DNA of 64,000 nucleotides from NCBI RefSeq assembly GCF_006171285.1, contig NZ_CP040888.1, positions 62,001-126,000 of the forward strand. The letters run 5' to 3'. A model generated the notes under the pieces. It was not told the origin of the DNA and searched no databases. It saw only the letters and a list, made by a program, of their open reading frames with translations. The DNA comes from Leclercia adecarboxylata (lineage in GTDB: Bacteria; Pseudomonadota; Gammaproteobacteria; Enterobacterales; Enterobacteriaceae). Made by a program: the position numbers and the translations under genes. Below, one piece after another: positions 1-64,000 of this stretch. Within the stretch, counting starts at the first letter, position 1; every line of letters begins with the position of its first letter.

Positions 1-224
1 GTTTACTTTTTTATGATTTTTTGTGAGCTTAACTTGCAGATGTGAGCTCAGACTCTCTAGTCCATACCTAATGCACAACCTGTTTAAACCACGATTCTTG
101 TCTCCTTCTCTACGCTTTGAAGTTAAGAGCTCCATTAATGAATCTTCACGCCTACCCTATTTCTTGCTTAGACCCTAAAATCTATCTCACCGGTGTGCTG
201 ATATACGTTTCCTAACTGTGAACC

Positions 225-3133
225 GTTGTCGTCAGTCCAGTCTAAAGATATGAGGTGTTAATCTCTTGAGGAGGCACACTACGAATTATGGGAGCAGAGT
301 TAGCAACCTCACCCCGAAATGAAACCCAACTTAAGGAGGCAACCCCAGTGTGGAGATTAAGGGGGTTAAATCTGCCAGCGGCTGACAGTGTCCCAGCTGC
401 TGCTCAGTCACACCACGCCCTGATTTAATCCCCTGCCCGGTATTGTAATGACCGAAAAAAACCCGTGCACTGGTGTCGGCAGACCGGCATGCATGAATAT
501 GACGTTAATCTGTATCAGCAGGCACTTTTCGCATAATGGGAGCAAGTGATAGCAACGCCGCCCAGAACGGAATGCCAACATCAGGACTGAACCCAAGTTT
601 GGCGATTAAGGGGGTTAAATTTGCAAGCGGATGACAGTGCCCCCAGCTGCTGCTCAGTCACACCACGCTTGATTAAATCTCTCGCCAGGTCTTGTTTTGA
701 CCGAAAATAGCCCAAGCACTGATGTCGGCAGACCGGCATATAGGAATATGACGTTAATCTGTATCAGCAGGTACATTTCGCATTATGTGAGCAAGTGATA
801 GCAACCCAGCCCGGAACTGAAGGCCAGCATGAGGACAGAACCCCAGTTTGGCGATTAAGGGGGTTAAATCTCACAGCGGCTGACAGTGCCTTCAGATGCT
901 GCTCAGGCATACTACTCTCCCTGATATAATCTCCCATATGTTCTTGAGATCGTCGGAAATCGCCCATGCACCGGTGTCGGCAGACCGGTATGCAGTAATG
1001 TGAATTTAATCTGCATCATCAAGCACATTTCGTATTATGGAAGTAAGTGTTAGTAAACCAAAGCCCGCCCAGAACGGAAGGTCAACATCAGAACAGAATC
1101 CCAGTTTGGCGATTAAGGGTGTTAAATCTGCAAGCTGCTGACAGTGCCCCAGTTGCTGCTCAGTCACACCACGCCCTGATAGAATCTCCTGCCCGGAAAT
1201 GTGATGACCGAAAAAAGCCCGTGCACTGGTGTCGGCAGACCGGCACGCAGGAATATGACGTTAATCTGTATCAGGAGGCACATTTCGCATTATGGGAGCA
1301 AGCGATAGCAACCCAAGCCCAGAACTGAAGGCCAGCATCAGGACAGAACCCCAGTATGGCGATTAAGGGGGTTAAATCCGCCAGTGGCAATAAGATCCCG
1401 AGCGGTGTTTAAGAAATATTTCCCGAAGGACAATCTTCCGCTCGTACGATGAATATAGTGTTCAACCCGGGAGAGGGATCACTTAACCTGCTTAGCCTAA
1501 ATCTTACGTCATTCTCTAAACGGAGTTTAAGCTTAATGGTCCTGAGAAAGTTAAAAGGACTACCCATAATGACGGTTTGAGATGGCGAATAAGGGTTTTT
1601 CTGCCAGCGGCTGACATTGCCCCAGCTTCTGCTCAGTCACACCACGCCTGATTAAATCTTCCGCCAGGTCTTGTTATGACCGAAAATTGTCCGTGCACTA
1701 GAGTCGTAAGACCTGCATACAGGAATGAGGCGTAAATCTTTATCAGGTGGCAAGGTTCGCATCATGGGAGCAAGGGTCTTGAACTGGAGGTTAACATCAT
1801 AAAATCCCAGATTGGCGATTAAGGGTGTTAAATCTGACAGCGACTGAAAGTGCCTTCAGATGCTGCTCAGGTATATTACACCCTGAAAAAATCAAGCATC
1901 TGTGCTTGCGAATATCGGAAAAGGCCATGCACCGGTGTCGGCAGACCGGCATGGGCAATGAGACGTTAATCTGTATCAGCTGGCGCATTTCGTATCATGG
2001 GAACAAGTGTTAGCAACCCTCTCCAGGACGGAAGGACACTATCAGGACTGATCCCAGTTTGGCGATTAAGGGGGTTAAATCTGCCAGCGGCTGACAGTGC
2101 CTTCTGATGCTGCTCAGACATACTATGCACAGATATAATCACCCGTCCGTCCTTGTGATTATCGGAAAAGGCCATGCACCGGAGTCGGCAGACCGGTATG
2201 CAGTGATGTGACTTTAATCTTTATCAGCAGGCGCATTTCGTATTAAGGGAGCAAGTGTTAGCAACCCTGCCCAGGACGGAAGGACACTATCAGGACTGAA
2301 CGCCAGTTTGGCGATTAAGGGGGTTAAATCTGCCAGTGGCTGACAGTGCCTTCTGATGCTGCTCAGACATACTATGCACAGATATAATCACCCGTCCGTC
2401 CTTGTGATTATCGGAAAAGGCCATGCACCGGAGTCGGCAAACCGGTATGCAGTGATGTGACTTTAATCTTTATCAGCAGGCGCATTTCGTATTAAGGGAG
2501 CCAGTGTTAGCAACCCTGCCCAGGACGGAAGGACACTATCAGGACTGAACGCCAGTTTGGCGATTAAGGGGGTTAAATCTGCAAGCGGATGACAGTGCCC
2601 CAGCTGCTGCTCAGTCACACCACGTCCTGATAAAATCTCCTGCCCGGTAATGTGATGACCGAAAAAAGCCCGTGCACTGGTGTCGGCAGACCGGCACGCA
2701 GGAATATGACGTTAATCTGTATCAGCAGGTACATCTCGCATTAGGGAGCAAGTGATAGCAACCCCGCCCAGAACTGAAGGCCAGCATGAGGACAGAACCC
2801 CAGTTTGGCGATTAAGGGGGTTAAATCCGGCAGCGTGAGTAAGTGCCCGTGCTGTGTTAAAGAAATATTCCCTAAGGACAATCTTCCGCTCGGCCTTTTG
2901 TATAAAGTTGTCACCCCGGGAGCGGGGATCACTTTACCTGCTTAGCCTAAATCTTACGTCAATCGCTATCCGGAATTTTAGCTTAATGGTCCTGAGCAAG
3001 TTAAAAGGGCTACCCATAATGACGTCCCCAGATGGTGATAAAGGAGTTAATTCCGCCTTCGGCTTACAGTGCCGCAGCTGCTGCTCAGCAACACCACGCC
3101 CTGATTAAATCTCCCGCCTGTCCTTGTGATGAC
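225..3133. repeat. Degenerate tandem array of about 249-bp non-coding units
   Basis: A landmark phrase (GGCGATTAAGGGGGTTAAAT and close variants) recurs at about 352, 601, 850, 1108, 1358, 1583, 1814, 2061, 2310, 2559 and 2807, a spacing of mostly 247-258 bp. Each unit also carries a hairpin-like core (CACCGGT, GTCGGCAG, ACCGGT or variants) and a GGGAGCAAGTG-TAGCAACC phrase. Two units (about 1373-1580 and 2828-3050) hold a different insert that itself repeats at about 1455 bp, so the array has a higher-order structure. No credible reading frame is conserved between units. Bases 1-224 before it hold no gene I can recognise. The function is unknown. Confidence 0.9.
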
Positions 3134-3144
3134 TGGATTGGCCC

Positions 3145-4049
3145 CTATATTTCCATACACTTTTTATCACTTAACCCATGACTGGTTCGTCGCCGCAGAT
3201 ATTCCCGTGGCGAACGATACCCCAGTGCACTATGCGGATGCCATTCGTTGTAATGTTCGAAGGCCTCCGCAAGGTTCTTTACCGCTGTTAACCCGTCGGG
3301 TTTCGGCATGATGCTGATGTAATCGCGCTTCATCGTTTTCACGAAGCTCTCTGCCATCCCGTTGCTTTCCGGGCTACGTACCGCCGTATGTTTAGGCTCC
3401 AGTCCTACCATTCTGGCGAACTGACGCGTCTGATAAGAACGGTAGGCTGAACCGTTGTCTGTCAGCCACTCAACTGGGGATGTCGGCAGGCTGTTACCGA
3501 AGCGACGCTCCACGGCACCCAGCATGACGTCCTGCACGGTTTCACTGTCATATCCACCGTTACTGGCCGCCCAGTAAAGTGCCTCGCGATCGCAACAGTC
3601 CAGAGCGAACGTGACCCGCAGTTTTTCACCGTTATCACAGCTGAACTCGAAGCCGTCAGAGCACCACCGCTGGTTACTTTCTCCAACGGCCACTTTCCTG
3701 TATGCGCCCGCTTCGATGGCGGTATTTCCGGTTTACGCTCAAGCAGCAGCGCATTCTGACGCATGATGCGGTATACGCGTTTGGCATTGATCACCGCCAT
3801 GTCGTCAGTTTCTGATTGTCTGCGCAGCAGTGCCCATACCCGACGATAACCATAGGTGGGCAGATCGCCGATAACGGTATGGATACGGGCCAGCGCGTCA
3901 GTATCATCAGGCTTGCGCTTGCACCGACGATCCTGCCAGTCCTTCGACCGACGGGCCATGGCATGCAGTTGCGCACGTGAGACCCGGAGGCAACGACTGA
4001 CAAGGCTTATTCGCCATCCTCCGGCAACAAGGGCACGTGCGCTATCCAC
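3145..4049 (-). pseudogene. insD: IS2-like OrfB, frameshifted by a 1-base deletion
   Basis: This is the DDE-integrase part of the IS2 transposase. The first piece (from 4049) reads [14 protein letters not shown] and stays in frame to RAHTGK. The rest (from about 3690 to 3145) continues as [14 protein letters not shown] in another frame. The span is 905 bp, one base short of a 301-residue gene. Catalytic regions are still visible: D of CSDGFEF, D of WLTDNG and E of NGMAESF. The deletion lies near 3690, at a short run of A residues on the coding strand. Unless this is a sequencing error, the copy cannot make an intact OrfB and should not transpose by itself. Confidence 0.85.
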
Positions 4050-4372
4050 TTTTTTTGTCGGCCATATTCAACGGCTTCTTTTAGCAGCTCGTTTTCCATG
4101 GTTTTCTTGCCCAACAGGCGCTGCAGCTCTTTAATTTGCTTCATCGCAGATGCCAGCTCCGACGCGGGCACAACCTGTTCTCCTGCGGCAACGGCTGTAA
4201 GGCTGCCTTCCTGATACTGCTTACGCCACAGGAACAGCTGACTGGCAGCAACGCCATGCTGACGGGCGACCAGCGACACGGTCATTCCGGGCTCAAAACT
4301 CTGCTGAACAATGGCGATTTTTTCCTGAACACTTCGCCGTCTGCGCTTCTCTGGACCTAAAACATCAATCAT
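4007..4372 (-). CDS. insC: IS2-like OrfA (DNA-binding subunit of transposase)
   Basis: This 121-residue protein starts [13 protein letters not shown], the same start and length as IS2 OrfA. It has an N-terminal helix-turn-helix (about residues 15-50, with the phrase [15 protein letters not shown]) and a C-terminal leucine-rich coiled coil (about 75-105). OrfA binds the IS ends and is normally joined to OrfB by a -1 frameshift to make the transposase. I chose the inner ATG at 4372 because an upstream extension reads through the terminal repeat. It overlaps OrfB by 43 bp as in IS2. Confidence 0.9.
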
Positions 4373-4463
4373 TCGGACTCCAACGACTAGTCTAAAAACT
4401 AGTATTAAGACTATCACTAACTTAAGTGATACCAACTGTCTGGAGATTCAGGGGGCCAGTCTA

Positions 4464-4625
4464 ATGACCAAAAATAGTCCGTGCACTGGCGTCGTAAGAC
4501 CGGCATACAGGAATGAGGCGTTAATCTTTATTAGGTGGCAGGATTCGCATCATGGGAGCAAGGGCCCTAGAACTGTAGACTAACATTAGAAAATCACAGT
4601 TTGGCGATAAAGGGGGTTAAATAAG
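4464..4625. repeat. Remainder of the 249-bp repeat array after the IS2-like element
   Basis: The sequence picks up the array consensus exactly where it was cut (ATGACCAAAAATAGTCCGTGCACT) and ends with one more landmark phrase, GGCGATAAAGGGGGTTAAAT, at about 4611. After this the array stops and the DNA becomes AT-rich. Confidence 0.85.
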
Positions 4626-4994
4626 TTAAAAGTCTTCGGTGAGCAAATTGGATAAATTTTCAGAAACCAAACCGTTAATAATAAACTTTTAGAAGAATGA
4701 TTAAAGGATATTAAGTTTTGTATGCAAAATGACACCAGTGATCTGTTTTCACTAATAATGCCGCGCTACTTTGATTACCTTTGGTAAACAAAAATGTAAT
4801 TTACGTGATTTTCATCTTATAATGTCAGTATTGAAGTTATAAATTTTGTTTACTTAATGCGTACACAACCTAACTGCGATTTGTATTTATGTCACTGTTT
4901 TTACACCACATTAATTATAAAACCAAAATTTGCAGCACAGTGATGAACTCATTAAGTCACAACCTCATTTGTTTACTTAAGGCATACAATAAAA
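4626..4994. other. AT-rich gene-free spacer
   Basis: About 370 bp between the repeat array and the end of the transfer operon. I see no gene, iteron or clear promoter here. The only structured element is the operon terminator at its right edge. Confidence 0.6.
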
Positions 4995-5021
4995 AACCAG
5001 ATTCTTATGAGACATCTGGTT
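4995..5021 (-). terminator. Rho-independent terminator of the trh operon
   Basis: The inverted repeat AACCAGAT / ATCTGGTT has a 11-base loop and, read on the minus strand, is followed by a run of T. It lies 30 bp past the trhC stop codon and closes the minus-strand transfer operon. Confidence 0.75.
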
Positions 5022-5049
5022 TAATTATTTTTGCTTGAAGATATTTACT

Positions 5050-7731
5050 CTACGCGGCCAAACCCGCTGCTACTTCTTGAGCATAGAGAATTTCTATTGC
5101 CTCGCCATAGCTACAATTCTCGCGGCTTTGAATTTCCCATAATTTACTCCTGTCAGCACTATCCGTAGTAAAACAAAGCTCCATTTTCCGGTCTACGTAT
5201 AACCGACAGATCTCTTGGAAGTTTTCGAACCTGACTAACATCTCTGAAAACACCTTTTTGACTGTACGAATATTTTTCATACGTTCATATTCTGCATCTG
5301 AAGTAGAAAAATATTTATTAGCCTTCATTGCTTCAATGCTTTCTTTTTCTTGTTTCATGATTATCTTCCAAGGCGAGTTAGCAGTCAGGGCCCGGCCAAC
5401 AGAAGAAGTAAAATAATCTTCAAACGACTGTGTGATACAGATGCCAGCGCAGTTTGTTTTCCTGAACCTACGCCATGCCGCTTCGAGGAAGGAAGAGAAG
5501 AATTGGTTTGATTGATTTCCGGCACCTGATGAATTATCAGGACGAATGTACTCCCATGCTTCATCAAGGATGAACAAGCGACGACGCCCATCTTTTTTGA
5601 TGAACATTGCATGCTGGGCAGCCTGAATGATAGACATTAATACAACTGTCTGAAGGTGGGGGGTGCCTTTTAGCTCCTCCAGTTCCAAAACAATAAATCT
5701 GCTGTCGAAGTTGATTGGAGGCAACGTATCGGTAAACCGGTGCCCATAAATTCCACCTTCGCACCATGCTCCGAGTTGCTCCCCAATATCCTTTATACGT
5801 TTGTCTTCATGCTTCTTGCAACGCAGAGCAAAGCCGGTTATTGAACCGGTCCGACCTGATTTTCTGGATTCTTGGTACTCTTCTGCAATAAGCTGAAGCA
5901 TCACTGATTGTTGATAATCATCGATAAGGCCTTTCTCTGAAGCCATAATTTTTAGCTGATTCAAAACCATTATGGTCTGAGCAACTTTGTCTTTTTCTGC
6001 ATCGTTTGAAGTTGATTCACCGGTAAATTCAGGTGCTTCGTTAAATACATCGTCGTTAACAGTGATGTCAGTTAGGAAGGCAAAGGGATTTAGGGTGAAG
6101 TCAGGGGTTTTACCGAAATCAATAAATTGACTGTTTGTATATTGTTCCGCAATCCCCTGGTAAGAACGGCCCACGTCCACAACAAATACTTGAGCACCGT
6201 CAGGATCATCATCTGGGTATTCGTTTTCTAAAAAATGCTTAAATGTTGAGCGATAATGAACGAGGTTATTAGATCGCGGTCCAGCTCCAAGATAGTTATT
6301 GATTAGATATGCTGTCCAGAATGACTTCCCTGCACCTGACGTTGCACCAATAACCATGTTATAGCTTGCAGAAGTCTTGAAAATATCAAGTCCCATGAGT
6401 TGACCTTCACGAGAAACTAAACTCAGTACTGGTCTATCTGTATTACCTTTCCAGGGCCCAAAGATCGGTGTCATATGAGCCGCTCCGGTGTTGCTCACTA
6501 CTTCGGAACGGTCAAGGTCGAAAATTGTCTTTGGGTCATTGCACATTGGCAGACATGACATAAATGACGGGAAAACGATAAAGGAATCATCTGCTACTTT
6601 GACCCGGCTTTCGAGGTAAAAGGATTTGAGATCGTTAGCTGCTGTCTGCACAGAATTGGCATTACTACCCATAACAGTGAAAGTAAGATACCCTCTTAAA
6701 AGCTTTGCGCCATCCTCAAGCTCGCGAGTTACGGCCATGTAGTCATTATCCATATCCCGCAGGCGAGGGCAGAATGTGACAACTGAAGGTATACTTGCCT
6801 GTTTATTAGTGATTGCTTTGTAGCGGACGTTTTCTTTTGACAACTTGAGCGGATCGGCAAACTGAACAGTCTGAGTGATCATAAATGGGCTGAAAATTGT
6901 CTTACGTCCATGCATCCAGTTAACTACTAACTCATACATACAACCGAAATTGACGTATTCAGGAAACTTTACAACGGAAAGTTGTTTGAAGTAACGATGC
7001 TCAGATTCGTCGTCACTTTGTGTGACTGATGAGAAATGATTTTCTGTGACTGTATACTTACGGCCGGGAACGTTAACTTGTTCATTAAGCCTTTTCATAG
7101 TGTTAACGTCTATGAAACCTTCAGCCCACCGGGAGTTCTTTCCGGGGTTTACGACCTTATCTATACAATAGAGCCAGTTTTCTGCATCGACCTTAAACGG
7201 ATGCAATCCAATCGTAATTAACTTACTTACAAGTTCAGAGTAAAGTGAATCGATACGCGAATGTTCCAGCTCGGTAGGAAGGGCAGACTGTAAAGGAATC
7301 GATAGCGAGATCCATACCTGAAAATCCCTCAACATAAGGTTATCATGATCAGGTTTTAAAGGCTTATGCATACTTCTGTCGTAGTAGTCCAACTGATAAC
7401 CATTAAGCAGATCTGCTTTAAGCTTATCGTTCCCAGTCATACGCCCACCTCGCACAGCTGACCAAGCACTAAGCTGTAAAGTCAGGTCTGGCAATGCAGT
7501 CAGAGATATTTGACAGACAGTATCTGTAGGGAAATCCATTTTGAACATTTCAGCAAGAACATCTTGCTGATTATCAAAAACTCCAGGGGATGGATTACAG
7601 ATAAACATAAACCCTAATCTGTTGCCATCAATCAAAAAATAGTGAGTCCCTGCTAATTGATCGTAAACAGGGATAAACCCACCTAATTGATGGCGATTTA
7701 AACCGCTATTGTAATTATTGATAGCTTCCAT
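5050..7731 (-). CDS. trhC: TrhC/TraC-family conjugative pilus-assembly ATPase
   Basis: This 893-residue protein is the VirB4/TraC-type ATPase that powers pilus assembly and secretion at the inner membrane. A Walker A box, GATSGAGKS, lies near residue 460 and a Walker B box, RRLFILDEAWE, near residue 720. The N-terminal half is the TraC pilus-assembly region. Length and order match trhC of IncHI plasmids. It is the last gene of the minus-strand cluster, 8 bp after the TrhV-like gene, and is followed by a terminator. Assignment as a TraC-type ATPase is firm. The trh name rests on gene order and family knowledge. Confidence 0.93.
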   Translation of the reverse strand: MEAINNYNSGLNRHQLGGFIPVYDQLAGTHYFLIDGNRLGFMFICNPSPGVFDNQQDVLAEMFKMDFPTDTVCQISLTALPDLTLQLSAWSAVRGGRMTGNDKLKADLLNGYQLDYYDRSMHKPLKPDHDNLMLRDFQVWISLSIPLQSALPTELEHSRIDSLYSELVSKLITIGLHPFKVDAENWLYCIDKVVNPGKNSRWAEGFIDVNTMKRLNEQVNVPGRKYTVTENHFSSVTQSDDESEHRYFKQLSVVKFPEYVNFGCMYELVVNWMHGRKTIFSPFMITQTVQFADPLKLSKENVRYKAITNKQASIPSVVTFCPRLRDMDNDYMAVTRELEDGAKLLRGYLTFTVMGSNANSVQTAANDLKSFYLESRVKVADDSFIVFPSFMSCLPMCNDPKTIFDLDRSEVVSNTGAAHMTPIFGPWKGNTDRPVLSLVSREGQLMGLDIFKTSASYNMVIGATSGAGKSFWTAYLINNYLGAGPRSNNLVHYRSTFKHFLENEYPDDDPDGAQVFVVDVGRSYQGIAEQYTNSQFIDFGKTPDFTLNPFAFLTDITVNDDVFNEAPEFTGESTSNDAEKDKVAQTIMVLNQLKIMASEKGLIDDYQQSVMLQLIAEEYQESRKSGRTGSITGFALRCKKHEDKRIKDIGEQLGAWCEGGIYGHRFTDTLPPINFDSRFIVLELEELKGTPHLQTVVLMSIIQAAQHAMFIKKDGRRRLFILDEAWEYIRPDNSSGAGNQSNQFFSSFLEAAWRRFRKTNCAGICITQSFEDYFTSSVGRALTANSPWKIIMKQEKESIEAMKANKYFSTSDAEYERMKNIRTVKKVFSEMLVRFENFQEICRLYVDRKMELCFTTDSADRSKLWEIQSRENCSYGEAIEILYAQEVAAGLAA

Positions 7732-7739
7732 ATTTGACC

Positions 7740-8690
7740 TTACAGTTGTCTAACAATGCCGTTCGAAGAGACAGCTTTAGTTGCTTTTTGTTGCTGCTGC
7801 ATATTTTCCCGGGCCGCATCCTGTACTTCTAAAGGAACTATGCGAGCTGGGTTTGAGGTCGAATTCTTGCCAGCAATCCATGTTTGCGGTTTTACGTTGA
7901 CATAAACGTAGCCGGGAAGATTAAGCGCATCGTTATCATCGGTATAAGGTGCAAAAGTAATTCTCATTACTTTCCCCTGTTGCAGAACAGCAAGTGGTTC
8001 AGGAGCCACTACAGCTTGTTTATAACCTTGCGAACGGTATTGCTGGATCTGCCCAGGGTTGAGAGTCGGGTTAACGGGCTGGCCATTGTAAAGAGAGTAC
8101 ATATCCTTACCAGGGCTGATATCAGAATTAGGTGCAACGTAGCGTGGGGCATTTCCAGCAGAAACCGGATAGCTTGTTTGTTTAACGACTTCCGCAGCCG
8201 GATGAACGAAAGGGTTACCAGTTGAAGAGGCAGTGCTATAACTGCTAGTCATCCTTACGTTTGAATTAACCGGTACACCAGAAATAGGCCGTGGTCCAAT
8301 GGATGAAGTAGGGGCACCCATTTTTAAAGTTTTATCGTACATGACAGGTAACTGACCAACTGGCTTAATTTCGGTTTTTGAATAAGCCACAGGCTGATTT
8401 TTAAGGGTAGTAGACTGTGGATATTTGACTTCCCCTGGAGGGCTAATTTCAGTTGGATAACGGCTGTCATTGACAGCCGATTTCTCCTTTCCCGATTCCG
8501 ACTCTTCCCCCGCCAGTGCAGACAGATCATCTCGATTATTAGTTAACTCCATAACTTCGCGAGGACCTTTACAGATAACGCCCTTTTCAATGCCTGGACA
8601 TTCGGATTCGGAACTACCGATGGAGCACCCCGTAAGATATGAGGATGTACCTACAACCAGAGCACTGAGTACCAATCTTTTGATGTTCAT
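7740..8690 (-). CDS. trhV: TrhV/TraV-like conjugation outer-membrane lipoprotein
   Basis: This 316-residue protein has a lipoprotein signal: a basic start (MNIKR), a hydrophobic stretch and a lipobox LTGC, with the Cys at about residue 22. TraV-type proteins form the outer-membrane ring of the mating pore with TraK and TraB. The middle is rich in Ser, Pro and Asn, and the C-terminal third is more ordered (about 225-280), as expected for a linker plus a ring-contact part. Position between trhB-side genes and trhC agrees with trhV. Two cysteines follow the lipid-modified one (ESECPG, VICKG), as in TraV relatives. Confidence 0.85.
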   Translation of the reverse strand: MNIKRLVLSALVVGTSSYLTGCSIGSSESECPGIEKGVICKGPREVMELTNNRDDLSALAGEESESGKEKSAVNDSRYPTEISPPGEVKYPQSTTLKNQPVAYSKTEIKPVGQLPVMYDKTLKMGAPTSSIGPRPISGVPVNSNVRMTSSYSTASSTGNPFVHPAAEVVKQTSYPVSAGNAPRYVAPNSDISPGKDMYSLYNGQPVNPTLNPGQIQQYRSQGYKQAVVAPEPLAVLQQGKVMRITFAPYTDDNDALNLPGYVYVNVKPQTWIAGKNSTSNPARIVPLEVQDAARENMQQQQKATKAVSSNGIVRQL

Positions 8691-8699
8691 AAACTAGCC

Positions 8700-9557
8700 T
8701 TAATTTGTCTCAAATGGATTTTTTAAGAGAGGTTCAACGCTTTGGTTCAACCAGTAGTCGAAATCTTTTGGAATGCCATTACCAGCCAAACCATCCTGTC
8801 TGACAACTGAAGGTACACCCTGCAATTTATAAATTCCTGCGAGCATCAATGACGCTACCAAAGGTTCCGCCGGACATTCTTCTGCTTCTTTTTGAGAGAG
8901 CAATCTTTTTTCAATGTCGGATTTGCTTCCCATTAGCCAACGAAGAATATCGAGGTTGTTTATTTTTCCTTTTTCTTTACTACACCAGAGCCTTCTAAGC
9001 TCTTCTTTTGGCTCACCGGGTGAGGGAACTAAAACAATATCTATCCGATACTTGTCCCGATCTGCATAGAATTTCTTAACAAGTTCCATGCAACCGTCAC
9101 AATCAAGTGTTATGAAAATGGCTGCTTGTCTTTTAAGCTTTGAATTTCCCAGAGGAATGGACGCTACAGTTTCCAGAGGGAAGGGGGCCTCATCAAGACT
9201 AATAAAATAGGAATTCCTGATTTCTTCTACAGTCAGAACAGGTTTACGTTTAATTACATCAACAAGGCTTCCCCCAGTAAGGGAGTATCGGCCATCGGTC
9301 GTTACTGCCATTAGCTGCGAACGTTCGTCCTGAAAGAGGTATAGCCCACCAGAAGGAATGTATATGGCATCCTTAGGTTTATATCCTTTCATTTTTGATA
9401 ACACACCCGAGATCTGACTGGGTGAAACGCCACCTTCCTTTGCCTTTGCCATTAACGCAGCAGCATCACTATTAGTTAGGACCTGCTCTGAAGCATAAGT
9501 GACCGTATTCGCCATAATGGCGAAAGCCGCCATTAAAGGGAAAAGTAACTTTTTCAC
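8700..9557 (-). CDS. DsbC-like periplasmic thiol-disulfide protein of the transfer cluster
   Basis: From a GTG start the protein has 285 residues and begins with a signal peptide (VKKLLFPLMAAFAIMANTVT, then YAS). An N-terminal DsbC-type dimerisation-like part is followed by a thioredoxin-like fold with a CxxC motif, LDCDGCMEL, and a later WCSKEKGK segment as in DsbC/DsbG. Such proteins correct disulfide bonds in pilus components. I reject longer starts because they overlap the upstream gene by over 100 bp. The GTG has an AGAGGG ribosome site nine bases before it. Codons 2-6 contain a copy of the palindrome AAAAGTWACTTTT. The CDGC active site differs from the usual CGYC of DsbC. Confidence 0.75.
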   Translation of the reverse strand: MKKLLFPLMAAFAIMANTVTYASEQVLTNSDAAALMAKAKEGGVSPSQISGVLSKMKGYKPKDAIYIPSGGLYLFQDERSQLMAVTTDGRYSLTGGSLVDVIKRKPVLTVEEIRNSYFISLDEAPFPLETVASIPLGNSKLKRQAAIFITLDCDGCMELVKKFYADRDKYRIDIVLVPSPGEPKEELRRLWCSKEKGKINNLDILRWLMGSKSDIEKRLLSQKEAEECPAEPLVASLMLAGIYKLQGVPSVVRQDGLAGNGIPKDFDYWLNQSVEPLLKNPFETN

Positions 9558-9570
9558 TATTGGGTGCCCT

Positions 9571-10053
9571 CTACTTCTTTGCATTATAAGAACTTGATTG
9601 TACCGCTTCAGAGCTATCTTCAAGTTCCATATAAGTGACGATTTCAACACTATCCGGTACAGTAACGGCAAGCGTTGCATCAATAATTAAATAGCCACGG
9701 TCACGGTAGATCTTCATTAATGTTCTGAAATATTCTTCGAATTGAGATCTATCATTGTCAGCAGTACGGCCTCCGTGATGCTTGAAAAATTCCTTACGTA
9801 ATTCAGGCATGTCAAGCACTGCAATCTTGTACGAAGGCTGGGATTGTTTATTGAAGTAATCGTAAACATTCATAAAGCCTTTATAACCATAAATAATGAC
9901 CAATACGGCAAAGGCGAAGAAAAATAAATACTTCAATATTTTTTCAATATCAATTTCGAAGGTAATTTTTTTTGTTGTCCTTTCTCGCACCATTTTTTTA
10001 GTGATTTCAGGTCCAGCTGATTCAGGCGATTCTTTTTTTTCTAAACTATCCAT
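9571..10053 (-). CDS. TrbI-like single-pass inner-membrane transfer protein
   Basis: This 160-residue protein has a charged cytoplasmic start, one membrane helix (about 42-60, KYLFFFAFAVLVIIYGY) and a periplasmic tail. The tail pattern (KIAVLDMPELRKEF, then RGYLIIDATLAVTVPDSVEI) resembles F-type TrbI, which modulates pilus extension. The similarity is in topology and a few positions only, so the name is an inference. It lies between trhB and the DsbC-like gene with 7-13 bp gaps, so it is clearly part of the operon. Confidence 0.55.
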   Translation of the reverse strand: MDSLEKKESPESAGPEITKKMVRERTTKKITFEIDIEKILKYLFFFAFAVLVIIYGYKGFMNVYDYFNKQSQPSYKIAVLDMPELRKEFFKHHGGRTADNDRSQFEEYFRTLMKIYRDRGYLIIDATLAVTVPDSVEIVTYMELEDSSEAVQSSSYNAKK

Positions 10054-10060
10054 TTAAACC

Positions 10061-11416
10061 TCAGCGACTGGTCAGATTCGTTGGAATTGTAGTTCCGGTC
10101 TGAACGACAAATGTAATAGCTCGGCCAGGGCTAATTTCTACGATTGGCCACTGTTGTTCTGCAATTGCGGTGTAGTAATCGACGAGTCGATTAAGACCAC
10201 CTTGAGCTGCACCAGCCCCGGCTAATGCCCCAAGTGCACCAAAATTAGGGGACTGATACTGAGCCTGTGAATTAGGGTCGATGTTAAGTGAAGATACCTT
10301 ACTGGGACTTAAGCTACCGGCAAGTGAAGAAAGTCCACCGGCAAATGCAGCTCCTGCAATTGCGTTACCATTTCGGCTGATAAGCGTGCCTCGGATCCCA
10401 TTTTTTCCGTCATTTTCACTTACAGCATATGCTTCCAGTTTTACGTCAAAAGCTTTCCCTTTTGAATTAACACAAGAGATAGAAGTGGCACGTATGTAAG
10501 CACGCTGTGACGCCAGATCACCAACAGCTGAACCCAGAAGGTTACAGTCACGCAAATCCATGGTGAAATTATTGGGCATGATGACATCTTTTTTAATACG
10601 CATCGTTACTGGCATTGGTTCTGATTTGGAAGAAAGGCTTGTAGGCGCTTCAAGCCCGGTAATCAGAACACCAGTGATAATAGATGTTGCCGGAAGAAAC
10701 ATTTCATCTTTTCGGGCAGCATGCCGCGCTTTGCTATCAACTGGCGCAGTACCATCACCTCGTACAGTCCGAGTTGGCGCTTTATCTCCTGCAATGACCT
10801 CTCTGCCTTCCTTGATTCTGTTTTCAGACACGGGCATAACCTGAATGACACCATCGGTACCATTAGTCTTAATGGAACTTTGTGTGATTGTTCTCATTGG
10901 GCTATTACGCGTAGGTGTGATAGAAGCGTAATTAGGGTTTACGCCATTAATCGGCGCATTAGCATTAAGCTGATAAGGAGCTGCCGGTGCCTGCTCATTA
11001 ATCGTTTTACGCGAACTACCAGCATCCAAGTTACGATTGCCGTTTCGATTTGTCTGCATATCATTAATTTGCTGAGACAGCTGCTGAAGTTGAGAAGTTA
11101 AACTTGCAACTTGGGCTTTAGTTTCCTGTTGGGCTTTTTCTGCTTTTTCGCGGTCCTCTTTCGCCGCATTTTGGTCAAGTCGGTTTTGCTTAACCATTTC
11201 TTTATATACTTTCTGGCTTTCTTCATTACTCAATTTGTTCATTTGCGAATCATCTAACAACAAATTGGTCTGCATGTCTTTTTTCTGTGTTTTCTTTTCT
11301 TTCTTAACTGGTGTGGAAAAAATAGACTGGCTAATAATATAAACAATCACTACCAGCAGAGCGCCAATAACAGAAAGTCTGACGGTCTTATTTTCCCAGG
11401 CCTTTTTAATGTCCAT
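10061..11416 (-). CDS. trhB: TrhB/TraB-family scaffold protein of the mating pore
   Basis: This 451-residue protein matches the TraB/VirB10 plan: a short cytoplasmic start, one membrane helix (about 13-34), a Gln/Glu-rich coiled coil (about 65-125), a flexible proline/asparagine region, and a C-terminal beta-barrel domain with the Ala/Gly-rich antenna (LSSLAGSLSPSK ... GALAGAGAAQGG). It spans both membranes and links TrhC-side energy to the outer-membrane TrhK/TrhV ring. The ATG at 11416 is preferred over the GTG four codons earlier because GGAG lies seven bases before it. It overlaps the preceding gene by 11 bp, which suggests coupled translation. Confidence 0.92.
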   Translation of the reverse strand: MDIKKAWENKTVRLSVIGALLVVIVYIISQSIFSTPVKKEKKTQKKDMQTNLLLDDSQMNKLSNEESQKVYKEMVKQNRLDQNAAKEDREKAEKAQQETKAQVASLTSQLQQLSQQINDMQTNRNGNRNLDAGSSRKTINEQAPAAPYQLNANAPINGVNPNYASITPTRNSPMRTITQSSIKTNGTDGVIQVMPVSENRIKEGREVIAGDKAPTRTVRGDGTAPVDSKARHAARKDEMFLPATSIITGVLITGLEAPTSLSSKSEPMPVTMRIKKDVIMPNNFTMDLRDCNLLGSAVGDLASQRAYIRATSISCVNSKGKAFDVKLEAYAVSENDGKNGIRGTLISRNGNAIAGAAFAGGLSSLAGSLSPSKVSSLNIDPNSQAQYQSPNFGALGALAGAGAAQGGLNRLVDYYTAIAEQQWPIVEISPGRAITFVVQTGTTIPTNLTSR

Positions 11417-11867
11417 GATTAGCTCCACTTGTAGGTTTCTGGAATCGTTTAATTTTTAGATTTCGTTCGCTGTCAGACATCTGAGGAACGATATAGGGTT
11501 CACCTGCTCTGGCCCAGTTTTCACGAACAGATGGATGATTCATTTCAGCTTTATCTATCTGGCTCGTTCTAGATATTTCATGTTTGTAATTAGGTTCCAA
11601 AACGTTACTTTTGTGATAGTCAAAAGCATTCTCCTCATTAATATTGCCCTCTCCTACAAATTTATCAATAAGAGTTGGATCGTTCATTATTACTGTCTGA
11701 ACGGGAAAAGCGTTACTGCCATCTTCGATACTAATGGATGCGTCCGGAACGATTAATACACTCCTTTTTGGTATATATTCTGACCTGTAGTAAAAGCTGG
11801 TTAAAGCAAATACGACAAAACCAATCACGGTGGCCCCAAGCAGAGCAGGCAAAGTAACTTTTCCCAT
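11406..11867 (-). CDS. Unknown inner-membrane protein of the transfer cluster
   Basis: This 153-residue protein has one N-terminal membrane segment (about 8-26, ALLGATVIGFVVFALTSFY) and a soluble, probably periplasmic, remainder without a motif I know. It sits between trhK and trhB, where F plasmids have no gene of this kind but may carry traP further along, so it may be a TraP-like accessory. That is a guess from position and topology. It starts 1 bp after the trhK stop region and overlaps trhB. Codons 3-6 contain the palindromic motif AAAGTWACTTTT. Confidence 0.7.
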   Translation of the reverse strand: MGKVTLPALLGATVIGFVVFALTSFYYRSEYIPKRSVLIVPDASISIEDGSNAFPVQTVIMNDPTLIDKFVGEGNINEENAFDYHKSNVLEPNYKHEISRTSQIDKAEMNHPSVRENWARAGEPYIVPQMSDSERNLKIKRFQKPTSGANHGH

Positions 11868-11868
11868 A

Positions 11869-13143
11869 TTATTTTCTGATTAGACTTGGTCTGGTTGTAA
11901 CCCGGGCCTCGCGTTCCTTGAACAATTTATCCCGGACTATGTAAAGCTCTGTTTCTTCTCCCGGTTGCAGGTATGCTTTATCAAATAAAGCACTTGCAAT
12001 AACGCCTTCTGCCATACACTGCTGATCAGCAACGATTTGACCGTATGGTTTATCGTTTTTCACAAGAATTACATCAATAAGTTCACGTGAGCCAACCAGT
12101 CTCTGACCGAGCTTTGCATACATATTAAAGTTACATGGTGACTGCTCTGGCGCAGGAATACGAGAAAGTCGGTCCTGTTGTAAACTGAATCCTGAAGGGA
12201 CCTCACCAAGAGCCACAGGAGTCAATAAATCAATGATTCTTTGTTTATGATCGTCTTGTTTTGGATCCGTTGGAGCCAGTTCTTCTGACTGGGAGCGGGC
12301 CAACATTTCCTCATAGTTTTGCTTATCCAATGAGGTTTCACGTTTGGCTTGCATAGATGGGCTTAAAGATGTAGTAACTGAAATCATCGCACCGGGAACA
12401 TCAAGCGGTACCAGGGTCAGGTTATAGGTCGATTCAGGTACCTGATCTTCAGACAACATAATCCCGATTGGTTTATCGGTATTAGTTGAAATAAAGACAT
12501 CGCCACCATTAACAAATATGCTTGCCTCTTCAGCAGGGGTAGAAGTACTGACAGAAGCATTCTTGAAGCTGGTCGATATTCTGTTTTGAAGTCCTCGTGA
12601 AACTGGCAGTACCACATTCCCACCAGGCGGCACATTTACACGCTGAACTTCTTTATATCGGTTACGAGCTTCGACATAAAGTTCATCGGCTTTTGACGTG
12701 GCGGTCGCATTGGTTGCATTCTGCTGGGAAGAGGTACCTGTTGGTCTCCCATAGCTATCAATTGCACCAGATCGGGTCTGTGCGTCAAATCCGGGGAGAC
12801 TAGGATTATTTGATAATGCTCCAGTAATAGCGCTTACCGCAGGCGAAGCATTGCTGGCTGGGGAAAGTTGCACGGTAGGGAGATCAGTTGTAGGTTTTTG
12901 TCCCTGCGCATTACCGGCTTCACTAAGGTTTGTTTGTGCACCTGACTGTTCAGAACCAGCTTGACCCGGAATAATGGCTTTTGCAGCTCCATTCTGAAAT
13001 CCGTCAGCACCAACTGGCATTACAACCGGGTTATTAATTGTTGCTGGCAATTGGTATTCTTCAGCGATTACGCAGTTCGAAGTCGTGAGCATGATCAATG
13101 CTGTAATTGCGTTGAAGCCTAAGCCCTTTTTTTTAATCATCAC
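11869..13143 (-). CDS. trhK: TrhK/TraK-family secretin-like outer-membrane ring protein
   Basis: This 424-residue protein has a signal peptide (ALIMLTTSNCVIAEE, cleavage near residue 27), then an Ala/Ser/Gln-rich low-complexity stretch (about 45-140) and the TraK domain (about 165-420), with conserved-looking beta segments such as GNVVLPVSRGLQNRI and RLVGSRELIDVILVKND. TraK rings bind TraB and TraV in the outer membrane. It is longer than F TraK (about 240) because of the N-terminal linker, as is usual for IncHI TrhK. Its start overlaps the trhE stop by 4 bp. Confidence 0.88.
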   Translation of the reverse strand: MMIKKKGLGFNAITALIMLTTSNCVIAEEYQLPATINNPVVMPVGADGFQNGAAKAIIPGQAGSEQSGAQTNLSEAGNAQGQKPTTDLPTVQLSPASNASPAVSAITGALSNNPSLPGFDAQTRSGAIDSYGRPTGTSSQQNATNATATSKADELYVEARNRYKEVQRVNVPPGGNVVLPVSRGLQNRISTSFKNASVSTSTPAEEASIFVNGGDVFISTNTDKPIGIMLSEDQVPESTYNLTLVPLDVPGAMISVTTSLSPSMQAKRETSLDKQNYEEMLARSQSEELAPTDPKQDDHKQRIIDLLTPVALGEVPSGFSLQQDRLSRIPAPEQSPCNFNMYAKLGQRLVGSRELIDVILVKNDKPYGQIVADQQCMAEGVIASALFDKAYLQPGEETELYIVRDKLFKEREARVTTRPSLIRK

Positions 13144-13928
13144 TTGTTACCTGTAGACGGTGGCGGATTATCCAGCGTTGCCAGTTGCTCTTTGCCGTTT
13201 ATCGTAATTTTTTTAATATTCGGTGTTCCGGAATATTGATTTACATATGCAATTCTTGGGCGACCATTTTTCATCCCGAGAACCCATTCATAAGTCCATT
13301 TCGATGATTCAGTTTTGTCCGGAACATTTACAAGTCGAGTCGTTTTGGTACCCCAGACATAGACCATGTCATTTTTTGGATCAAAGTAAATATCATTAGG
13401 CTTAAAGGTCTGCTCAACACCACGAGCCTGCATGATATTTATCTGCTCCTGTAAAGACTCACTCGTTTTAGCCTGTAGTTCAGGTGAAAGGGCATCGAGG
13501 ACATAGGCCGTCACAAAGGAAATATTAGTTGGATTAATATTCCCTAAAAGGGTACTAAAAAAGAGAGCCCATTGTGTTTTATAAGATTCCGATGCTTTGT
13601 TACCAACAACCGTGATCTCTTCATTCATGTTTGGAGGGGTAACAATCGTCACTGGGTCAGTGAAAAAAAGAATCTTTGCAACCAATAACCCAATGACGGC
13701 TATTGAAACAGTATTAATGCGGATAAGTTTTGTATCACGATTAATCAGGGCGCTGTATGTAATTCCAGCACCTGACGCTTCAGCTTGTGGGCTAAATCGT
13801 TTTTTAATGTCCAAAAAACGTCCCTTAGCACTTTCATCTTTCTTTACGTATGACTGTTCAAGATCACCGTTTTCATCCTTTTTAGATTTTTTGAAAAAAG
13901 GGATGTTAATGCCACTTAGCATTTTCAT
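13140..13928 (-). CDS. trhE: TrhE/TraE-family inner-membrane pilus assembly protein
   Basis: This 262-residue protein has a longer-than-F cytoplasmic N-terminus, one membrane helix (about 72-90, INTVSIAVIGLLVAKILFF) and a periplasmic domain with the TraE phrases ATRGVEQ-like QARGVEQTF and a YVWGTKTTRLV strand. TraE/VirB8-type proteins recruit pilin and core proteins at the inner membrane. A GGAG site precedes the ATG at 13928. It is 11 bp from trhL and overlaps trhK, all in the same direction. Confidence 0.88.
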   Translation of the reverse strand: MKMLSGINIPFFKKSKKDENGDLEQSYVKKDESAKGRFLDIKKRFSPQAEASGAGITYSALINRDTKLIRINTVSIAVIGLLVAKILFFTDPVTIVTPPNMNEEITVVGNKASESYKTQWALFFSTLLGNINPTNISFVTAYVLDALSPELQAKTSESLQEQINIMQARGVEQTFKPNDIYFDPKNDMVYVWGTKTTRLVNVPDKTESSKWTYEWVLGMKNGRPRIAYVNQYSGTPNIKKITINGKEQLATLDNPPPSTGNK

Positions 13929-13939
13929 TCATAGCTCCA

Positions 13940-14257
13940 TCAAGAATACAAATCTCTGATAAATGGATCGTTGAAATAACGGCTACTAAAAACTGCTTTA
14001 CCTGGCAAAAAACCGAGCCACCAGAGTTTGTGTTTTAGCAATCCTCTTATTCCTGACTCAGCTGCTTTGTTATACGCAATCCAATACACAACCGCTGCTA
14101 CAACAGAAAACCCGAAGCATTCGAAGATATTCCCAAATGCAACCAGAATGAATGCAAGCCCTAATTTTTTGGCATCCCAAAACAAAATCAGTAGAGGCAT
14201 GTTGATCCTGAAAGGGAATCTATAGGTATGCTGAGGAACGTCGTTCTGCTTACTCAT
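13940..14257 (-). CDS. trhL: TrhL/TraL-family pilus assembly protein
   Basis: This 105-residue protein (start MSKQNDV) carries the TraL pattern: a short N-terminus rich in Pro and Arg (TYRFPFRINMP), then two close membrane helices (about 30-72), and a basic tail ending near a short acidic motif. TraL acts near TraE and TraC at the inner membrane. I chose the inner ATG at 14257 because CTCTGGA precedes it. The upstream extension is unlike the family. Confidence 0.85.
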   Translation of the reverse strand: MSKQNDVPQHTYRFPFRINMPLLILFWDAKKLGLAFILVAFGNIFECFGFSVVAAVVYWIAYNKAAESGIRGLLKHKLWWLGFLPGKAVFSSRYFNDPFIRDLYS

Positions 14258-14307
14258 TAAAAATCCAGAGAGGGGGATGAACCCCCTCATGCATGATTAA
14301 CAATAAA

Positions 14308-14661
14308 TTACAGCGGTACGCCAGCATCCATAAAGGTGCTGATAATTTTCTCGCCGTTGGCCATTACCAGCATCATGAATAATGAAACCAGTGCCAGGCC
14401 CGGGTTAGGCTTAAGGACAGAGAAATATACGCTTGAGATCAACATCGCGGCTGCCAGAATTTTGCCCGGAGCTCCAGTCATACTTTCACTCATGTATGAC
14501 CAAATATCTCCCAGTGCCCCATCATCTGAACCCGCATATGCCAGACCGCAAAAAAGCACGGTCAGCAGAACAAACAAAATCACTTTTGCGCTTTTTGTTT
14601 TAAAAAGTGCAGCCGTGTTAGATTTCTTTTCACTAAGGCCAATATTTAAAGAAAGTTCCAT
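14308..14661 (-). CDS. trhA: TrhA, H-pilus pilin precursor
   Basis: This 117-residue prepilin starts MELSLN, after a GGAG site. A long signal region ends in LFCGLAYA, with likely cleavage before GSDDGALG. The mature part is about 68 residues with two hydrophobic helices (KILAAAMLISSVYF and LALVSLFMMLVMA) separated by a short positive loop (KPNPG), the layout of F/H pilins. As first gene of the trh operon, its promoter must lie in the 14662-15087 region. The final residues are GVPL. Confidence 0.88.
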   Translation of the reverse strand: MELSLNIGLSEKKSNTAALFKTKSAKVILFVLLTVLFCGLAYAGSDDGALGDIWSYMSESMTGAPGKILAAAMLISSVYFSVLKPNPGLALVSLFMMLVMANGEKIISTFMDAGVPL

Positions 14662-15087
14662 AATTACTCCGTGTAGATTTGAGTTCACGTAAACGCGAAT
14701 GAATAATACTTTTTTATTCCGATCCTTCCGTTCGCATAAACCCCCTTTTTTTAACGTTTAGCGATTGGTGAATTTTTAAGCAAAGGGCCTAAAGCATAAT
14801 CTTTGAAAGGTACCAGTGAACGCTTAGTAAAAGTTTGAAAGAGGGGAGGGGGTAAGATTACGTTAAGCTCAATCCTGAAGCTGATGAGACTCCTCAAGCA
14901 TAAAAGTCACTTTTGATGGTTTGAAAAGCTCTAACTAGATATCGGGCAGGTAACTAAGCTTCATATCTAATCTTTTTTGTTCCCTTATTATCTATCTCTT
15001 GATTCTGAGAAGGCCGCATATCACTGTGCTCCCTGGTTCGGCAACTATCAGTTGGAGAAACTACATACAATCCTCGGGCCGGTGCGT
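14662..15087. promoter_or_regulatory. Leader of the trh operon, gene-free
   Basis: About 425 bp upstream of trhA. It must contain the trh promoter, but I cannot pin down -35/-10 boxes with confidence. At 14902-14914 it holds AAAAGTCACTTTT, a one-base variant of the plasmid-wide palindrome. The rest is AT-rich with no gene. Confidence 0.45.
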
Positions 15088-15670
15088 CATTCATCTAAAT
15101 GCCTTTTACACCTCTGGGCGTGAGTGGGACTTTGTCTTGTCCATACGAACATCATTCATTCGAATGCTTTTGGCCAATGCTATTTAAGCAAATGCTTTCT
15201 GGCTGAGTCCTTTTGCGAATGAGTCTTTGATATAACTGCATGAATTTTGGGTTGTTTGGTGTACTAACAAAACAAAGGCATTTCTTTGAATGCCATTGGA
15301 GTTGTGATGCTTCTGATATTTTTTTGATCTCATATCAAGCACATAGTCCTTCTGATGCCCAATGTCATAGATGTCTTGGACCATTCTCGCTCTTAACAAA
15401 GCTGAACTGTGTGTCATTCGACCTAATGCCATTCACCAAAATGCCTTTTTATACCACTGCATAGCTATGCTCGGGATACAGTGGCAAACAAAAGCATTTC
15501 AATGAATGAATTTTTGGGATACCGACATCAAAAGCATTTGTATGAATGTAAGAGGCGTAATCCACAAAAGGCATTCACGTGAATAGAGTGCGCACGAAAC
15601 CATCTTGCTCAACGGCATTTAATGAATGGGCTAGCATGTACGCTTGAGTCAGAAAGGCATACAGATGAAT
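15088..15670. repeat. RepHIA iterons, 3' side (both orientations)
   Basis: About eight to ten copies of a roughly 20-bp element, consensus CATTCAnnnAAATGCnTTTT, occur downstream of the rep gene. Forward copies lie at 15088-15107, 15153-15171 and 15430-15450. Reverse copies lie at 15274-15292, 15490-15508, 15530-15548, 15566-15585, 15614-15628 and 15653-15670. Rep proteins of this family bind such iterons to start and limit replication. A copy of the palindrome AAAAGTTACTTTT lies just after them at 15688-15700. Confidence 0.85.
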
Positions 15671-15809
15671 AGTCAGGAGTTCGTTTGAAAAGTTACTTTT
15701 TTGCACATTAAGCCGAGATGTAAGACCAGTAGTAAAAGAAGCACTAAGCATAGCACTGATAAATAACTTATTTTTCAGCAGGTTATAACCAGTGCATACC
15801 AGATAGCTT

Positions 15810-16685
15810 TCAACCTTGTTTGGCAAGGGCCAGCTTAGGGCTTCTTTTGAAGATCTGAAATTGTATGTCGCGACCTTTCTTAACTTCTTGATAATCGAGA
15901 TATCCGATAGATTCAAGTTCCCGCATTGCTTTACGAATTATCTGGTTTTGCGTACGAATAGGGGTTGTAAGAAGCAACCTTTCCCTCAACCGTTTCATAT
16001 TAACGAACAACGTACCAGCTGGCATTGCTTCAAAATAAATATAGAGAGATTGCGCAGCTTCTTTTTTAGCCAAAATGTATAGAACCTGAAGGCTTAACAA
16101 TGTCTTATGGTCGTAACGATACAGTTCCCACATAGAAGGATCCCCAACCAGCTCAACAGTATCGCTTTTTGGATCAATCATAGCCTTCTGCACCAGATGC
16201 GTTACTGTGAACCGACCACTACGAGAGTCTGAGAAGGCAAGCACTACCGATGCAAGGTTCATTAATGACTCTTTAAAGCGCGCACGAGTTCGTTTGTTGA
16301 TGTTTGTTGAACTGATACCACACATCTTCGCAAACTCGTTAAAAGTCAGGCTAATCTTCTCGGAAGTAAAACCATATTTACTGAAAGCCATGATGATCCC
16401 GAGCCAGCATTTAAAGTCGGTAGACATAGATAGTTTGACACCAGTTATCTTGATGTCGTCATAACCCTCCGATCTTGCAATTTCCATACACGAAAGCTCA
16501 TCAGAGGCATCAACTTCAAAGTTTCGGTCGCGGTTTTCTTTTGTGCCGACAGGGGTAAATACACTCAATCTCAGCAGGGCCACGGGCTGAACCGACTTGG
16601 ACGAGTTAGGCGTCAGTTGATAAGTCTTACCTGATTCATTACTGGTTACGTCAAAAGGATGGATTAACTCGTTGTTTTTAATCAT
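15810..16685 (-). CDS. repHIA: RepHIA-like replication initiator (IncHI type)
   Basis: This 291-residue protein belongs to the RepHI family, related to RepFIB-type two-winged-helix initiators. Shared marks with the second Rep in this window are: N-terminal LTPNSSKSVQPVALLRL, the KLSMSTDFKCWLGII stretch, VTHLVQKAMIDP, LYRYDHKTLLSLQ and the C-terminal RKAMRELESIGYLDY. It binds the iterons on both sides and opens the origin. Its place next to trhA matches the first replicon of IncHI plasmids. The two Reps in this window clearly share a fold but are far from identical. Confidence 0.88.
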   Translation of the reverse strand: MIKNNELIHPFDVTSNESGKTYQLTPNSSKSVQPVALLRLSVFTPVGTKENRDRNFEVDASDELSCMEIARSEGYDDIKITGVKLSMSTDFKCWLGIIMAFSKYGFTSEKISLTFNEFAKMCGISSTNINKRTRARFKESLMNLASVVLAFSDSRSGRFTVTHLVQKAMIDPKSDTVELVGDPSMWELYRYDHKTLLSLQVLYILAKKEAAQSLYIYFEAMPAGTLFVNMKRLRERLLLTTPIRTQNQIIRKAMRELESIGYLDYQEVKKGRDIQFQIFKRSPKLALAKQG

Positions 16686-16759
16686 TAACTTAACTCGTCG
16701 GTGATAAGATTTTCATTTGGCAAACTGTTTATAACATATTCTTGCAAATGCTTTTTACG

Positions 16760-16838
16760 CATTTACCTAAATGCCATAAGCATTCCAGTAAATGCCTTCC
16801 TTATTCATTCAAATGCTTTTCGCATGCATCCGAATGCC
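16760..16838. repeat. RepHIA iterons, 5' side
   Basis: Four closely packed copies of the CATTC-AAATGC element (16760-16775, 16781-16798, 16806-16820, 16827-16838) lie about 75 bp upstream of the rep start. They may act both as origin sites and as autorepression sites for the rep promoter. Confidence 0.8.
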
Positions 16839-17161
16839 GGATCCTTTCATAAAGTTACTATAATCAATGAGTTAAAGATGCCGTGATCTTTACTTGAACT
16901 CTATTGATCTTTAGTGATCTAAAGAATTGATCTAACCTGTTGAAAACAATGATAAGTCCATATAAAACAAGGAATAGCGCTCCTTTATCAATATCTACAG
17001 ATCGCAAACGGAAATGAAAGTGGGTTTACTATCATTGTTTTATTCAAGACAGTTTTTATTTTAATTTTATTAAGCAAATTTTTTGAGTTTACCTTTTAGA
17101 TGTATCAGCCCTATTTGGCAAATTTGAGGTTCATGTATCATGTAGTAAACAGGAGGAAGAT
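16839..17161. promoter_or_regulatory. AT-rich region with a GATC cluster beside the RepHIA replicon
   Basis: Four Dam sites (GATC) fall within 48 bp at 16885, 16906, 16916 and 16929, with a fifth at 17000. This is followed by an AT-rich stretch (about 17030-17090), which could be a strand-opening region, and then an AACAGGAGG ribosome site for the ParB-like gene. No gene lies in between. Confidence 0.55.
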
Positions 17162-18214
17162 ATGAACAACAGCAAACATACAGTCATTGAAGTGGATACT
17201 AATCTAGTTGAAATTGAAAAGGGATTTAATCCCCGAGAGGCGGTAATCGGAGATTTGTGTTACGAACAAGAACCTGTCAAATCGATGATTGTGTCAATCA
17301 AACAAGCCTTTAAGGAAGGAAGGCAGGTTGATATGATCAAGGTCGTAAAAAGAAAAGGTAAATATTTAGTTCGTCAAGGTCATACTCGTTTTCATGGCTT
17401 AAAATTAGCAATTTCTGAAGGTGCTAATATTCCAAAATTATCTGTTATCTTAATCGATTATAAAAACGAAATTGAAGAATACCTTGAGAACCTCGATGGT
17501 AACAGAAGCAATGGGCTAAATCCGGTTGGGCAAGCTCATGCATTAGCTCATGCTGTTAGTCTCGGGTATTCGGTTGAAGAACTAGCAATGCGATATCAAC
17601 GATCAACTACCGCAATTCGTAATATGCTAAAAATCCTTGATATGCCATTAGAGCTTCAACGTTTGATTAGCCTAAATCTAATCAAAAAAACGCTCGCCAT
17701 TGAAATAATGTTAAAATATTCCAACGATCACAAAATGGTTTTAAAACATATAGAAGGTTTCTTACCTGGCGTTAAGAATATTGAGACTACAACGAGCAAA
17801 ATTGTAGGCATACCTGAACACAATGCAGCTGGAGCAGGACCAGACACCTTAAATAAAGGCGGACCAGAAAAGAAAAATTCGGCAGTCACACGTAAGACTT
17901 TGGGTATTAAGCGCCTCTCGCATAAGAAAACAGAACGGCTAAAATCTGAATTTCTTGAGCTTGTGGAAAGTACACATACGGAATCTATAACGAATACTCA
18001 AACAGAACTAAAATTTGGTAGAGATAGTGCACACTTGTTCAAAAATGTTGATAGTAAAAATGTAATATTTTCTGATGATGGTGTTCAAATAATCTTGAAT
18101 GATGAAAAGCTAAATATTTTATTGTCTTTACTTAACGACGAAAATACAGCAATCATTCTTTCTAAACCAAAATTAGAAGAGCTTCTGGAAATTCGAGATC
18201 TCCTTAAGGAATAA
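17162..18214 (+). CDS. Orphan ParB-like nuclease/CTPase-domain DNA-binding protein
   Basis: This 350-residue protein has the ParB N-terminal fold: an arginine motif GFNPRE (21-26) and a nucleotide-binding motif VRQGHTRFHG around residue 73 (in place of GERR). A helix-turn-helix near 136-160 (SVEELAMRYQRSTTAIRNML) follows. The C-terminal half is Lys-rich and Ser/Thr-rich, possibly for dimerisation. A strong ribosome site (AGGAGGA) precedes the ATG. No ParA-type ATPase lies next to it, so a role in partition is not shown. It could equally be a regulator that uses the same fold. It starts a three-gene set with 66-aa and 238-aa proteins. Confidence 0.8.
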   Translation: MNNSKHTVIEVDTNLVEIEKGFNPREAVIGDLCYEQEPVKSMIVSIKQAFKEGRQVDMIKVVKRKGKYLVRQGHTRFHGLKLAISEGANIPKLSVILIDYKNEIEEYLENLDGNRSNGLNPVGQAHALAHAVSLGYSVEELAMRYQRSTTAIRNMLKILDMPLELQRLISLNLIKKTLAIEIMLKYSNDHKMVLKHIEGFLPGVKNIETTTSKIVGIPEHNAAGAGPDTLNKGGPEKKNSAVTRKTLGIKRLSHKKTERLKSEFLELVESTHTESITNTQTELKFGRDSAHLFKNVDSKNVIFSDDGVQIILNDEKLNILLSLLNDENTAIILSKPKLEELLEIRDLLKE

Positions 18215-18233
18215 AAACCCGAGGATTAGTTGA

Positions 18234-18434
18234 GTGATTAAACCTATAAAGCTGACTCTTATCGATAATTATAATGATTTGCTTCTAACTCATGAAGTCC
18301 TTAAACGCAACATGGAAGAGTTAGAACACGGTAAACGTTTTGACCAATTTCCTGAAGGGCATGACCACTATGAAAAAACTGTGAAAGAAGCTGTAGCAAT
18401 CGTAGAGGCACGTTTGGAGGTGTTTCGAAAATGA
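18234..18434 (+). CDS. Small unknown protein
   Basis: This 66-residue, charged protein (GTG start, GAGG nine bases before) has a helical look (LLLTHEVLKRNMEELEHGKR). It starts 19 bp after the ParB-like gene and its stop overlaps the next start (ATGA), so the two are translationally coupled. I do not recognise it. Confidence 0.65.
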   Translation: MIKPIKLTLIDNYNDLLLTHEVLKRNMEELEHGKRFDQFPEGHDHYEKTVKEAVAIVEARLEVFRK

Positions 18435-19147
18435 AATCTCTTTTCTTTACTCTTGATGGTCATATGGTACCAGCCTCAGTGAATGTATCCCTTAACGGAG
18501 ATGGAAATTATTATGCACCTATCGAAAGAGAATGTAACGAATGTGCGGGCACAGGCCACAAAGGGGCTGATGTATGTGAAAAGTGTCATGGGGTGCAAAC
18601 AGTTGGACCCATTATTGAAAAATTAGTGGTACTAGAGCCAATTACCTTTCTCGATAACATTCCGGAACTGCGTGTTAACCCAACACTCGAAGCATGGAAA
18701 TCCAGAAACCACGTACTTATTGAGAAAGCAAAAAAGGCTAACACTAAGTTTTCTAATAGTATATTGGCGCAACTAGACAATAACCGTTTTTTGACAGAAC
18801 GCCAGCTGGATTGTTTCTTTACAACCTTTGATGTGATGTTGTCTGAAACTCCGGAAAATGAACAAGAAATTTTAAAACATAGCTACAATATCGGCCAGGT
18901 CATAAGCATTGAACTAACATTTACTGAAGTCAGGGCCGCGTACGCAAAAAGTAAAGGGAGTTATTTTTTTACATTTACTGGTAAAGTTAGAAATGACGGG
19001 ATCGCTTTAACGGCCGATAAACAGGATCACATTTTATTGGGTGAACGTTATCATTTGACTGGAAAAGTCAGAAAATTCTATGATTTTGATTCGAAAAATT
19101 ATGCTGCAATAACAGTTTTTAAGTTAAGTAAACTCCAAGACAGTTAA
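18431..19147 (+). CDS. Unknown protein with a DnaJ-like zinc ribbon
   Basis: This 238-residue protein has a Cys motif of the DnaJ zinc-finger kind near residues 36-56: CNECAGTGHKG, then CEKCHG. The rest is mixed alpha/beta with no motif I can name. The C-terminal part (ITVFKLSKLQDS) looks like an OB-type beta region but that is only an impression. It is translationally coupled to the 66-residue gene. A second protein of this window (44834) has a similar zinc ribbon. Confidence 0.7.
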   Translation: MKSLFFTLDGHMVPASVNVSLNGDGNYYAPIERECNECAGTGHKGADVCEKCHGVQTVGPIIEKLVVLEPITFLDNIPELRVNPTLEAWKSRNHVLIEKAKKANTKFSNSILAQLDNNRFLTERQLDCFFTTFDVMLSETPENEQEILKHSYNIGQVISIELTFTEVRAAYAKSKGSYFFTFTGKVRNDGIALTADKQDHILLGERYHLTGKVRKFYDFDSKNYAAITVFKLSKLQDS

Positions 19148-19384
19148 ATGTTTTACTGCTTAAATATAGAGCCAAGACTTAAACTGTCGTTAGGACTCAC
19201 TCACGTAATATTGTTGCTTACGCAATGGGTTTTATCCCTCATAAAGATCTGCGAGTATAAATCTTTTACATTTAAATTCCCCTCTATCACAACCTTTTCA
19301 ATAGTAAAAAAATGATAATCTTATTAATTATAATTTTTAATTTTTTGTATACCAATACCATACAGTTAAGGCTAAAAGGTGATG

Positions 19385-20236
19385 ATGGAGATGGACTTTA
19401 AAATGCACAATGATCTGGGTCTCGGTTTCATTTGTAAAAATGCAAGAACATCGTCAAAGCCAACGTTAAGAAAAGTTACTTTTCCGGTAAGCGCATATGA
19501 AACGTCTAAGCTTTCTTTAACCGGTTTTCAATGCCCCACAGCCTGCCGATTTCCTTTTTTTGTGCTATGCATGATAATCCATAACCATCTTTCGTCTGCA
19601 TGCCCTATCAACCAAAATGAATGTTCAAATCATATATCGCAATTTTCTATCGACATTAAAGTACAAGATTGGCTTAGCCGTTCAAGAGTAGCGTTTATTG
19701 ATTTCCATAATCTAAGAAATACAGATAAAACCACATTAATAACAGTGGAACATCTTGAAGCTTTACTTACTGTTATGTCAACTACTCTTGTCGCTTACGC
19801 TCCATATTCAAAAAAGAGACTTAACTTTAGCTTTCTAAATTCATTTACTTTGTCTAAAACTTCTCAAAGTTACACATTAACTTTCCCGGTAGTTCTCAGT
19901 CCGCTTTTAGATGCTCTTGGCGGTTTCATTCAGGAATGCATAACCGAAAAATTGTTAAAACGACGAAATTCGAATTTCATGGTTTACGAGTATCTTAAAC
20001 GTTCAGGCCAGAGCTCTCATAAAGTGGAGGACATTAATAACGACTTACAGCTTAAAACTCTAAATATAAGACTTATGAGCGTCCTTACTGGGCTTTCTCA
20101 GCAAGGACTCATTTCATTTATTTGCGAAGGAAAGAGGGGCGACCGGAGAATAGAAGAGCTTCAGTTTATACCTTATGTTCAACGAACTCACCCTGAGGTA
20201 TTAACTTTTCAGGAATGGATTAGCCCCGTTGATTAG
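19385..20236 (+). CDS. Unknown protein, possible winged-helix DNA-binding part
   Basis: A 283-residue protein from the ATG at 19385 (AAAGG site; nearby ATG and GTG codons in frame are alternatives). The last 90 residues (KRRNSNFMVYEYLKRSG ... LTGLSQQGLISFICEGKRG) have a winged-helix look. The N-terminal part is Cys-rich with no known motif. Codons near 19471 contain the AAAAGTTACTTTT palindrome and encode KVTFP. It runs toward the Dam gene and stops 8 bp before that gene's stop. Confidence 0.6.
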   Translation: MEMDFKMHNDLGLGFICKNARTSSKPTLRKVTFPVSAYETSKLSLTGFQCPTACRFPFFVLCMIIHNHLSSACPINQNECSNHISQFSIDIKVQDWLSRSRVAFIDFHNLRNTDKTTLITVEHLEALLTVMSTTLVAYAPYSKKRLNFSFLNSFTLSKTSQSYTLTFPVVLSPLLDALGGFIQECITEKLLKRRNSNFMVYEYLKRSGQSSHKVEDINNDLQLKTLNIRLMSVLTGLSQQGLISFICEGKRGDRRIEELQFIPYVQRTHPEVLTFQEWISPVD

Positions 20237-20244
20237 AATTAACT

Positions 20245-21078
20245 CTATTTCAGCACGGCCAGTATTTCTGTTTCCGTTTTCCGTGTATTTGGCTTACTTC
20301 CTACGGATCGGTAAGCGCTGAGTCTGTGTATGACGAATCCACGCTCTTCATAGAGGCCCAAAGTGAATGGTGTCAGGCTATTTGATATCGCAACAGCAGC
20401 GCCTTTTCTGTGAGCGTCAACGAGCATATTTGCTAACAGCACGTGGTCGCTTTGGCTGAACGGTTTACCATCGTAACTGACAAAACTAGTTTTGCTTGTT
20501 TTGTCATATGGCGGATCACAATAAATCTGATCTCCTTCGCCGGTTGCGGCCAGAGTCTCCTCAAAACCAGCGGTGATCAGTTCAATACCTGAAAGACGAA
20601 ATGAAAGGTAGTCTATTTTATTGAAGTCAAGCTTCAGTTCTGTATGTTTCCCCCAGGGCACTGAATAGATTCTTTCTGAGTTATAGCGGCACATACCGTT
20701 ATAGCCCAGGCGATTCAGGGAGTAAAACAAAGCCGCTCTTTGAAGCGGTTGACCAGAAATACAGGTTTTGTTGAAACGGTCCCTCATCTCATAGTAGTCC
20801 TTTTCGACAAAGGTTTTATCCGCTAGGTTTTGGACCTGATTTATAAAGTTAGTTTTCTGTCTTTGAATAGTCCTGTATAGGTTGATCAAGTCTGGATTGC
20901 TATCTGCAAGCAATGCATTTTGTGCAAACATGTTCAGAAAAACGGCACCACCGCCTATAAAGGGTTCTACCCACCGGCAACTATGATCGTGTGGGTAGTG
21001 ATGGCTGATGAAAGGCATCAGTTTCGTTTTTCCACCAGCCCATTTGATTATCGGCATGTGTCTGAGATGTCGAGTCAA
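20245..21078 (-). CDS. dam: Dam-type (D12 class) DNA adenine methylase
   Basis: The motifs of GATC adenine methylases are all present: KWAGGKTKL (12-20, SAM binding), EPFIGGGAVF (38-47) and the catalytic DPPY (188-191) in IYCDPPYDKT. At 277 residues it has the length of Dam. It should methylate adenine in GATC, but specificity is inferred from the family. There is no paired endonuclease. The start may be the TTG at 21078 (CAGG site) or the ATG at 21057, which gives the usual MPIIKWAGGK start. GATC clusters lie near both replication origins of this window. Confidence 0.92.
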   Translation of the reverse strand: MTRHLRHMPIIKWAGGKTKLMPFISHHYPHDHSCRWVEPFIGGGAVFLNMFAQNALLADSNPDLINLYRTIQRQKTNFINQVQNLADKTFVEKDYYEMRDRFNKTCISGQPLQRAALFYSLNRLGYNGMCRYNSERIYSVPWGKHTELKLDFNKIDYLSFRLSGIELITAGFEETLAATGEGDQIYCDPPYDKTSKTSFVSYDGKPFSQSDHVLLANMLVDAHRKGAAVAISNSLTPFTLGLYEERGFVIHRLSAYRSVGSKPNTRKTETEILAVLK

Positions 21079-21426
21079 AGTGTCTATACCTGAGAGAGAA
21101 ATTTAGGTGCTGGTATCGTACCTAACCACGGGCTTTAACTAATAACTTAGGGAGCAAAAAAAAGTTGTTTAAGACGCACAGTTTTGACTTTCAGCATTGC
21201 GGATTTATAAGATTTTTCCTCACTGATACCTGAACTTTATGTTTTGGATTTATGTCTTTGTTTATGAAGCGATTTTGATGCCATCACAAGAAATGGGGAG
21301 CCCTCTTTTTTTGTGAAAAATCAGAATAGGCTCAAAAAGTACCTTTTTTGCGAAAAATTATGGATTTTTTTTTCGGTAGTATCCCCGCTACGCAGAAAGT
21401 AAGCAGAAAAATGTAACGGAGCCCCT
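21079..21426. other. Gene-free divergent region
   Basis: About 350 bp between the divergent dam-like and ParB-like genes; it must hold promoters for both. It is AT-rich, with runs of A/T near 21150 and 21300-21375. At 21334-21350 there is AAAAAGTACCTTTTTT, a weak relative of the plasmid-wide palindrome. I see no small gene here. Confidence 0.5.
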
Positions 21427-22590
21427 ATGAGTGTTTTACTGACAGAACCTACACAGCAAGCTAATGACAAGGTCTTTAAAACGGCCCATGTTGCCTTTTC
21501 AGTAGTTACTGGCACAGGTCGTTACGTCACTGGGCTTAAACAGTTCCGTGATGCAAACCCTGAACTTTGTACTGAAGTAAGTGACCAGAAAGCATGGGCT
21601 ATCCACCCTTCAGTAATTCAGGTCACGCCAGGCTTCAACTCCCGCGAAATGGGAATGGGTGACGATTACTATAAGCTCCCTGAGGTTGAAGAACACATCT
21701 ACAACATCAAGAATGCCTACATTCGAGGTGACTATGTAGACCCTATCCGAGTACGTGTCATTGATGGGGTACCTTTTGTTCGCCAGGGGCACTGCCGTTT
21801 AAAAGCCGCAATGATGGCATGTGATGAAGATCATGACATCACAATCCTTTGCGTTGAGATTAAAGAAGATGAAATTGGCTGTGAGCTCGCGACCATTGAT
21901 GGTAACCGTGGTCTTGCGCTTTCTCCTGTTGCGCTTGGCGAGTCCTATCGTCGCCTACATTCTCTTGCTGGCTGGTCACTCGAACGAATTGCTCAACGTG
22001 AAAATAAAAGCCCGACGACCATCAGTTCTCTTATCCGCCTGACAACCTGTTCTGTTGTTATCAAGAAATGGATTCATGCTGACGCTATTTCGTATGTTAA
22101 CGTGCTTTCACTGATCGATGAGCTCGGTGAAACAGAAGCAATTTCACGTATCAAGAAGATGATCGCGGAACTTGAGCAGGCCGATGCGAATGGCATCACG
22201 GTGAAAAAAACCCAACATGGTCAGGTACGAGTCAGACCTTCAGACTTCAAGCCAGCACGGATTCCGCCGGTTATTGCCACAAAAGCCGTAGAAGGCGTCA
22301 AACTCATCACCACCAGCTTATTACAGAAACTGGGGGATATTGAATTGCCGGAGATGACAGATTCAAGTGCTGACGAAGAAATCAACATTACGTTGAACCG
22401 CAGTACTCTGGAGATGCTGAGAAATCTTTCAAAAGAGATCACAGAATCAGAGAACAAGCAGCTTCGCCGTGCGGAGAATCGTCAGGCAAAACTTAATGGT
22501 GAGAAGCCAAAATACCCACGTAAAAAAAATGCTAAGAAGGCAGGGGAAGAGACCGATCAGGATACTGACCCACAGCCGGACGCAGAATAA
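21427..22590 (+). CDS. Second orphan ParB-like DNA-binding protein
   Basis: This 387-residue protein shares the key points of the first ParB-like protein: GFNSRE (69-74), VRQGHCRLKA (118-127) and, after NRGLALSPVALGES, a helix-turn-helix (WSLERIAQRENKSPTTISSL, about 175-195). The tail is long and Lys/Asp-rich (KYPRKKNAKKAGEE ... DPQPDAE). Again no ParA gene is adjacent. Its DNA is richer in G+C than that of the first copy, so the two may have separate origins. A terminator follows. Confidence 0.82.
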   Translation: MSVLLTEPTQQANDKVFKTAHVAFSVVTGTGRYVTGLKQFRDANPELCTEVSDQKAWAIHPSVIQVTPGFNSREMGMGDDYYKLPEVEEHIYNIKNAYIRGDYVDPIRVRVIDGVPFVRQGHCRLKAAMMACDEDHDITILCVEIKEDEIGCELATIDGNRGLALSPVALGESYRRLHSLAGWSLERIAQRENKSPTTISSLIRLTTCSVVIKKWIHADAISYVNVLSLIDELGETEAISRIKKMIAELEQADANGITVKKTQHGQVRVRPSDFKPARIPPVIATKAVEGVKLITTSLLQKLGDIELPEMTDSSADEEINITLNRSTLEMLRNLSKEITESENKQLRRAENRQAKLNGEKPKYPRKKNAKKAGEETDQDTDPQPDAE

Positions 22591-22679
22591 TTTACTTTTG
22601 GCAAAGTGTTGGTTTTGTCAGAGTCATTAAGGATTCAGGCTTTTTGCCCGCCTTTTTTAAACCTCCATGTATCGTTCTT

Positions 22680-22706
22680 GCCCCGTTTATGCGGGGCTTT
22701 TTTTTT
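22680..22706 (+). terminator. Rho-independent terminator after the second ParB-like gene
   Basis: GCCCCG-TTTATG-CGGGGC is followed by nine T residues. It stands 90 bp past the stop codon. Confidence 0.85.
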
Positions 22707-22837
22707 GCTTCTTTCTATGAGTTGACATCTTTAAGTTTTATTCAGAGACATAAAAAACTTTTTCGTGTCACTGAACCTATTAGGTTACAGAGCGACGTTG
22801 CTATCCTGGTAAAAGTTTTTTCTAAAGGACCGGTAAA

Positions 22838-24529
22838 ATGTCATCTCTTGATTCTGAAGCTAAACCCGATAATGCAGGTCACAGCGTACTGGCTTTAACA
22901 ACCTCTCATAGCCTGGTGGTTAGCTCTTCTGAAACATTTCTTCCAGATATGCGCAAAGAGCTCGGCATTATCGCGGATCTTGTTGAGTCCTATAATGATG
23001 AACTCTGCTTGTTGAAACACATGGCTGTCCAGTTCAAAACCCACAATCACCAGAAACTTTATTCTTATCTCTCAGGCTACAACCACAGTATCTCTGAAGC
23101 GGATGCCTTGTTCGCGGAAAACGCTCTGAGATCTGAATACTGGAAACGCGTTATGGCACTCACTGATGTTTTGCCTATCATGTCGGATGCCAAACGTAAC
23201 GAATGGGATAAGCAGTTTACGGCCGACCGCTATATTATGCCGCCTCAGGTGATCCCTGATTTCACAGCTGACGCTGTAGTAGGCACAGTCGTTGCTTTGC
23301 TTAATGACCGCAATCAATTTATTAAAGAAAGGGTTTACGACGTCTTCCAGTCTCTGAGCCGCAGTCATAAGACAAACAAAGCTTTTGGGTTCTCCACCCG
23401 CATGATCACTACCGGAGTTTGCGAGCCGTCTAAATACCCCTGGCAGAAATTAAGGGTGGATTTTAAAGAGTCTGGCATTTCACCACTGAGCGAGCTCCGC
23501 GTTATATGCGCATTCTTCCGTGGCGAACAGGTGAAGGCGATCCATAACACCAAATCATTGGTTGAGGCGTTGGTCGAACATGAGGGGTTCAGAAAATGGA
23601 TCTGCATCGATGGCAACAGTATTCGTTTCAGGGTTTACAAAAATGGATCAATGCATATTGACGTCCACCCTGATATCGCCGAGCGGCTTAACAATATTTT
23701 ATCAGCTATCGTACCGCTGGCATTACCTGCCGACCGCATGGCTCATAGCAAGAAATCTTTGGAGGCATTCCCTGTACTTAAGCAGTGCATCGACTTTGAT
23801 ACCCGGATGCAGCTTTCTGAACTAATGTTTAAAAATGACGGGGACAATAAATGGAGTTGCTGGACATCTTTAGGGTCTCTCGCCGAACGCAAATCTTCGA
23901 GTGTTGCCGCTGACACCCTTCGGTTCTTAGGGGCAACAGTAACAAAATACGATGTGACATTTTCCTATGATCCGTGTGAGGTTATTCGTTACATCGGCCA
24001 GATAGGGGAGATGCCTGATATTGTATCGCATCAGTTTTACCCTTCATCTTGCCGAATCAGCGAATATGTATATTCCCTGCTCGGTGCAGGGGAAGGGGAT
24101 ACCCTCCTGGAGCCTAATATTGGCCATGCGGATTTGCTTAAATCATTCCCTGCCGGTGTGATCGTTACTGGCATCGAGCTTGATACTTTGAATTGCCTTA
24201 TCTCCCGGGCTAAGGGATACGATACGACAGAAGCTGACTTCCTCACATGGTCTAAGTCTAATCAACAGAAGAAGTTTGATTATGTCGTGATGAACCCACC
24301 TTTTGCCGATAACCGGGCCAGGCTGCATCTCCAGGCAGCTGCATCTCATCTCGCAGCCGGGGGATCTCTAGCAGCCGTTCTTCCATTATCTCTTCAGGGG
24401 CTCGATAACCTTCTGGGGGAAGAATTCCGGACGGAATGGATGGACGTTTTTGAGAACGAGTTTGAAAACACGACCGTTTCGGTTCGCATCCTGTACGCCG
24501 AACGTATTCAACAAGAGGAAGTCCTATGA
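22838..24529 (+). CDS. DNA adenine methyltransferase-like protein with DUF4942-like N-terminus
   Basis: This 563-residue protein has a long N-terminal region (about 1-390) resembling DUF4942-type proteins of plasmids and phages. It is followed by a class I methyltransferase domain: a SAM motif, LLEPNIGHADLL, near 423, and the catalytic NPPF at 486-489 (YVVMNPPFADNRARLHLQ). An AAAGGA site precedes the ATG. It probably methylates adenine, but the target is unknown and no endonuclease is nearby. The stop overlaps the next small gene (ATGA). A shorter relative lies at 37134. Confidence 0.8.
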   Translation: MSSLDSEAKPDNAGHSVLALTTSHSLVVSSSETFLPDMRKELGIIADLVESYNDELCLLKHMAVQFKTHNHQKLYSYLSGYNHSISEADALFAENALRSEYWKRVMALTDVLPIMSDAKRNEWDKQFTADRYIMPPQVIPDFTADAVVGTVVALLNDRNQFIKERVYDVFQSLSRSHKTNKAFGFSTRMITTGVCEPSKYPWQKLRVDFKESGISPLSELRVICAFFRGEQVKAIHNTKSLVEALVEHEGFRKWICIDGNSIRFRVYKNGSMHIDVHPDIAERLNNILSAIVPLALPADRMAHSKKSLEAFPVLKQCIDFDTRMQLSELMFKNDGDNKWSCWTSLGSLAERKSSSVAADTLRFLGATVTKYDVTFSYDPCEVIRYIGQIGEMPDIVSHQFYPSSCRISEYVYSLLGAGEGDTLLEPNIGHADLLKSFPAGVIVTGIELDTLNCLISRAKGYDTTEADFLTWSKSNQQKKFDYVVMNPPFADNRARLHLQAAASHLAAGGSLAAVLPLSLQGLDNLLGEEFRTEWMDVFENEFENTTVSVRILYAERIQQEEVL

Positions 24530-24702
24530 GCAACCAACCCACCAGCCTGCCAGAAGAAGATATTGAGTTTGTTATGGATACCTTTCAGAGGAGCATGGGT
24601 AAATCCAAACCTGTCAGGGATACTCAAATAGAGGGCGAGAAACCGCAAAGTAAAGAGTCCGCAAACTCAACTGAAAACCCCGGTTATGAAGAATTCTTTT
24701 AA
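24526..24702 (+). CDS. Small acidic protein coupled to the methyltransferase
   Basis: A 58-residue, hydrophilic protein (starts MSNQPTSLPEED, ends GYEEFF) whose ATG overlaps the methyltransferase stop by four bases. The tight coupling and polar composition suggest a partner or modulator of the enzyme. No family is known to me. Confidence 0.6.
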   Translation: MSNQPTSLPEEDIEFVMDTFQRSMGKSKPVRDTQIEGEKPQSKESANSTENPGYEEFF

Positions 24703-24750
24703 TTACGCTCATGATATCCTGGTGCAGTTATTTAGAATGATATTTGAGGG

Positions 24751-25206
24751 ATGGGGGACATTGTGATTAAAAGGCGTAACATTCGACGATCAGTTTATGG
24801 ATTGCTTATTGTTCTTATCGCCGGAAATGTGTGGTTAGGCCTTAGAGCTGATAAAATTCATAAAGTGCGTTATCAGGATTTCTGGTCACCGGCAACTGTG
24901 ATTAAAGTAACTGTAATGCCTTCAACGAATGAAATCCAGCTCAGTGGTAAAATCCCTAAATCGGTAAGAGTTTCAAACAATTATGTTGAGTACTCGTTAC
25001 CGGGCACACTCTCGGACAAGACCATTTACCGAAGCGTGTTAGAAGATGAGATGCTCACTTTGCTTAATGCTGGAGGTCAACTTGAAGTTAAATACACTCT
25101 GGACAAGCAGACAAATCGAACTAAGGTATGCACTAAGTGCTTACGGGTGATTAAAGATATTAACCATCAATATTCAGCCACTGAGGTAAAGCATGGGCAG
25201 TCCTAA
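24751..25206 (+). CDS. Unknown membrane-anchored protein
   Basis: This 151-residue protein has a basic start (IKRRNIRRS), one membrane helix (about 14-30, VYGLLIVLIAGNVWLGL) and a predicted periplasmic domain containing a CTKC pair near the end. The ATG at 24751 or an in-frame GTG at 24763 could be used. It overlaps the next membrane protein by 14 bp. A role in transfer or entry exclusion is possible from location, but the sequence does not show it. Confidence 0.6.
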   Translation: MGDIVIKRRNIRRSVYGLLIVLIAGNVWLGLRADKIHKVRYQDFWSPATVIKVTVMPSTNEIQLSGKIPKSVRVSNNYVEYSLPGTLSDKTIYRSVLEDEMLTLLNAGGQLEVKYTLDKQTNRTKVCTKCLRVIKDINHQYSATEVKHGQS

Positions 25207-25474
25207 ATTTGAAATTGCTGAGCAAATTAAAATGTGGATCGTTGTTTATCTAGTTTGCTTTTTAGCACTTTACTGTGTGTTAAGCGCTCTACATGCGCTT
25301 TATGATCCGCTAAATTTACCTGCCCTGACGTGGCCTATCAGCTGGTTCGTGGTGCCTGAAATGACAAGTTTTGGCAGTGCATTATTAGCTTTTGTCCTAA
25401 CGCCAGGCCTTTGCTCTATAATTGCTGTTTTATTCGGTAAGTCTACCTTTAAAAAAGCTAAAACAAAAATATAG
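25193..25474 (+). CDS. Small two-helix membrane protein
   Basis: A 93-residue protein with two hydrophobic helices (about 14-34 and 60-82) and a basic C-terminus (FGKSTFKKAKTKI). It overlaps the 151-residue gene and so is probably made with it. A bidirectional terminator follows. Function unknown. Confidence 0.6.
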   Translation: MGSPKFEIAEQIKMWIVVYLVCFLALYCVLSALHALYDPLNLPALTWPISWFVVPEMTSFGSALLAFVLTPGLCSIIAVLFGKSTFKKAKTKI

Positions 25475-25504
25475 AGTTAATTAGATTGGTGGCTCAGGTT
25501 TATA

Positions 25505-25526
25505 AAACCTCTCACTAGAGAGGTTT
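25505..25526. terminator. Bidirectional terminator between convergent membrane-protein genes
   Basis: The inverted repeat AAACCTCT / AGAGGTTT with a 6-base core is flanked by A- and T-rich DNA on both sides and lies between two convergent genes. Confidence 0.7.
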
Positions 25527-25531
25527 ATTTA

Positions 25532-26158
25532 TTATTTTTGACTGAGATTAACAGCGTTTTCCATAAATGTATCAATAACAACCGTAAGAGACTGGCTGGT
25601 ACCATGGCTATACTCAGGCCAAGGTAAAAAAGGATATGAAGAATACGCCATCAACATGATACTGGTTGGGCAACGCCAGTCCGTTGGAACACCTTTACTG
25701 TAATGGACAATCATAGCCGGGCGACTACAATCAATATCTCCAGCGTTTTTATCGAGTACGAAAGTAGCCAGAACGCCGGTGTCCTTCTGGGATACGAAAA
25801 CAAGGCTGTCAGTAAAAATAAAGGCCATTAAGGAAGAGGCCAGGAAAGCGCCAGTAAATAAGGACTTCTTCTCTTTCCAAACGCGTCGAGCATATAACCC
25901 CATTAGCGCTACCGCTGAAACCATTCCGGACCACTGAGCACCCAAAGAAAAATCTGTTACTGTTTTAGATGTCATACTTTCATTAATAGTAATCATTGCG
26001 ACAATGAATGGTGATGCAATTCCAAGTGTTGCTAGGACTATCAGCGATATTTCAGACCGGTTTTCTTTAGCGGATCCTTTACTTATTGCAGACATTGCTC
26101 TGAACATAACGAATGTACTGTTGAGCATCAGAAAACAGCATAAGAGCATGTATAACAT
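25532..26158 (-). CDS. Unknown polytopic membrane protein
   Basis: A 208-residue protein with about four hydrophobic helices (residues about 3-20, 40-60, 72-90, 100-118) and a C-terminal soluble part with two Cys (DCSRPAM, WRCPTSIM). It points toward the two small membrane genes across a shared terminator. No family is recognised. Confidence 0.6.
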   Translation of the reverse strand: MLYMLLCCFLMLNSTFVMFRAMSAISKGSAKENRSEISLIVLATLGIASPFIVAMITINESMTSKTVTDFSLGAQWSGMVSAVALMGLYARRVWKEKKSLFTGAFLASSLMAFIFTDSLVFVSQKDTGVLATFVLDKNAGDIDCSRPAMIVHYSKGVPTDWRCPTSIMLMAYSSYPFLPWPEYSHGTSQSLTVVIDTFMENAVNLSQK

Positions 26159-26530
26159 TGGGTTTCCTCAACCTAGAAGTGATGGTTACCCTGTTATTTT
26201 ACATAAATTTGACTCAACAGATGCTTTTAAAATCTCGCTTCCTTGAATTTAAAAACATATCAGCACAATTGGCAAACATAAAGGAGCAGCGTCTATCAAA
26301 AGTTACTTTTATGATTGGTTGAATACTCATTTTGAAGGCTAAAATCCAAAAAAGTGGGTACAAAAAGTTACTTTTGCGTCATCCAGATGCACTGCCGCCA
26401 TTTTGCATTCTGTACGTTGGTTGCTTTCTCACTTGATGTCTCTTTTAACAGGCAAATTATCACTTTATCCGACCGGACCTTGTAGGCTGAATCCGTAGAA
26501 TAAGGCTATAACCTATTCCCGGAGCATCAT
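26159..26530. promoter_or_regulatory. Upstream region of the first Ig-like gene with two palindromes
   Basis: It holds two exact copies of AAAAGTTACTTTT (26298-26310 and 26363-26375), 65 bp apart, about 160-230 bp before the start codon. Spacing near six helical turns would let a bound protein bridge the sites. No gene is seen here. Confidence 0.65.
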
Positions 26531-28987
26531 ATGCGTAAAACTCTAATTGGCTGCATGGTTGCAACTGCCCTTGCTACTGTATCTTCGGCACATGCTCAGG
26601 TATTTAGCTACTCATTTACAGATACCAATAAGGCTGTTCGGAATATTAAGCCTGCAACACAAACATATCTTAATCCCGCTGGTGTTTTGACTCTGAACTT
26701 GATATCGGGTCTTGATCGGTACGAGCGAGTGACGGTCACACGAGACAGCGATAAAAAGGTTATGTATTCCTCCGTCTCGACCAAAACGAGCGTTGCAGAT
26801 CGTATCGTTGCTGCCGATGGAACAGAATACTATGGAAAGGATATGGTTCTACCGGCGCTCGGAGAAGGGACCTTTACTGTAGTCAATGAAACTCTGGATA
26901 TTCGCCAGACTGTAGTGAGCACATCTACTTATCATTTCATCGTTGATACAACTCCTCCACGCTATAAGAGTATTTATCCGAGTCAAAACGCAGGTTACGA
27001 CATGGTACTTTCTGGGCCACTTTGGGAGTTGGGCCGAGGCGGTAGTGGCCAGTTTTCTATATTTGCAGACGGTATTGAGGATGCTAGTGGAATTGCCAAG
27101 ATCCGTCTTGTCATTAAACGAAGTAATGGTTCTGTGGTCTCCGACAATAACCTGAGTTATGACACAGCCAATAAACGTGCGTTCTATCCGTGGATTAAAG
27201 ATATGAACACCCAGGCTGGCATGCCCTCAAGTGATCTTGATGAAGAATTCACCTTCAATTTCATCGTTACGGACCTGGCAGGAAATACGCTTAACATTCC
27301 TCCCCAGCGGTTTTTATATGACGATCAAATGGGAGAATTTACGCCATTTGCAGTTCATGACTCACGTGTAAGCACCAGTGTTGTACCCGGCATTTCTTCG
27401 GGATACGTCCCGTTTAAACGAGGCCTTACAGTGCTGGAAAACCCCTACAAGTTGGTTATACGTATCCCAAGAACTAACTGGAAGCCATATCGAAATGGTG
27501 GCATGAGCATTACCAATAACTATGGCGGAGTACAGGTCCTTTCCGAAGATGCCACCTATGTCTACGTGGAAGTTAAGCTGCCACAGGGTGCCTTAGATGG
27601 AAACTACTATAGACCTGTGAATACATATCAATGGTCTGGAGGAGATCTTGGTCAGTATGCCAGCTGGCTCAACTGGGATCCTGCCTCTGTAAAGAGTCCG
27701 GCTTGGGGAAGTTCACCCATAGAACGACAAAAGGCTGATGGAACATGGTTCAACAGCGTAAACTGGAACCTGTTCAAGGCATCTGATATGCCTATAAAAC
27801 TTACTAATATCCGGTTCAATGTACAGGCTAGGCCATATGATCAAAAAATCACTGGCGGAGCAACATGCAGTATTCCAGCTGGCTCAACAACCTGTACCGT
27901 CTCTTTGCCCCAGGATATTATAAATGGCACTACCGGCTATCTTCATAGTGGCTATGAAGTAAGGTCAACCACCGAAGCAACCTTCTTTGCCCCTATATGG
28001 GAGAATATAGCCTGGCATACACTGGGTCCCTCCGTCACTGGATTTGATTACATTGAAACCACCAACATTCTCCAGGTTTACGTGAATCAACCTGGAGATG
28101 GTTCATATTTCGACCATGTTTATGTAAATCGAGTTTGGTTGTCAGATAAAAACCGTAACAACGCAGAAATAAGCGTAACCGGCAAACAAACAGGTAGAAA
28201 TATGGCGTCTGGGAACTACACGTATGAGTTCAACATGAAAGAGGTACCAGAAGGCAGTTATAACGTGGTAATTAATGCCCAAGATACATTCAACAATACC
28301 GGTAACCTCCCTTATCAAACTGTTGTCGTTGATAATACAGCACCATCTGTAAGTATTAGCTACGAAGGAAAACCGATCAGCAAAAACGTAACAGTATATG
28401 GGCTGGAGAACGTCCGTATACAGCTCACCGATGCTCTAACTAAACCATCCTTAAGCCGTATGACTCTTCGCGGTGGCCCTGTTTCTGATGCGGTGGAATT
28501 GTCTTGGGTGAATCTGGGAAACAACCTGTATGCACCTAATTATCCCAAGATCTTTCCGTCTCTTAATGAAGGCGAAACATACACTCTCACAGTTCAGGCC
28601 AAAGATGAGATGAACAACGTTAAAGAAAGCTCAGTCGAATTTAACTACCTTCCAAACAATCTCGTCAGGCTAGAGAATCTGAAAACCTTAGCTGTCAATG
28701 CTTCTCTCAAAACATCTGACAATACTCCTCTGGCTGTTCTGTATGCCAGCCAGCTGCGTAAAAAGGATGGTTCAATCGCTACAGGGCTTCAGGACGCAGT
28801 GCTTACTGTCCGTAAGGACGCTGCATTCGGCGTGACTGTAAATGGTGTTTCTGCGATGCCAGGTGAAAGCAAAGAGCTTCAACTGGATTTGGGGCTCGGG
28901 GACAGCCGTAGCTTTCCTATTTTCCCTGCTGTATCCGGCCTTACAGGCAGATCTGAGTTCATGATTAACATTGAAGAATTAAAATAA
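26531..28987 (+). CDS. Large secreted Ig-like-domain protein (copy 1)
   Basis: This 818-residue protein has a signal peptide (MRKTLIGCMVATALATVSS, cleaved after AHA) and a chain of beta-rich modules. Hallmarks are DxTPP-type links (VDTTPPRYKS, VDNTAPSVSI) that separate Ig/Big-like repeats. The C-terminal block (NNLVRLENLKTL ... LRKKDGSIATG ... LTVRKDAAFGVTVNG) is shared with the other two copies. Related big Ig-like proteins on IncHI plasmids are known to assist conjugation, so a surface or mating role is inferred. A GGAG site precedes the ATG. It is upstream of the second replicon. Confidence 0.8.
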   Translation: MRKTLIGCMVATALATVSSAHAQVFSYSFTDTNKAVRNIKPATQTYLNPAGVLTLNLISGLDRYERVTVTRDSDKKVMYSSVSTKTSVADRIVAADGTEYYGKDMVLPALGEGTFTVVNETLDIRQTVVSTSTYHFIVDTTPPRYKSIYPSQNAGYDMVLSGPLWELGRGGSGQFSIFADGIEDASGIAKIRLVIKRSNGSVVSDNNLSYDTANKRAFYPWIKDMNTQAGMPSSDLDEEFTFNFIVTDLAGNTLNIPPQRFLYDDQMGEFTPFAVHDSRVSTSVVPGISSGYVPFKRGLTVLENPYKLVIRIPRTNWKPYRNGGMSITNNYGGVQVLSEDATYVYVEVKLPQGALDGNYYRPVNTYQWSGGDLGQYASWLNWDPASVKSPAWGSSPIERQKADGTWFNSVNWNLFKASDMPIKLTNIRFNVQARPYDQKITGGATCSIPAGSTTCTVSLPQDIINGTTGYLHSGYEVRSTTEATFFAPIWENIAWHTLGPSVTGFDYIETTNILQVYVNQPGDGSYFDHVYVNRVWLSDKNRNNAEISVTGKQTGRNMASGNYTYEFNMKEVPEGSYNVVINAQDTFNNTGNLPYQTVVVDNTAPSVSISYEGKPISKNVTVYGLENVRIQLTDALTKPSLSRMTLRGGPVSDAVELSWVNLGNNLYAPNYPKIFPSLNEGETYTLTVQAKDEMNNVKESSVEFNYLPNNLVRLENLKTLAVNASLKTSDNTPLAVLYASQLRKKDGSIATGLQDAVLTVRKDAAFGVTVNGVSAMPGESKELQLDLGLGDSRSFPIFPAVSGLTGRSEFMINIEELK

Positions 28988-29091
28988 AGCAGGGCTGTTT
29001 TGCTGAAGCACAACGGCCGTCTTCTGATGCGCCGTAGCCCATGTTGTTGCAAATCAGTCCGACGTTCATTGCGTAAGTAACGCTTACTGCG

Positions 29092-29125
29092 GACCATGGT
29101 AGTGATTAGACTCACTACCATGGTC
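29092..29125. repeat. Inverted pair of RepHI2-type iterons
   Basis: GACCATGGTAGTGA and TCACTACCATGGTC face each other with a 6-base gap (29092-29105 and 29112-29125). This is the first of the facing pairs found around the second replicon, 100 bp past the Ig-like gene stop; it could also form a hairpin. Confidence 0.75.
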
Positions 29126-29353
29126 ATTTCACCACATATCTTCTCTGCATTGCTCTTGTTGGGCAGACTAGTAACTCGTCACTAAATTGCAGCTTTTGTC
29201 TTGCTAAGTCGCTGGTATAACTGCACTACGAAATCGTCAAAAGATTTTATCCCTCATGTAGATCCAATAAATGATCCCAAAGGTGCCAGAGAGTACAAAG
29301 AAGATCCCGGTACGCTGTAGGCCGCATGGTTACTGGGCTGGAGCATTGTCACT

Positions 29354-29453
29354 GACAACAGTAGCGACATAAGTGACAACGGGAGTGACTTAAAAGACAA
29401 TGGTAGAGACTATTTCGACGTTGGTAATGATTTTAAGTGACAATGGTAGTGAG
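29354..29453. repeat. Five direct iterons at 21-22 bp spacing (set 1)
   Basis: Copies of GACAAyrGTAGyGA start at 29354, 29375, 29396, 29417 and 29439. The 21-22 bp period equals two helical turns, so Rep molecules would line up on one face of the helix, as in typical iteron origins. Confidence 0.88.
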
Positions 29454-29565
29454 GTTAGACTTAAACTTCCACTGTAAGGTAAGGTGACTCGCATTATTTA
29501 AATAAATTATTACTTTCAATTACTTGCGACACGAGTCTGCATGTATGCTTCTATTTCTCAAAAAT

Positions 29566-30094
29566 TTATCCACCGAAAATGCCTGTGGCTGTGATTTAGC
29601 TTTGACGACAGTTTTTATCAGGGAGGCAAGTTGAGACCTGTATAAGAACTAAGCATTTATTTATCCCCATTTTCCACAAGGTAGTTCCAATAATTAGTAC
29701 CTTAGTGTTCCTGATAGATCAAAAGAGATCCCCGCTGCCTCCAGGCCAGACGGCACAAGGCCTGAGACGTGATCAGTGACAACAGTAGTGATTATTTTGA
29801 CATTGGTAGTGATTATTATAACGTTGGTAATGAGTTTTTTGACATCAGTAGTGATCAGAGCGACAATAGTAGTGACTTTTCATTAGATCTTTTTAACTTG
29901 ATCTGATCCGTTGTTGATAAGAGTTGCAGGTCATTGTATGCAAAGAGTTTTTGCCAAGTTTTAATGAGTGGAGTCGTTTTTTTAGGTAGAACTTATGCAC
30001 AGATATGGATCATCACAATGATCCATCCAGTGACATAGAGTTCGCTGGGGCTTACTATTCACCAATCTGTTTACACATTCAGTGATAACTTATT
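29566..30094. other. Probable origin of the second replicon (oriV)
   Basis: Several origin marks fall together just before the rep gene: five more direct iterons at exactly 21-bp spacing (29778, 29799, 29820, 29841, 29862); DnaA-box matches TTATGCACA (29993-30001, exact to TTATNCACA) and TTATCCACC (29566-29574, one mismatch); and nine GATC sites between 29717 and 30023. The stretch also has AT-rich parts. This layout is that of an iteron-controlled origin. The replication start itself cannot be fixed by eye. Confidence 0.8.
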
Positions 30095-31183
30095 ATGACT
30101 AAAGAGAAAGATACTGAGCAGCAGGACCTGGTCACCAGGGCTTTCTCTGTTAGAGAGAAAGAATCAGGTAAAGACATCATTTTGCGTCCTAACAGCAACC
30201 GTACGGTGCAGTCTATTGCTTTGATGCGGCTCGGGCTGTTCGTCCCATCACCAAAGAGTGTGGGGCGTCAAAATCGGGAATATAAAACGGTTGGCTTTGA
30301 CGCAACGAAAGAGTTACAGACGCTCTCTTTAATGGAGAGCGAGGGGTTCACCAATATTTCAATTGTCGGTGAGCGTCTTGATATGTCAGTAGATTTTAAG
30401 ACGTGGATGGGCATCATTCGAACCTATGCCAATCATCCGATTAACAATGACACGATAAGCTTAAAATTCACTGAATTCCTCAAGCTATGTACGCCTGAAA
30501 ATTATCGCTCATCTACAGCGTCCAGAAAACGTATAGACGCCTCCTTACGCAGGTTAGCATCCGTTACCTTGTCGTTCACCAGTAATAACTCGTCCAAAGT
30601 CTATACAACGCATCTGGTACAGTCTGCCCTGTTAGACCCGGAATCAGATCAGGTTGTCCTTCAGGTTGATCCTAAGATTTTCGAGCTCTATCAATACGAT
30701 CATAAGGTTTTGATGCAGCTGAAGGCAATTAAGGAGTTGGCCAAGAAGGAAAGCGCCCAGGCTCTCTATACGTTCATAGAGTCATTACCGCCAAATCCTA
30801 TACCGATATCCCTTACTCGGCTGAAAAATCGTCTGAACCTCAAAACACGAGCAAATAGTCAGAATGCTACCGTGAGAAAGGCTCTTGAAGAGTTGGCATC
30901 GATAGGATACCTCCAGTACACCGAAATTAAGAAAGACGGAAAAGTATACTTCCAGATTCATAAGCGGGATCCCGATCTGAATTTGAACAATACTCAGCCT
31001 CCTTTAGAAGTGGTTGAAGATGAAGAAGAGAACTCAGGGTCTTCTGTTTTAGAAGGTGAGTTATGCCCACCAGCTGACCCGATAGACGGCGATGATGTTC
31101 TTACCGTCCATGATTTAACCGCTGAAGAACTGCGCTATATTCGTAGTCTTCGAAGCCAGAAAAAGAACAGCAACGCCAGCTAA
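30095..31183 (+). CDS. repHI2: RepHI2/RepHI1B-like replication initiator
   Basis: This 362-residue protein has the same core as the first Rep: LRPNSNRTVQSIALMRLGL, LDMSVDFKTWMGII, TTHLVQSALLDP, LYQYDHKVLMQLKAI and RKALEELASIGYLQY, and an added acidic C-terminal tail (about 305-362; VVEDEEENSG). Two winged helices are expected to bind the 21-bp iterons upstream. The name RepHI2 is by family and length, and the IncHI1 second initiator is an equally near relative. It is the main replicon candidate, flanked by two iteron fields. Confidence 0.88.
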   Translation: MTKEKDTEQQDLVTRAFSVREKESGKDIILRPNSNRTVQSIALMRLGLFVPSPKSVGRQNREYKTVGFDATKELQTLSLMESEGFTNISIVGERLDMSVDFKTWMGIIRTYANHPINNDTISLKFTEFLKLCTPENYRSSTASRKRIDASLRRLASVTLSFTSNNSSKVYTTHLVQSALLDPESDQVVLQVDPKIFELYQYDHKVLMQLKAIKELAKKESAQALYTFIESLPPNPIPISLTRLKNRLNLKTRANSQNATVRKALEELASIGYLQYTEIKKDGKVYFQIHKRDPDLNLNNTQPPLEVVEDEEENSGSSVLEGELCPPADPIDGDDVLTVHDLTAEELRYIRSLRSQKKNSNAS

Positions 31184-31265
31184 AGTTAACCCGGCGGTTC
31201 AGGCTCCGGGTGCTAAATTACTTCTTCGATTTTCGTTAGTCCCAGCCCGCTCTTTCACGTCAACG

Positions 31266-31540
31266 GTAATGAGTCAAAAGTCATTACCGTTGTCATTGTT
31301 CTCTACCACCCTATGTAGATCGAGATTGCGAATTCAACGCTTTCTCCTGAGTCACCTGTTAACACCCGGTTTCTACGCTTTACTTCATTGGCCAGTACAT
31401 CCAACGGAAAATATCGTAACGGGGTGACAATGGCAGTGAGTTGACCCACTCACTACCATCGACATTCAAATCCCGGCTTCTCTGGTAGCTATAGTGACAA
31501 TGGTAATGATGTGTACCTTACTGGCATTGTCATTGTCCTC
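31266..31540. repeat. Scattered facing iterons just after repHI2
   Basis: Three facing pairs of the GACAAyGGTAGTGA element occur with less regular spacing (around 31266-31300, 31424-31470 and 31494-31535). They lead into the regular array. Confidence 0.7.
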
Positions 31541-31727
31541 CGAGTGTGCGTTCAGCTTTGGGAGGACACCGGAACTTAATGCGGCGAGTCACGGCCATTG
31601 TGAATCTCGATTGGATTGGCGAATACGGCTTCCGGTTGGGCCAGATGTCAATGGTTATGCTTCATCCAGCTCATTACTGTAGTCATTGCCGTTCAGCTGA
31701 GCTGATGCTCCTCTCATTCTATGTGGC

Positions 31728-32735
31728 GACAACGGTAGTGAGCCCAGAAAGTGACTACCGTTGTCATGGCCGTCCAGTAGAGCGGGTCAACCTCTTAAAT
31801 CACAGGGTGACAACGGTATTGAGCCCAGAAAGTCACTACCGTTGTCATGGACGTCTGGTTAAGCGGATCTACCTCTCAATTCACAGGGTGACAATGGTAG
31901 TGAGCCCAGCAAGTCACTACCGTTGTCATAGTCGTCCCGTTGAGCAGATCAACCTCTTAACTTACAGGATGACAACGGTAGTGAGCCTATTAAGTCATTA
32001 CCGTTGTCATTGCCATCCAGAAGAGCGGATGATCCTCTCAATTCATACGGCGACAATGGCACTGAGCCCAGCAAGTCACTTCCGTTGTCATAGCCTTCCA
32101 GAAGAGCAGATGAGCCTCTTAATTAACAGGGTGACAACGGTAGTGAGCTCATTAAGTCATTACTATTGTCATGGCCGTACAGCTGAGCTGATCATCCTCT
32201 CAATTCACACGCCGACAATGGTAGTGAGCTATTAAAGTCACTACCATTGTCATAGACGTCCAGTTAAGTGGACCATCCTCTCAATACACACGGTGACAAC
32301 GGTAGTGAGCCATTAGAATCACTACCGTTGTCATTGCTTTTCAGGTGCACTGATAAGGCTCTCAATAGACACGACGACAATGGCAGTGAGCAATTAGAGT
32401 CACTTCCGTTGTCATTGCTTTCAGCTGAGCTGATAAGGTACGTCATTTACACGATGACAATGGCAGTGAGCCAATCGAGTCACTACCGTTGTTAATGCCG
32501 ACCAACCGAGGGAAGGGTCCGCTCAAAGAACTGAGTGACAACAGTAGTGAGATCATCCAATCACTACCATTGTCAGCTTAAACCTGTAGGACGAAGAGGC
32601 TTGTCCGATAAAATGACGACAATGGAAATGAGCCTATCCATCACTACCACTGTCATTAAAGTCCAGCGGTTCAACGTTAATCAGTAGCTCCGGATGACAA
32701 TGGTTGTGAGTCAGGCAATTCCCAAGCATTAAGTG
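31728..32735. repeat. Array of about 13 facing iteron pairs with 81-bp period
   Basis: Left arms GACAAyGGTAGTGA start at 31728, 31808, 31890, 31971, 32052, 32133, 32214, 32295, 32376, 32456, 32537, 32618 and 32696. Each is followed after about 10 bases by a right arm TCACTACCrTTGTC. The period is 80-82 bp except at the last step. The DNA between pairs is also repeated but more worn (for example CAGwTGAGCkGATCnnCCTCTCAATTCACA). Open frames across it are repeat artefacts. A likely job is titration of the Rep protein to limit copy number and set incompatibility. Confidence 0.9.
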
Positions 32736-33260
32736 ACAGCAGCGTAACACCTCTAAGCTCACTCCTGTTGTCAGGGGTTAGGGTATTGAGTCTCTACCGT
32801 CGTCAGTGTTTCTGAGACACCAGTATTGCAGATCACTACAATTGTCACTTAAGTATCGACGGGGGAATAGATGCAAGTGACTGGCTAACCAGTACCAGTT
32901 TAGATTCAAAACGATCCCATCTTTGTGGATGCACTTGAGTAAGCTCGTATGACGATATGTCAGAGAAGTGACAACGGGAGTGAGTTGCCGGACTCACTAC
33001 CGTTGTCATCCCCGGTTGAAGGAAGAGGATCCCCGGGGCTGTATATTTACCGGGTATCCTTACTCAAGGGTTTCGACACTCACTCCCATTGTCGTAATCA
33101 ACGAGTGTGCATTGTCTTTTAAAAGCATCGCTGGAAACGTACGATTAAAGTAACTTTTCTTTCGGTTCTTCCTTGCGAATCTCTGAAGACGTACTGGCTG
33201 ATCGGAGTCAAGGAGGGCAGTAAAATTGAAGCCGTCAGTTTTACTGTCGGCTCCGGGTAG
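32736..33260. repeat. Decayed tail of the iteron field
   Basis: Isolated, partly worn iterons (about 32745-32850) are followed by a well-kept facing pair at 32967-33010 and a single at about 33078-33093. A palindrome AAAGTAACTTTT lies at 33147-33158, about 100 bp past the end of the convergent Ig-like gene. No gene is seen. Confidence 0.65.
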
Positions 33261-35681
33261 TTACTTCAACTCGTCGATCTGAATCATGAATTCTGAGGTG
33301 CCAACTTTCCCATTTTCGGAAGGATAAACGGGTAACAGAAGATTATCCCCCTGGCCCATATCTATTTGCACCTCAACTGACTCACCTGGAGCCGCCTGTG
33401 CCCCGTTAAATTTAATACCGAAGGCTGCATCCTTCCGCACAGTCAGCGTTGCGTTCTGGACCCCTTTAGCAATTTCTCCATTTGTCTTACGCAGAACGTT
33501 AGTGGACAGGTACGCAAGGGGTACGCCATCTGTCGTTTTGAGAGGCGAACTGACCGATAATGTGCGTAGATTATGTAACTGCACAAGGTTATTCGGTAGA
33601 TAACTGAACTTCTGAGTATAGGTTTTGGTATTCGACTGACTATCGGCAACTGTTACGCTAATTGAATAATTTTCAGATGGTTCGAAATTTGGGAACAGCC
33701 TCGGATACTCAGGCATGTATGTATCTTTGCCTGCCGGTGACCACGTAAGCTCAACGTTATCAGCTGTGGGGCCACCTACGAGCTGAAGACGGGTTATCCT
33801 CGGGGTTGTCAGATTATCTGCCAGAGCGATCCTGAGGTTCTCCAGGCCGTACACTACCGTATCGTCTTTTACCGGCTTTCCGTCGAATGTTATGGCCACT
33901 GTCGGAGGAGTGTTATCCAGAGCAATTTCTCCGAAAGTTTTATTGGTCTGGTTCTGGAAGAAGTCCCTGATGTTGACCTCAACGTTGTATTTTCCTTCAG
34001 ACTGACGGGATAAATCATAAGCAATCGTGTAGTTACCTGAGATACGAGATTTGATTACGCCTGTGGGTGACATCCGGGTACCGGTGTTCTTATCGGAAAG
34101 ATAAAATTCCCTCAATGAGACCGAGTCGAACCAGTTACCATCGCCTTCAAGTGACGCCAGTACATCCAGCTGCTTGTTAGTCTCGTCATATGATATCGAG
34201 TTTATTACCGGCAGTTGTTTATTGTTCCAGCGTGTCATAATCCATTGCTCAGACCGCAAAATGGGATTGCTGATGCTGCGAACGAAGTAAAGGATCCTAT
34301 TGTAGCCCTGGGTACCCAAGGCCATATCAAACGTCTCAGGCGCTTCACACGAGGTTTTTCCTGCCGGAATGGTGCAGGTCGCCTTACCGCCGATCTCTTG
34401 TGCAAAGGGCCGGGCTTCAACGTTAAAACGAAGTCGGGAAATTTTAATTGGCAGTCGTGATGAAGCCACACTCTCAAAATCCTTCCACTTAACCCAGTTC
34501 CCCTTATCATCGAGGAAATCTACCCAGGTACCCGCAAATGCAGGCGTTTGGTTTGCAGATGGGTTTAGAACGAGGCTGTATGACGGATAATACCCTCCCC
34601 ACTGGCCAAAGTTCGCCATACGAGCCATATCCCCATTAATTGAGCCATAGGGAAGAGTCATTTCAACATAAGCATAAGTGCTGTCTACAGCTATCTCTTT
34701 GGGGGCGGAATATTGATTGATGAACTGAAGCCCACCTTCTGAATAAGCACGGTAGTTAGATTTTGGGATCCGGTAGACTAATCGAATAGGGTTTTCGTTA
34801 ACGACCATACCGGCTTTGTAAGCCGGATAATTAGAAACCCCGGGTACGACGCTGGAAGACGTATTTGGATCATGAACGGCCCACAGTGTCATCTCACCCA
34901 GCGTGTTGTCGTAGCGAAATTTTTGAGTTGGCAGCGTTCGGCTATTACCTGCGTTATCGAAGATAACAACTTTTGCAGTAAAGTCTTCATCCAGGTTGCT
35001 GTCTGGTATTCCGGTTCCCTTAACTGAATTCTTAGAGTAAGTGTGGTACATCTTTTGGCCGGATACGTCATACTGCATCTGTGTAGTGCTGTAGAGGCTA
35101 CCGTCCTGCCTGTAAATATATATTAGGCCCTTATCAATACCATTTGCATCACTTACGCCCGAAGAGGTGAAGTCATACTGCCCCGTTGCCTCTAATCCAA
35201 GCTTCCACACGTCACCAGCGGTAGAGCCAGAACCAGTATTAGCGGTAAGAGCATTTGCCGCTGGAGGGGTGACATCAATTAGCCAGTTATAGTTATAGGT
35301 CGCTACAGGCTTCTGATTGAGATCTAACACGTTTATCTGAACGACAAATTTGCCTTCACCCAAAGCAGGCAAAGTTACTTTTTTGCCGTAGAACTCACTA
35401 CCGTCAGCAGCTGTTAGTCGGTCTGATACACCCGTCCGTGTAGTCGTAGTATTAAGAATGACAGTTCCAGTGTCTTTCGTGACTTTGACATTAACGAAAC
35501 GATCAAGACCTGAAATAAGTGTCAAAGTTACCGGTGATGCCGGATTAAGCATAAGACGAGAAGACGGGGCGTGGATCTCAATACCGTTCGTGTCTTTAAA
35601 GGCCGATTCATATATCTGAGCTGGGGCCTGAACAGACATACCGAGTCCGGCTACAGCAGTAATAAAAGCGAGATGTTTCAT
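33261..35681 (-). CDS. Large secreted Ig-like-domain protein (copy 2)
   Basis: This 806-residue paralogue of the 26531 protein has a signal peptide (MKHLAFITAVAGLGMSVQ, cleaved near APA-Q). Matching blocks include NPASPVTLTLISGLDRFV, LDNTPPTVAITFDGKP, YGLENLRIALADNL and the C-terminal LTVRKDAAFGIKFNG. A GGGGAA site precedes the ATG. It is the mirror partner of copy 1 across the second replicon (both point toward the iterons). Codons for GKKVTLPALGEG carry the AAAGTTACTTTT palindrome at 35371. Function is inferred from IncHI relatives that help conjugation. Confidence 0.8.
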   Translation of the reverse strand: MKHLAFITAVAGLGMSVQAPAQIYESAFKDTNGIEIHAPSSRLMLNPASPVTLTLISGLDRFVNVKVTKDTGTVILNTTTTRTGVSDRLTAADGSEFYGKKVTLPALGEGKFVVQINVLDLNQKPVATYNYNWLIDVTPPAANALTANTGSGSTAGDVWKLGLEATGQYDFTSSGVSDANGIDKGLIYIYRQDGSLYSTTQMQYDVSGQKMYHTYSKNSVKGTGIPDSNLDEDFTAKVVIFDNAGNSRTLPTQKFRYDNTLGEMTLWAVHDPNTSSSVVPGVSNYPAYKAGMVVNENPIRLVYRIPKSNYRAYSEGGLQFINQYSAPKEIAVDSTYAYVEMTLPYGSINGDMARMANFGQWGGYYPSYSLVLNPSANQTPAFAGTWVDFLDDKGNWVKWKDFESVASSRLPIKISRLRFNVEARPFAQEIGGKATCTIPAGKTSCEAPETFDMALGTQGYNRILYFVRSISNPILRSEQWIMTRWNNKQLPVINSISYDETNKQLDVLASLEGDGNWFDSVSLREFYLSDKNTGTRMSPTGVIKSRISGNYTIAYDLSRQSEGKYNVEVNIRDFFQNQTNKTFGEIALDNTPPTVAITFDGKPVKDDTVVYGLENLRIALADNLTTPRITRLQLVGGPTADNVELTWSPAGKDTYMPEYPRLFPNFEPSENYSISVTVADSQSNTKTYTQKFSYLPNNLVQLHNLRTLSVSSPLKTTDGVPLAYLSTNVLRKTNGEIAKGVQNATLTVRKDAAFGIKFNGAQAAPGESVEVQIDMGQGDNLLLPVYPSENGKVGTSEFMIQIDELK

Positions 35682-36145
35682 TCTTATTCCCCTTTAGGTT
35701 TGGTGTTATTTTAAGCTTTTCCTAAAGGTCACTATGTTCGTAAAAGTATAAAAAACTTCTCCATATGGTGCTCGAAATTACAAATCTATAATTTGCCTTT
35801 CGACAAACCTTATTGTGCGTTCAGGACGGAAATCTTTCTTTTTGGAATTACATCTGACATTTCTGTGGTGTCCAAACTGGCAACGATTGCAAAACTTATA
35901 ACATTAGCCTGAAACTATCGGCATCCACATATCGCATTAAGTGATGCTTTTACTTTGTGTAAAAAAGAATCAGGATAAATTAGGTATGTCAGATATAAAT
36001 GCGTTAACGGACGGCATATATGAATCAAAACCTGGCGGCATTACGCCACCAGTCGAGAGGGGAGTGAACCTCAGTCAGTACGTCTACCTTCGTTCCGCAA
36101 GGCGCTTCTTGTTGTGAATTACAAACTGCCCTGGCGAGAACTGCA
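35682..36145. other. Gene-free region upstream of the second Ig-like gene
   Basis: About 460 bp. It should hold the promoter for the minus-strand Ig-like gene. I see no further gene, repeat or clear regulatory motif. Confidence 0.45.
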
Positions 36146-36733
36146 TCATTTCACCCCTAGCAACACACGTGCCTCTTCAACGGTTTGCCAAGAAGGCATT
36201 GCTACGCCAGATTGAGTGCCGTTGCCCCTGCGCTCACCTGTGTCACATTCTACATAAAGACGCATCAGCATCGCTTCTGTTTCAGCGGCCCGGCTATTAT
36301 CCATTACCAGTTCTGCTGCGCGTCGTAGCTGTTCTGGAATGTCATTCCACATTCCCGCACCACTTCTGTCTTTGTTAGTGAGCAAGTCTTCAATAGCAGA
36401 TGAAGCCATGTTAAGCAGGTCAGCCGAAACTAAAGGCATCGGCGGGGCGGTATAGAGGATTCGACGTCTTCCGCGTCTGTCTGGATCGTATTTATCATAA
36501 AAAGCTTTGTTCACATCTTCCCAGTGCCACTGAAGTTGCCCGGTTGCGTCATGGTGGCAAAACTCGCACTGATAAACAGGCGCAATCGACATAACTGCCT
36601 TTCCAATACGTGCCAGTACAGCAACTTCGTCAGCTCTGAGACTCATTGCTTCGCTTGGGTTACTACCCTCGGCAAATTCCAAAATTTGTTCAATACGTTC
36701 TGGTGTGAAAGTGGTCATAGGCTTTGAAAACAT
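36146..36733 (-). CDS. Unknown protein of phage Ea22-like style
   Basis: A 195-residue protein with the block LYTAPPMPLVSADLLNMAS seen in many short phage and plasmid proteins of the Eae/Ea22 kind, and one CxxC (YQCEFCHHD). The start at 36733 has a TGGA site six bases before; an inner ATG (MTTFTPERI) lacks one. The 3' part (WQTVEEARVLLGVK) may fold as a helix. Function unknown. Its presence hints at exchange between plasmid and phage. Confidence 0.6.
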   Translation of the reverse strand: MFSKPMTTFTPERIEQILEFAEGSNPSEAMSLRADEVAVLARIGKAVMSIAPVYQCEFCHHDATGQLQWHWEDVNKAFYDKYDPDRRGRRRILYTAPPMPLVSADLLNMASSAIEDLLTNKDRSGAGMWNDIPEQLRRAAELVMDNSRAAETEAMLMRLYVECDTGERRGNGTQSGVAMPSWQTVEEARVLLGVK

Positions 36734-36776
36734 ATTTTTCCAGTTGTGCTTACCATATCATCAGGCATTAGGAGCG

Positions 36777-37040
36777 TTAGCGAATAATTAACAGGTCAGG
36801 ACCAAAACTAAATCCTTCCCCCATACGGTCTTCATGACGGGAGACATATGCCTTACCGTATTTCTCCAGATCCTGTAAGCGATCTTTTGCCAGATTCCAC
36901 GAGTATTCCTGGCCCCACACGGGTCCGTCACGCCCGTCAAAGCGGTCAGGTTTACAATTTGCTTTCAGAAGAGCGTAGACATGCTCCACCGTGGGTAGCT
37001 GCAAAGCACTATTAGCCTGAGAAACGGCAGTATGCGTCAT
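36777..37040 (-). CDS. Unknown 87-residue protein
   Basis: A small soluble protein with aromatic-rich middle (GPVWGQEYSWNLAKDRLQ) and no known motif. It lies between two minus-strand genes and probably belongs to the same transcript as the methyltransferase upstream. A GAG site precedes the ATG. Confidence 0.55.
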   Translation of the reverse strand: MTHTAVSQANSALQLPTVEHVYALLKANCKPDRFDGRDGPVWGQEYSWNLAKDRLQDLEKYGKAYVSRHEDRMGEGFSFGPDLLIIR

Positions 37041-37133
37041 TTCTGTTCACTCTTTATTGATTTAGTCAGTTAAGCCGGTCAGGTAACTTTAACCGGCTAC
37101 TCGTATTAAGATTTCTTTCCGGTTGCTTGTCAG

Positions 37134-37895
37134 TTAGCGGCGAAGATCAATTTCAAGGCGGGCTGTTTTGACCTTTGTTCCGGACTCCCTAAATGTATCA
37201 TCCGGAAGAGGCGAAATTTGTCCGCCAAGTTGTTTGACTCGCTCCCTGAGCGCTTTTGTCAGTGTGTCTTCCCGGAACAATACCCCAGCTGACAGAATGG
37301 CCTGTAAGCGACCTCGCTTAGCGAGCATTGCGATGGCATGCATGACTTGTTTAACGTCAGAGCGTTTAAGGAATGGTGGATTCATAACGATAACATCAAA
37401 AGTTTCATCGGGCTGGTACCCAAGAAAGTCGGTATGCACCAGCTCGACTCCTGTGCTAAGGACACTATCGTTCTTCACTGCAAGGAATCGCTCATCGTTC
37501 AATTCGATCCCGGTAATCAATGCATCCGGAGCCGCCAGTTTTAAGGCTTTCAGAATGCGGCCATCACCAAACTCTGGCTCCAGTACACGCTCCCCGGCAG
37601 CTGGTTCAGCGCGTAGAACCATATCTGTGACTAAATTCTCAGGTGTAGGGAAGAAATTGAACAGATCTCGTGGGATGTCAACCGAACCTGTCAGAATGAT
37701 TTGCTCGATACGCTCAGCTGCATCCGCCGTAAAAATATGTGCCTGCTCTTTTCGGTTCCATTTGCCACCGGCGGCTTCGAGCACTTTGTTTGTCTTAACA
37801 TAAATGCTGCGGTCGAGCTGGTCGGCCAGGAAAAGAAAGTTCCCTTCAGCACGGCAGCGAGATAAGACGTTCAGAACTTCAGTTGAGATTTGCAT
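37134..37895 (-). CDS. Class I DNA adenine methyltransferase-like protein
   Basis: From the ATG at 37895 (GGAG five bases before) this is a 253-residue protein. An N-terminal part (1-85) is followed by a SAM motif VLEPEFGDGRIL (104-115), an acidic residue after TGIEL (128-132) and the catalytic NPPF (172-175) in VIVMNPPFLKR. It resembles the C-terminal domain of the 563-residue protein at 22838 and looks like its compact relative. An adenine-N6 enzyme is likely. The target is unknown and no endonuclease is present. The longer ORF start is rejected for lack of a ribosome site. Confidence 0.82.
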   Translation of the reverse strand: MQISTEVLNVLSRCRAEGNFLFLADQLDRSIYVKTNKVLEAAGGKWNRKEQAHIFTADAAERIEQIILTGSVDIPRDLFNFFPTPENLVTDMVLRAEPAAGERVLEPEFGDGRILKALKLAAPDALITGIELNDERFLAVKNDSVLSTGVELVHTDFLGYQPDETFDVIVMNPPFLKRSDVKQVMHAIAMLAKRGRLQAILSAGVLFREDTLTKALRERVKQLGGQISPLPDDTFRESGTKVKTARLEIDLRR

Positions 37896-37975
37896 TAAAA
37901 CTCCATTAAGAGGATTTACCCGCCTGGCGGCAGCGGGTTGGTTACTTAAACGGGACAATTCAGATTTGGCCTTGG

Positions 37976-38740
37976 TTAGTCGGCAGACAACAGCAGGGAT
38001 GGGCTGTTATAAGAGAAGCGGTCAACGGGAGCCTTATCAAATCGCTGACCGCTTGCATCAGGGGTCAGAACGAGTCCGTTATGGGCGCAATGAATGTGGA
38101 GCAACATATCCCCGCCGGTGTTGATGTGTAAGGCAGGCACACCCTGATCGATTTCGAACATGACACCAAAACAGGGGTTACCTTCCTTGTTAACAACTTC
38201 ACAGTGGATGTTATGTTGGCCGGTAACGCTGACCTGATAGGCCTGACTGTCCTCTTCTGGCAGTGTTTCCTCCTCCAGGCGCCAGTCCTGAAGTGTGAGG
38301 CTAATTTCAGGGGTGTCATGCTCTTTCTGAAGAGCCTGGATACCTTTACGGAACAGCTGCATCATTTCAGGAGTAAGGCAGTCTTCCTCAGCTCCAAAAT
38401 GTTCTTTCCAGCCTTCAGGATCTGCATACATCCAGACGTTTTTAGCGAGCGAAGGTAAGGAAGCATCAGGCTCTACAAGGAGGTGAGGGATGTTCTCTTT
38501 GATTCCGAGATAACGTACCGGCTGGCCATTAAGCGGTAACCCATCCGACACTGTAACTTCTGTTCCTGGCAAGACGACGCTGTTTACCAGACCTCCACAA
38601 TGTTCGGCCACCACGCGGCCTAAATCTGCCATAAACATCCGATGCTTTTCTGGTGAGTCCAGCTCACCAAGGAGTTCAGGTTTAAGCAGTAAACCGGTAA
38701 TAATCTCAGTCAGTTCACGAGGAGATACTAATTTATACAT
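37976..38740 (-). CDS. Unknown 254-residue protein
   Basis: A soluble acidic protein with no motif I can name. The N-terminal third (PRELTEIITGLLLKPELLGE) is helical and the C-terminal third is beta-rich. An AAAGGA site precedes the ATG. It is 80 bp upstream of the methyltransferase on the same strand and is likely its operon partner. Confidence 0.6.
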   Translation of the reverse strand: MYKLVSPRELTEIITGLLLKPELLGELDSPEKHRMFMADLGRVVAEHCGGLVNSVVLPGTEVTVSDGLPLNGQPVRYLGIKENIPHLLVEPDASLPSLAKNVWMYADPEGWKEHFGAEEDCLTPEMMQLFRKGIQALQKEHDTPEISLTLQDWRLEEETLPEEDSQAYQVSVTGQHNIHCEVVNKEGNPCFGVMFEIDQGVPALHINTGGDMLLHIHCAHNGLVLTPDASGQRFDKAPVDRFSYNSPSLLLSAD

Positions 38741-39071
38741 TTTGTTTTCCTTTTCTGTGTTGGCTTTATATTACCAATCCAGATGCACGAGCTAATAACC
38801 TCCAGACAACTTTTTCAAAAATTATTTACTTAAAGCAGGGTGCTAATATGCGCAAGAAATGAATTTAGGAAGGACGGCTTCAAATTTAACTTTTTGGTTT
38901 TTTATTTTAGACGGACTTTAAAATAGCATCGTTGATAAAATAATAAACATGGTTTGTTTTTTTGTTTGTATTGACAATCAAATGGGTATAAATTAATTTA
39001 CTTACATGGCGTATATTTAACGCCACCGCCCCGGCGGCACCGGGCATAAAAGGAAAACCATTTTGAAACCG
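38741..39071. other. Gene-free divergent region
   Basis: About 330 bp, AT-rich, between the minus-strand operon and the IS1-split gene. A TTGACA lies at about 38971, but the spacing to the nearest TATAAA is too short for a good promoter. The GCCACCGCCCCGGCGGC stretch near 39020 may form a small hairpin in the leader of the next gene. Confidence 0.4.
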
Positions 39072-39176
39072 ATGCTCAAAAAAGATTTTTTTTCAGCTAT
39101 TGAAAACCTTCTCAAAGCTGGCTTTCAACCTCGCTTTTACACTGTTAACAGTGGCCGAATCGGTAATGACTCCAAC

Positions 39177-39680
39177 TTATTGATAGTGTTTTATGTTCAG
39201 ATAATGCCCGATGACTTTGTCATGCAGCTCCACCGATTTTGAGAACGACAGCGACTTCCGTCCCAGCCGTGCCAGGTGCTGCCTCAGATTCAGGTTATGC
39301 CGCTCAATTCGCTGCGTATATCGCTTGCTGATTACGTGCAGCTTTCCCTTCAGGCGGGATTCATACAGCGGCCAGCCATCCGTCATCCATATCACCACGT
39401 CAAAGGGTGACAGCAGGCTCATAAGACGCCCCAGCGTCGCCATCGTGCGTTCACCGAATACGTGCGCAACAACCGTCTTCCGGAGCCTGTCATACGCGTA
39501 AAACAGCCAGCGCTGGCGCGATTTAGCCCCGACGTATCCCCACTGTTCGTCCATTTCCGCGCAGACGATGACGTCACTGCCCGGCTGTATGCGCGAGGTT
39601 ACCGACTGCGGCCTGAGTTTTTTAAATGGCGGAAAATCGTGTTGAGGCCAACGCCCATAATGCGGGCGGTTGCCCGGCAT
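39177..39680 (-). CDS. insB: IS1 InsB (transposase part)
   Basis: The 167-residue InsB reading frame has the usual blocks [30 protein letters not shown] and [13 protein letters not shown], which carry the DDE residues. It is read as a fusion with InsA through a frameshift. It appears intact. Confidence 0.95.
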
Positions 39681-39874
39681 CCAACGCCATTCATGGCCAT
39701 ATCAATGATTTTCTGGTGCGTACCGGGTTGAGAAGCGGTGTAAGTGAACTGCAGTTGCCATGTTTTACGGCAGTGAGAGCAGAGATAGCGCTGATGTCCG
39801 GCAGTGCTTTTGCCGTTACGCACCACCCCGTCAGTAGCTGAACAGGAGGGACAGCTGATAGAAACAGAAGCCAC
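39599..39874 (-). CDS. insA: IS1 InsA (regulator/DNA-binding protein)
   Basis: The 91-residue InsA protein has its zinc-finger cysteines (SCPSCS ... LCSHCRKTW) and the helix-turn-helix [20 protein letters not shown]. It binds the IS1 ends. A -1 slip near its 3' end makes the InsAB' transposase. Confidence 0.95.
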
Positions 39875-40466
39875 TGGAGCACCTCAAAAACACCATCATA
39901 CACTAAATCAGTAAGTTGGCAGCATCACCGCCGAATCGGTCTCATTACATTCACTGATAAAAATGGAACAAAACAGGTCGAACAGGTTTATTCCTGCACT
40001 TCTTTAGCCGCCAATACTTTTGGAAAGCGCTTCACCACTTGGTTAGAAGAAATTTTTCAAAAGCATAATGAAGAAAAAGTAGCTGATTCCGGGTTCGAGG
40101 TTGGTAGCCGTGTCTGGGATAAATTGATGTATACGTTGCGCACCATTTCAGAAATTCGTGCCGGGGGGGTGCTGGTGCTGGATAACGGTGCACAGCGTAC
40201 ACTGGATGAAGTGCAAAAAACGGCACCTGAAACAAACCAGGTGGAGCCAAAGGAAATCTCTTCACTTCAGGAGCTGCTGAACGCTTCCAAAAATCTGGAG
40301 CCGACTTCGCCTGAGCTAATTGCGGCTCTTAATGAGGCTCTGTCAACCGCCATAAAACGGTGAATGCAACGGCAGTCTGGCACATCAGGCCTTGTCAGAG
40401 ATTAGGCCTGAAAAGCACTTACGTACCGATATAACACCTAATTCCCCTCTAAGGAGATTGCCCTAA

Positions 40467-40898
40467 ATGGCGATGAATAAAAAAGAACAAGCCGCGTATG
40501 ATGAGCTGGTGGCACAGGCCAGAATAAACCGCGCTTTACGCTGGTCTGACTATGGCGTTGAACGCGATATGCCCGTACCAGAGGTCTCGGGGGAATACCA
40601 AAACGGCTGGAGCTTCAACACCGCCACTGGCACTGTTTATCCGACATGGAGCGGAACTACGGTTCACGGCACACGGGAAGAGGGAGAGGTTGTCGATGCA
40701 ACCTCCCGCCGCATGCGAGGCATGAATGGTAGCCAGAACGGCATACCACAATACAGCACCAAAGAACGCGCCCTGAAGGCATTACGCTGTTCGCTTGAAA
40801 TCAAGTTTGCCATGCAGCTGGATGCCATAGATAAAGCTATCGCAAAAGAAATAGAGCTGTCCACCGCTCGCCGGGAGAGCGATACATCAGATGCCTAG
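40467..40898 (+). CDS. Unknown 143-residue protein
   Basis: A basic, soluble protein (AYDELVAQARINRALRW at the start, EIKFAMQLDAIDKAIAKEIE helix at the end). CTAAGGAGAT precedes the ATG. It begins a set of tightly packed genes (40467-41607) and overlaps the next start by 8 bp. No known family. Confidence 0.65.
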   Translation: MAMNKKEQAAYDELVAQARINRALRWSDYGVERDMPVPEVSGEYQNGWSFNTATGTVYPTWSGTTVHGTREEGEVVDATSRRMRGMNGSQNGIPQYSTKERALKALRCSLEIKFAMQLDAIDKAIAKEIELSTARRESDTSDA

Positions 40899-41148
40899 CG
40901 GTAAACCATCAATTCAGGCCCGTGATCAGAGGGGCCTTAACGCCCTGAAAGAGGCGGTTCCAGCGACGGCACAACTACAGATGCGGGTTACCCCTGAACG
41001 TAAACTGCGTTACGTCAATCAGGCAAAGGCCGAAGGTCTGGGTCTAACAGACTGGGTCCAAAAGCATATGGATAACGTGTGTGATCTGGCAGGCCAGCCT
41101 GAAATAACCATGTACAAAGATGATGGAGAAACAAGTGGCCAAAAATAA
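40891..41148 (+). CDS. Probable ribbon-helix-helix-type regulator
   Basis: An 85-residue protein whose middle (AQLQMRVTPERKLRYVNQAK, then AEGLGLTDWVQKHMD) matches the beta-strand, helix, helix pattern of Arc/MetJ-like proteins. Such small proteins often regulate their own operon. It overlaps both neighbours, so it is translated in a coupled string. The call rests on pattern only. Confidence 0.5.
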   Translation: MPSGKPSIQARDQRGLNALKEAVPATAQLQMRVTPERKLRYVNQAKAEGLGLTDWVQKHMDNVCDLAGQPEITMYKDDGETSGQK

Positions 41149-41323
41149 CAACAGTCTCAAACAGCATGTCTTCAATATGCTGTCGGCTGGCAGCGAACTT
41201 AAAGAAGTGAAGCGTTTTCTCACCAGCAAGCGAGTTAAAGCCCGCCTGGCAGTGTCAATGATCCACGAGCAGGCGATTGCTGTGCAGAACACTGAATACC
41301 AGAATTATCCGGCTTATAGCTAA
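41135..41323 (+). CDS. Unknown small basic protein
   Basis: From GTG 41135 (GGAG six bases before) this is a 62-residue protein, mostly helical and Lys-rich (KQHVFNMLSAGSELKEVKRF). An ATG at 41120 is possible but has no ribosome site. It overlaps the preceding gene and is in the same operon. Confidence 0.55.
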   Translation: MAKNNNSLKQHVFNMLSAGSELKEVKRFLTSKRVKARLAVSMIHEQAIAVQNTEYQNYPAYS

Positions 41324-41355
41324 CTGGTAACAACAATTACAGAGAGATACTTAAA

Positions 41356-41607
41356 ATGAGCGTAAACCCAGAATACACCAGGGTTCAGCATGTCCAGATT
41401 ATTCGCGAGCGAGATGGGCAGAAGGAAGTTGTTCGAGTCTATGATGAAGATGGCGACGTGGTTCTGTGTTTACCTGCCTACATTCAGGATGAGGAAATAA
41501 ATCTTATTCTGCGCCGGTTGAATGACGTATATTCAGTCGGATATCGTGTAGGTGATGCAGCCCGCCGCCGCGCCATCAAAAAAGCGCTGGGGGATGATGA
41601 GGAGTAA
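41356..41607 (+). CDS. Unknown 83-residue protein
   Basis: A small acidic protein (RVYDEDGDVVLCLPAYIQ) with a possible C-terminal basic helix (GDAARRRAIKKALGDDEE). AGAGAGAT precedes the ATG. It is the last gene of the 40467-41607 set. No known family. Confidence 0.6.
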   Translation: MSVNPEYTRVQHVQIIRERDGQKEVVRVYDEDGDVVLCLPAYIQDEEINLILRRLNDVYSVGYRVGDAARRRAIKKALGDDEE

Positions 41608-42009
41608 GGCCATTTTTACTGGCAAGATATCTGTATACCGGAGTCTTTAGAGTACGTTCTAATGGCTCCGGATTATTAATACTGTTTTACTCATGCAATA
41701 AAAAGCAAACCAAAATTCTTTCGCTAATTCATTTTTAAATGCTCAAATCATTAAATGTAAGGAGCGTTATTTATCAATAGGTATGGCGTTCTTAATGGCT
41801 ATTAAGCTAGTTCTGCTTTCGCTTGCTTCTGGAAATTAGGGAAACCTAATTTTACCCTATCAAAAAGTAACTTTTCTGGTTTTGTTGCATTCACGTAAAC
41901 AAAAAAAGTCCCGCCGGGCAGAAAAGAAAAACATCAAAAATAGCTATTTTCCCGAAAAGATCACGAACACTGAAAAAGTATCATGGGGAACCTGATCAGG
42001 AGACAACCC
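41608..42009. promoter_or_regulatory. Upstream region of the third Ig-like gene with one palindrome
   Basis: About 400 bp without a gene. AAAAGTAACTTTT lies at 41863-41875, about 135 bp before the start codon, the same general location as in front of Ig-like copy 1. A CCGGAG/CTCCGG pair near 41639-41668 could form a weak hairpin after the preceding gene. Confidence 0.6.
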
Positions 42010-44400
42010 ATGAAAATCAAACTAGCCCTGCTTATTGCATTTGCAGGTTTCAGCGCAGGAGCTTCCGCTGAAATCGCAGAATTCAGCTTTAAAGATACCC
42101 TGAACGTTAAAAAGACCGTATCGCCTGCATCCGTATGGATTAATCCGGTAACGAGCTTTGACGTTGCCGTTATTTCCGGTCTGGACCGTTATATTACGCT
42201 CAGTCTGCTGAAAAGTGACGGGAGCCTCATCTGGAGCACGAAAAGCAGCCTGGTTACCGTTGATGACCGTACCACATCTTCGACAGGCTTTGATTATTAC
42301 GGCAAGACTCTGACCGTACCAGCGATGGGAGAAGATAGCTTCACCCTCAGAGAGGTGATTACCGACTTGCAAGGGAAGGAGGTCTCCCGGCAGGATTACC
42401 CGCTTGCAATTGACCGAACGCCTCCGGCAACGGGTACCATAAGTTATACGAGAAATGGGTGGAACTTTGGCAGCGAAGCGATCTTCACTTCAGTACCAGC
42501 CGGTATGCAGTACGCCAGCGTCCAGGCACTGGTCTTTAATGGACTGAGTGATAAAGGTTCCGGGCTTGCTAATGCTGAATATTTCATAACCGATGCCGCT
42601 GGAGTGGAGCGTAAAAAGCCAGCGGAAATTAATACAGTGGAAGGTAGCGTAACCGTTCAAGTCGCCGACGCAAGCAGCAATGCCCTGGCACCGGAAAACC
42701 GCTCTGAATATAAAGTGGGGATCTACCTTTATGACAAAGCGGGAAACAGGAGCGAACTAAGCCGCCGAAGCGTAATTGATCGGGTTAAGCCTGACGATAT
42801 CATCCAGGTGCAGGACGCCACTACCGGATCATGGGTCTCCTATCAGTCTGGCATGACCGTCTTCCAGAACCCTATTTCCGTACGGGTATTAAGGAAGAAA
42901 AGTGACTTTACTGCTGTTAACGGTTCCAAATATGGCTGGGCGGACTCGAATTTCCAGACGTCCGATAGCACTTATAATATCTATACTTTCAAATACATAT
43001 ATCCAAATGTGGGGGATACTTATCATGAATTTCAGACTCTGGCGGGAGGAGTAAGACGAATTCATCATAACTCCCTCAACTTCACTCCAGCCCCGGCGAT
43101 GGAAATAGCCCCGAAGATAGTGGCTAAAGAGATGTACCGGAGTGATACCAGTGAGTGGTTAACTCAGGCCTCAATCAGCGTTAAAACCGCCACCATTAGC
43201 CGCATAAAGGTAACCGCAGAACCCCGACCATACGTGCAAAAGTTCAGAACGGTAAAAAATGCAGCCTGGTTCTGCACTATTCCTGTCGGACAAAGTTTAT
43301 GCGAGATGACGGTTAACTTCAACTACACCAGTGACAAAGGATTTGAGTATCTGCATCTTTACTCGGGAAAAGATGGTGACAGCATATTCGATGCGCTTGC
43401 TGGTAATTTTACGGTTATCTGGGATAACAACCCACCGGTGGTTAATGTCGCTCAGGTAAACAAGGCCTCCAAGACAATCACTATGACGGCCACCGATAAT
43501 GATCGCGTCAACGCCTGGAACATCAGCTACTGGGATACCAAAGTTTTCGAAGCCACCCTTAAAAATGCCCGGGGGGAAACTTTCACCCTGAAGCCTGTGA
43601 CTGTCAGTGAAAGCGATTATAAAACCAAAAACGCCACTTTCTCATACGCTGGTCTACCGGACGGGGATTATACGGTTGTTAGCGTGTCTGCCACGGATCT
43701 TGTTGGAAACACAGGAACCAAAACGCTTAATGCACCGCTGAAAATTGACTCAACGCTTCCGGTTATTGCGTTCAGCTTTAATGGCGCAGACGCAGAAGGA
43801 AAACTGGTTAAAGGGCTTGAGAACCTACGCATAAGCGTTACTGATGCCTCTGGGGATGCTTCCCTGATATCGCTTCAGCTCGCTGGTGGACCTAACTCTG
43901 AAAAGGTCACCCTTGCATTCACGCCGCTATCCAAGGATGTCTTTATTCCTGAATACCCCAGAATCTTCCCCAATACTGACGAATCGGGACAGATGTATCA
44001 TCTGGAGGCTCTGGCTATTGACGAATCAGGTAACCGGACCACTAAAACGCTTAATTTTACCTACCAGCCAGCTAACCTGATTATGCTGGATAATCTCAAG
44101 ACGCTGGCCACAGCCGTAGCACTGAAAGCAACGGACAACACGCCGCTGGCCATCATCCGAACCAGTGTGTTGCGTCGTCAGGACGGTTCTATCATTACCG
44201 GACAGTTAAACGGAACCCTGACTGTTCAGAAAAACGCCCAGTTCGGCGTTACGGTTGCCGGAGTTACGGTCCAGCCTGGTGAAACTAAATCGCTGTCACT
44301 GGATCTTGGTAATGGTGAAGAGCGCACATATCCCGTTACTCCCGCTGTAAGTGGTCAATCTGGCACGGCCACATTTGCTATAGAATTCCCTCAAACATAA
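42010..44400 (+). CDS. Large secreted Ig-like-domain protein (copy 3)
   Basis: From ATG 42010 (AGGAGA seven bases before) this is a 796-residue protein with a clear signal peptide (MKIKLALLIAFAGFSAGASA). It shares with copies 1 and 2 the N-terminal FSFKDT, VISGLDRY and YYGKTLTVPAMGED blocks, the link IDSTLPVIAFSFNG, KGLENLRISVTD and the C-terminal LTVQKNAQFGVTVAG. Its G+C is higher than that of copy 1, so it may have a separate history. Function is inferred from IncHI relatives, as for the others. A nine-codon longer start lacks a signal peptide and is rejected. Confidence 0.8.
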   Translation: MKIKLALLIAFAGFSAGASAEIAEFSFKDTLNVKKTVSPASVWINPVTSFDVAVISGLDRYITLSLLKSDGSLIWSTKSSLVTVDDRTTSSTGFDYYGKTLTVPAMGEDSFTLREVITDLQGKEVSRQDYPLAIDRTPPATGTISYTRNGWNFGSEAIFTSVPAGMQYASVQALVFNGLSDKGSGLANAEYFITDAAGVERKKPAEINTVEGSVTVQVADASSNALAPENRSEYKVGIYLYDKAGNRSELSRRSVIDRVKPDDIIQVQDATTGSWVSYQSGMTVFQNPISVRVLRKKSDFTAVNGSKYGWADSNFQTSDSTYNIYTFKYIYPNVGDTYHEFQTLAGGVRRIHHNSLNFTPAPAMEIAPKIVAKEMYRSDTSEWLTQASISVKTATISRIKVTAEPRPYVQKFRTVKNAAWFCTIPVGQSLCEMTVNFNYTSDKGFEYLHLYSGKDGDSIFDALAGNFTVIWDNNPPVVNVAQVNKASKTITMTATDNDRVNAWNISYWDTKVFEATLKNARGETFTLKPVTVSESDYKTKNATFSYAGLPDGDYTVVSVSATDLVGNTGTKTLNAPLKIDSTLPVIAFSFNGADAEGKLVKGLENLRISVTDASGDASLISLQLAGGPNSEKVTLAFTPLSKDVFIPEYPRIFPNTDESGQMYHLEALAIDESGNRTTKTLNFTYQPANLIMLDNLKTLATAVALKATDNTPLAIIRTSVLRRQDGSIITGQLNGTLTVQKNAQFGVTVAGVTVQPGETKSLSLDLGNGEERTYPVTPAVSGQSGTATFAIEFPQT

Positions 44401-44833
44401 ACCCTACACAAGGGTACGGTAGTATGCCGTACCCTGTTACGCCATCCTCAATGTAAAATGTAGAGTTGAGCATGACTTAATTATTACTTTCTCATTAAGT
44501 GTCTCTTAAACTGCAAACGGGAAAGTAATATTCCCGAGACGGGAAGGACTCCTTCCTTTTGGTTATAATCTATGATGCTAAACTGTGTAATTACACCGGA
44601 ACAATGTCCTCGTTTAAATCGCTGGCACCAGTACATGATTTATCCATGAATGCTTTTTGATGCAATTTTACTTCAGAATGCTCTTAATTTTTTAAACAAA
44701 TTATATTTGAATCCTTCGTGTATAAATTTGCAGACCCTCTCTCAATGTTTTTTTAAAATATTTACTCTCAGGTTATTAGCCAGTAGATTCATTCTGTCAT
44801 GATTACTCCAGAACTAACCGGAGGAATCACATT
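44401..44833. other. Gene-free region after the third Ig-like gene
   Basis: About 430 bp. A hairpin GGGTACGG / CCGTACCC at about 44411-44433 sits 10 bp after the stop and may end the Ig-like transcript, though no T-run follows. The rest is AT-rich leader of the next gene. Confidence 0.45.
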
Positions 44834-45304
44834 ATGACCAAATATTATGATCGCAGTGGAATTGAAATCTCCAGCGCAAAAATCCGCTGTGTTGATTCTG
44901 TAAAAGGTACTGCGGAATATACTTTTCGTATTGTTTGCGATAAATGCAATGGGCGGGGAGAGCGTAAGCATTTTTATAGAAGTCGCTGTATGGCTTGTAA
45001 AGCCACGGGTTACAGCCTCGAAACGACCCGTACTGCTTACACGCTGAATGCGCTGTACCGCATTAATGCGCAAGCTGCCCGCAAAGTGTCAGCATCCCTG
45101 CAAGACGAGCGTTTAAGGACTGAAAGCGCCCACAGTTCTGCGTTCACAGCATGGTGCAGGTCTCATCAAAAAATGGTTGATGCAATCACCCAACAATCCA
45201 GTAGTAATAATTTTCTGGAAAGCCTTAAGTCTTCTTTAACCCACCAGCGTCAGTTAAGTGATAAGCAGCTGGCAGTTGCCGCCCGCATTTTAGGTATTCA
45301 TTAA
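44834..45304 (+). CDS. Unknown protein with DnaJ-like zinc ribbon
   Basis: A 156-residue protein with CDKCNGRGERK (from about residue 35) and CMACKATGYS (about 52), the CxxCxGxG pair seen in DnaJ and in the 18431 protein of this window. The C-terminal half is helical. A GGAGGA site precedes the ATG. A DnaJ-type ribbon binds zinc and often nucleic acid or protein. The role here is unknown. Confidence 0.7.
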   Translation: MTKYYDRSGIEISSAKIRCVDSVKGTAEYTFRIVCDKCNGRGERKHFYRSRCMACKATGYSLETTRTAYTLNALYRINAQAARKVSASLQDERLRTESAHSSAFTAWCRSHQKMVDAITQQSSSNNFLESLKSSLTHQRQLSDKQLAVAARILGIH

Positions 45305-45353
45305 TTCAAAGCCCTTTTAATTTAATTTTAAGGTCAATTATTACGGAGGAACT

Positions 45354-45650
45354 ATGATCCATTCATTTAAAGACAGACGGCTTGAAAAGTTCTTCCGTAA
45401 TGGAAAAACAACGGCAGGTATTCCTTCTGAAATTATTAACGCAATTCTGTGTCGACTTGAAACGCTGGATAATGTCCAGAGTGAGCGGGAGTTATTATCC
45501 AACAGCTTGCGTTATGAACGCTTAAGAATGACGTCAAACCGTTATTCCTCCATTCGAGTAAACTCTAAGTATCGATTATTCTTTGAATGGAATGATGGCG
45601 CACATAATGTTCATTTGTCTGCACATGACTATAAATCGCTCATCCATTAA
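45354..45650 (+). CDS. HigB/RelE-family toxin-like protein without adjacent antitoxin
   Basis: A 98-residue protein matching HigB-type mRNA interferases: MIHSFKDRRLEKFFRNGK at the start, then a C-terminal beta sheet (YSSIRVNSKYRLFFEWNDG, VHLSAHDY). HigB toxins cleave mRNA on the ribosome and are normally followed by a HigA helix-turn-helix antitoxin. Here the next gene (8 bp on) is an unrelated 393-residue protein, and I find no Xre-type gene nearby. ACGGAGGAAC precedes the ATG. Confidence 0.75.
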   Translation: MIHSFKDRRLEKFFRNGKTTAGIPSEIINAILCRLETLDNVQSERELLSNSLRYERLRMTSNRYSSIRVNSKYRLFFEWNDGAHNVHLSAHDYKSLIH

Positions 45651-45658
45651 GGTTAAAA

Positions 45659-46840
45659 ATGAAGCTATTTTCAATTTCATCCCGGGATACAAGCATGGAC
45701 GCGATGTTTTATATCCAGGCCAGTACTAAACAACAGGCAAGTTACATATTTAGTACCCTTTCCCCGAAGCCTACTGCGAACTGCCAGCTTACAGATTTGC
45801 AGAATGAGACGGTCGTCCCTTCCATAAGCCCTATTTCGCTTTCACTTAACCCCTGGTCGATCAATTCCCAGTCCCGAACCCGGGAACTGCGTATGGCCAC
45901 GCATGGTCTTAACCTGATCTGTGCAGTCACGGATGAGCATACCCGTCAGATAGTTGACTTTTGCGATAACCTTGGACAGCAGCTTAAGGATCCGGACGAC
46001 AAAAGCGCCTGGGTTAAGCTCATTAATTCTGAATGCGCTTTGCTTAATTCTCCGCGTCTCTATCCCGTTCTGCTTGAGCCGGATACACCGGCACAATTTG
46101 AAATCTTTGTGCCAGCTCCGGAAGATGGAGAACACGACACGGTCATAGCCAGCGTTGTTAAAGAATGTTTCGGAGATGAATGCCGGTACAGAGTAACGGA
46201 CAAAGCTTTTGCAATGTCGGAAAAGCCAGTCATCAGGCTGGAAGCTCATTTCAATGACAAACGCGAAAAGGTTTTAGAACTGACCTTTTCCTGTTTCAAT
46301 CTTTCACTCTCAGCGTCCGTGCATGAAAACCAGCTACGTCAGATTTTGTTACTTTGCGAAGACTTTGGCGTAAGGCTTCAGGGTAGAGCAGGGGCATCCT
46401 GCCACGTTAATATGCGCAGTGCTTACCGTCGTCTTGCTCATGTTGGCACCGGCTCTCGCCCAGGTGATGACAGTGATGTGCGGGTCTATACCTCGTTAAA
46501 AGAAGAAAAAGATGTTAAGAGGCTGCTTGATAAGTCAACCAGGGGAAGTGAGCTTGTACCGGCGAGGCACGGGCAGCAGTTTAACGGGGTCTTAGTGAAT
46601 GCCACACCCGCATCGGCCACTACTGGTTTCATTTACCTTTCGCATGATTTTCCGGAAGGCCAGTTTATGATGACAGCCGAGGTGTTGCATGTTGGAATTA
46701 CACCAGGCGGTATTTACTACATTGAAACACTGGACGGTTACCGGTTTATCGTGACAGCGTTTGAGAAGGGATTAATGAACGGTTTGAGGGAGTTTATAGC
46801 TGCAAATGAGGAATATTTTAAGTATTACCGCTGGTCTTAG
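45659..46840 (+). CDS. Unknown 393-residue protein next to the HigB-like gene
   Basis: A soluble protein with no motif I know. The N-terminal part is Ser/Thr-rich, the middle has beta-rich segments (RLEAHFNDKREKVLELTFSC), and the end (GIYYIETLDGYRFIVTAFEK) is also beta-like. It starts 8 bp after the toxin-like gene with only a weak AAGG site. Its place is that of an antitoxin, but its size and lack of a helix-turn-helix make it unlike HigA. Confidence 0.6.
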   Translation: MKLFSISSRDTSMDAMFYIQASTKQQASYIFSTLSPKPTANCQLTDLQNETVVPSISPISLSLNPWSINSQSRTRELRMATHGLNLICAVTDEHTRQIVDFCDNLGQQLKDPDDKSAWVKLINSECALLNSPRLYPVLLEPDTPAQFEIFVPAPEDGEHDTVIASVVKECFGDECRYRVTDKAFAMSEKPVIRLEAHFNDKREKVLELTFSCFNLSLSASVHENQLRQILLLCEDFGVRLQGRAGASCHVNMRSAYRRLAHVGTGSRPGDDSDVRVYTSLKEEKDVKRLLDKSTRGSELVPARHGQQFNGVLVNATPASATTGFIYLSHDFPEGQFMMTAEVLHVGITPGGIYYIETLDGYRFIVTAFEKGLMNGLREFIAANEEYFKYYRWS

Positions 46841-47245
46841 TATCTGAGCTGAAACCGGTAGGCCAGGGAAGGCAACCGGGAAAATGCAATTTAACCTGAT
46901 CCTATACCTACGACTATCTTTATCCACTTATAATAGCCTCACCAAATTATAATGCCCGATCACCGCATTTGCTTAAACCTCACATATTCTTCTTATGCTT
47001 CCCCTGATAATCTACGACCGAAAGACAAAGGAAAGTGAATACGAAATAAGATTTATGAGCACATAAAAGTTACTTTTCCTTGGTGGCACATCACAAACAT
47101 TGTGGGTTTCATAATCCTTTTTGTTATTTAAAAAGGATGTGTTCAATTCTAATTAAAGGTGGTATTTTTTTTGAAAGTTTGCTGGGAGGTTATTAGCTGG
47201 GGGGATGGGTAACAGTATAATAAGTACAGATGAAAAGGAGGTTTT
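46841..47245. other. Gene-free region with one palindrome
   Basis: About 400 bp, AT-rich. AAAAGTTACTTTT lies at 47065-47077. A strong ribosome site (AAAAGGAGG) for the next gene ends it. No other feature is clear. Confidence 0.5.
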
Positions 47246-47623
47246 ATGAAAGCGTTAGACGTGGTTTCAACTCAACTCAACTTTATTAATCTGTTGGATC
47301 AGGCAGGATATGCTCTTTCAGAAATTGTTGTAAAACGCTTCAGTGCTGCACCAGCCTTTAACGAAGGGCACTGGTTGTTCATTGCAGAGCAGGATAACCG
47401 CTACATTGAAGTGGTCTGTATTCTCTCTTTAGCTTCAGAAAGCGGAGAGCAGCATATTGATGTTTTTATTAATATGTTCGAAGACCCGATTGATGATGTT
47501 ATTTCACGAAACATTGAAACCAAAACCTTTGCGACGCTTTATAAATACATTGAACGTATACCTTTTACTCCGGGTGTAAAGAAAGAATTCTTGAGCAGTA
47601 TTGAGAACATCAATTTTAGTTAA
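47246..47623 (+). CDS. Unknown 125-residue protein
   Basis: A soluble alpha/beta protein (start MKALDVVSTQLN; FNEGHWLFIAEQDNRYIEVV; end KKEFLSSIENINFS). The excellent AAGGAGG site suggests good expression. It is the first of several small unknown genes in the same direction, each with its own ribosome site. No known family. Confidence 0.6.
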   Translation: MKALDVVSTQLNFINLLDQAGYALSEIVVKRFSAAPAFNEGHWLFIAEQDNRYIEVVCILSLASESGEQHIDVFINMFEDPIDDVISRNIETKTFATLYKYIERIPFTPGVKKEFLSSIENINFS

Positions 47624-47714
47624 TCAAAAACCACAACTTTTTGCCACCAAGTTATTAGGTAATGCTATCAACCTGATATAATTACCTTAACATGAATATG
47701 AGCGGAGCCGGGTT

Positions 47715-48143
47715 ATGTCTAATAATACTGAAGTCATTAGCTGTGATTTATTTTCAACTCTATCTTCACTTAATTTTAGCACCGAGGATATTACAGGTTT
47801 GACTCCGGCCAACTTTCGAAAGGGAGCTTTCTTACATGCAAAAATTTCTGCTAGCCAGGCCACGCGAGCGACTGATATTTCCATTCAATTACTCACGGAT
47901 CGTGTTTCAGGTGAAATGAACTACGTAATAGTAATTGGCAGGCACGAAGGACTCCTGCAAAGCGAAGCAATTGACCCAAACGCTGATAAGCAATACCGGG
48001 AAAACCGTTATTCTCGCCATTTTATCTCAGTAACCGATGCCAATACCAAAGCCCTGAAAAAAACCTGCAAGGTAATGAAAACATATATCAAAGAGCAGGC
48101 ATTTAAGCCTAACACCTGGGGGCACAGTTTCATTAAGGGTTGA
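47715..48143 (+). CDS. Unknown 142-residue protein
   Basis: A soluble protein (start MSNNTEVISCDLFS) with a C-terminal basic part (ALKKTCKVMKTYIKEQAF). A GGAG site precedes the ATG. A GCCCCGG/CCGGGGC hairpin lies 10 bp after the stop (48153-48170) and may end its transcript. No known family. Confidence 0.6.
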   Translation: MSNNTEVISCDLFSTLSSLNFSTEDITGLTPANFRKGAFLHAKISASQATRATDISIQLLTDRVSGEMNYVIVIGRHEGLLQSEAIDPNADKQYRENRYSRHFISVTDANTKALKKTCKVMKTYIKEQAFKPNTWGHSFIKG

Positions 48144-48152
48144 TTTATTCTT

Positions 48153-48170
48153 GCCCCGGTGAGCCGGGGC
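48153..48170 (+). terminator. GC-rich hairpin after the 142-residue gene
   Basis: GCCCCGG-TGAG-CCGGGGC makes a strong stem, but no run of T follows, so termination is uncertain. It lies between two genes of the same direction. Confidence 0.45.
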
Positions 48171-48207
48171 AACGCTAAATTAACCTCAAACTGTGCTGGA
48201 GGCACAA

Positions 48208-48465
48208 ATGTCTGAAAAACACTTTATCGTTAAAATCCAGAACCGAAACGGCGACCATGAGAATAGCTATGTTCGGTTACTCGTCAGCGATTGTGAGAAA
48301 AATGCTTGCCAGACGGCACTCATTTCAGAGTGCCATGGCGAGCTTGAACAGCTGAGTTTTGAAGACGGTGGGGTTTACGACTACAACGGCGAAAATCACT
48401 ACAGTGTCAGGAGCTGCGTGGAGGTTGCTCCAGAAGACGTTGCAACTTTGCAACGCTTCCTTTAA
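48208..48465 (+). CDS. Unknown 85-residue protein
   Basis: From ATG 48208 (GGAGG five bases before; a GTG at 48193 lies upstream of that site) this is an acidic protein with several Cys (SDCEKNACQ, SECHGE, RSCVE). No known family. A GGGCGTCC/GGATGCCC hairpin lies about 25 bp past the stop. Confidence 0.6.
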   Translation: MSEKHFIVKIQNRNGDHENSYVRLLVSDCEKNACQTALISECHGELEQLSFEDGGVYDYNGENHYSVRSCVEVAPEDVATLQRFL

Positions 48466-48620
48466 CACCTGCGACATTTGATTAAATATCGGGCGTCCGC
48501 TACAGGATGCCCGTGATTTAAACGATTCCTCAAAGATCGCTGTCACTCCTGATAACTGTATTAAGAGCAGGTTTGTGATAGGTTCAGCGTAACAACATTA
48601 CTGGAATTTTGGTTGCCTTG

Positions 48621-49229
48621 ATGAAGAGCTGCTTTTCTGATTTACCCGTTAAAGACGGCACGTCCGGAACCTGGAAACTGGACACATTCGAAATTACCGC
48701 AGATAAGGCGATGAGCCTCGCCCTTCGTGCCGAGTATACAGGTAATACAGACGAGTTTATCCCGCCCGGTAGATATCGGCGTTTGTCCAACGGCTGGGAT
48801 GTGGTGATGTCCAATACCCCGATGGAGATCAGAACCTGCCAGGATTTTTTAGAGCGAGCCACCGGGCGCGTGCTCATTAATGGTCTTGGTCTGGGGATGG
48901 TGCTTCACGCCATTCTTCAAAAAGAAGATGTAACCCATGTAACAGTAATTGAAAAAGAACAGGACGTTATTAACCTCGTTGCGGCCTCGTTTGCAAACGA
49001 TCCTCGCGTTGAAATTATCCATGCTGATGCAATGATGTATTGCCCACCAGCAGGCGTCACGTACAACGCATGCTGGCACGACATATGGCCAGACTTCGCA
49101 ACAGCTAACCTCTCACAGATGGATAAGCTGGAAATTAAGTACCGGGACATCTGTGAATGGCAGGGCTCGTGGGGCAGGGAGGAGTGTGAGCAAAAGCACA
49201 TTGAGTTTCAAAATCTTGGGGCTGATTGA
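48621..49229 (+). CDS. SAM-dependent or spermidine-synthase-like methyltransferase fold protein
   Basis: A 202-residue protein with a Rossmann SAM motif, VLINGLGLGMVL (84-95), an acidic residue for the ribose in TVIEKEQ (about 109-115) and a DNA/SAM-type loop HADAM (134-138). The pattern fits spermidine-synthase-like class I methyltransferases; there is no NPPY/DPPY motif, so DNA methylation is not implied. The ATG at 48621 is preferred, with a TTG at 48609 as the alternative. Confidence 0.7.
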   Translation: MKSCFSDLPVKDGTSGTWKLDTFEITADKAMSLALRAEYTGNTDEFIPPGRYRRLSNGWDVVMSNTPMEIRTCQDFLERATGRVLINGLGLGMVLHAILQKEDVTHVTVIEKEQDVINLVAASFANDPRVEIIHADAMMYCPPAGVTYNACWHDIWPDFATANLSQMDKLEIKYRDICEWQGSWGREECEQKHIEFQNLGAD

Positions 49230-49399
49230 GTACAACTTTTGAAGGTGTCTCCGCTAAAGAAGACTGGGTCTCTTTGCGCATGCCCAGCTGTGCTGCATGA
49301 CCTGACAAAGCCTATAAATAAACAGATCGGTTTGATTTAGTAATCCCCCTTCCAACCATCAGGCCGATATTTAAACTGCATCTCCATTAAGGATGGCTG

Positions 49400-50650
49400 A
49401 TGAGCACGATTTCTACGGATTTAATTGCACGGATCTACGCAGCCTCCGAATTGCCGTTGAGCAACGACGAGCTTTATCGCGAAGTGCAGCGTGAAACTGG
49501 CATGTCGGATGCCGAATTGCACGAACTGAAAGAATTTGGGTCAGATAAAACCAGAACCAGCGGCGTCAAACACAAAGTACGCTGGTTTCAGCAGACTCTT
49601 CGGCAGGCCGGAGTCATCGAACGCGTTCCAGAAAAACGGGGCGTCTGGAGATACTCCTCTAAGACGAAAACAAACCTACACGAGTCATGGGAAAAGCTCT
49701 GTGTTGTCGGTTTCTCAACTTCTCTTGGGGCATCGGTTTTTGGAAACGCCTATGCCTTCTTCAGCAATATCACAGAGCAAATTCATCTTTGCCTGACCTC
49801 GCCGCCTTACCTCCTTCGAAATTCAAGAGACTACGGGCATGGCGGGGGGCGTGGCGAGCAGGTTTATATTGACTGGCTTCTGCGTATCCTCGAACCGATC
49901 GTGAAACAGCTTGTACCCGGCGCAAGTGTGGCATTGAATATCACTCAAGATAGCTTTAATAGGGGCAGGCCTTCACGTTCTCTGTATCTGGAGCGTCTGA
50001 CACTGGCATTATGTGACAAGCTGGGGCTTGAGCTCATGGACAGGCTTCAGTGGGTGAATCGCAGTAAGCCCCCATCGCCAACGCACTGGGCATGTAAGCA
50101 ACGAGTGCAGCTCTGCTCATCGTATGAGCCTGTGCTGTGGTTTACCAATGATGCGAGTAAGGTTCGTTCAAACAACTTACGTGTACTGCAACCGCATTCA
50201 GAGCAGCATCTTAAATTGCAGGCAGCAGGCGGTGAAAATCGCACGACCTTTTATGGTGATGGGGCGTACCAGCTTAAAAGCGGATCCTTTGGAAATAAAA
50301 CAGAAGGAACGATCCCCAAAAATACTTTGTTTTACGGCAATAGCTGCGCTGATACGAGATTTTGCCATTCCATTGCCCGCGAGCTAGGTTTTCCGCTGCA
50401 TGGTGCAACGTCTCCTACCAGGCTTGCAGCGTTTCTGATTGAGTTTTTGACAGAGCCGGGAGATCTTGTTGTAGATCCCTTCGCTGGCCTGCATAAAGTT
50501 CCCATCGCAGCCGAGCGACTTGGCAGACGTTGGCTGGCGACGGACAAAATCATGGAATGGCTGGCGATTTCCCGAAACCTTTTTACGGCCGCACCGGGAT
50601 ATAAGAGTAACCCCATGCTGGACGAGCTCGCCGAACTGTATCGGGCTTAA
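49400..50650 (+). CDS. Beta-class DNA methyltransferase
   Basis: A 416-residue protein with the catalytic TSPPY (133-137) before the SAM motif DPFAG (about 359-363), the order of beta-class enzymes. TSPPY is typical of N4-cytosine and some N6-adenine enzymes. The first 90 residues look like a winged helix (SNDELYREVQRETGMSDAEL). No restriction endonuclease is nearby, so it is an orphan methylase. The target site is unknown. AAGGATGG precedes the ATG. Confidence 0.88.
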   Translation: MSTISTDLIARIYAASELPLSNDELYREVQRETGMSDAELHELKEFGSDKTRTSGVKHKVRWFQQTLRQAGVIERVPEKRGVWRYSSKTKTNLHESWEKLCVVGFSTSLGASVFGNAYAFFSNITEQIHLCLTSPPYLLRNSRDYGHGGGRGEQVYIDWLLRILEPIVKQLVPGASVALNITQDSFNRGRPSRSLYLERLTLALCDKLGLELMDRLQWVNRSKPPSPTHWACKQRVQLCSSYEPVLWFTNDASKVRSNNLRVLQPHSEQHLKLQAAGGENRTTFYGDGAYQLKSGSFGNKTEGTIPKNTLFYGNSCADTRFCHSIARELGFPLHGATSPTRLAAFLIEFLTEPGDLVVDPFAGLHKVPIAAERLGRRWLATDKIMEWLAISRNLFTAAPGYKSNPMLDELAELYRA

Positions 50651-50944
50651 TGCAAGTTAACGGTTTTGATAAAGTGGTTTGAAGCGACAAGCGGTTTATT
50701 CATTTTGCATTGTTTCTACCATAAAATGACAATATTAACGGCTTAGCATACGCCGCAGAGATAATTAGGGTGCCATTCATTTCCGGTTGTCTGTATTAAC
50801 GAGTGTATTCAATATTCACTTGTTTCTCCGATATAGACCCAACAAAAAAAACTGATGGTTGTGATACAGAACTTGTTGAATTAACATCCGGTACATTAAC
50901 TATATTGGTAATTTAGACGGTTTCTAAATTAAAGGTGGACAGAT

Positions 50945-51265
50945 ATGAAGTCAGATACAGAAATGGTTTCTCCTATCGAGTTGCACATTGGCGATCATGT
51001 CCAGCGGCATGGTGCTTTATTTGAGGTTATGCATATTGTTGAATCCGAATGCGATATTCCCGGCGGCATCCGGGTAGCAGCATGCATTTCACGGGTTATC
51101 GGTGACGTTACGGGCAATATTCCTCGTGGTTGGCTGGAAACACCGAAGCGTATGGCTGAGCGAGGAGTTAAGTGGGCGACGAGTCTGCCTGAGGGGCTTT
51201 ACTTTAACATCCAGGGGAACGCACATGCGAAAGTAAGCCGGGTTATTCGTAATGTGACTAATTGA
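50945..51265 (+). CDS. Unknown 106-residue protein
   Basis: A small soluble protein (ELHIGDHVQRHGALFEVMHI) with a mostly beta layout, possibly an SH3-like or KOW-like barrel. That is an impression only. AAAGGTGG precedes the ATG. The region 50651-50944 before it has no gene. A palindrome AAAAGTTACTTTT follows at 51289. Confidence 0.6.
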   Translation: MKSDTEMVSPIELHIGDHVQRHGALFEVMHIVESECDIPGGIRVAACISRVIGDVTGNIPRGWLETPKRMAERGVKWATSLPEGLYFNIQGNAHAKVSRVIRNVTN

Positions 51266-51507
51266 AACTTTTTTCTGAATTGCGGTGTAAAAGTTACTTT
51301 TCACCGCATCGTTTTCCCTAACTACTAAATCAGAGCTTCTCTGAAATAAGCGGATTTAACCGCTAGCGATTTATTCAGGCCATTTTATTCTAATCATTAT
51401 CCTACACTTCAAAAATATTCATTATTTTTTCTTCTGACCTATTAGCCAGAATTCTCGATTCGGTATCATTTACTTACGGTAAATCTTTTGAAAACGAGGT
51501 AAATGGC
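51266..51507. promoter_or_regulatory. Intergenic region with the last palindrome copy
   Basis: AAAAGTTACTTTT lies at 51289-51301, 23 bp past the preceding stop and about 205 bp before the next start. It is the right-most copy of the motif in this window. Confidence 0.55.
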
Positions 51508-51834
51508 ATGCATTCTCAGGATCCTATCACGAAATTAACCCAGACGTTGCAACGCGACGATGGTTCTCAGGTTCGTATTGTAGCGCAGCGGGGATATGGA
51601 AGTGGGCTTACAGCCTCGCTTGATGTGTACGTTCTCCGTCGTGATTCCTCTGAAAGCAACTGGTCACTGTGCGGAAAAGATCCTCACCCAGAGTGGAGAA
51701 AGATGTCAGTAGATGAGTATCAGAAATTTGGACGCTCTGAAATGCTGCGTTATGCCACACCAGGTGAAATTCTCAGGGTGGCATCCGCTATTGGCCAGCC
51801 AATGAGCTTCCTCGATGGCAACCCTGCGTTTTAG
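51508..51834 (+). CDS. Unknown 108-residue protein (NWSxCG family)
   Basis: A small protein with ESNWSLCGKD and MSVDEYQKFGRSEML. The same arrangement (ANWSFCGED ... MDEYKHSDS ... EAMLREV) occurs in the 53229 protein, so the two are probably distant paralogues. GAGG lies nine bases before the ATG. A terminator follows. Function unknown. Confidence 0.65.
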   Translation: MHSQDPITKLTQTLQRDDGSQVRIVAQRGYGSGLTASLDVYVLRRDSSESNWSLCGKDPHPEWRKMSVDEYQKFGRSEMLRYATPGEILRVASAIGQPMSFLDGNPAF

Positions 51835-51847
51835 CCCGAACCCTGGC

Positions 51848-51877
51848 GACGCCTTTTAAACCGGCGTCATTCTTTTT
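51848..51877 (+). terminator. Rho-independent terminator
   Basis: GACGCC-TTTTAAACC-GGCGTC is followed by ATTCTTTTT, 14 bp past the stop of the 108-residue gene. Confidence 0.8.
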
Positions 51878-51899
51878 ACGAGCAACAGACGGAGAAAAA

Positions 51900-52157
51900 A
51901 TGAATCTGAACGAACGAAGCACGAGCGCAGCAACGCCAGATTTGAGCCGACTTTATCTCATTTCCGGGCGCATTATGTTTGATGATGATGATCAGGCCTA
52001 CCTGGTCGAAGCCGACTCCCCTGGTGATGCAGAGGAGGCTTTCCGGCATCATATTGCTGACAGTGCCGACGACTTAGAAAAGGTGATTATAGTTTCCTCT
52101 ACAAGTTTCGCTTCAGCTCACAGCAGTCGCGTAATTTGTCGGCCTGCCGTGAAGTAA
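51900..52157 (+). CDS. Unknown 85-residue protein
   Basis: A small acidic protein (GRIMFDDDDQAYLVEADSPG, then AEEAFRHHIADSADDL). CGGAGA precedes the ATG. It is a single-gene unit between two terminators. No known family. Confidence 0.6.
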   Translation: MNLNERSTSAATPDLSRLYLISGRIMFDDDDQAYLVEADSPGDAEEAFRHHIADSADDLEKVIIVSSTSFASAHSSRVICRPAVK

Positions 52158-52188
52158 TTTCAACTTCCAATGATATTTCCCTCTTTAT

Positions 52189-52212
52189 AAAAGCCGCCGT
52201 CTGGCGGTTTTT
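52189..52212 (+). terminator. Rho-independent terminator
   Basis: AAAAGCCGCC-GTCT-GGCGGTTTTT, 32 bp past the 85-residue gene. The stem is symmetrical and T-rich, so it could work both ways. Confidence 0.85.
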
Positions 52213-52386
52213 ATTTGCAAAAATGAATATTAATCCTGAATGATATTAATTTAAGATGAGGTAGTGTTCATATTCTTCTTCTTAATATTTTTTCTAAAAA
52301 AACGCCTTCAGGTTATTAGTTGGTATTAGTGTATTTGTTATGATCTTCTCATCAAATACATTAATTAAATAATCAAGGAGTCAACT

Positions 52387-53178
52387 GTGGCAGATAATTA
52401 TACTCAGGCGTCGTTTATTATTCCCTGCACTCAGGAGCAGGCAAAAATGGCACAAGAAGCAATCACATTCGTTACCGAAGCAGAAATTGCAGAAGGTGAG
52501 CGTTTGCTTGATAAGCCACTGACAGATTGTTCTCTGACTGAGAAGCTGATCCTCAGTATTATCGAGAACCACCCTGAGTATGACCCTTCTGAGCCGAGCT
52601 TTGGGCAACCATCCTGCCCAGACTGCAATTATGAACTGTTGTTCGCAACAGAAGTTACCAGCAGTGGGCTGGCAGTTTTTCATGGAGAGACCATTGATCT
52701 TGACCATGCAATTTGCCTCACAACTGCCGTGCTGTCGGTATTCGACCTCTCGGAAATGGTAACAATTACTGCTGCATTTACATGCAGTAAAAGCCGGACA
52801 GATGAATTTGGGGGTATGACTATTCTGGTCACAAAGGATACCCACTATTACCAGGATGGCTGTCAGTTTTCTCGTCTCATGAATGAGGCTCACAAAGCCG
52901 GTATCCAGTATGCTCTGTGTAAAGTGACGCATTACCACGGTGAGAGCAGCTATGTGGCAAGCTATGTCCTGAGCTGCGACGTAGCGGATTCAGCCCAGGA
53001 GGTCGTTAACAAACGACTGAAGGCATGTGCCGGAAAAGAGCCAGAAGACGGAATCTATATTCTGTGTGAAGAAGACAACACTAGTCTTTCGGTCGAACTC
53101 GTTACAGAACTGTCTCCGCTCGATTACGACAAGCTGAGCAAGCTTCTCCCTTCCCTTGACACCCTTTGCGGCGCTTAA
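52387..53178 (+). CDS. Unknown 263-residue protein
   Basis: It uses a GTG start with AAGGAG before it. An acidic soluble protein with several Cys (CPDCNYELLF, TAAFTCSKS, ALCKVTHYH) that might include a zinc site near 78-82. No family is recognised. The next gene follows 50 bp on. Confidence 0.6.
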   Translation: MADNYTQASFIIPCTQEQAKMAQEAITFVTEAEIAEGERLLDKPLTDCSLTEKLILSIIENHPEYDPSEPSFGQPSCPDCNYELLFATEVTSSGLAVFHGETIDLDHAICLTTAVLSVFDLSEMVTITAAFTCSKSRTDEFGGMTILVTKDTHYYQDGCQFSRLMNEAHKAGIQYALCKVTHYHGESSYVASYVLSCDVADSAQEVVNKRLKACAGKEPEDGIYILCEEDNTSLSVELVTELSPLDYDKLSKLLPSLDTLCGA

Positions 53179-53228
53179 GCCTGCCAATTACCGTAGCCAC
53201 CGGTTTCCCCGGTGGCCTGGAGCCTGCC

Positions 53229-53678
53229 ATGACCAATAAATTCATAGTTTCTACCGTTGATTGTATCAATGAATTTGCAAGTGACGTTCCGCAGAGTGTT
53301 TCCTTACGGATAGATACAATGCTTGAACAGCGTATCCGCAAATTGGCGGCATACGTGAAAGAAAACGATCTTCATTTAACTGAGTTTTACTTCTATGACG
53401 CTAACTGGTCATTTTGTGGTGAAGATGAAATTCAAGAAATAAAAGACATGGATGAATATAAGCATAGCGACAGCATAAAGCAGGAAGCGATGCTGCGGGA
53501 AGTAATGCCATCAGCACGTACGGAATGCCCGGTTATTAGGGTGATGAAAGATTCATTTCAGCTTTCAGCTCTACCACGCCATTGTGGTGATGACATGACT
53601 CTTAACACTCCTTTTATTCCGCTGTCTGAGTTGAAAACAAATAATACGGCATTTATTACGCCGCCAACCTATAACTAA
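53229..53678 (+). CDS. Unknown 149-residue protein (NWSxCG family)
   Basis: From ATG 53229 (TGGAG six bases before) this protein has ANWSFCGEDEI and MDEYKHSDSIKQEAML, matching the 51508 protein. Longer starts reach into the previous gene and lack a site. The N-terminal part (SLRIDTMLEQRIRKLAAYVK) is helical. Function unknown. Confidence 0.65.
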   Translation: MTNKFIVSTVDCINEFASDVPQSVSLRIDTMLEQRIRKLAAYVKENDLHLTEFYFYDANWSFCGEDEIQEIKDMDEYKHSDSIKQEAMLREVMPSARTECPVIRVMKDSFQLSALPRHCGDDMTLNTPFIPLSELKTNNTAFITPPTYN

Positions 53679-53843
53679 TAGCTGTGCCGGGTGATTAAAT
53701 TACAATGGATTATTTTTATATATATTGACATTAAATCCGCGTGATTTTGATTTAATATAATTTCGCTAAATGGTTGCGCTGTAGTTATTTTAAAGTTCTA
53801 ATAATATCAGTGATGCAGCATATACCGTGGTTCAGGAAAATAT

Positions 53844-54896
53844 ATGTTTATTGAAAAAAGCGACTCATTCCTTGAATTATCCTCAGAAGTTATTTTTCCT
53901 GAGGCGGCTAATGCTGCCATTTTGAAACATGATAAATGGGCGGATGTTTGGGAGACCCTGACAACCGATGCCGATCTGAACTATACCGATGAAAAGGAGA
54001 CTGTGAGTCTTTCTTCTCTGGTCATGTCAGCCACATCTGCTATTTATCAGGCTATTACGGACGGCTGGACAATGTGCGTGGGATACAGTGGCGGCAAAGA
54101 CTCCCATTCTCTTCTGCACCTGTTTCTGATGGCATTGATCAGGGCAGTACGTAACGGCACAAATATCAGCGAACATCATTTCATTCAGATGTCCGATACG
54201 CTGATCGAAAACCCTGAGATGCACTATCAGGCTTCACAGGTTCTCAACCAGCTCAGAATGTTCATTGCTGAACACCAGCTACCGGTCACAGTCCTTGTCG
54301 CCCGACCGTCTCTTACGCAGAGCTGGGTCGGCCGCATTCTGACTGGGCGCGGACTTCCGACCTGGACTAATTCTTCTACCCGACAGTGCTCAACCGACTA
54401 CAAAATCGCGCCCCTGCGCCAGGCCAAAGCTCGTTACCTGAAAAACGCCCCGGCATCCGTTCGAAGCAGGGTATGCCTGATGCTGGGCTCCAGGGATGAT
54501 GAAAGTGCCCGAAGGGCCGGAAATATCCTCAAAATGGGAGGGCAGGCGAGGAAAGTAACCCTGACTGAGCACGGTGGTGAACTCTATCCGGTAAAGGAGT
54601 GGCGCACTCAGGACATCTGGTCTTTTCTGATGGCCTGTGGTTCCGAATCACGCTTCCCTTTACCAAGCTTTATGCCGGATAACTTCAGCCTGGCAACGCT
54701 TTATAAAGACGCCACCGGGGAGTGTATCTGGTCGCCGGAGAAACCCACTCGAACATCAGCTTGTGGGGCTCGATATGGGTGCTCGCTTACTCTTGTTTTT
54801 ATGTATTTAGAGTTAAACTCTACTTTTCTATTTTTAGAATTCAAGCTATTCATCGTAATTGAGAGATATCCTTTTAATGTTCAGCAAGCCTGTTAA
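53844..54896 (+). CDS. PAPS-reductase/DndC-like ATP-pyrophosphatase, 3' end lost
   Basis: A 350-residue protein with the PP-loop SGGKDS (82-87), the ATP site of PAPS reductase and DndC-type sulfurtransferases. The family continues well past this with Cys-containing blocks; here, after SACGARYGCSL (to about 54785), the frame runs into low-G+C DNA and a hydrophobic tail unlike the family (LTLVFMYLELNSTFLF). The true C-terminus has probably been replaced, so the product is likely inactive. No dndD/E/B genes are present. AGGAAAA precedes the ATG. Confidence 0.75.
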   Translation: MFIEKSDSFLELSSEVIFPEAANAAILKHDKWADVWETLTTDADLNYTDEKETVSLSSLVMSATSAIYQAITDGWTMCVGYSGGKDSHSLLHLFLMALIRAVRNGTNISEHHFIQMSDTLIENPEMHYQASQVLNQLRMFIAEHQLPVTVLVARPSLTQSWVGRILTGRGLPTWTNSSTRQCSTDYKIAPLRQAKARYLKNAPASVRSRVCLMLGSRDDESARRAGNILKMGGQARKVTLTEHGGELYPVKEWRTQDIWSFLMACGSESRFPLPSFMPDNFSLATLYKDATGECIWSPEKPTRTSACGARYGCSLTLVFMYLELNSTFLFLEFKLFIVIERYPFNVQQAC

Positions 54897-54923
54897 AAGC
54901 ACTTTATCTGAACCGCGTTTTGC

Positions 54924-55559
54924 CTAAATCCTGCTCAATATATACTCTCCCTGAGTTCTGAAATCCTCAAATTCCCCAATCTTAAAGCATTGATACATAG
55001 ATGATGTCAGATAATGCGCAATCATCTCACCGCCAATATGGATCCGTTCCGGGTGTGGGTATGTCGCCTGTATAGCCCTTTGTTCATTCATCATTACAGG
55101 AATTGTCTGCAACAAATCCCCATCCAAGATTTGGCACTCAGGTTTTACTCCTGTTCCGTATTGTAATTGCTCTGATTCGAAATCATGGACTGAGCGATAG
55201 GCGAACGAAACGATATTTCCTGTTTCCTCGCAAATTGCGAACTGATAAACACTGGTTGTCACCGTTGAAGAAGAGGGAATTGCATGGTCATGCTTGTATT
55301 GTTTCCACAGCCTCCTTAGACAGGCCGATGTATGATAATTGAGATTTTGTATACCTGATACGACCATTCTGGTTGATGCTTCAAGCAACCAGGTGTTAGA
55401 AAATCCACCTGCCCCCGTTCCTGCTATGATGGTTCTTAGCTGGGGGATGTAACCTGCTTTGGAAACAAAAGATAACGGCTCCCCATTATCGGTGACGGCA
55501 AGGGTATCTGTTACAATCAGTGCTTGTGCTTCGTCTGTATAAAATATCAGTGATGACAT
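54924..55559 (-). CDS. Unknown protein with Ntn-hydrolase-like features
   Basis: From ATG 55559 (GAGG five bases before) this is a 211-residue protein. A start pattern SLIFYTDEAQALIVTDTLAV and an IAGTGAGGF turn resemble the first strands of proteasome-like Ntn hydrolases, but no free N-terminal Thr/Ser/Cys is shown, so this is a fold guess. It is convergent with the truncated DndC-like gene and lies between it and the recombinase operon, so it may be cargo of that element. A 19-codon longer start lacks a site. Confidence 0.6.
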   Translation of the reverse strand: MSSLIFYTDEAQALIVTDTLAVTDNGEPLSFVSKAGYIPQLRTIIAGTGAGGFSNTWLLEASTRMVVSGIQNLNYHTSACLRRLWKQYKHDHAIPSSSTVTTSVYQFAICEETGNIVSFAYRSVHDFESEQLQYGTGVKPECQILDGDLLQTIPVMMNEQRAIQATYPHPERIHIGGEMIAHYLTSSMYQCFKIGEFEDFRTQGEYILSRI

Positions 55560-56172
55560 ATTTTCCTCATCCAGAAAAGACATTACATGAATCACAGAAC
55601 AGGTCACTACAACCACGTGAAAGGGAGTCAGACCATTTTCCAGAGGTAAATATATTCTTGTGTTTGGACGCGTTGCGGTTCTCTGTAAAAAATATATAGC
55701 ACAAACAAAAGTCCCCGCAGGGATAAATATAGTTATATGCGCTTTTTCTGCTGGCTTTTACAATTGAAAGTGACAGGTAAACGAAATGTGTTACAGGTTT
55801 CTTTTGCTTTTCGTTGGGTTCTGTATATGCGAATTTACCCTGTGTGTTATTTTTGCAATGGACTCAGGCTGTATTCAATCAATTAAGGTTTACTTCTGGC
55901 ATTAAGATGTATCCGTTGCCTGTTTTTTAAGGGCACGGTTTGTGCCGGGAAATGAAAATCACATCTTAAGTTCTTCACTCAAAGGATTTGTGATGTTTAT
56001 CACGTATGGTCCGGGTAACGTGTTGAGGTCAATGTATTGCATCGTGATGGTGTCGTTACATCTTTTACTTTCCTCCTGATTTGCATATTCACTCCCGGCA
56101 ACCTGGTTGTTTGTTTTTTCTTCTTCCGGATTTATAGTGTAGGCATGAGGTGGCGTTTCAGGGCGACAGACT
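55560..56172. other. Gene-free region upstream of the recombinase operon
   Basis: About 610 bp. It should contain the divergent promoters and perhaps the attachment site of the recombinase element. I see no tRNA and no repeat. A frame of 77 codons on the minus strand at 55959-56192 lacks a ribosome site and runs into the recombinase start, so I do not call it. Confidence 0.4.
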
Positions 56173-57420
56173 GTGAGGATAATCACTAACATTCATGCGC
56201 GTTATGGGCGTGTCAGCAAACTGGATGCAACAGAGCCGAAACTGAAATTTGAACCCGGATTTCTGTATGCTGAAATACCTTATATTAGCGGCATCCAGAA
56301 TCGAAAACTGAGCCGATATGTACACTTTTATCTTATGGATAAAGCTATCCTGCAGGCCAGGGATTTAAAGCCTTTAGCCCGGGCATTTTTACGCTGGATA
56401 AGGTGGCTGGAGGATAACGGACTTGACCCTTTCACCCCGGGAACGTTGAAATACCAAAGCCCTACATATGGCTTCAGGGAGTATCTTCTGGGGGCCGTAA
56501 GGCAGGGGCGCATCGCCTCATCCACCGCGGCGGTGTACATCAGCGTTATCCGACGGTTTTACGTATTTCTGGGCAAGTGTGGTGAGCTGGCTGCCAGCTC
56601 ATTTTTTACGTTGGTCGAAAAAGTCGTTGACGGGCGACGCAAGGTGATAAGTTCGGATCTTGCCATCAGGATAACCAGCACAACAAAAAGGACAATCAAC
56701 CCACTGAATGATGCAGAGGTTCATATCCTGGGTGAGGCACTGAAATCTGAGTCCGGGTTGTTCAGTTTAATGATTGTGCTGATGAAAAATTGTGGGCTAC
56801 GGCTGGATGAAATGCTGACCCTGCCGTCGTCACTCTTTACTGAAGAGTACCTTGCCAGTGTCCCTGTATCTGAGTTGACCATCAGGGGGCTTCATATTGG
56901 TCCGAGATGCGGAGTTCATACGAAGTTTGGGATGACGCGAGAACTCTTCATCACCAGACGATTGTACGAGCAGGTTCTGGATTATCTGGCGGATGAGGAG
57001 TATGAAAAGAAGATCCAAAAATGGCGTGCACGACAGGGTGGGGAAGGGCGGCACGAGCCTTTATTTTTAATGGCAAACGGGAAACGGATGTCTGAAAAAG
57101 CCTTTTACTCCCGCTGGTACAGTTTTCGCCATCGCCTGGCCCGGTCTGCTCCGGGAAATGTGTTCAGACATAAACCCCATGATTTGCGGGCAACGTTTGC
57201 GACCCATTTTTTACGCTCGGCACTGAGTTGCTATCCCGATCAGGCCGCAAATGCGCTGGGTACAGTAAAATACTGGATGGGCCATAAAAGCGAAAATACG
57301 ACGATGAAATACATCGTCTTTCTTCAGCAAAACCAGATTTCTGATGCAGTCGCCGGGGTCATGGACGCATTGATTGACGGTGCTGCAGGTCGCGATGGAG
57401 CCATATATGAGCCGGAGTGA
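56173..57420 (+). CDS. Tyrosine recombinase 1 of the recombinase quartet
   Basis: A 415-residue site-specific recombinase with GTG start. All catalytic positions are seen: R210 (CGLRLDEML), H336 and R339 (HDLRATFATH), H371 and Y380 (GHKSENTTMKY). An N-terminal core-binding domain spans about 40-160. It cuts and rejoins DNA through the tyrosine. It is the first of four overlapping genes, so it probably acts with the next two. By size and layout it could be a GmtY-type recombinase of Gamma-Mobile-Trio elements. Confidence 0.9.
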   Translation: MRIITNIHARYGRVSKLDATEPKLKFEPGFLYAEIPYISGIQNRKLSRYVHFYLMDKAILQARDLKPLARAFLRWIRWLEDNGLDPFTPGTLKYQSPTYGFREYLLGAVRQGRIASSTAAVYISVIRRFYVFLGKCGELAASSFFTLVEKVVDGRRKVISSDLAIRITSTTKRTINPLNDAEVHILGEALKSESGLFSLMIVLMKNCGLRLDEMLTLPSSLFTEEYLASVPVSELTIRGLHIGPRCGVHTKFGMTRELFITRRLYEQVLDYLADEEYEKKIQKWRARQGGEGRHEPLFLMANGKRMSEKAFYSRWYSFRHRLARSAPGNVFRHKPHDLRATFATHFLRSALSCYPDQAANALGTVKYWMGHKSENTTMKYIVFLQQNQISDAVAGVMDALIDGAAGRDGAIYEPE

Positions 57421-59173
57421 AACGCAGATAACGTGGATGGCCGAAAATGTGCTGTCATGGGAGACGGTCAGCGGACACATCACTCAGCGGGATCTGAACC
57501 GATATTATTTACTTGACGTTTATCTTCAGGCTCATTTTTCAGATTATGTGTTGCTCCCCGGATGGTTTAGTGAACATTCACATCTTGCCCGCCCTGAAAA
57601 ACGCGATTTTATTGCCTCTCTGAAACGATTTCTTCTGTCTTACCGTCCCGCCGGAAGGTTAACCATTTTCCGTTATCTCAATATGTTTTTTATATGGCAG
57701 TCAGTCAATCAGTATGACTATGGCACGGCTGAAGGCGTTGAAATGTATATTAAACATCTCATGAACGATATTCGTCGGCGAAAAATTTCAGTCAGGATGG
57801 CAAGACACTACTTGTCCGTGGTCAACCGGTTTTTGCTTACGGGCGGGCAGATTCAGAGGCGGTATGAATATGAATTCTTACCGAAAGGAACGTATCAGCA
57901 GCAGGGAAGGGATAGCTATACCAGGAATGAACTTTCCGAGATCCTGAGGCAGTTGTCATCCATGAATGAGTTCCTTGCGGGATGTATCCGGGAGCATATC
58001 GCTAAATCGGAAAAAGGGGTGCGGCATTTCTCACCGTCTTTGCTGGCACCTGTTTATGAAGCGTATTTCCGGTATCCGGGAGAGAACGGGGTCAGCAGGG
58101 CAGAGATCATCATCAGGGACGTTCTGGAAAATTACTTTCTTACTTCTTTTTTTCTGTTCTGTTACCACACATGGGGAAACACCTCTCAGGTTCTGGGTCT
58201 GACGCGGGATGATATACATCTGGATGAAAAGGGTATCAGCACTGATTATGTTTATAAGGGGAGAGCGAATAAGTATATACGTCTGACGATAGGTAAATCG
58301 GAGTATGTGACCAAACGTGCGGGCTATTACTGGTTTCTGTCTTTTATCAGGCTCAGGGACGACATCGTTAACTATCTGGTTTCCGCAGATAACTTCCCTC
58401 CGGTACAGGCGCTGTTTCTGAGTGAGCCGCAGGTGAAATTCCGTAAGCTTTATTCTCTTAATCCCAGTCATCTGACTAAATTTTCTAACTCTGAGGGGGC
58501 GTGGGCCACGATGCGGCAGCTTAATCCCTCGCTTCCATCAATTACCGTTTCTGGCTTGCGCAAAACGTCTGAGCAGTATACGGACAGAACATTAAAGAAT
58601 GGTCTGATTACGGCGGAAAAAGCACAGCATAACTGGGGCACTTACAGGCGGAATTATGCTGCAGGTAACCCACAGGGGGCGAAGGAAAACTTCAGTGCTG
58701 CACTTGATACGCTTATGAATCAGGGGATTGCGACACGTGCGTTATCCGAGCGGGTAAAAGTTGCTGATGAGCTGGGGATCGATCTGCGTGGAAGCGATGA
58801 GGGTGTGGATCTTTTATTGAATGGCCTGGGATGTCGATCGCAGGAGCCGCCTACAGATATTGAATTGCGCTTTATAAAAAAGCAAAAACGATTTGGCCGG
58901 ACACCAAAGGCTTGTGCGGATTTTTCTCATTGTGTCGAATGTTCAAAAAGTTGCGTTGTGGAAACGCTGGAGTCTGTATGGCTCCTGCTGTCATTCAGGC
59001 ATGCTATCGAGTATGGAAAACCGTTGTACATCGGTTCGGTCAATGCTGTGGAGCGTTATGAAACGTTACTCCTGAAGATTGATTTACGGCTTGGGCTGGT
59101 AGATGAGGCGACCCTGAAAAAAGCGCGCGTTAAACTTCAGCGAGAAGGTGTGGCTCCGGTATGGCAGATTTGA
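57407..59173 (+). CDS. Degenerate tyrosine-recombinase-like protein 2
   Basis: From ATG 57407 (588 residues) this protein keeps the recombinase fold, but the catalytic first arginine is replaced (GNTSQVLGL in place of GxRxSE) and the HxxR box is SGLRKTSEQ, with no His. A Cys cluster near the end (ACADFSHCVECSKSC) suggests a zinc site. It may be a structural or DNA-recognition partner. It overlaps gene 1 by 14 bp and gene 3 by 13 bp. It could correspond to GmtX of Gamma-Mobile-Trio elements or TnpB-like proteins, but that assignment is tentative. Confidence 0.75.
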   Translation: MSRSETQITWMAENVLSWETVSGHITQRDLNRYYLLDVYLQAHFSDYVLLPGWFSEHSHLARPEKRDFIASLKRFLLSYRPAGRLTIFRYLNMFFIWQSVNQYDYGTAEGVEMYIKHLMNDIRRRKISVRMARHYLSVVNRFLLTGGQIQRRYEYEFLPKGTYQQQGRDSYTRNELSEILRQLSSMNEFLAGCIREHIAKSEKGVRHFSPSLLAPVYEAYFRYPGENGVSRAEIIIRDVLENYFLTSFFLFCYHTWGNTSQVLGLTRDDIHLDEKGISTDYVYKGRANKYIRLTIGKSEYVTKRAGYYWFLSFIRLRDDIVNYLVSADNFPPVQALFLSEPQVKFRKLYSLNPSHLTKFSNSEGAWATMRQLNPSLPSITVSGLRKTSEQYTDRTLKNGLITAEKAQHNWGTYRRNYAAGNPQGAKENFSAALDTLMNQGIATRALSERVKVADELGIDLRGSDEGVDLLLNGLGCRSQEPPTDIELRFIKKQKRFGRTPKACADFSHCVECSKSCVVETLESVWLLLSFRHAIEYGKPLYIGSVNAVERYETLLLKIDLRLGLVDEATLKKARVKLQREGVAPVWQI

Positions 59174-61278
59174 AGAAAAAAGAGGTAAGCCGTAGTCGAA
59201 TGGCGGAGTTTCCTGCCGGAACGCCGCTTCGTTCAGGGGATGAGTTTCCGACTGAGGATATCATCTGTGAGGCACTAGAAAACAAAAGCTTTGAACGTCT
59301 GAATAACTGCCTGGTTATCGCCAGCTCAGATGAACATGATATGCGTTTTATCAATGAGGAGACGCTGAATATTTATTTCAGGGATGATGTCTGGACCAAT
59401 CGCTATGTCAGAACCCATATTGGTGAAACGTTAAGAACCGTTAATTTTTCAGGCATACGGGATCCTGAACTGCGTCTTGAAGCCAAAATCATCTCAGCCA
59501 GCCTGCTCTGGATTGTCGGCAGGACCGCGAAGACGCAGTCACTGATCCGGAAATGTGCAAACATTGTGGCGGGAGCCCGTATTATTGAGTCTATGGGGTA
59601 TCGCAGTCTGTTTCAGCTTCGTTTTCCGCTTGTCCGGAATGCTTTCATTGTAAAGATGAAGGAGGAGGATGAGCACGGCAGGAAGCGTTCTGAAAGAACA
59701 TTACGTAATTACTTTATGGACCTGGCGGATATCTCGCTGACAGGTCATACCCGTCTTCGAAAATACGGTTACTTTCCTGATATTAGCTTCGACAGTTACA
59801 ACAGTGTGGATGATTCAAACCAGACATATTGTATGCCTTTCAGTCTTATGATGTCTGTCTGGGAAGGGCTGATTACTGAACTGGATGCTGAAATCAGTGA
59901 TTTCGATTTTGACGGGTTTTCCCGGCTGTGCGCTATCATAAACGGTTTTTATGATTCGCCTTACTATACGTCGATGCTGGAAGCCCGTAAAAGAGGGACA
60001 GCAAAAAGCATACCGGATTACCGGGCCGCGTATTACTACAATATTGTTGCCGGGGAAATTCGGGCGCTTTTCGCGACACTTGGCCCCGGGATGCAGGGCT
60101 GGTTCTCGGTACATAAAAATAAGCGCTGGAGATCTGATTTTATTGGCGTTGATCACATAAAGCTGAACACCTGGCATTTTGAGCTGACGTTAAAAGTCAT
60201 GAATGTGATACAGGCCATGTCGGGGATGAGACACAGCGAAGTGCTTGGCGTGATGCACGGTTCACTGATTTATGATGGTGATATCCTGGGACTTCGTTCG
60301 GTGTTGCATAAGTTCGCCCCGGAAGGTGGAAGTCACGAAGACTGGGTTGTTTGTCGCTATGTGGAAAAGCCTTTTCAGCATTTACGCAGAATTAATCAAA
60401 TCATGACAGGCCTGGACGGGAAGACGCTGGACAATGTTCCATTGTCTTTAAATATCAGGTCGTGGTTCTCGGAGCAAAAACTCTCTTTTATGGGGACGCA
60501 GCGCCAGACTGAGTGGGCAAAGAAATTTGTGAAAAGACACCATCTGTTCATCCGACGTGACCATATTGATGAGTTCAGGCTTTTAAATCCAAACATACGT
60601 GATGATGAACGCGTTGCGATGGAGATTCGGGAGGGGGCTTTCTGGCCATTGCGAACCCATCAGTTTCGCCGTTCACTTGCTGTACACCTCAGGCGTCTTG
60701 ATCTGATTTCTACTAATGATCTTATCCGGCAGTTTAAGCACTTAATCAGAGGCATGACGGAGTGGTATATGTCCGGTGCACTCAACGCTTCGCATTTTAG
60801 CCGGGCGATCCCTCAGGCATTCGCTGCCGAGATTGAAAGGGTTGATACCGAACTCTCAGCTTCCAGGGCTGTTTCTTATCAGCATGAAGGCCTGCTTTAT
60901 GGCGAAGGCGGGAAGTTACTGATGTCCCAGAGAGGTGGGCACTTACATCAGATGACGTTTCCTACACTGAAAAAAGCGATGAGCATGGCTAAACGAGGCG
61001 GGCAAAAACTGGTATCTCTTGGAAACGGTTTTTATTGCATGAATGGCCATGACTGCGAGTTTAAGGCGGTTGTTCAGTCAGCGTCCTGCAATCCGGGATG
61101 TGAGAACATGCTGGCCGGAGCTGATTCTGTTCCCGTGTGGAAACGCAGGATGGCTCATTATGACAACCTTCTGGAGATTGCCGTGCGAAATAATGCTCCT
61201 CAGGCTGACAGGGATTTTCTGATGCTTGAGAGAGATTTTTATGCAGATGCTGTCCGCTTTTTTGAAAAGGATGAATAG
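59161..61278 (+). CDS. Large tyrosine recombinase 3
   Basis: A 705-residue protein with full catalytic residues: R357 (SGMRHSEVL), H500 and R503 (THQFRRSLAVH), H527 (FKHLIRG) and Y536 (TEWYMSG). An N-terminal domain of over 300 residues precedes, and a Cys-rich tail follows (YCMNGHDCEF ... SCNPGCENM). It resembles VPA1269-type integrases, as in GmtZ of Gamma-Mobile-Trio elements. It overlaps gene 2 by 13 bp, so the three should be made in fixed ratio. Confidence 0.85.
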   Translation: MADLKKKEVSRSRMAEFPAGTPLRSGDEFPTEDIICEALENKSFERLNNCLVIASSDEHDMRFINEETLNIYFRDDVWTNRYVRTHIGETLRTVNFSGIRDPELRLEAKIISASLLWIVGRTAKTQSLIRKCANIVAGARIIESMGYRSLFQLRFPLVRNAFIVKMKEEDEHGRKRSERTLRNYFMDLADISLTGHTRLRKYGYFPDISFDSYNSVDDSNQTYCMPFSLMMSVWEGLITELDAEISDFDFDGFSRLCAIINGFYDSPYYTSMLEARKRGTAKSIPDYRAAYYYNIVAGEIRALFATLGPGMQGWFSVHKNKRWRSDFIGVDHIKLNTWHFELTLKVMNVIQAMSGMRHSEVLGVMHGSLIYDGDILGLRSVLHKFAPEGGSHEDWVVCRYVEKPFQHLRRINQIMTGLDGKTLDNVPLSLNIRSWFSEQKLSFMGTQRQTEWAKKFVKRHHLFIRRDHIDEFRLLNPNIRDDERVAMEIREGAFWPLRTHQFRRSLAVHLRRLDLISTNDLIRQFKHLIRGMTEWYMSGALNASHFSRAIPQAFAAEIERVDTELSASRAVSYQHEGLLYGEGGKLLMSQRGGHLHQMTFPTLKKAMSMAKRGGQKLVSLGNGFYCMNGHDCEFKAVVQSASCNPGCENMLAGADSVPVWKRRMAHYDNLLEIAVRNNAPQADRDFLMLERDFYADAVRFFEKDE

Positions 61279-61281
61279 AGC

Positions 61282-61710
61282 ATGACGAACGAACAGTCGG
61301 GGGTTAAAAAAACACAGGCAAGAGCAGAGCAGGCCCTGAGGGAACTGATGTTATCAGGGGAGCGTATCAGCCAGTATGCTGTGGAAAAACGAGCGGGGCT
61401 GGCAAACGGCACCCTGAATTATAACTGTCCTGAGTACAGGCAGGTCAGGGAGGCTATCCGCAGTCTGAAAAAAACGTGCCAGGGCACCGCGCCGGTTGAT
61501 GAGCAGGGCATTGAGCAGCAGATCAAGCTGAAAGAAAAGTATCGCCGTCAGAGAAATGAGCTGAGGGAAGAAATCAAAAAGATGATGGCTGAAAATGTAG
61601 AGCTGTTACATAACCTTATACTTTTACAGCAGTATGTCAGGGAGCTTGAACGCAACACCGGGAGGGAGAAAGGGGACGTCATTCCGTTCTCGGGTGGTGT
61701 CAGGGACTGA
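61282..61710 (+). CDS. Small coiled-coil partner of the recombinases
   Basis: A 142-residue protein with an N-terminal helix-turn-helix-like part (ISQYAVEKRAGLANGTLNYN, about 28-50) and a long coiled coil (about 85-130; KYRRQRNELREEIKKMMAEN). It starts 3 bp after recombinase 3. Its size and form recall TnpC of Tn554, which sets recombination orientation; that link is by analogy. The IS3-family element begins 25 bp after its stop. Confidence 0.75.
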   Translation: MTNEQSGVKKTQARAEQALRELMLSGERISQYAVEKRAGLANGTLNYNCPEYRQVREAIRSLKKTCQGTAPVDEQGIEQQIKLKEKYRRQRNELREEIKKMMAENVELLHNLILLQQYVRELERNTGREKGDVIPFSGGVRD

Positions 61711-61800
61711 GGCTATACTGAACGGAAGGACGCGAGGTGAATCGCCACGCGTTTAACAGACACCTCAGAGTCATTTAAGATGACTTAAAGAGAGGTGCCC

Positions 61801-62079
61801 ATGAGCGGTAAGCGTTATCCTGAAGAGTTTAAAACTGAAGCAGTCAAACAGGTTGTTGATCGCGGTTATTCTGTTGCCAGCGTTGCAACACGTCTCGATA
61901 TCACCACCCACAGCCTTTATGCCTGGATAAAGAAGTACGGTCCGGATTCTTCCACTAATAAAGAACAGTCAGATGCTCAGGCCGAGATCCGCCGTCTCCA
62001 GAAAGAGCTGAAACGGGTTACCGACGAACGGGACATATTAAAAAAAGCCGCGGCGTACTTCGCAAAGCTGTCCGACTGA
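61801..62079 (+). CDS. IS3-family OrfA
   Basis: A 92-residue protein with a helix-turn-helix (SVASVATRLDITTHSLYAW) and a leucine zipper (AEIRRLQKELKRVTDERDIL). It binds the IS ends and is joined to OrfB by a -1 frameshift. The start at 61801 has GAGAGG before it. Confidence 0.9.
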   Translation: MSGKRYPEEFKTEAVKQVVDRGYSVASVATRLDITTHSLYAWIKKYGPDSSTNKEQSDAQAEIRRLQKELKRVTDERDILKKAAAYFAKLSD

Positions 62080-62135
62080 GGTACGCCTTTATCCGTGACA
62101 ACTCCTGTTGCTGGCCTGTTCGCCTGCTCTGTCGG

Positions 62136-62948
62136 GTGCTGGATGTTCATCCCAGTGGTTTTTACGCCTGGCTTCAGCAGCCGCATTCACAACGCCATCA
62201 GGCAGACCTGAGACTGACAGGACAGATTAAACAGTTCTGGCTGGAATCGGGATGCGTCTATGGTTATCGCAAAATCCATCTGGATCTGCGTGACAGCGGG
62301 CAACAGTGCGGAGTAAACAGAGTCTGGAGACTGATGAAACGTGTCGGAATAAAGGCTCAGGTCGGATACCGAAGCCCGCGGGCACGTAAAGGCGAGGCCA
62401 GTATCGTGTCACCCAACAGGCTCCAGCGACAGTTCAATCCGGATGCTCCTGATGAGCGTTGGGTAACGGACATAACCTACATCAGGACCCACGAAGGCTG
62501 GCTGTATCTTGCCGTTGTTGTTGATCTGTTCTCACGCAAAATTATCGGCTGGTCCATGCAATCCCGGATGACAAAGGACATTGTCCTGAACGCACTGCTG
62601 ATGGCTGTATGGCGGCGTAATCCCGAAAAACAGGTGCTGGTTCATTCGGATCAGGGCAGTCAGTACACAAGCCATGAGTGGCAGTCGTTCCTGAAATCAC
62701 ACGGCCTGGAGGGTAGCATGAGCCGTCGCGGTAACTGCCATGATAATGCGGTTGCAGAAAGTTTTTTCCAGTTGTTGAAACGTGAACGGATAAAGAAAAA
62801 GATCTACGGAACGCGGGAAGAAGCCCGCAGTGATATTTTTGATTACTTCGAAATGTTTTATAACAGTAAGCGTCGGCATGGTTCTAGCGAACAGATGTCA
62901 CCGACAGAATATGAAAACCAGTATTATCAACGGCTCGGAAGTGTCTAG
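62136..62948 (+). CDS. IS3-family OrfB (DDE transposase)
   Basis: A 270-residue part with the DDE triad: D of WVTDITYIRT, D of VHSDQGSQYT and E of NAVAESFFQLL. The frame continues upstream to about 62075 as part of the OrfAB fusion. It looks intact, so the element could still be active. Confidence 0.9.
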   Translation: MLDVHPSGFYAWLQQPHSQRHQADLRLTGQIKQFWLESGCVYGYRKIHLDLRDSGQQCGVNRVWRLMKRVGIKAQVGYRSPRARKGEASIVSPNRLQRQFNPDAPDERWVTDITYIRTHEGWLYLAVVVDLFSRKIIGWSMQSRMTKDIVLNALLMAVWRRNPEKQVLVHSDQGSQYTSHEWQSFLKSHGLEGSMSRRGNCHDNAVAESFFQLLKRERIKKKIYGTREEARSDIFDYFEMFYNSKRRHGSSEQMSPTEYENQYYQRLGSV

Positions 62949-62968
62949 ATTATCCGTGGCGATTCACC

Positions 62969-63025
62969 CTGGCCAACCTGTTTCGGGTGGACCAAATGAT
63001 ACGTCAGTGGGAGAGATCTCAGTAA
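62969..63025 (+). pseudogene. IS5 transposase C-terminal fragment
   Basis: Eighteen codons (CTG GCC AAC CTG ... ending at TAA 63023) remain of the IS5 transposase. It cannot be expressed as an enzyme. Confidence 0.8.
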
Positions 63026-63172
63026 AAACCGGAAATAACGCCAGAAATGGTGGAAAAAATAGCCTAAATAGGCTGATTCGATGTGTTTGCGGGAAAAAAA
63101 TCGGCCCAGATCCGCGAAATTTTAATCAGCGAGTCAGCTTGGGAAGAAATGACCTGCTTATTCGCACCTTCC
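62969..63172 (+). mobile_element. 3' remnant of an IS5-family element
   Basis: The sequence right after the IS3-family end matches the last codons of an IS5 transposase (LANLFR-DQMIRQWERS, stop at 63023-63025), then the IS5 3' non-coding part and its terminal repeat TTCGCACCTTCC, which ends at 63172. The flank TTAG fits the CTAR-type target of IS5. The 5' part of the element is missing from this window. The left break is exactly at the IS3-family end. Confidence 0.85.
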
Positions 63173-63295
63173 TTAGTTAAGAAACATCCTAATCGTCCTT
63201 TCGCCGATCGCGAGATCTGTTATGGCAGCTAAACTCGATTGATACCCCAATCCGCCGGGCAGCATTTCCTTTCCGCACGCAAGAAGGAGAAGATC
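63173..63295 (+). promoter_or_regulatory. Leader of the alcohol dehydrogenase gene
   Basis: 123 bp between the IS5 remnant and the dehydrogenase. AGAAGGAGAAGATC gives a strong ribosome site. An IS5 end lies upstream, so an outward promoter could drive the gene, but I cannot point to one. Confidence 0.4.
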
Positions 63296-64000
63296 ATGAA
63301 AGCAGTAATTTACAACGGTCCTTATGATGTAAAAGTAAAAGACGTACCGGATGCGAAAATTGTCCGCCCCACGGATGTACTCGTCCGCATCACCACCACC
63401 AACATTTGTGGGTCGGACTTGCACATGTATGAGGGCCGGACCAGCTTTGAACAGGGACGGATTCTGGGTCACGAAAACCTGGGTGAAGTGGTCGAAATTG
63501 GCTCAGGCGTTGAACGTATTAAGGTGGGCGACTATGTTTGTCTGCCGTTTAACGTGGGATGTGGTTTTTGCGAAAACTGTGAAAAAGGTCTGACCGGCTT
63601 TTGTCTCACTACCAATCCGGGTTCGGCAGGCGCAGCTTATGGTTTTGCTGAAATGGGTCCCTGGGAGGGGGGGCAGGCGGAACTGCTTCGGGTGCCATTT
63701 GCCGACTTTAACTGCCTTGTTCTTCCCCCTGATGCGGCAGAAAAAGAAGATGATTATGTGATGCTCTCTGACATTTTTCCTACCGGCTGGCATGCAACAG
63801 AACTTGCCGGATTGAAGCCTGGTGAAAGCGTGGCCATTTATGGCGCGGGGCCGGTCGGTTTGATGGCAGCTCATTCGGCGATCATTAAAGGTGCTTCACA
63901 GGTGTTTGTGGTTGATACGCACACAGACCGGTTGGCTCTGGCTGAAAAAATGGGGGCGACGGGCATCAATGCTACTGGCGATGAAGCTGTACAAAAAATT
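63296..64000 (+). CDS. Zinc-dependent alcohol/formaldehyde dehydrogenase, 5' part
   Basis: The first 235 codons of a zinc medium-chain dehydrogenase; it runs off the window. Catalytic zinc ligands C38 (ICGSDLH), H59 and E60 (GHEN) are seen. The structural zinc motif (GCGFCENCEKGLTGFC, about 97-112) is present. The nucleotide-binding turn GAGPVG lies at about 182-187. The family oxidises alcohols or aldehydes, often formaldehyde, with NAD(P). The substrate cannot be told. Its G+C-rich, chromosome-like sequence next to IS scars suggests cargo brought by recombination. Confidence 0.85.
   Translation, partial: MKAVIYNGPYDVKVKDVPDAKIVRPTDVLVRITTTNICGSDLHMYEGRTSFEQGRILGHENLGEVVEIGSGVERIKVGDYVCLPFNVGCGFCENCEKGLTGFCLTTNPGSAGAAYGFAEMGPWEGGQAELLRVPFADFNCLVLPPDAAEKEDDYVMLSDIFPTGWHATELAGLKPGESVAIYGAGPVGLMAAHSAIIKGASQVFVVDTHTDRLALAEKMGATGINATGDEAVQKI

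What the first reader, a model, noticed from the sequence alone, without database searches (positions are those of the whole stretch)
9541..51301. Plasmid-wide 13-bp palindrome AAAAGTWACTTTT, eleven near-exact copies
Copies (core AAAGTWACTTT) lie at 9541, 11851, 15688, 19471, 26298, 26363, 33147, 35371, 41863, 47065 and 51289, plus a variant AAAAGTCACTTTT at 14902. By simple base counting an 11-base palindrome of this type should appear far less than once in 64 kb. Copies are 2-7 kb apart, sit in both intergenic and coding DNA, and are absent from the repeat/IS2 left end and the recombinase/IS right end. The scatter resembles KorB operators on RK2 or dispersed centromere sites, and two ParB-like proteins are encoded on the same DNA.
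Basis: partly seen in the sequence, partly recalled or inferred. Interest (0 to 1): 0.88.

Follow-up and report, generated by a model that had tools for sequence, protein, structure and literature searches.

The report
Plasmid-wide docking sites for clamp protein
A large family of drug-resistance plasmids carries the same short mirror-image DNA word dozens of times, even inside genes; it is probably the landing site of an unstudied DNA-clamp protein made by the plasmid, which would make it a plasmid-wide control system hidden in well-known plasmids.

Summary
AAAGTWACTTT occurs 11 times in the window against 0.09 expected, plus two AAAGTSACTTT copies. The window lies on a 327,617-bp IncHI2 plasmid with 52 copies of AAAGTNACTTT. 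It is the dominant palindrome in all six HI plasmids enumerated (46-92 copies); six non-HI plasmids have 0-2. Sites are selected as DNA: 24 of 26 alignable R478/R27 sites keep all ten arm bases, 17 of 19 inside genes (background 13%).

Best reading: C is an orphan KorB/ParB-type clamp that represses itself and loads along the backbone. Gaps between convergent genes are about as rich as promoter-bearing gaps (few sites), so plain promoter operators seem insufficient. Binding is inferred, not shown. Closest known: RK2 KorB operators and scattered IncC parS. New variant of a known kind.

The parts
9541..9553 (.). site AAAAGTAACTTTT, 89 bp upstream of htdT; arms conserved in R27
11850..11862 (.). 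site CAAAGTAACTTTT at the 5' end of the htdO coding sequence; 9 of 10 arm bases kept in R27
14902..14914 (.). site with C centre, AAAAGTCACTTTT, intergenic upstream of the hypothetical gene and trhL
15688..15700 (.). site AAAAGTTACTTTT, intergenic, 3' of the RepB-family initiator gene
19471..19483 (.). site AAAAGTTACTTTT inside coding DNA (hypothetical ORF); arms fully conserved in R27
21335..21347 (.). variant site AAAAGTACCTTTT, centre 86 bp upstream of ParB-like gene B; same variant at -86 to -90 in R478, R27 and MF072964
26298..26310 (.). site AAAAGTTACTTTT, first of a doublet (65 bp apart) between divergent genes
26363..26375 (.). site AAAAGTTACTTTT, second of the doublet
33146..33158 (.). 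site TAAAGTAACTTTT, intergenic, 3' of an Ig-like gene
35370..35382 (.). site CAAAGTTACTTTT inside the Ig-like gene; arms fully conserved in R27
41863..41875 (.). site AAAAGTAACTTTT, intergenic upstream of an Ig-like gene
47065..47077 (.). site AAAAGTTACTTTT, intergenic
51289..51301 (.). site AAAAGTTACTTTT, intergenic
17162..18214 (+). ParB-like protein A (350 aa); HTH_ParB; close orthologues seen in HI1/HI2 plasmids only
21427..22590 (+). ParB-like protein B (387 aa); HTH_ParB; in all HI subgroups examined
257..2835 (.). tandem array, 249-bp period, about 10.5 copies, on the par1 side of trhC (taken as par1's own centromere); no motif copy in it

Best explanation
The palindrome AAAGTWACTTT (extended GAAAAGTWACTTTTC) is the recognition site of an IncHI-wide ParB/KorB-like protein, here called C. 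In R478 it is the gene at 216013-217197; in this plasmid it is C1:174301-175485, outside the window. C is an orphan: no ParA gene is annotated beside it. Proposed working: a C dimer binds a site through its ParB-type HTH, represses its own promoter through 2-5 clustered sites, and loads as a KorB/ParB-type clamp at the 46-92 sites along the backbone, so that most of the backbone lies within a few kilobases of a loading site. The clamp coat then represses and/or organises the plasmid, apart from the separate par1 partition system. Shown by sequence: motif excess, selection on the sites, spread across HI subgroups, site clusters at the C gene; and, by prediction, a KorB-like fold. Inferred: that C (not B) is the main binder, autorepression, clamp loading and sliding, and the purpose.
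Against: No binding data. B is also in all HI subgroups examined and has sites or a conserved variant at its promoter, and A, B and C occur together in the three motif-rich genomes, so co-occurrence does not single out C. Two motif-bearing HI derivatives (NZ_CP055413, 29 copies; NZ_CP070952, 30 copies) appear to lack C, since the best match there lies in gene B: C is not needed for such replicons to persist. C lacks the KorB Pfam domain, and the CP017986 C protein reaches no Pfam family at E 0.01. Clamp formation and CTP binding are guesses from a predicted fold and one motif. Sites are several times denser between genes than in them (30 of 54 and 22 of 46 sites in about a fifth of the DNA), which an operator model would also give. 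The convergent-gap comparison rests on three sites per plasmid.
Confidence: 0.6

Rival explanations
1. ParB-like protein B (ORF 21427 in the window), alone or with C, is the binder. C and B are paralogues and the C promoter would simply be one of B's targets.
For: B is in all HI subgroups examined. It has two perfect sites upstream in CP017986 and KX839207 and a conserved variant AAAAGTACCTTTT at -86 to -90 in R478, R27 and MF072964. The two HI derivatives that appear to lack C still hold B and 29-30 sites.
Against: B's putative recognition helix changes between HI1/HI2 and HI3/HI5 (S-x-TTI versus SEMAVRQ) while the site stays the same; C keeps H and R. In R478, R27 and MF072964 B's promoter has only imperfect sites, whereas C has 2-5 perfect ones in all five plasmids.
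Confidence: 0.17
2. Ordinary dispersed transcription operators: a KorB-like global repressor acting only at promoters, with no plasmid-wide loading role.
For: Sites from -60 to 200 bp upstream of starts: 27 of 54 (13.6 expected) in R478 and 17 of 46 (11.6) in R27; to 100 bp: 12 (9.2) and 9 (7.3). Clusters at the C and B promoters and in front of the trhL operon in Klebsiella HI-like plasmids.
Against: 24 of 54 and 24 of 46 sites lie inside genes, with two conserved deep in rsp. Gaps between convergent genes are about as rich as the others (4.4 and 8.0 sites per 10 kb), though on only three sites each.
Confidence: 0.17
3. Dispersed centromere (parS) sites of the known par1 ParABS locus.
For: Par1 ParB is in all six HI plasmids searched; the scattered parS of IncC are a precedent (PMC10954446).
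Against: parB1 lies in a site-free gap of 8.9-12.8 kb in six of six plasmids. Tandem palindromic arrays flank parB1 in KX839207 (50 of 53 copies of AACAA-n5-TTGTT), and 249-bp arrays lie by parA1 in R478 and in the window. No site with 0 or 1 core mismatch within 600 bp upstream of parA1 in R478 and R27.
Confidence: 0.05
4. Chance, base composition, a protein motif, or a host-protein or methylation site.
For: Half of the sites lying wholly within genes (12 of 22 and 12 of 23) read KVT[FL] in frame.
Against: 0.09 expected; three frames; only 3 of 55 genome copies lie off the plasmid; an 11-13-bp site is long for a methylase (general knowledge).
Confidence: 0.01

Closest known systems
KorB and its OB operators on IncP plasmid RK2/RP4
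   Same: 13-bp odd palindromes scattered over a conjugative plasmid; ParB-family protein with the same N-terminal and HTH fold (predicted); self-control sites.
   Different: OB is a different sequence (recalled as TTTAGCSGCTAAA; 0 copies on the six HI plasmids), with 12 copies on RP4 (PMC10954446 passage). KorB works with a ParA (IncC) and KorA and has the Pfam KorB domain (partly recalled). C has no annotated ParA beside it and no KorB domain; 46-92 sites, about half inside genes in R478 and R27.
IncC ParB and its 14 scattered parS sites (R55)
   Same: Scattered palindromes in gaps and genes of a MOBH conjugative plasmid, one at the par promoter; found here by the same enumeration.
   Different: Different, even palindrome TTTCACATGTGAAA (0 copies on the six HI plasmids); ParB sits in a parAB operon, has a KorB domain and serves partition. 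In HI, par1 is the ParAB partition locus and has tandem arrays beside it.
Noc and its binding sites in Bacillus
   Same: ParB-family protein binding many dispersed sites (recalled); C's model also matches Noc.
   Different: Noc acts on a chromosome and the membrane (recalled); no such link was tested for C.
Orphan ParB relatives in general
   Same: A survey describes stand-alone ParB relatives, many on plasmids and prophages (PMC12704722, passages read).
   Different: The word IncHI does not occur in its main text; I saw no site set of this kind in the passages.
IncHI par1 ParABS
   Same: ParB-family protein on the same plasmids.
   Different: Local tandem arrays, no shared site.

Membership tests
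KorB/OB system | Scattered odd palindromes of about 13 bp on the plasmid | tested here: met
KorB/OB system | ParB-type N-terminal domain plus HTH in the binder | tested here: met
KorB/OB system | OB sequence TTTAGCSGCTAAA (recalled) | tested here: not met
   0 copies on 6 of 6 HI plasmids
KorB/OB system | KorB domain PF08535 | tested here: not met
   Only HTH_ParB found in R478 and R27 C, nothing in CP017986 C at E 0.01
KorB/OB system | ParA partner gene beside the ParB gene | tested here: not met
   No ParA annotated next to C in R478 or R27 (the gene table is known to be incomplete)
KorB/OB system | CTP-dependent clamp sliding | not testable with these tools
   Only the GxxRxR motif was read
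KorB/OB system | KorA clamp-lock partner | not tested
   none
ParABS centromere of par1 | Sites at or near parAB | tested here: not met
   parB1 in a site-free gap in 6 of 6 plasmids (parA1 extent read from annotation in R478 and R27, estimated in the other four)
IncC scattered parS | Core TTTCACATGTGAAA | tested here: not met
   0 copies on 6 of 6 HI plasmids, 14 on NC_018994; NC_018994 has 0 copies of the HI motif
Noc nucleoid occlusion | Many dispersed sites for a ParA-less ParB relative | tested here: inconclusive
   Sites and ParA-less gene C are there; that C binds them is inferred
Noc nucleoid occlusion | Membrane targeting and division effect | not testable with these tools
   none

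The most novel reading that the evidence does not exclude
IncHI plasmids carry a plasmid-scale chromosome-organising system: an orphan CTP-switched clamp loads at 50-90 sites kept by selection even inside genes, coats the whole backbone but stays away from the par1 centromere, and so condenses, silences or marks the plasmid as a unit, distinct from both partition and promoter control.
Probability: 0.22. Interest if true: 0.87.

Novelty: new variant of a known kind. Interest (0 to 1): 0.74.

Why it matters
IncHI plasmids are major carriers of multidrug resistance; 1,764 of 72,556 plasmid records hold a match covering at least 80% of protein C. A plasmid-wide regulator with about 50-90 conserved sites would be a main control layer of these plasmids that I did not find described, and it makes a cheap test possible: one protein, one 13-bp probe. 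It would also show that a ParA-less ParB relative on a plasmid can own a dispersed site set larger than those of RK2 or IncC.

Tried and rejected
Regular spacing of sites: not found (R478 CV 1.29; R27 CV 0.80, null 0.97, P 0.08). A motif-free gap around par1 as a special feature: present in 6 of 6 plasmids, but larger gaps exist in each, several of them over acquired DNA, so not weighed heavily. The second HI5-like palindrome AACAA-n5-TTGTT as another dispersed site: rejected, 50 of its 53 copies form tandem arrays by parB1. A C-linked dispersed palindrome on the Aeromonas plasmid pMAH4: not seen, 14 of 15 copies of its top palindrome form one tandem cluster. Intermediate C homologues (44-52%) with their DNA: not obtained. 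Genome contigs gave six loci at 100% (four), 64% and 36%, an order-wide search of 394 genomes gave only the own plasmid and one weak match, and two viral-contig scans gave none. Tblastn with two such homologues listed, in the best ten rows each, only plasmids at 45-51% identity to them. The 15-mer in viral contigs: 91 stretches, the 80 listed each with a single site. Literature: exact-letter searches for the motif gave 7 and then 14 papers, none on plasmids by listed title; searches on IncHI with KorB, ParB, palindrome, operator, transfer-regulator or centromere words showed nothing on it in the listings seen. In the R27 expression paper the words palindrom, operator and binding site do not occur in the main text (PMC7366339, term search). 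Most subscription papers are not held, so the R27 and R478 sequence papers were not seen.
Full report
WHAT WAS CLAIMED AND WHAT IS THERE. The window contains AAAGTWACTTT eleven times at the stated places, against a mean of 0.09 in 100 dinucleotide shuffles, plus AAAGTCACTTT at 14903 and AAAGTGACTTT at 42899. Eight of the eleven match the full AAAAGTWACTTTT. The window is C1:62001-126000 of a genome of 5.76 Mb; C1 is 327,617 bp. Its backbone is IncHI2: window 15500-23000 matches 1,118 plasmid records at 95-100% identity, 1,066 of them over at least 80% of the stretch. C1 holds 52 of the 55 copies of AAAGTNACTTT in the genome; the reversed control pattern gives 5 in the genome.

HOW WIDE IT IS. 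Enumerating every palindrome with 5-bp arms and gaps of 0-12 bp, AAAGT-n1-ACTTT is the strongest outlier in each of six HI plasmids: own 52, R478 54, R27 46, NZ_MF072964 49, NZ_CP017986 92, NZ_KX839207 86, each with under one expected. Of 16 whole records counted by pattern, three further HI records have 51 (NZ_CP026242), 87 (NZ_MZ836808) and 51 (CP009883), two reduced HI derivatives 29 and 30, and six non-HI records 0, 0, 0, 2, 1 and 0 (IncC NC_018994, Vibrio rumoiensis, Comamonas, Pseudomonas frederiksbergensis, Delftia, Aeromonas pMAH4); reversed control 0-3. The labels HI3-like and HI5-like for the Klebsiella records are mine, from gene content and recall; PLSDB types NZ_CP017986 IncFIB/IncHI1B, NZ_KX839207 IncU and NZ_MZ836808 IncQ1/IncU. 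Consensus over R478 and R27 sites: GAAAAGTWACTTTTC, with information only in the central 13-15 bp. Over five plasmids there are 327 perfect cores; the commonest one-base variant (AAAGC arm) has 39, with 6 expected.

THE SITES ARE SELECTED AS DNA. R478 and R27 align over 113,353 bases at 75% identity. Of 54 R478 sites, 26 lie fully in aligned DNA; 24 keep all ten arm bases (17 of 19 coding, 7 of 7 intergenic); the two others keep 9 and 7. Other positions keep ten such bases in 12.8% (coding, n=34,550) and 27.8% (intergenic, n=2,991). The same 5-mers outside the motif are kept 66 of 186 (AAAGT) and 55 of 169 (ACTTT) times. Of the 46 R27 sites, 24 are matched to an R478 site; the other 22 were not sorted into unaligned and truly unshared. 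HI3-like versus HI5-like: 61 of 66 alignable sites (of 92) are kept, background 0.21. Of sites lying wholly within a gene (22 in R478, 23 in R27), 12, 6, 4 and 12, 5, 6 start at the first, second and third codon base; the first class reads KVT[FL], so no single peptide explains them all.

WHERE THEY LIE. In R478 30 of 54 and in R27 22 of 46 sites are between genes, though 81% and 80% of the DNA is coding; coding DNA has 1.1 and 1.7 sites per 10 kb. Density per 10 kb is 6.0, 4.4 and 6.6 in tandem, convergent and divergent gaps of R478 and 6.6, 8.0 and 4.4 in R27 (only three convergent sites each), so promoters are not clearly preferred. Large segments with IS, resistance and metal genes have none, for example R478 78.9-112.2 kb and 115.1-149.0 kb. 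Spacing is not regular.

WHICH PROTEIN. R478, R27, NZ_MF072964 and the own plasmid encode three paralogous ParB-like proteins besides Par1 ParB: A (window 17162), B (window 21427) and C (R478 216013-217197, R27 92336-93541, own C1:174301-175485). NZ_CP017986 and NZ_KX839207 have B and C but no close A. Upstream of C there are perfect cores at -96 and -223 (R478), -100 and -218 (R27), -103, -220 and -337 (MF072964), and five between -116 and -570 in both Klebsiella plasmids. B has two perfect cores in the Klebsiella plasmids and the conserved variant AAAAGTACCTTTT at -86 to -90 in R478, R27 and MF072964. A has no perfect core in the three plasmids scanned (one one-mismatch site at -306 in R478), and parA1 has none in the two scanned. 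In C's HTH, H184 and R186 are invariant in 14 of 14 relatives, whereas B's corresponding helix differs between subgroups; which residues touch DNA is my reading. C therefore fits an unchanging site best. Par1 ParB is unlikely: parB1 sits in a site-free gap in 6 of 6 plasmids and has tandem arrays beside it where looked for.

INDEPENDENT CONTROLS. The same enumeration on an IncC plasmid finds TTTCACATGTGAAA 14 times. That is the core of the scattered IncC parS (14 on R55). In that paper three chosen sites, two from the plasmid and one from SGI1, bound ParB in EMSA, while the bare 14-bp core did not (PMC10954446, passages read). Thus a dominant scattered palindrome does mark a ParB-family site in a related case. 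In 246 genomes of the same family, 119 have at least one AAAAGTNACTTTT; only three have more than five (25, 27, 27), and they are the three with a strong C match. Two more genomes with weak C matches (E 1e-4 and 1e-5) have 0 and 1 copies. A and B are present in the three as well, so this supports the HI link rather than C alone.

MECHANISM AND LIMITS. The most likely working is a self-repressing, ParA-less KorB/ParB-type clamp loaded all along the backbone. Shown: sites, selection, distribution, clusters at C; predicted: the fold. Inferred: C as binder, repression, loading and sliding, and purpose. Against it: no binding data; two motif-bearing HI derivatives appear to lack C; B remains a live alternative.

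NOVELTY. Scattered ParB-family sites are known from RK2 and IncC. A set of 46-92 sites, about half inside genes in the two plasmids counted, apparently served by an orphan ParB relative apart from the partition locus, is a new variant. I found no description of it, within the limits of the searches named under Tried and rejected.

Noticed in passing
window 21335-21347: Variant site AAAAGTACCTTTT upstream of B is the same in R478, R27 and MF072964; it may have its own affinity or a different binder.
   Followed up: partly
NZ_CP129673.1 (Comamonas testosteroni plasmid), e.g. 170527 and 171674: TTCGCATGCGAA occurs 10 times, two of them just upstream of a ParB-like gene and of a parA gene: looks like an IncC-type scattered parS set with a changed sequence.
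   Followed up: no
NZ_CP055413.1 and NZ_CP070952.1: HI derivatives that appear to lack gene C yet keep A, B and 29-30 sites: natural losses useful for testing.
   Followed up: partly
window 257-2835; R478 12516-15095: 249-bp tandem repeats beside parA1; about 10.5 copies in the window and two blocks of 4.1 and 4.5 in R478.
   Followed up: no
NZ_CP017986.1: CCCCG-n4-CGGGG palindrome 24 times, far above the 0.1 expected; position not examined.
   Followed up: no
L017 3123-3464 and L024 3118-3464 (Klebsiella HI-like plasmids): Dense cluster of 4 and 5 motif copies within about 350 bp between the traL operon and a divergent gene; HI1/HI2 have two looser sites in the corresponding stretch.
   Followed up: partly
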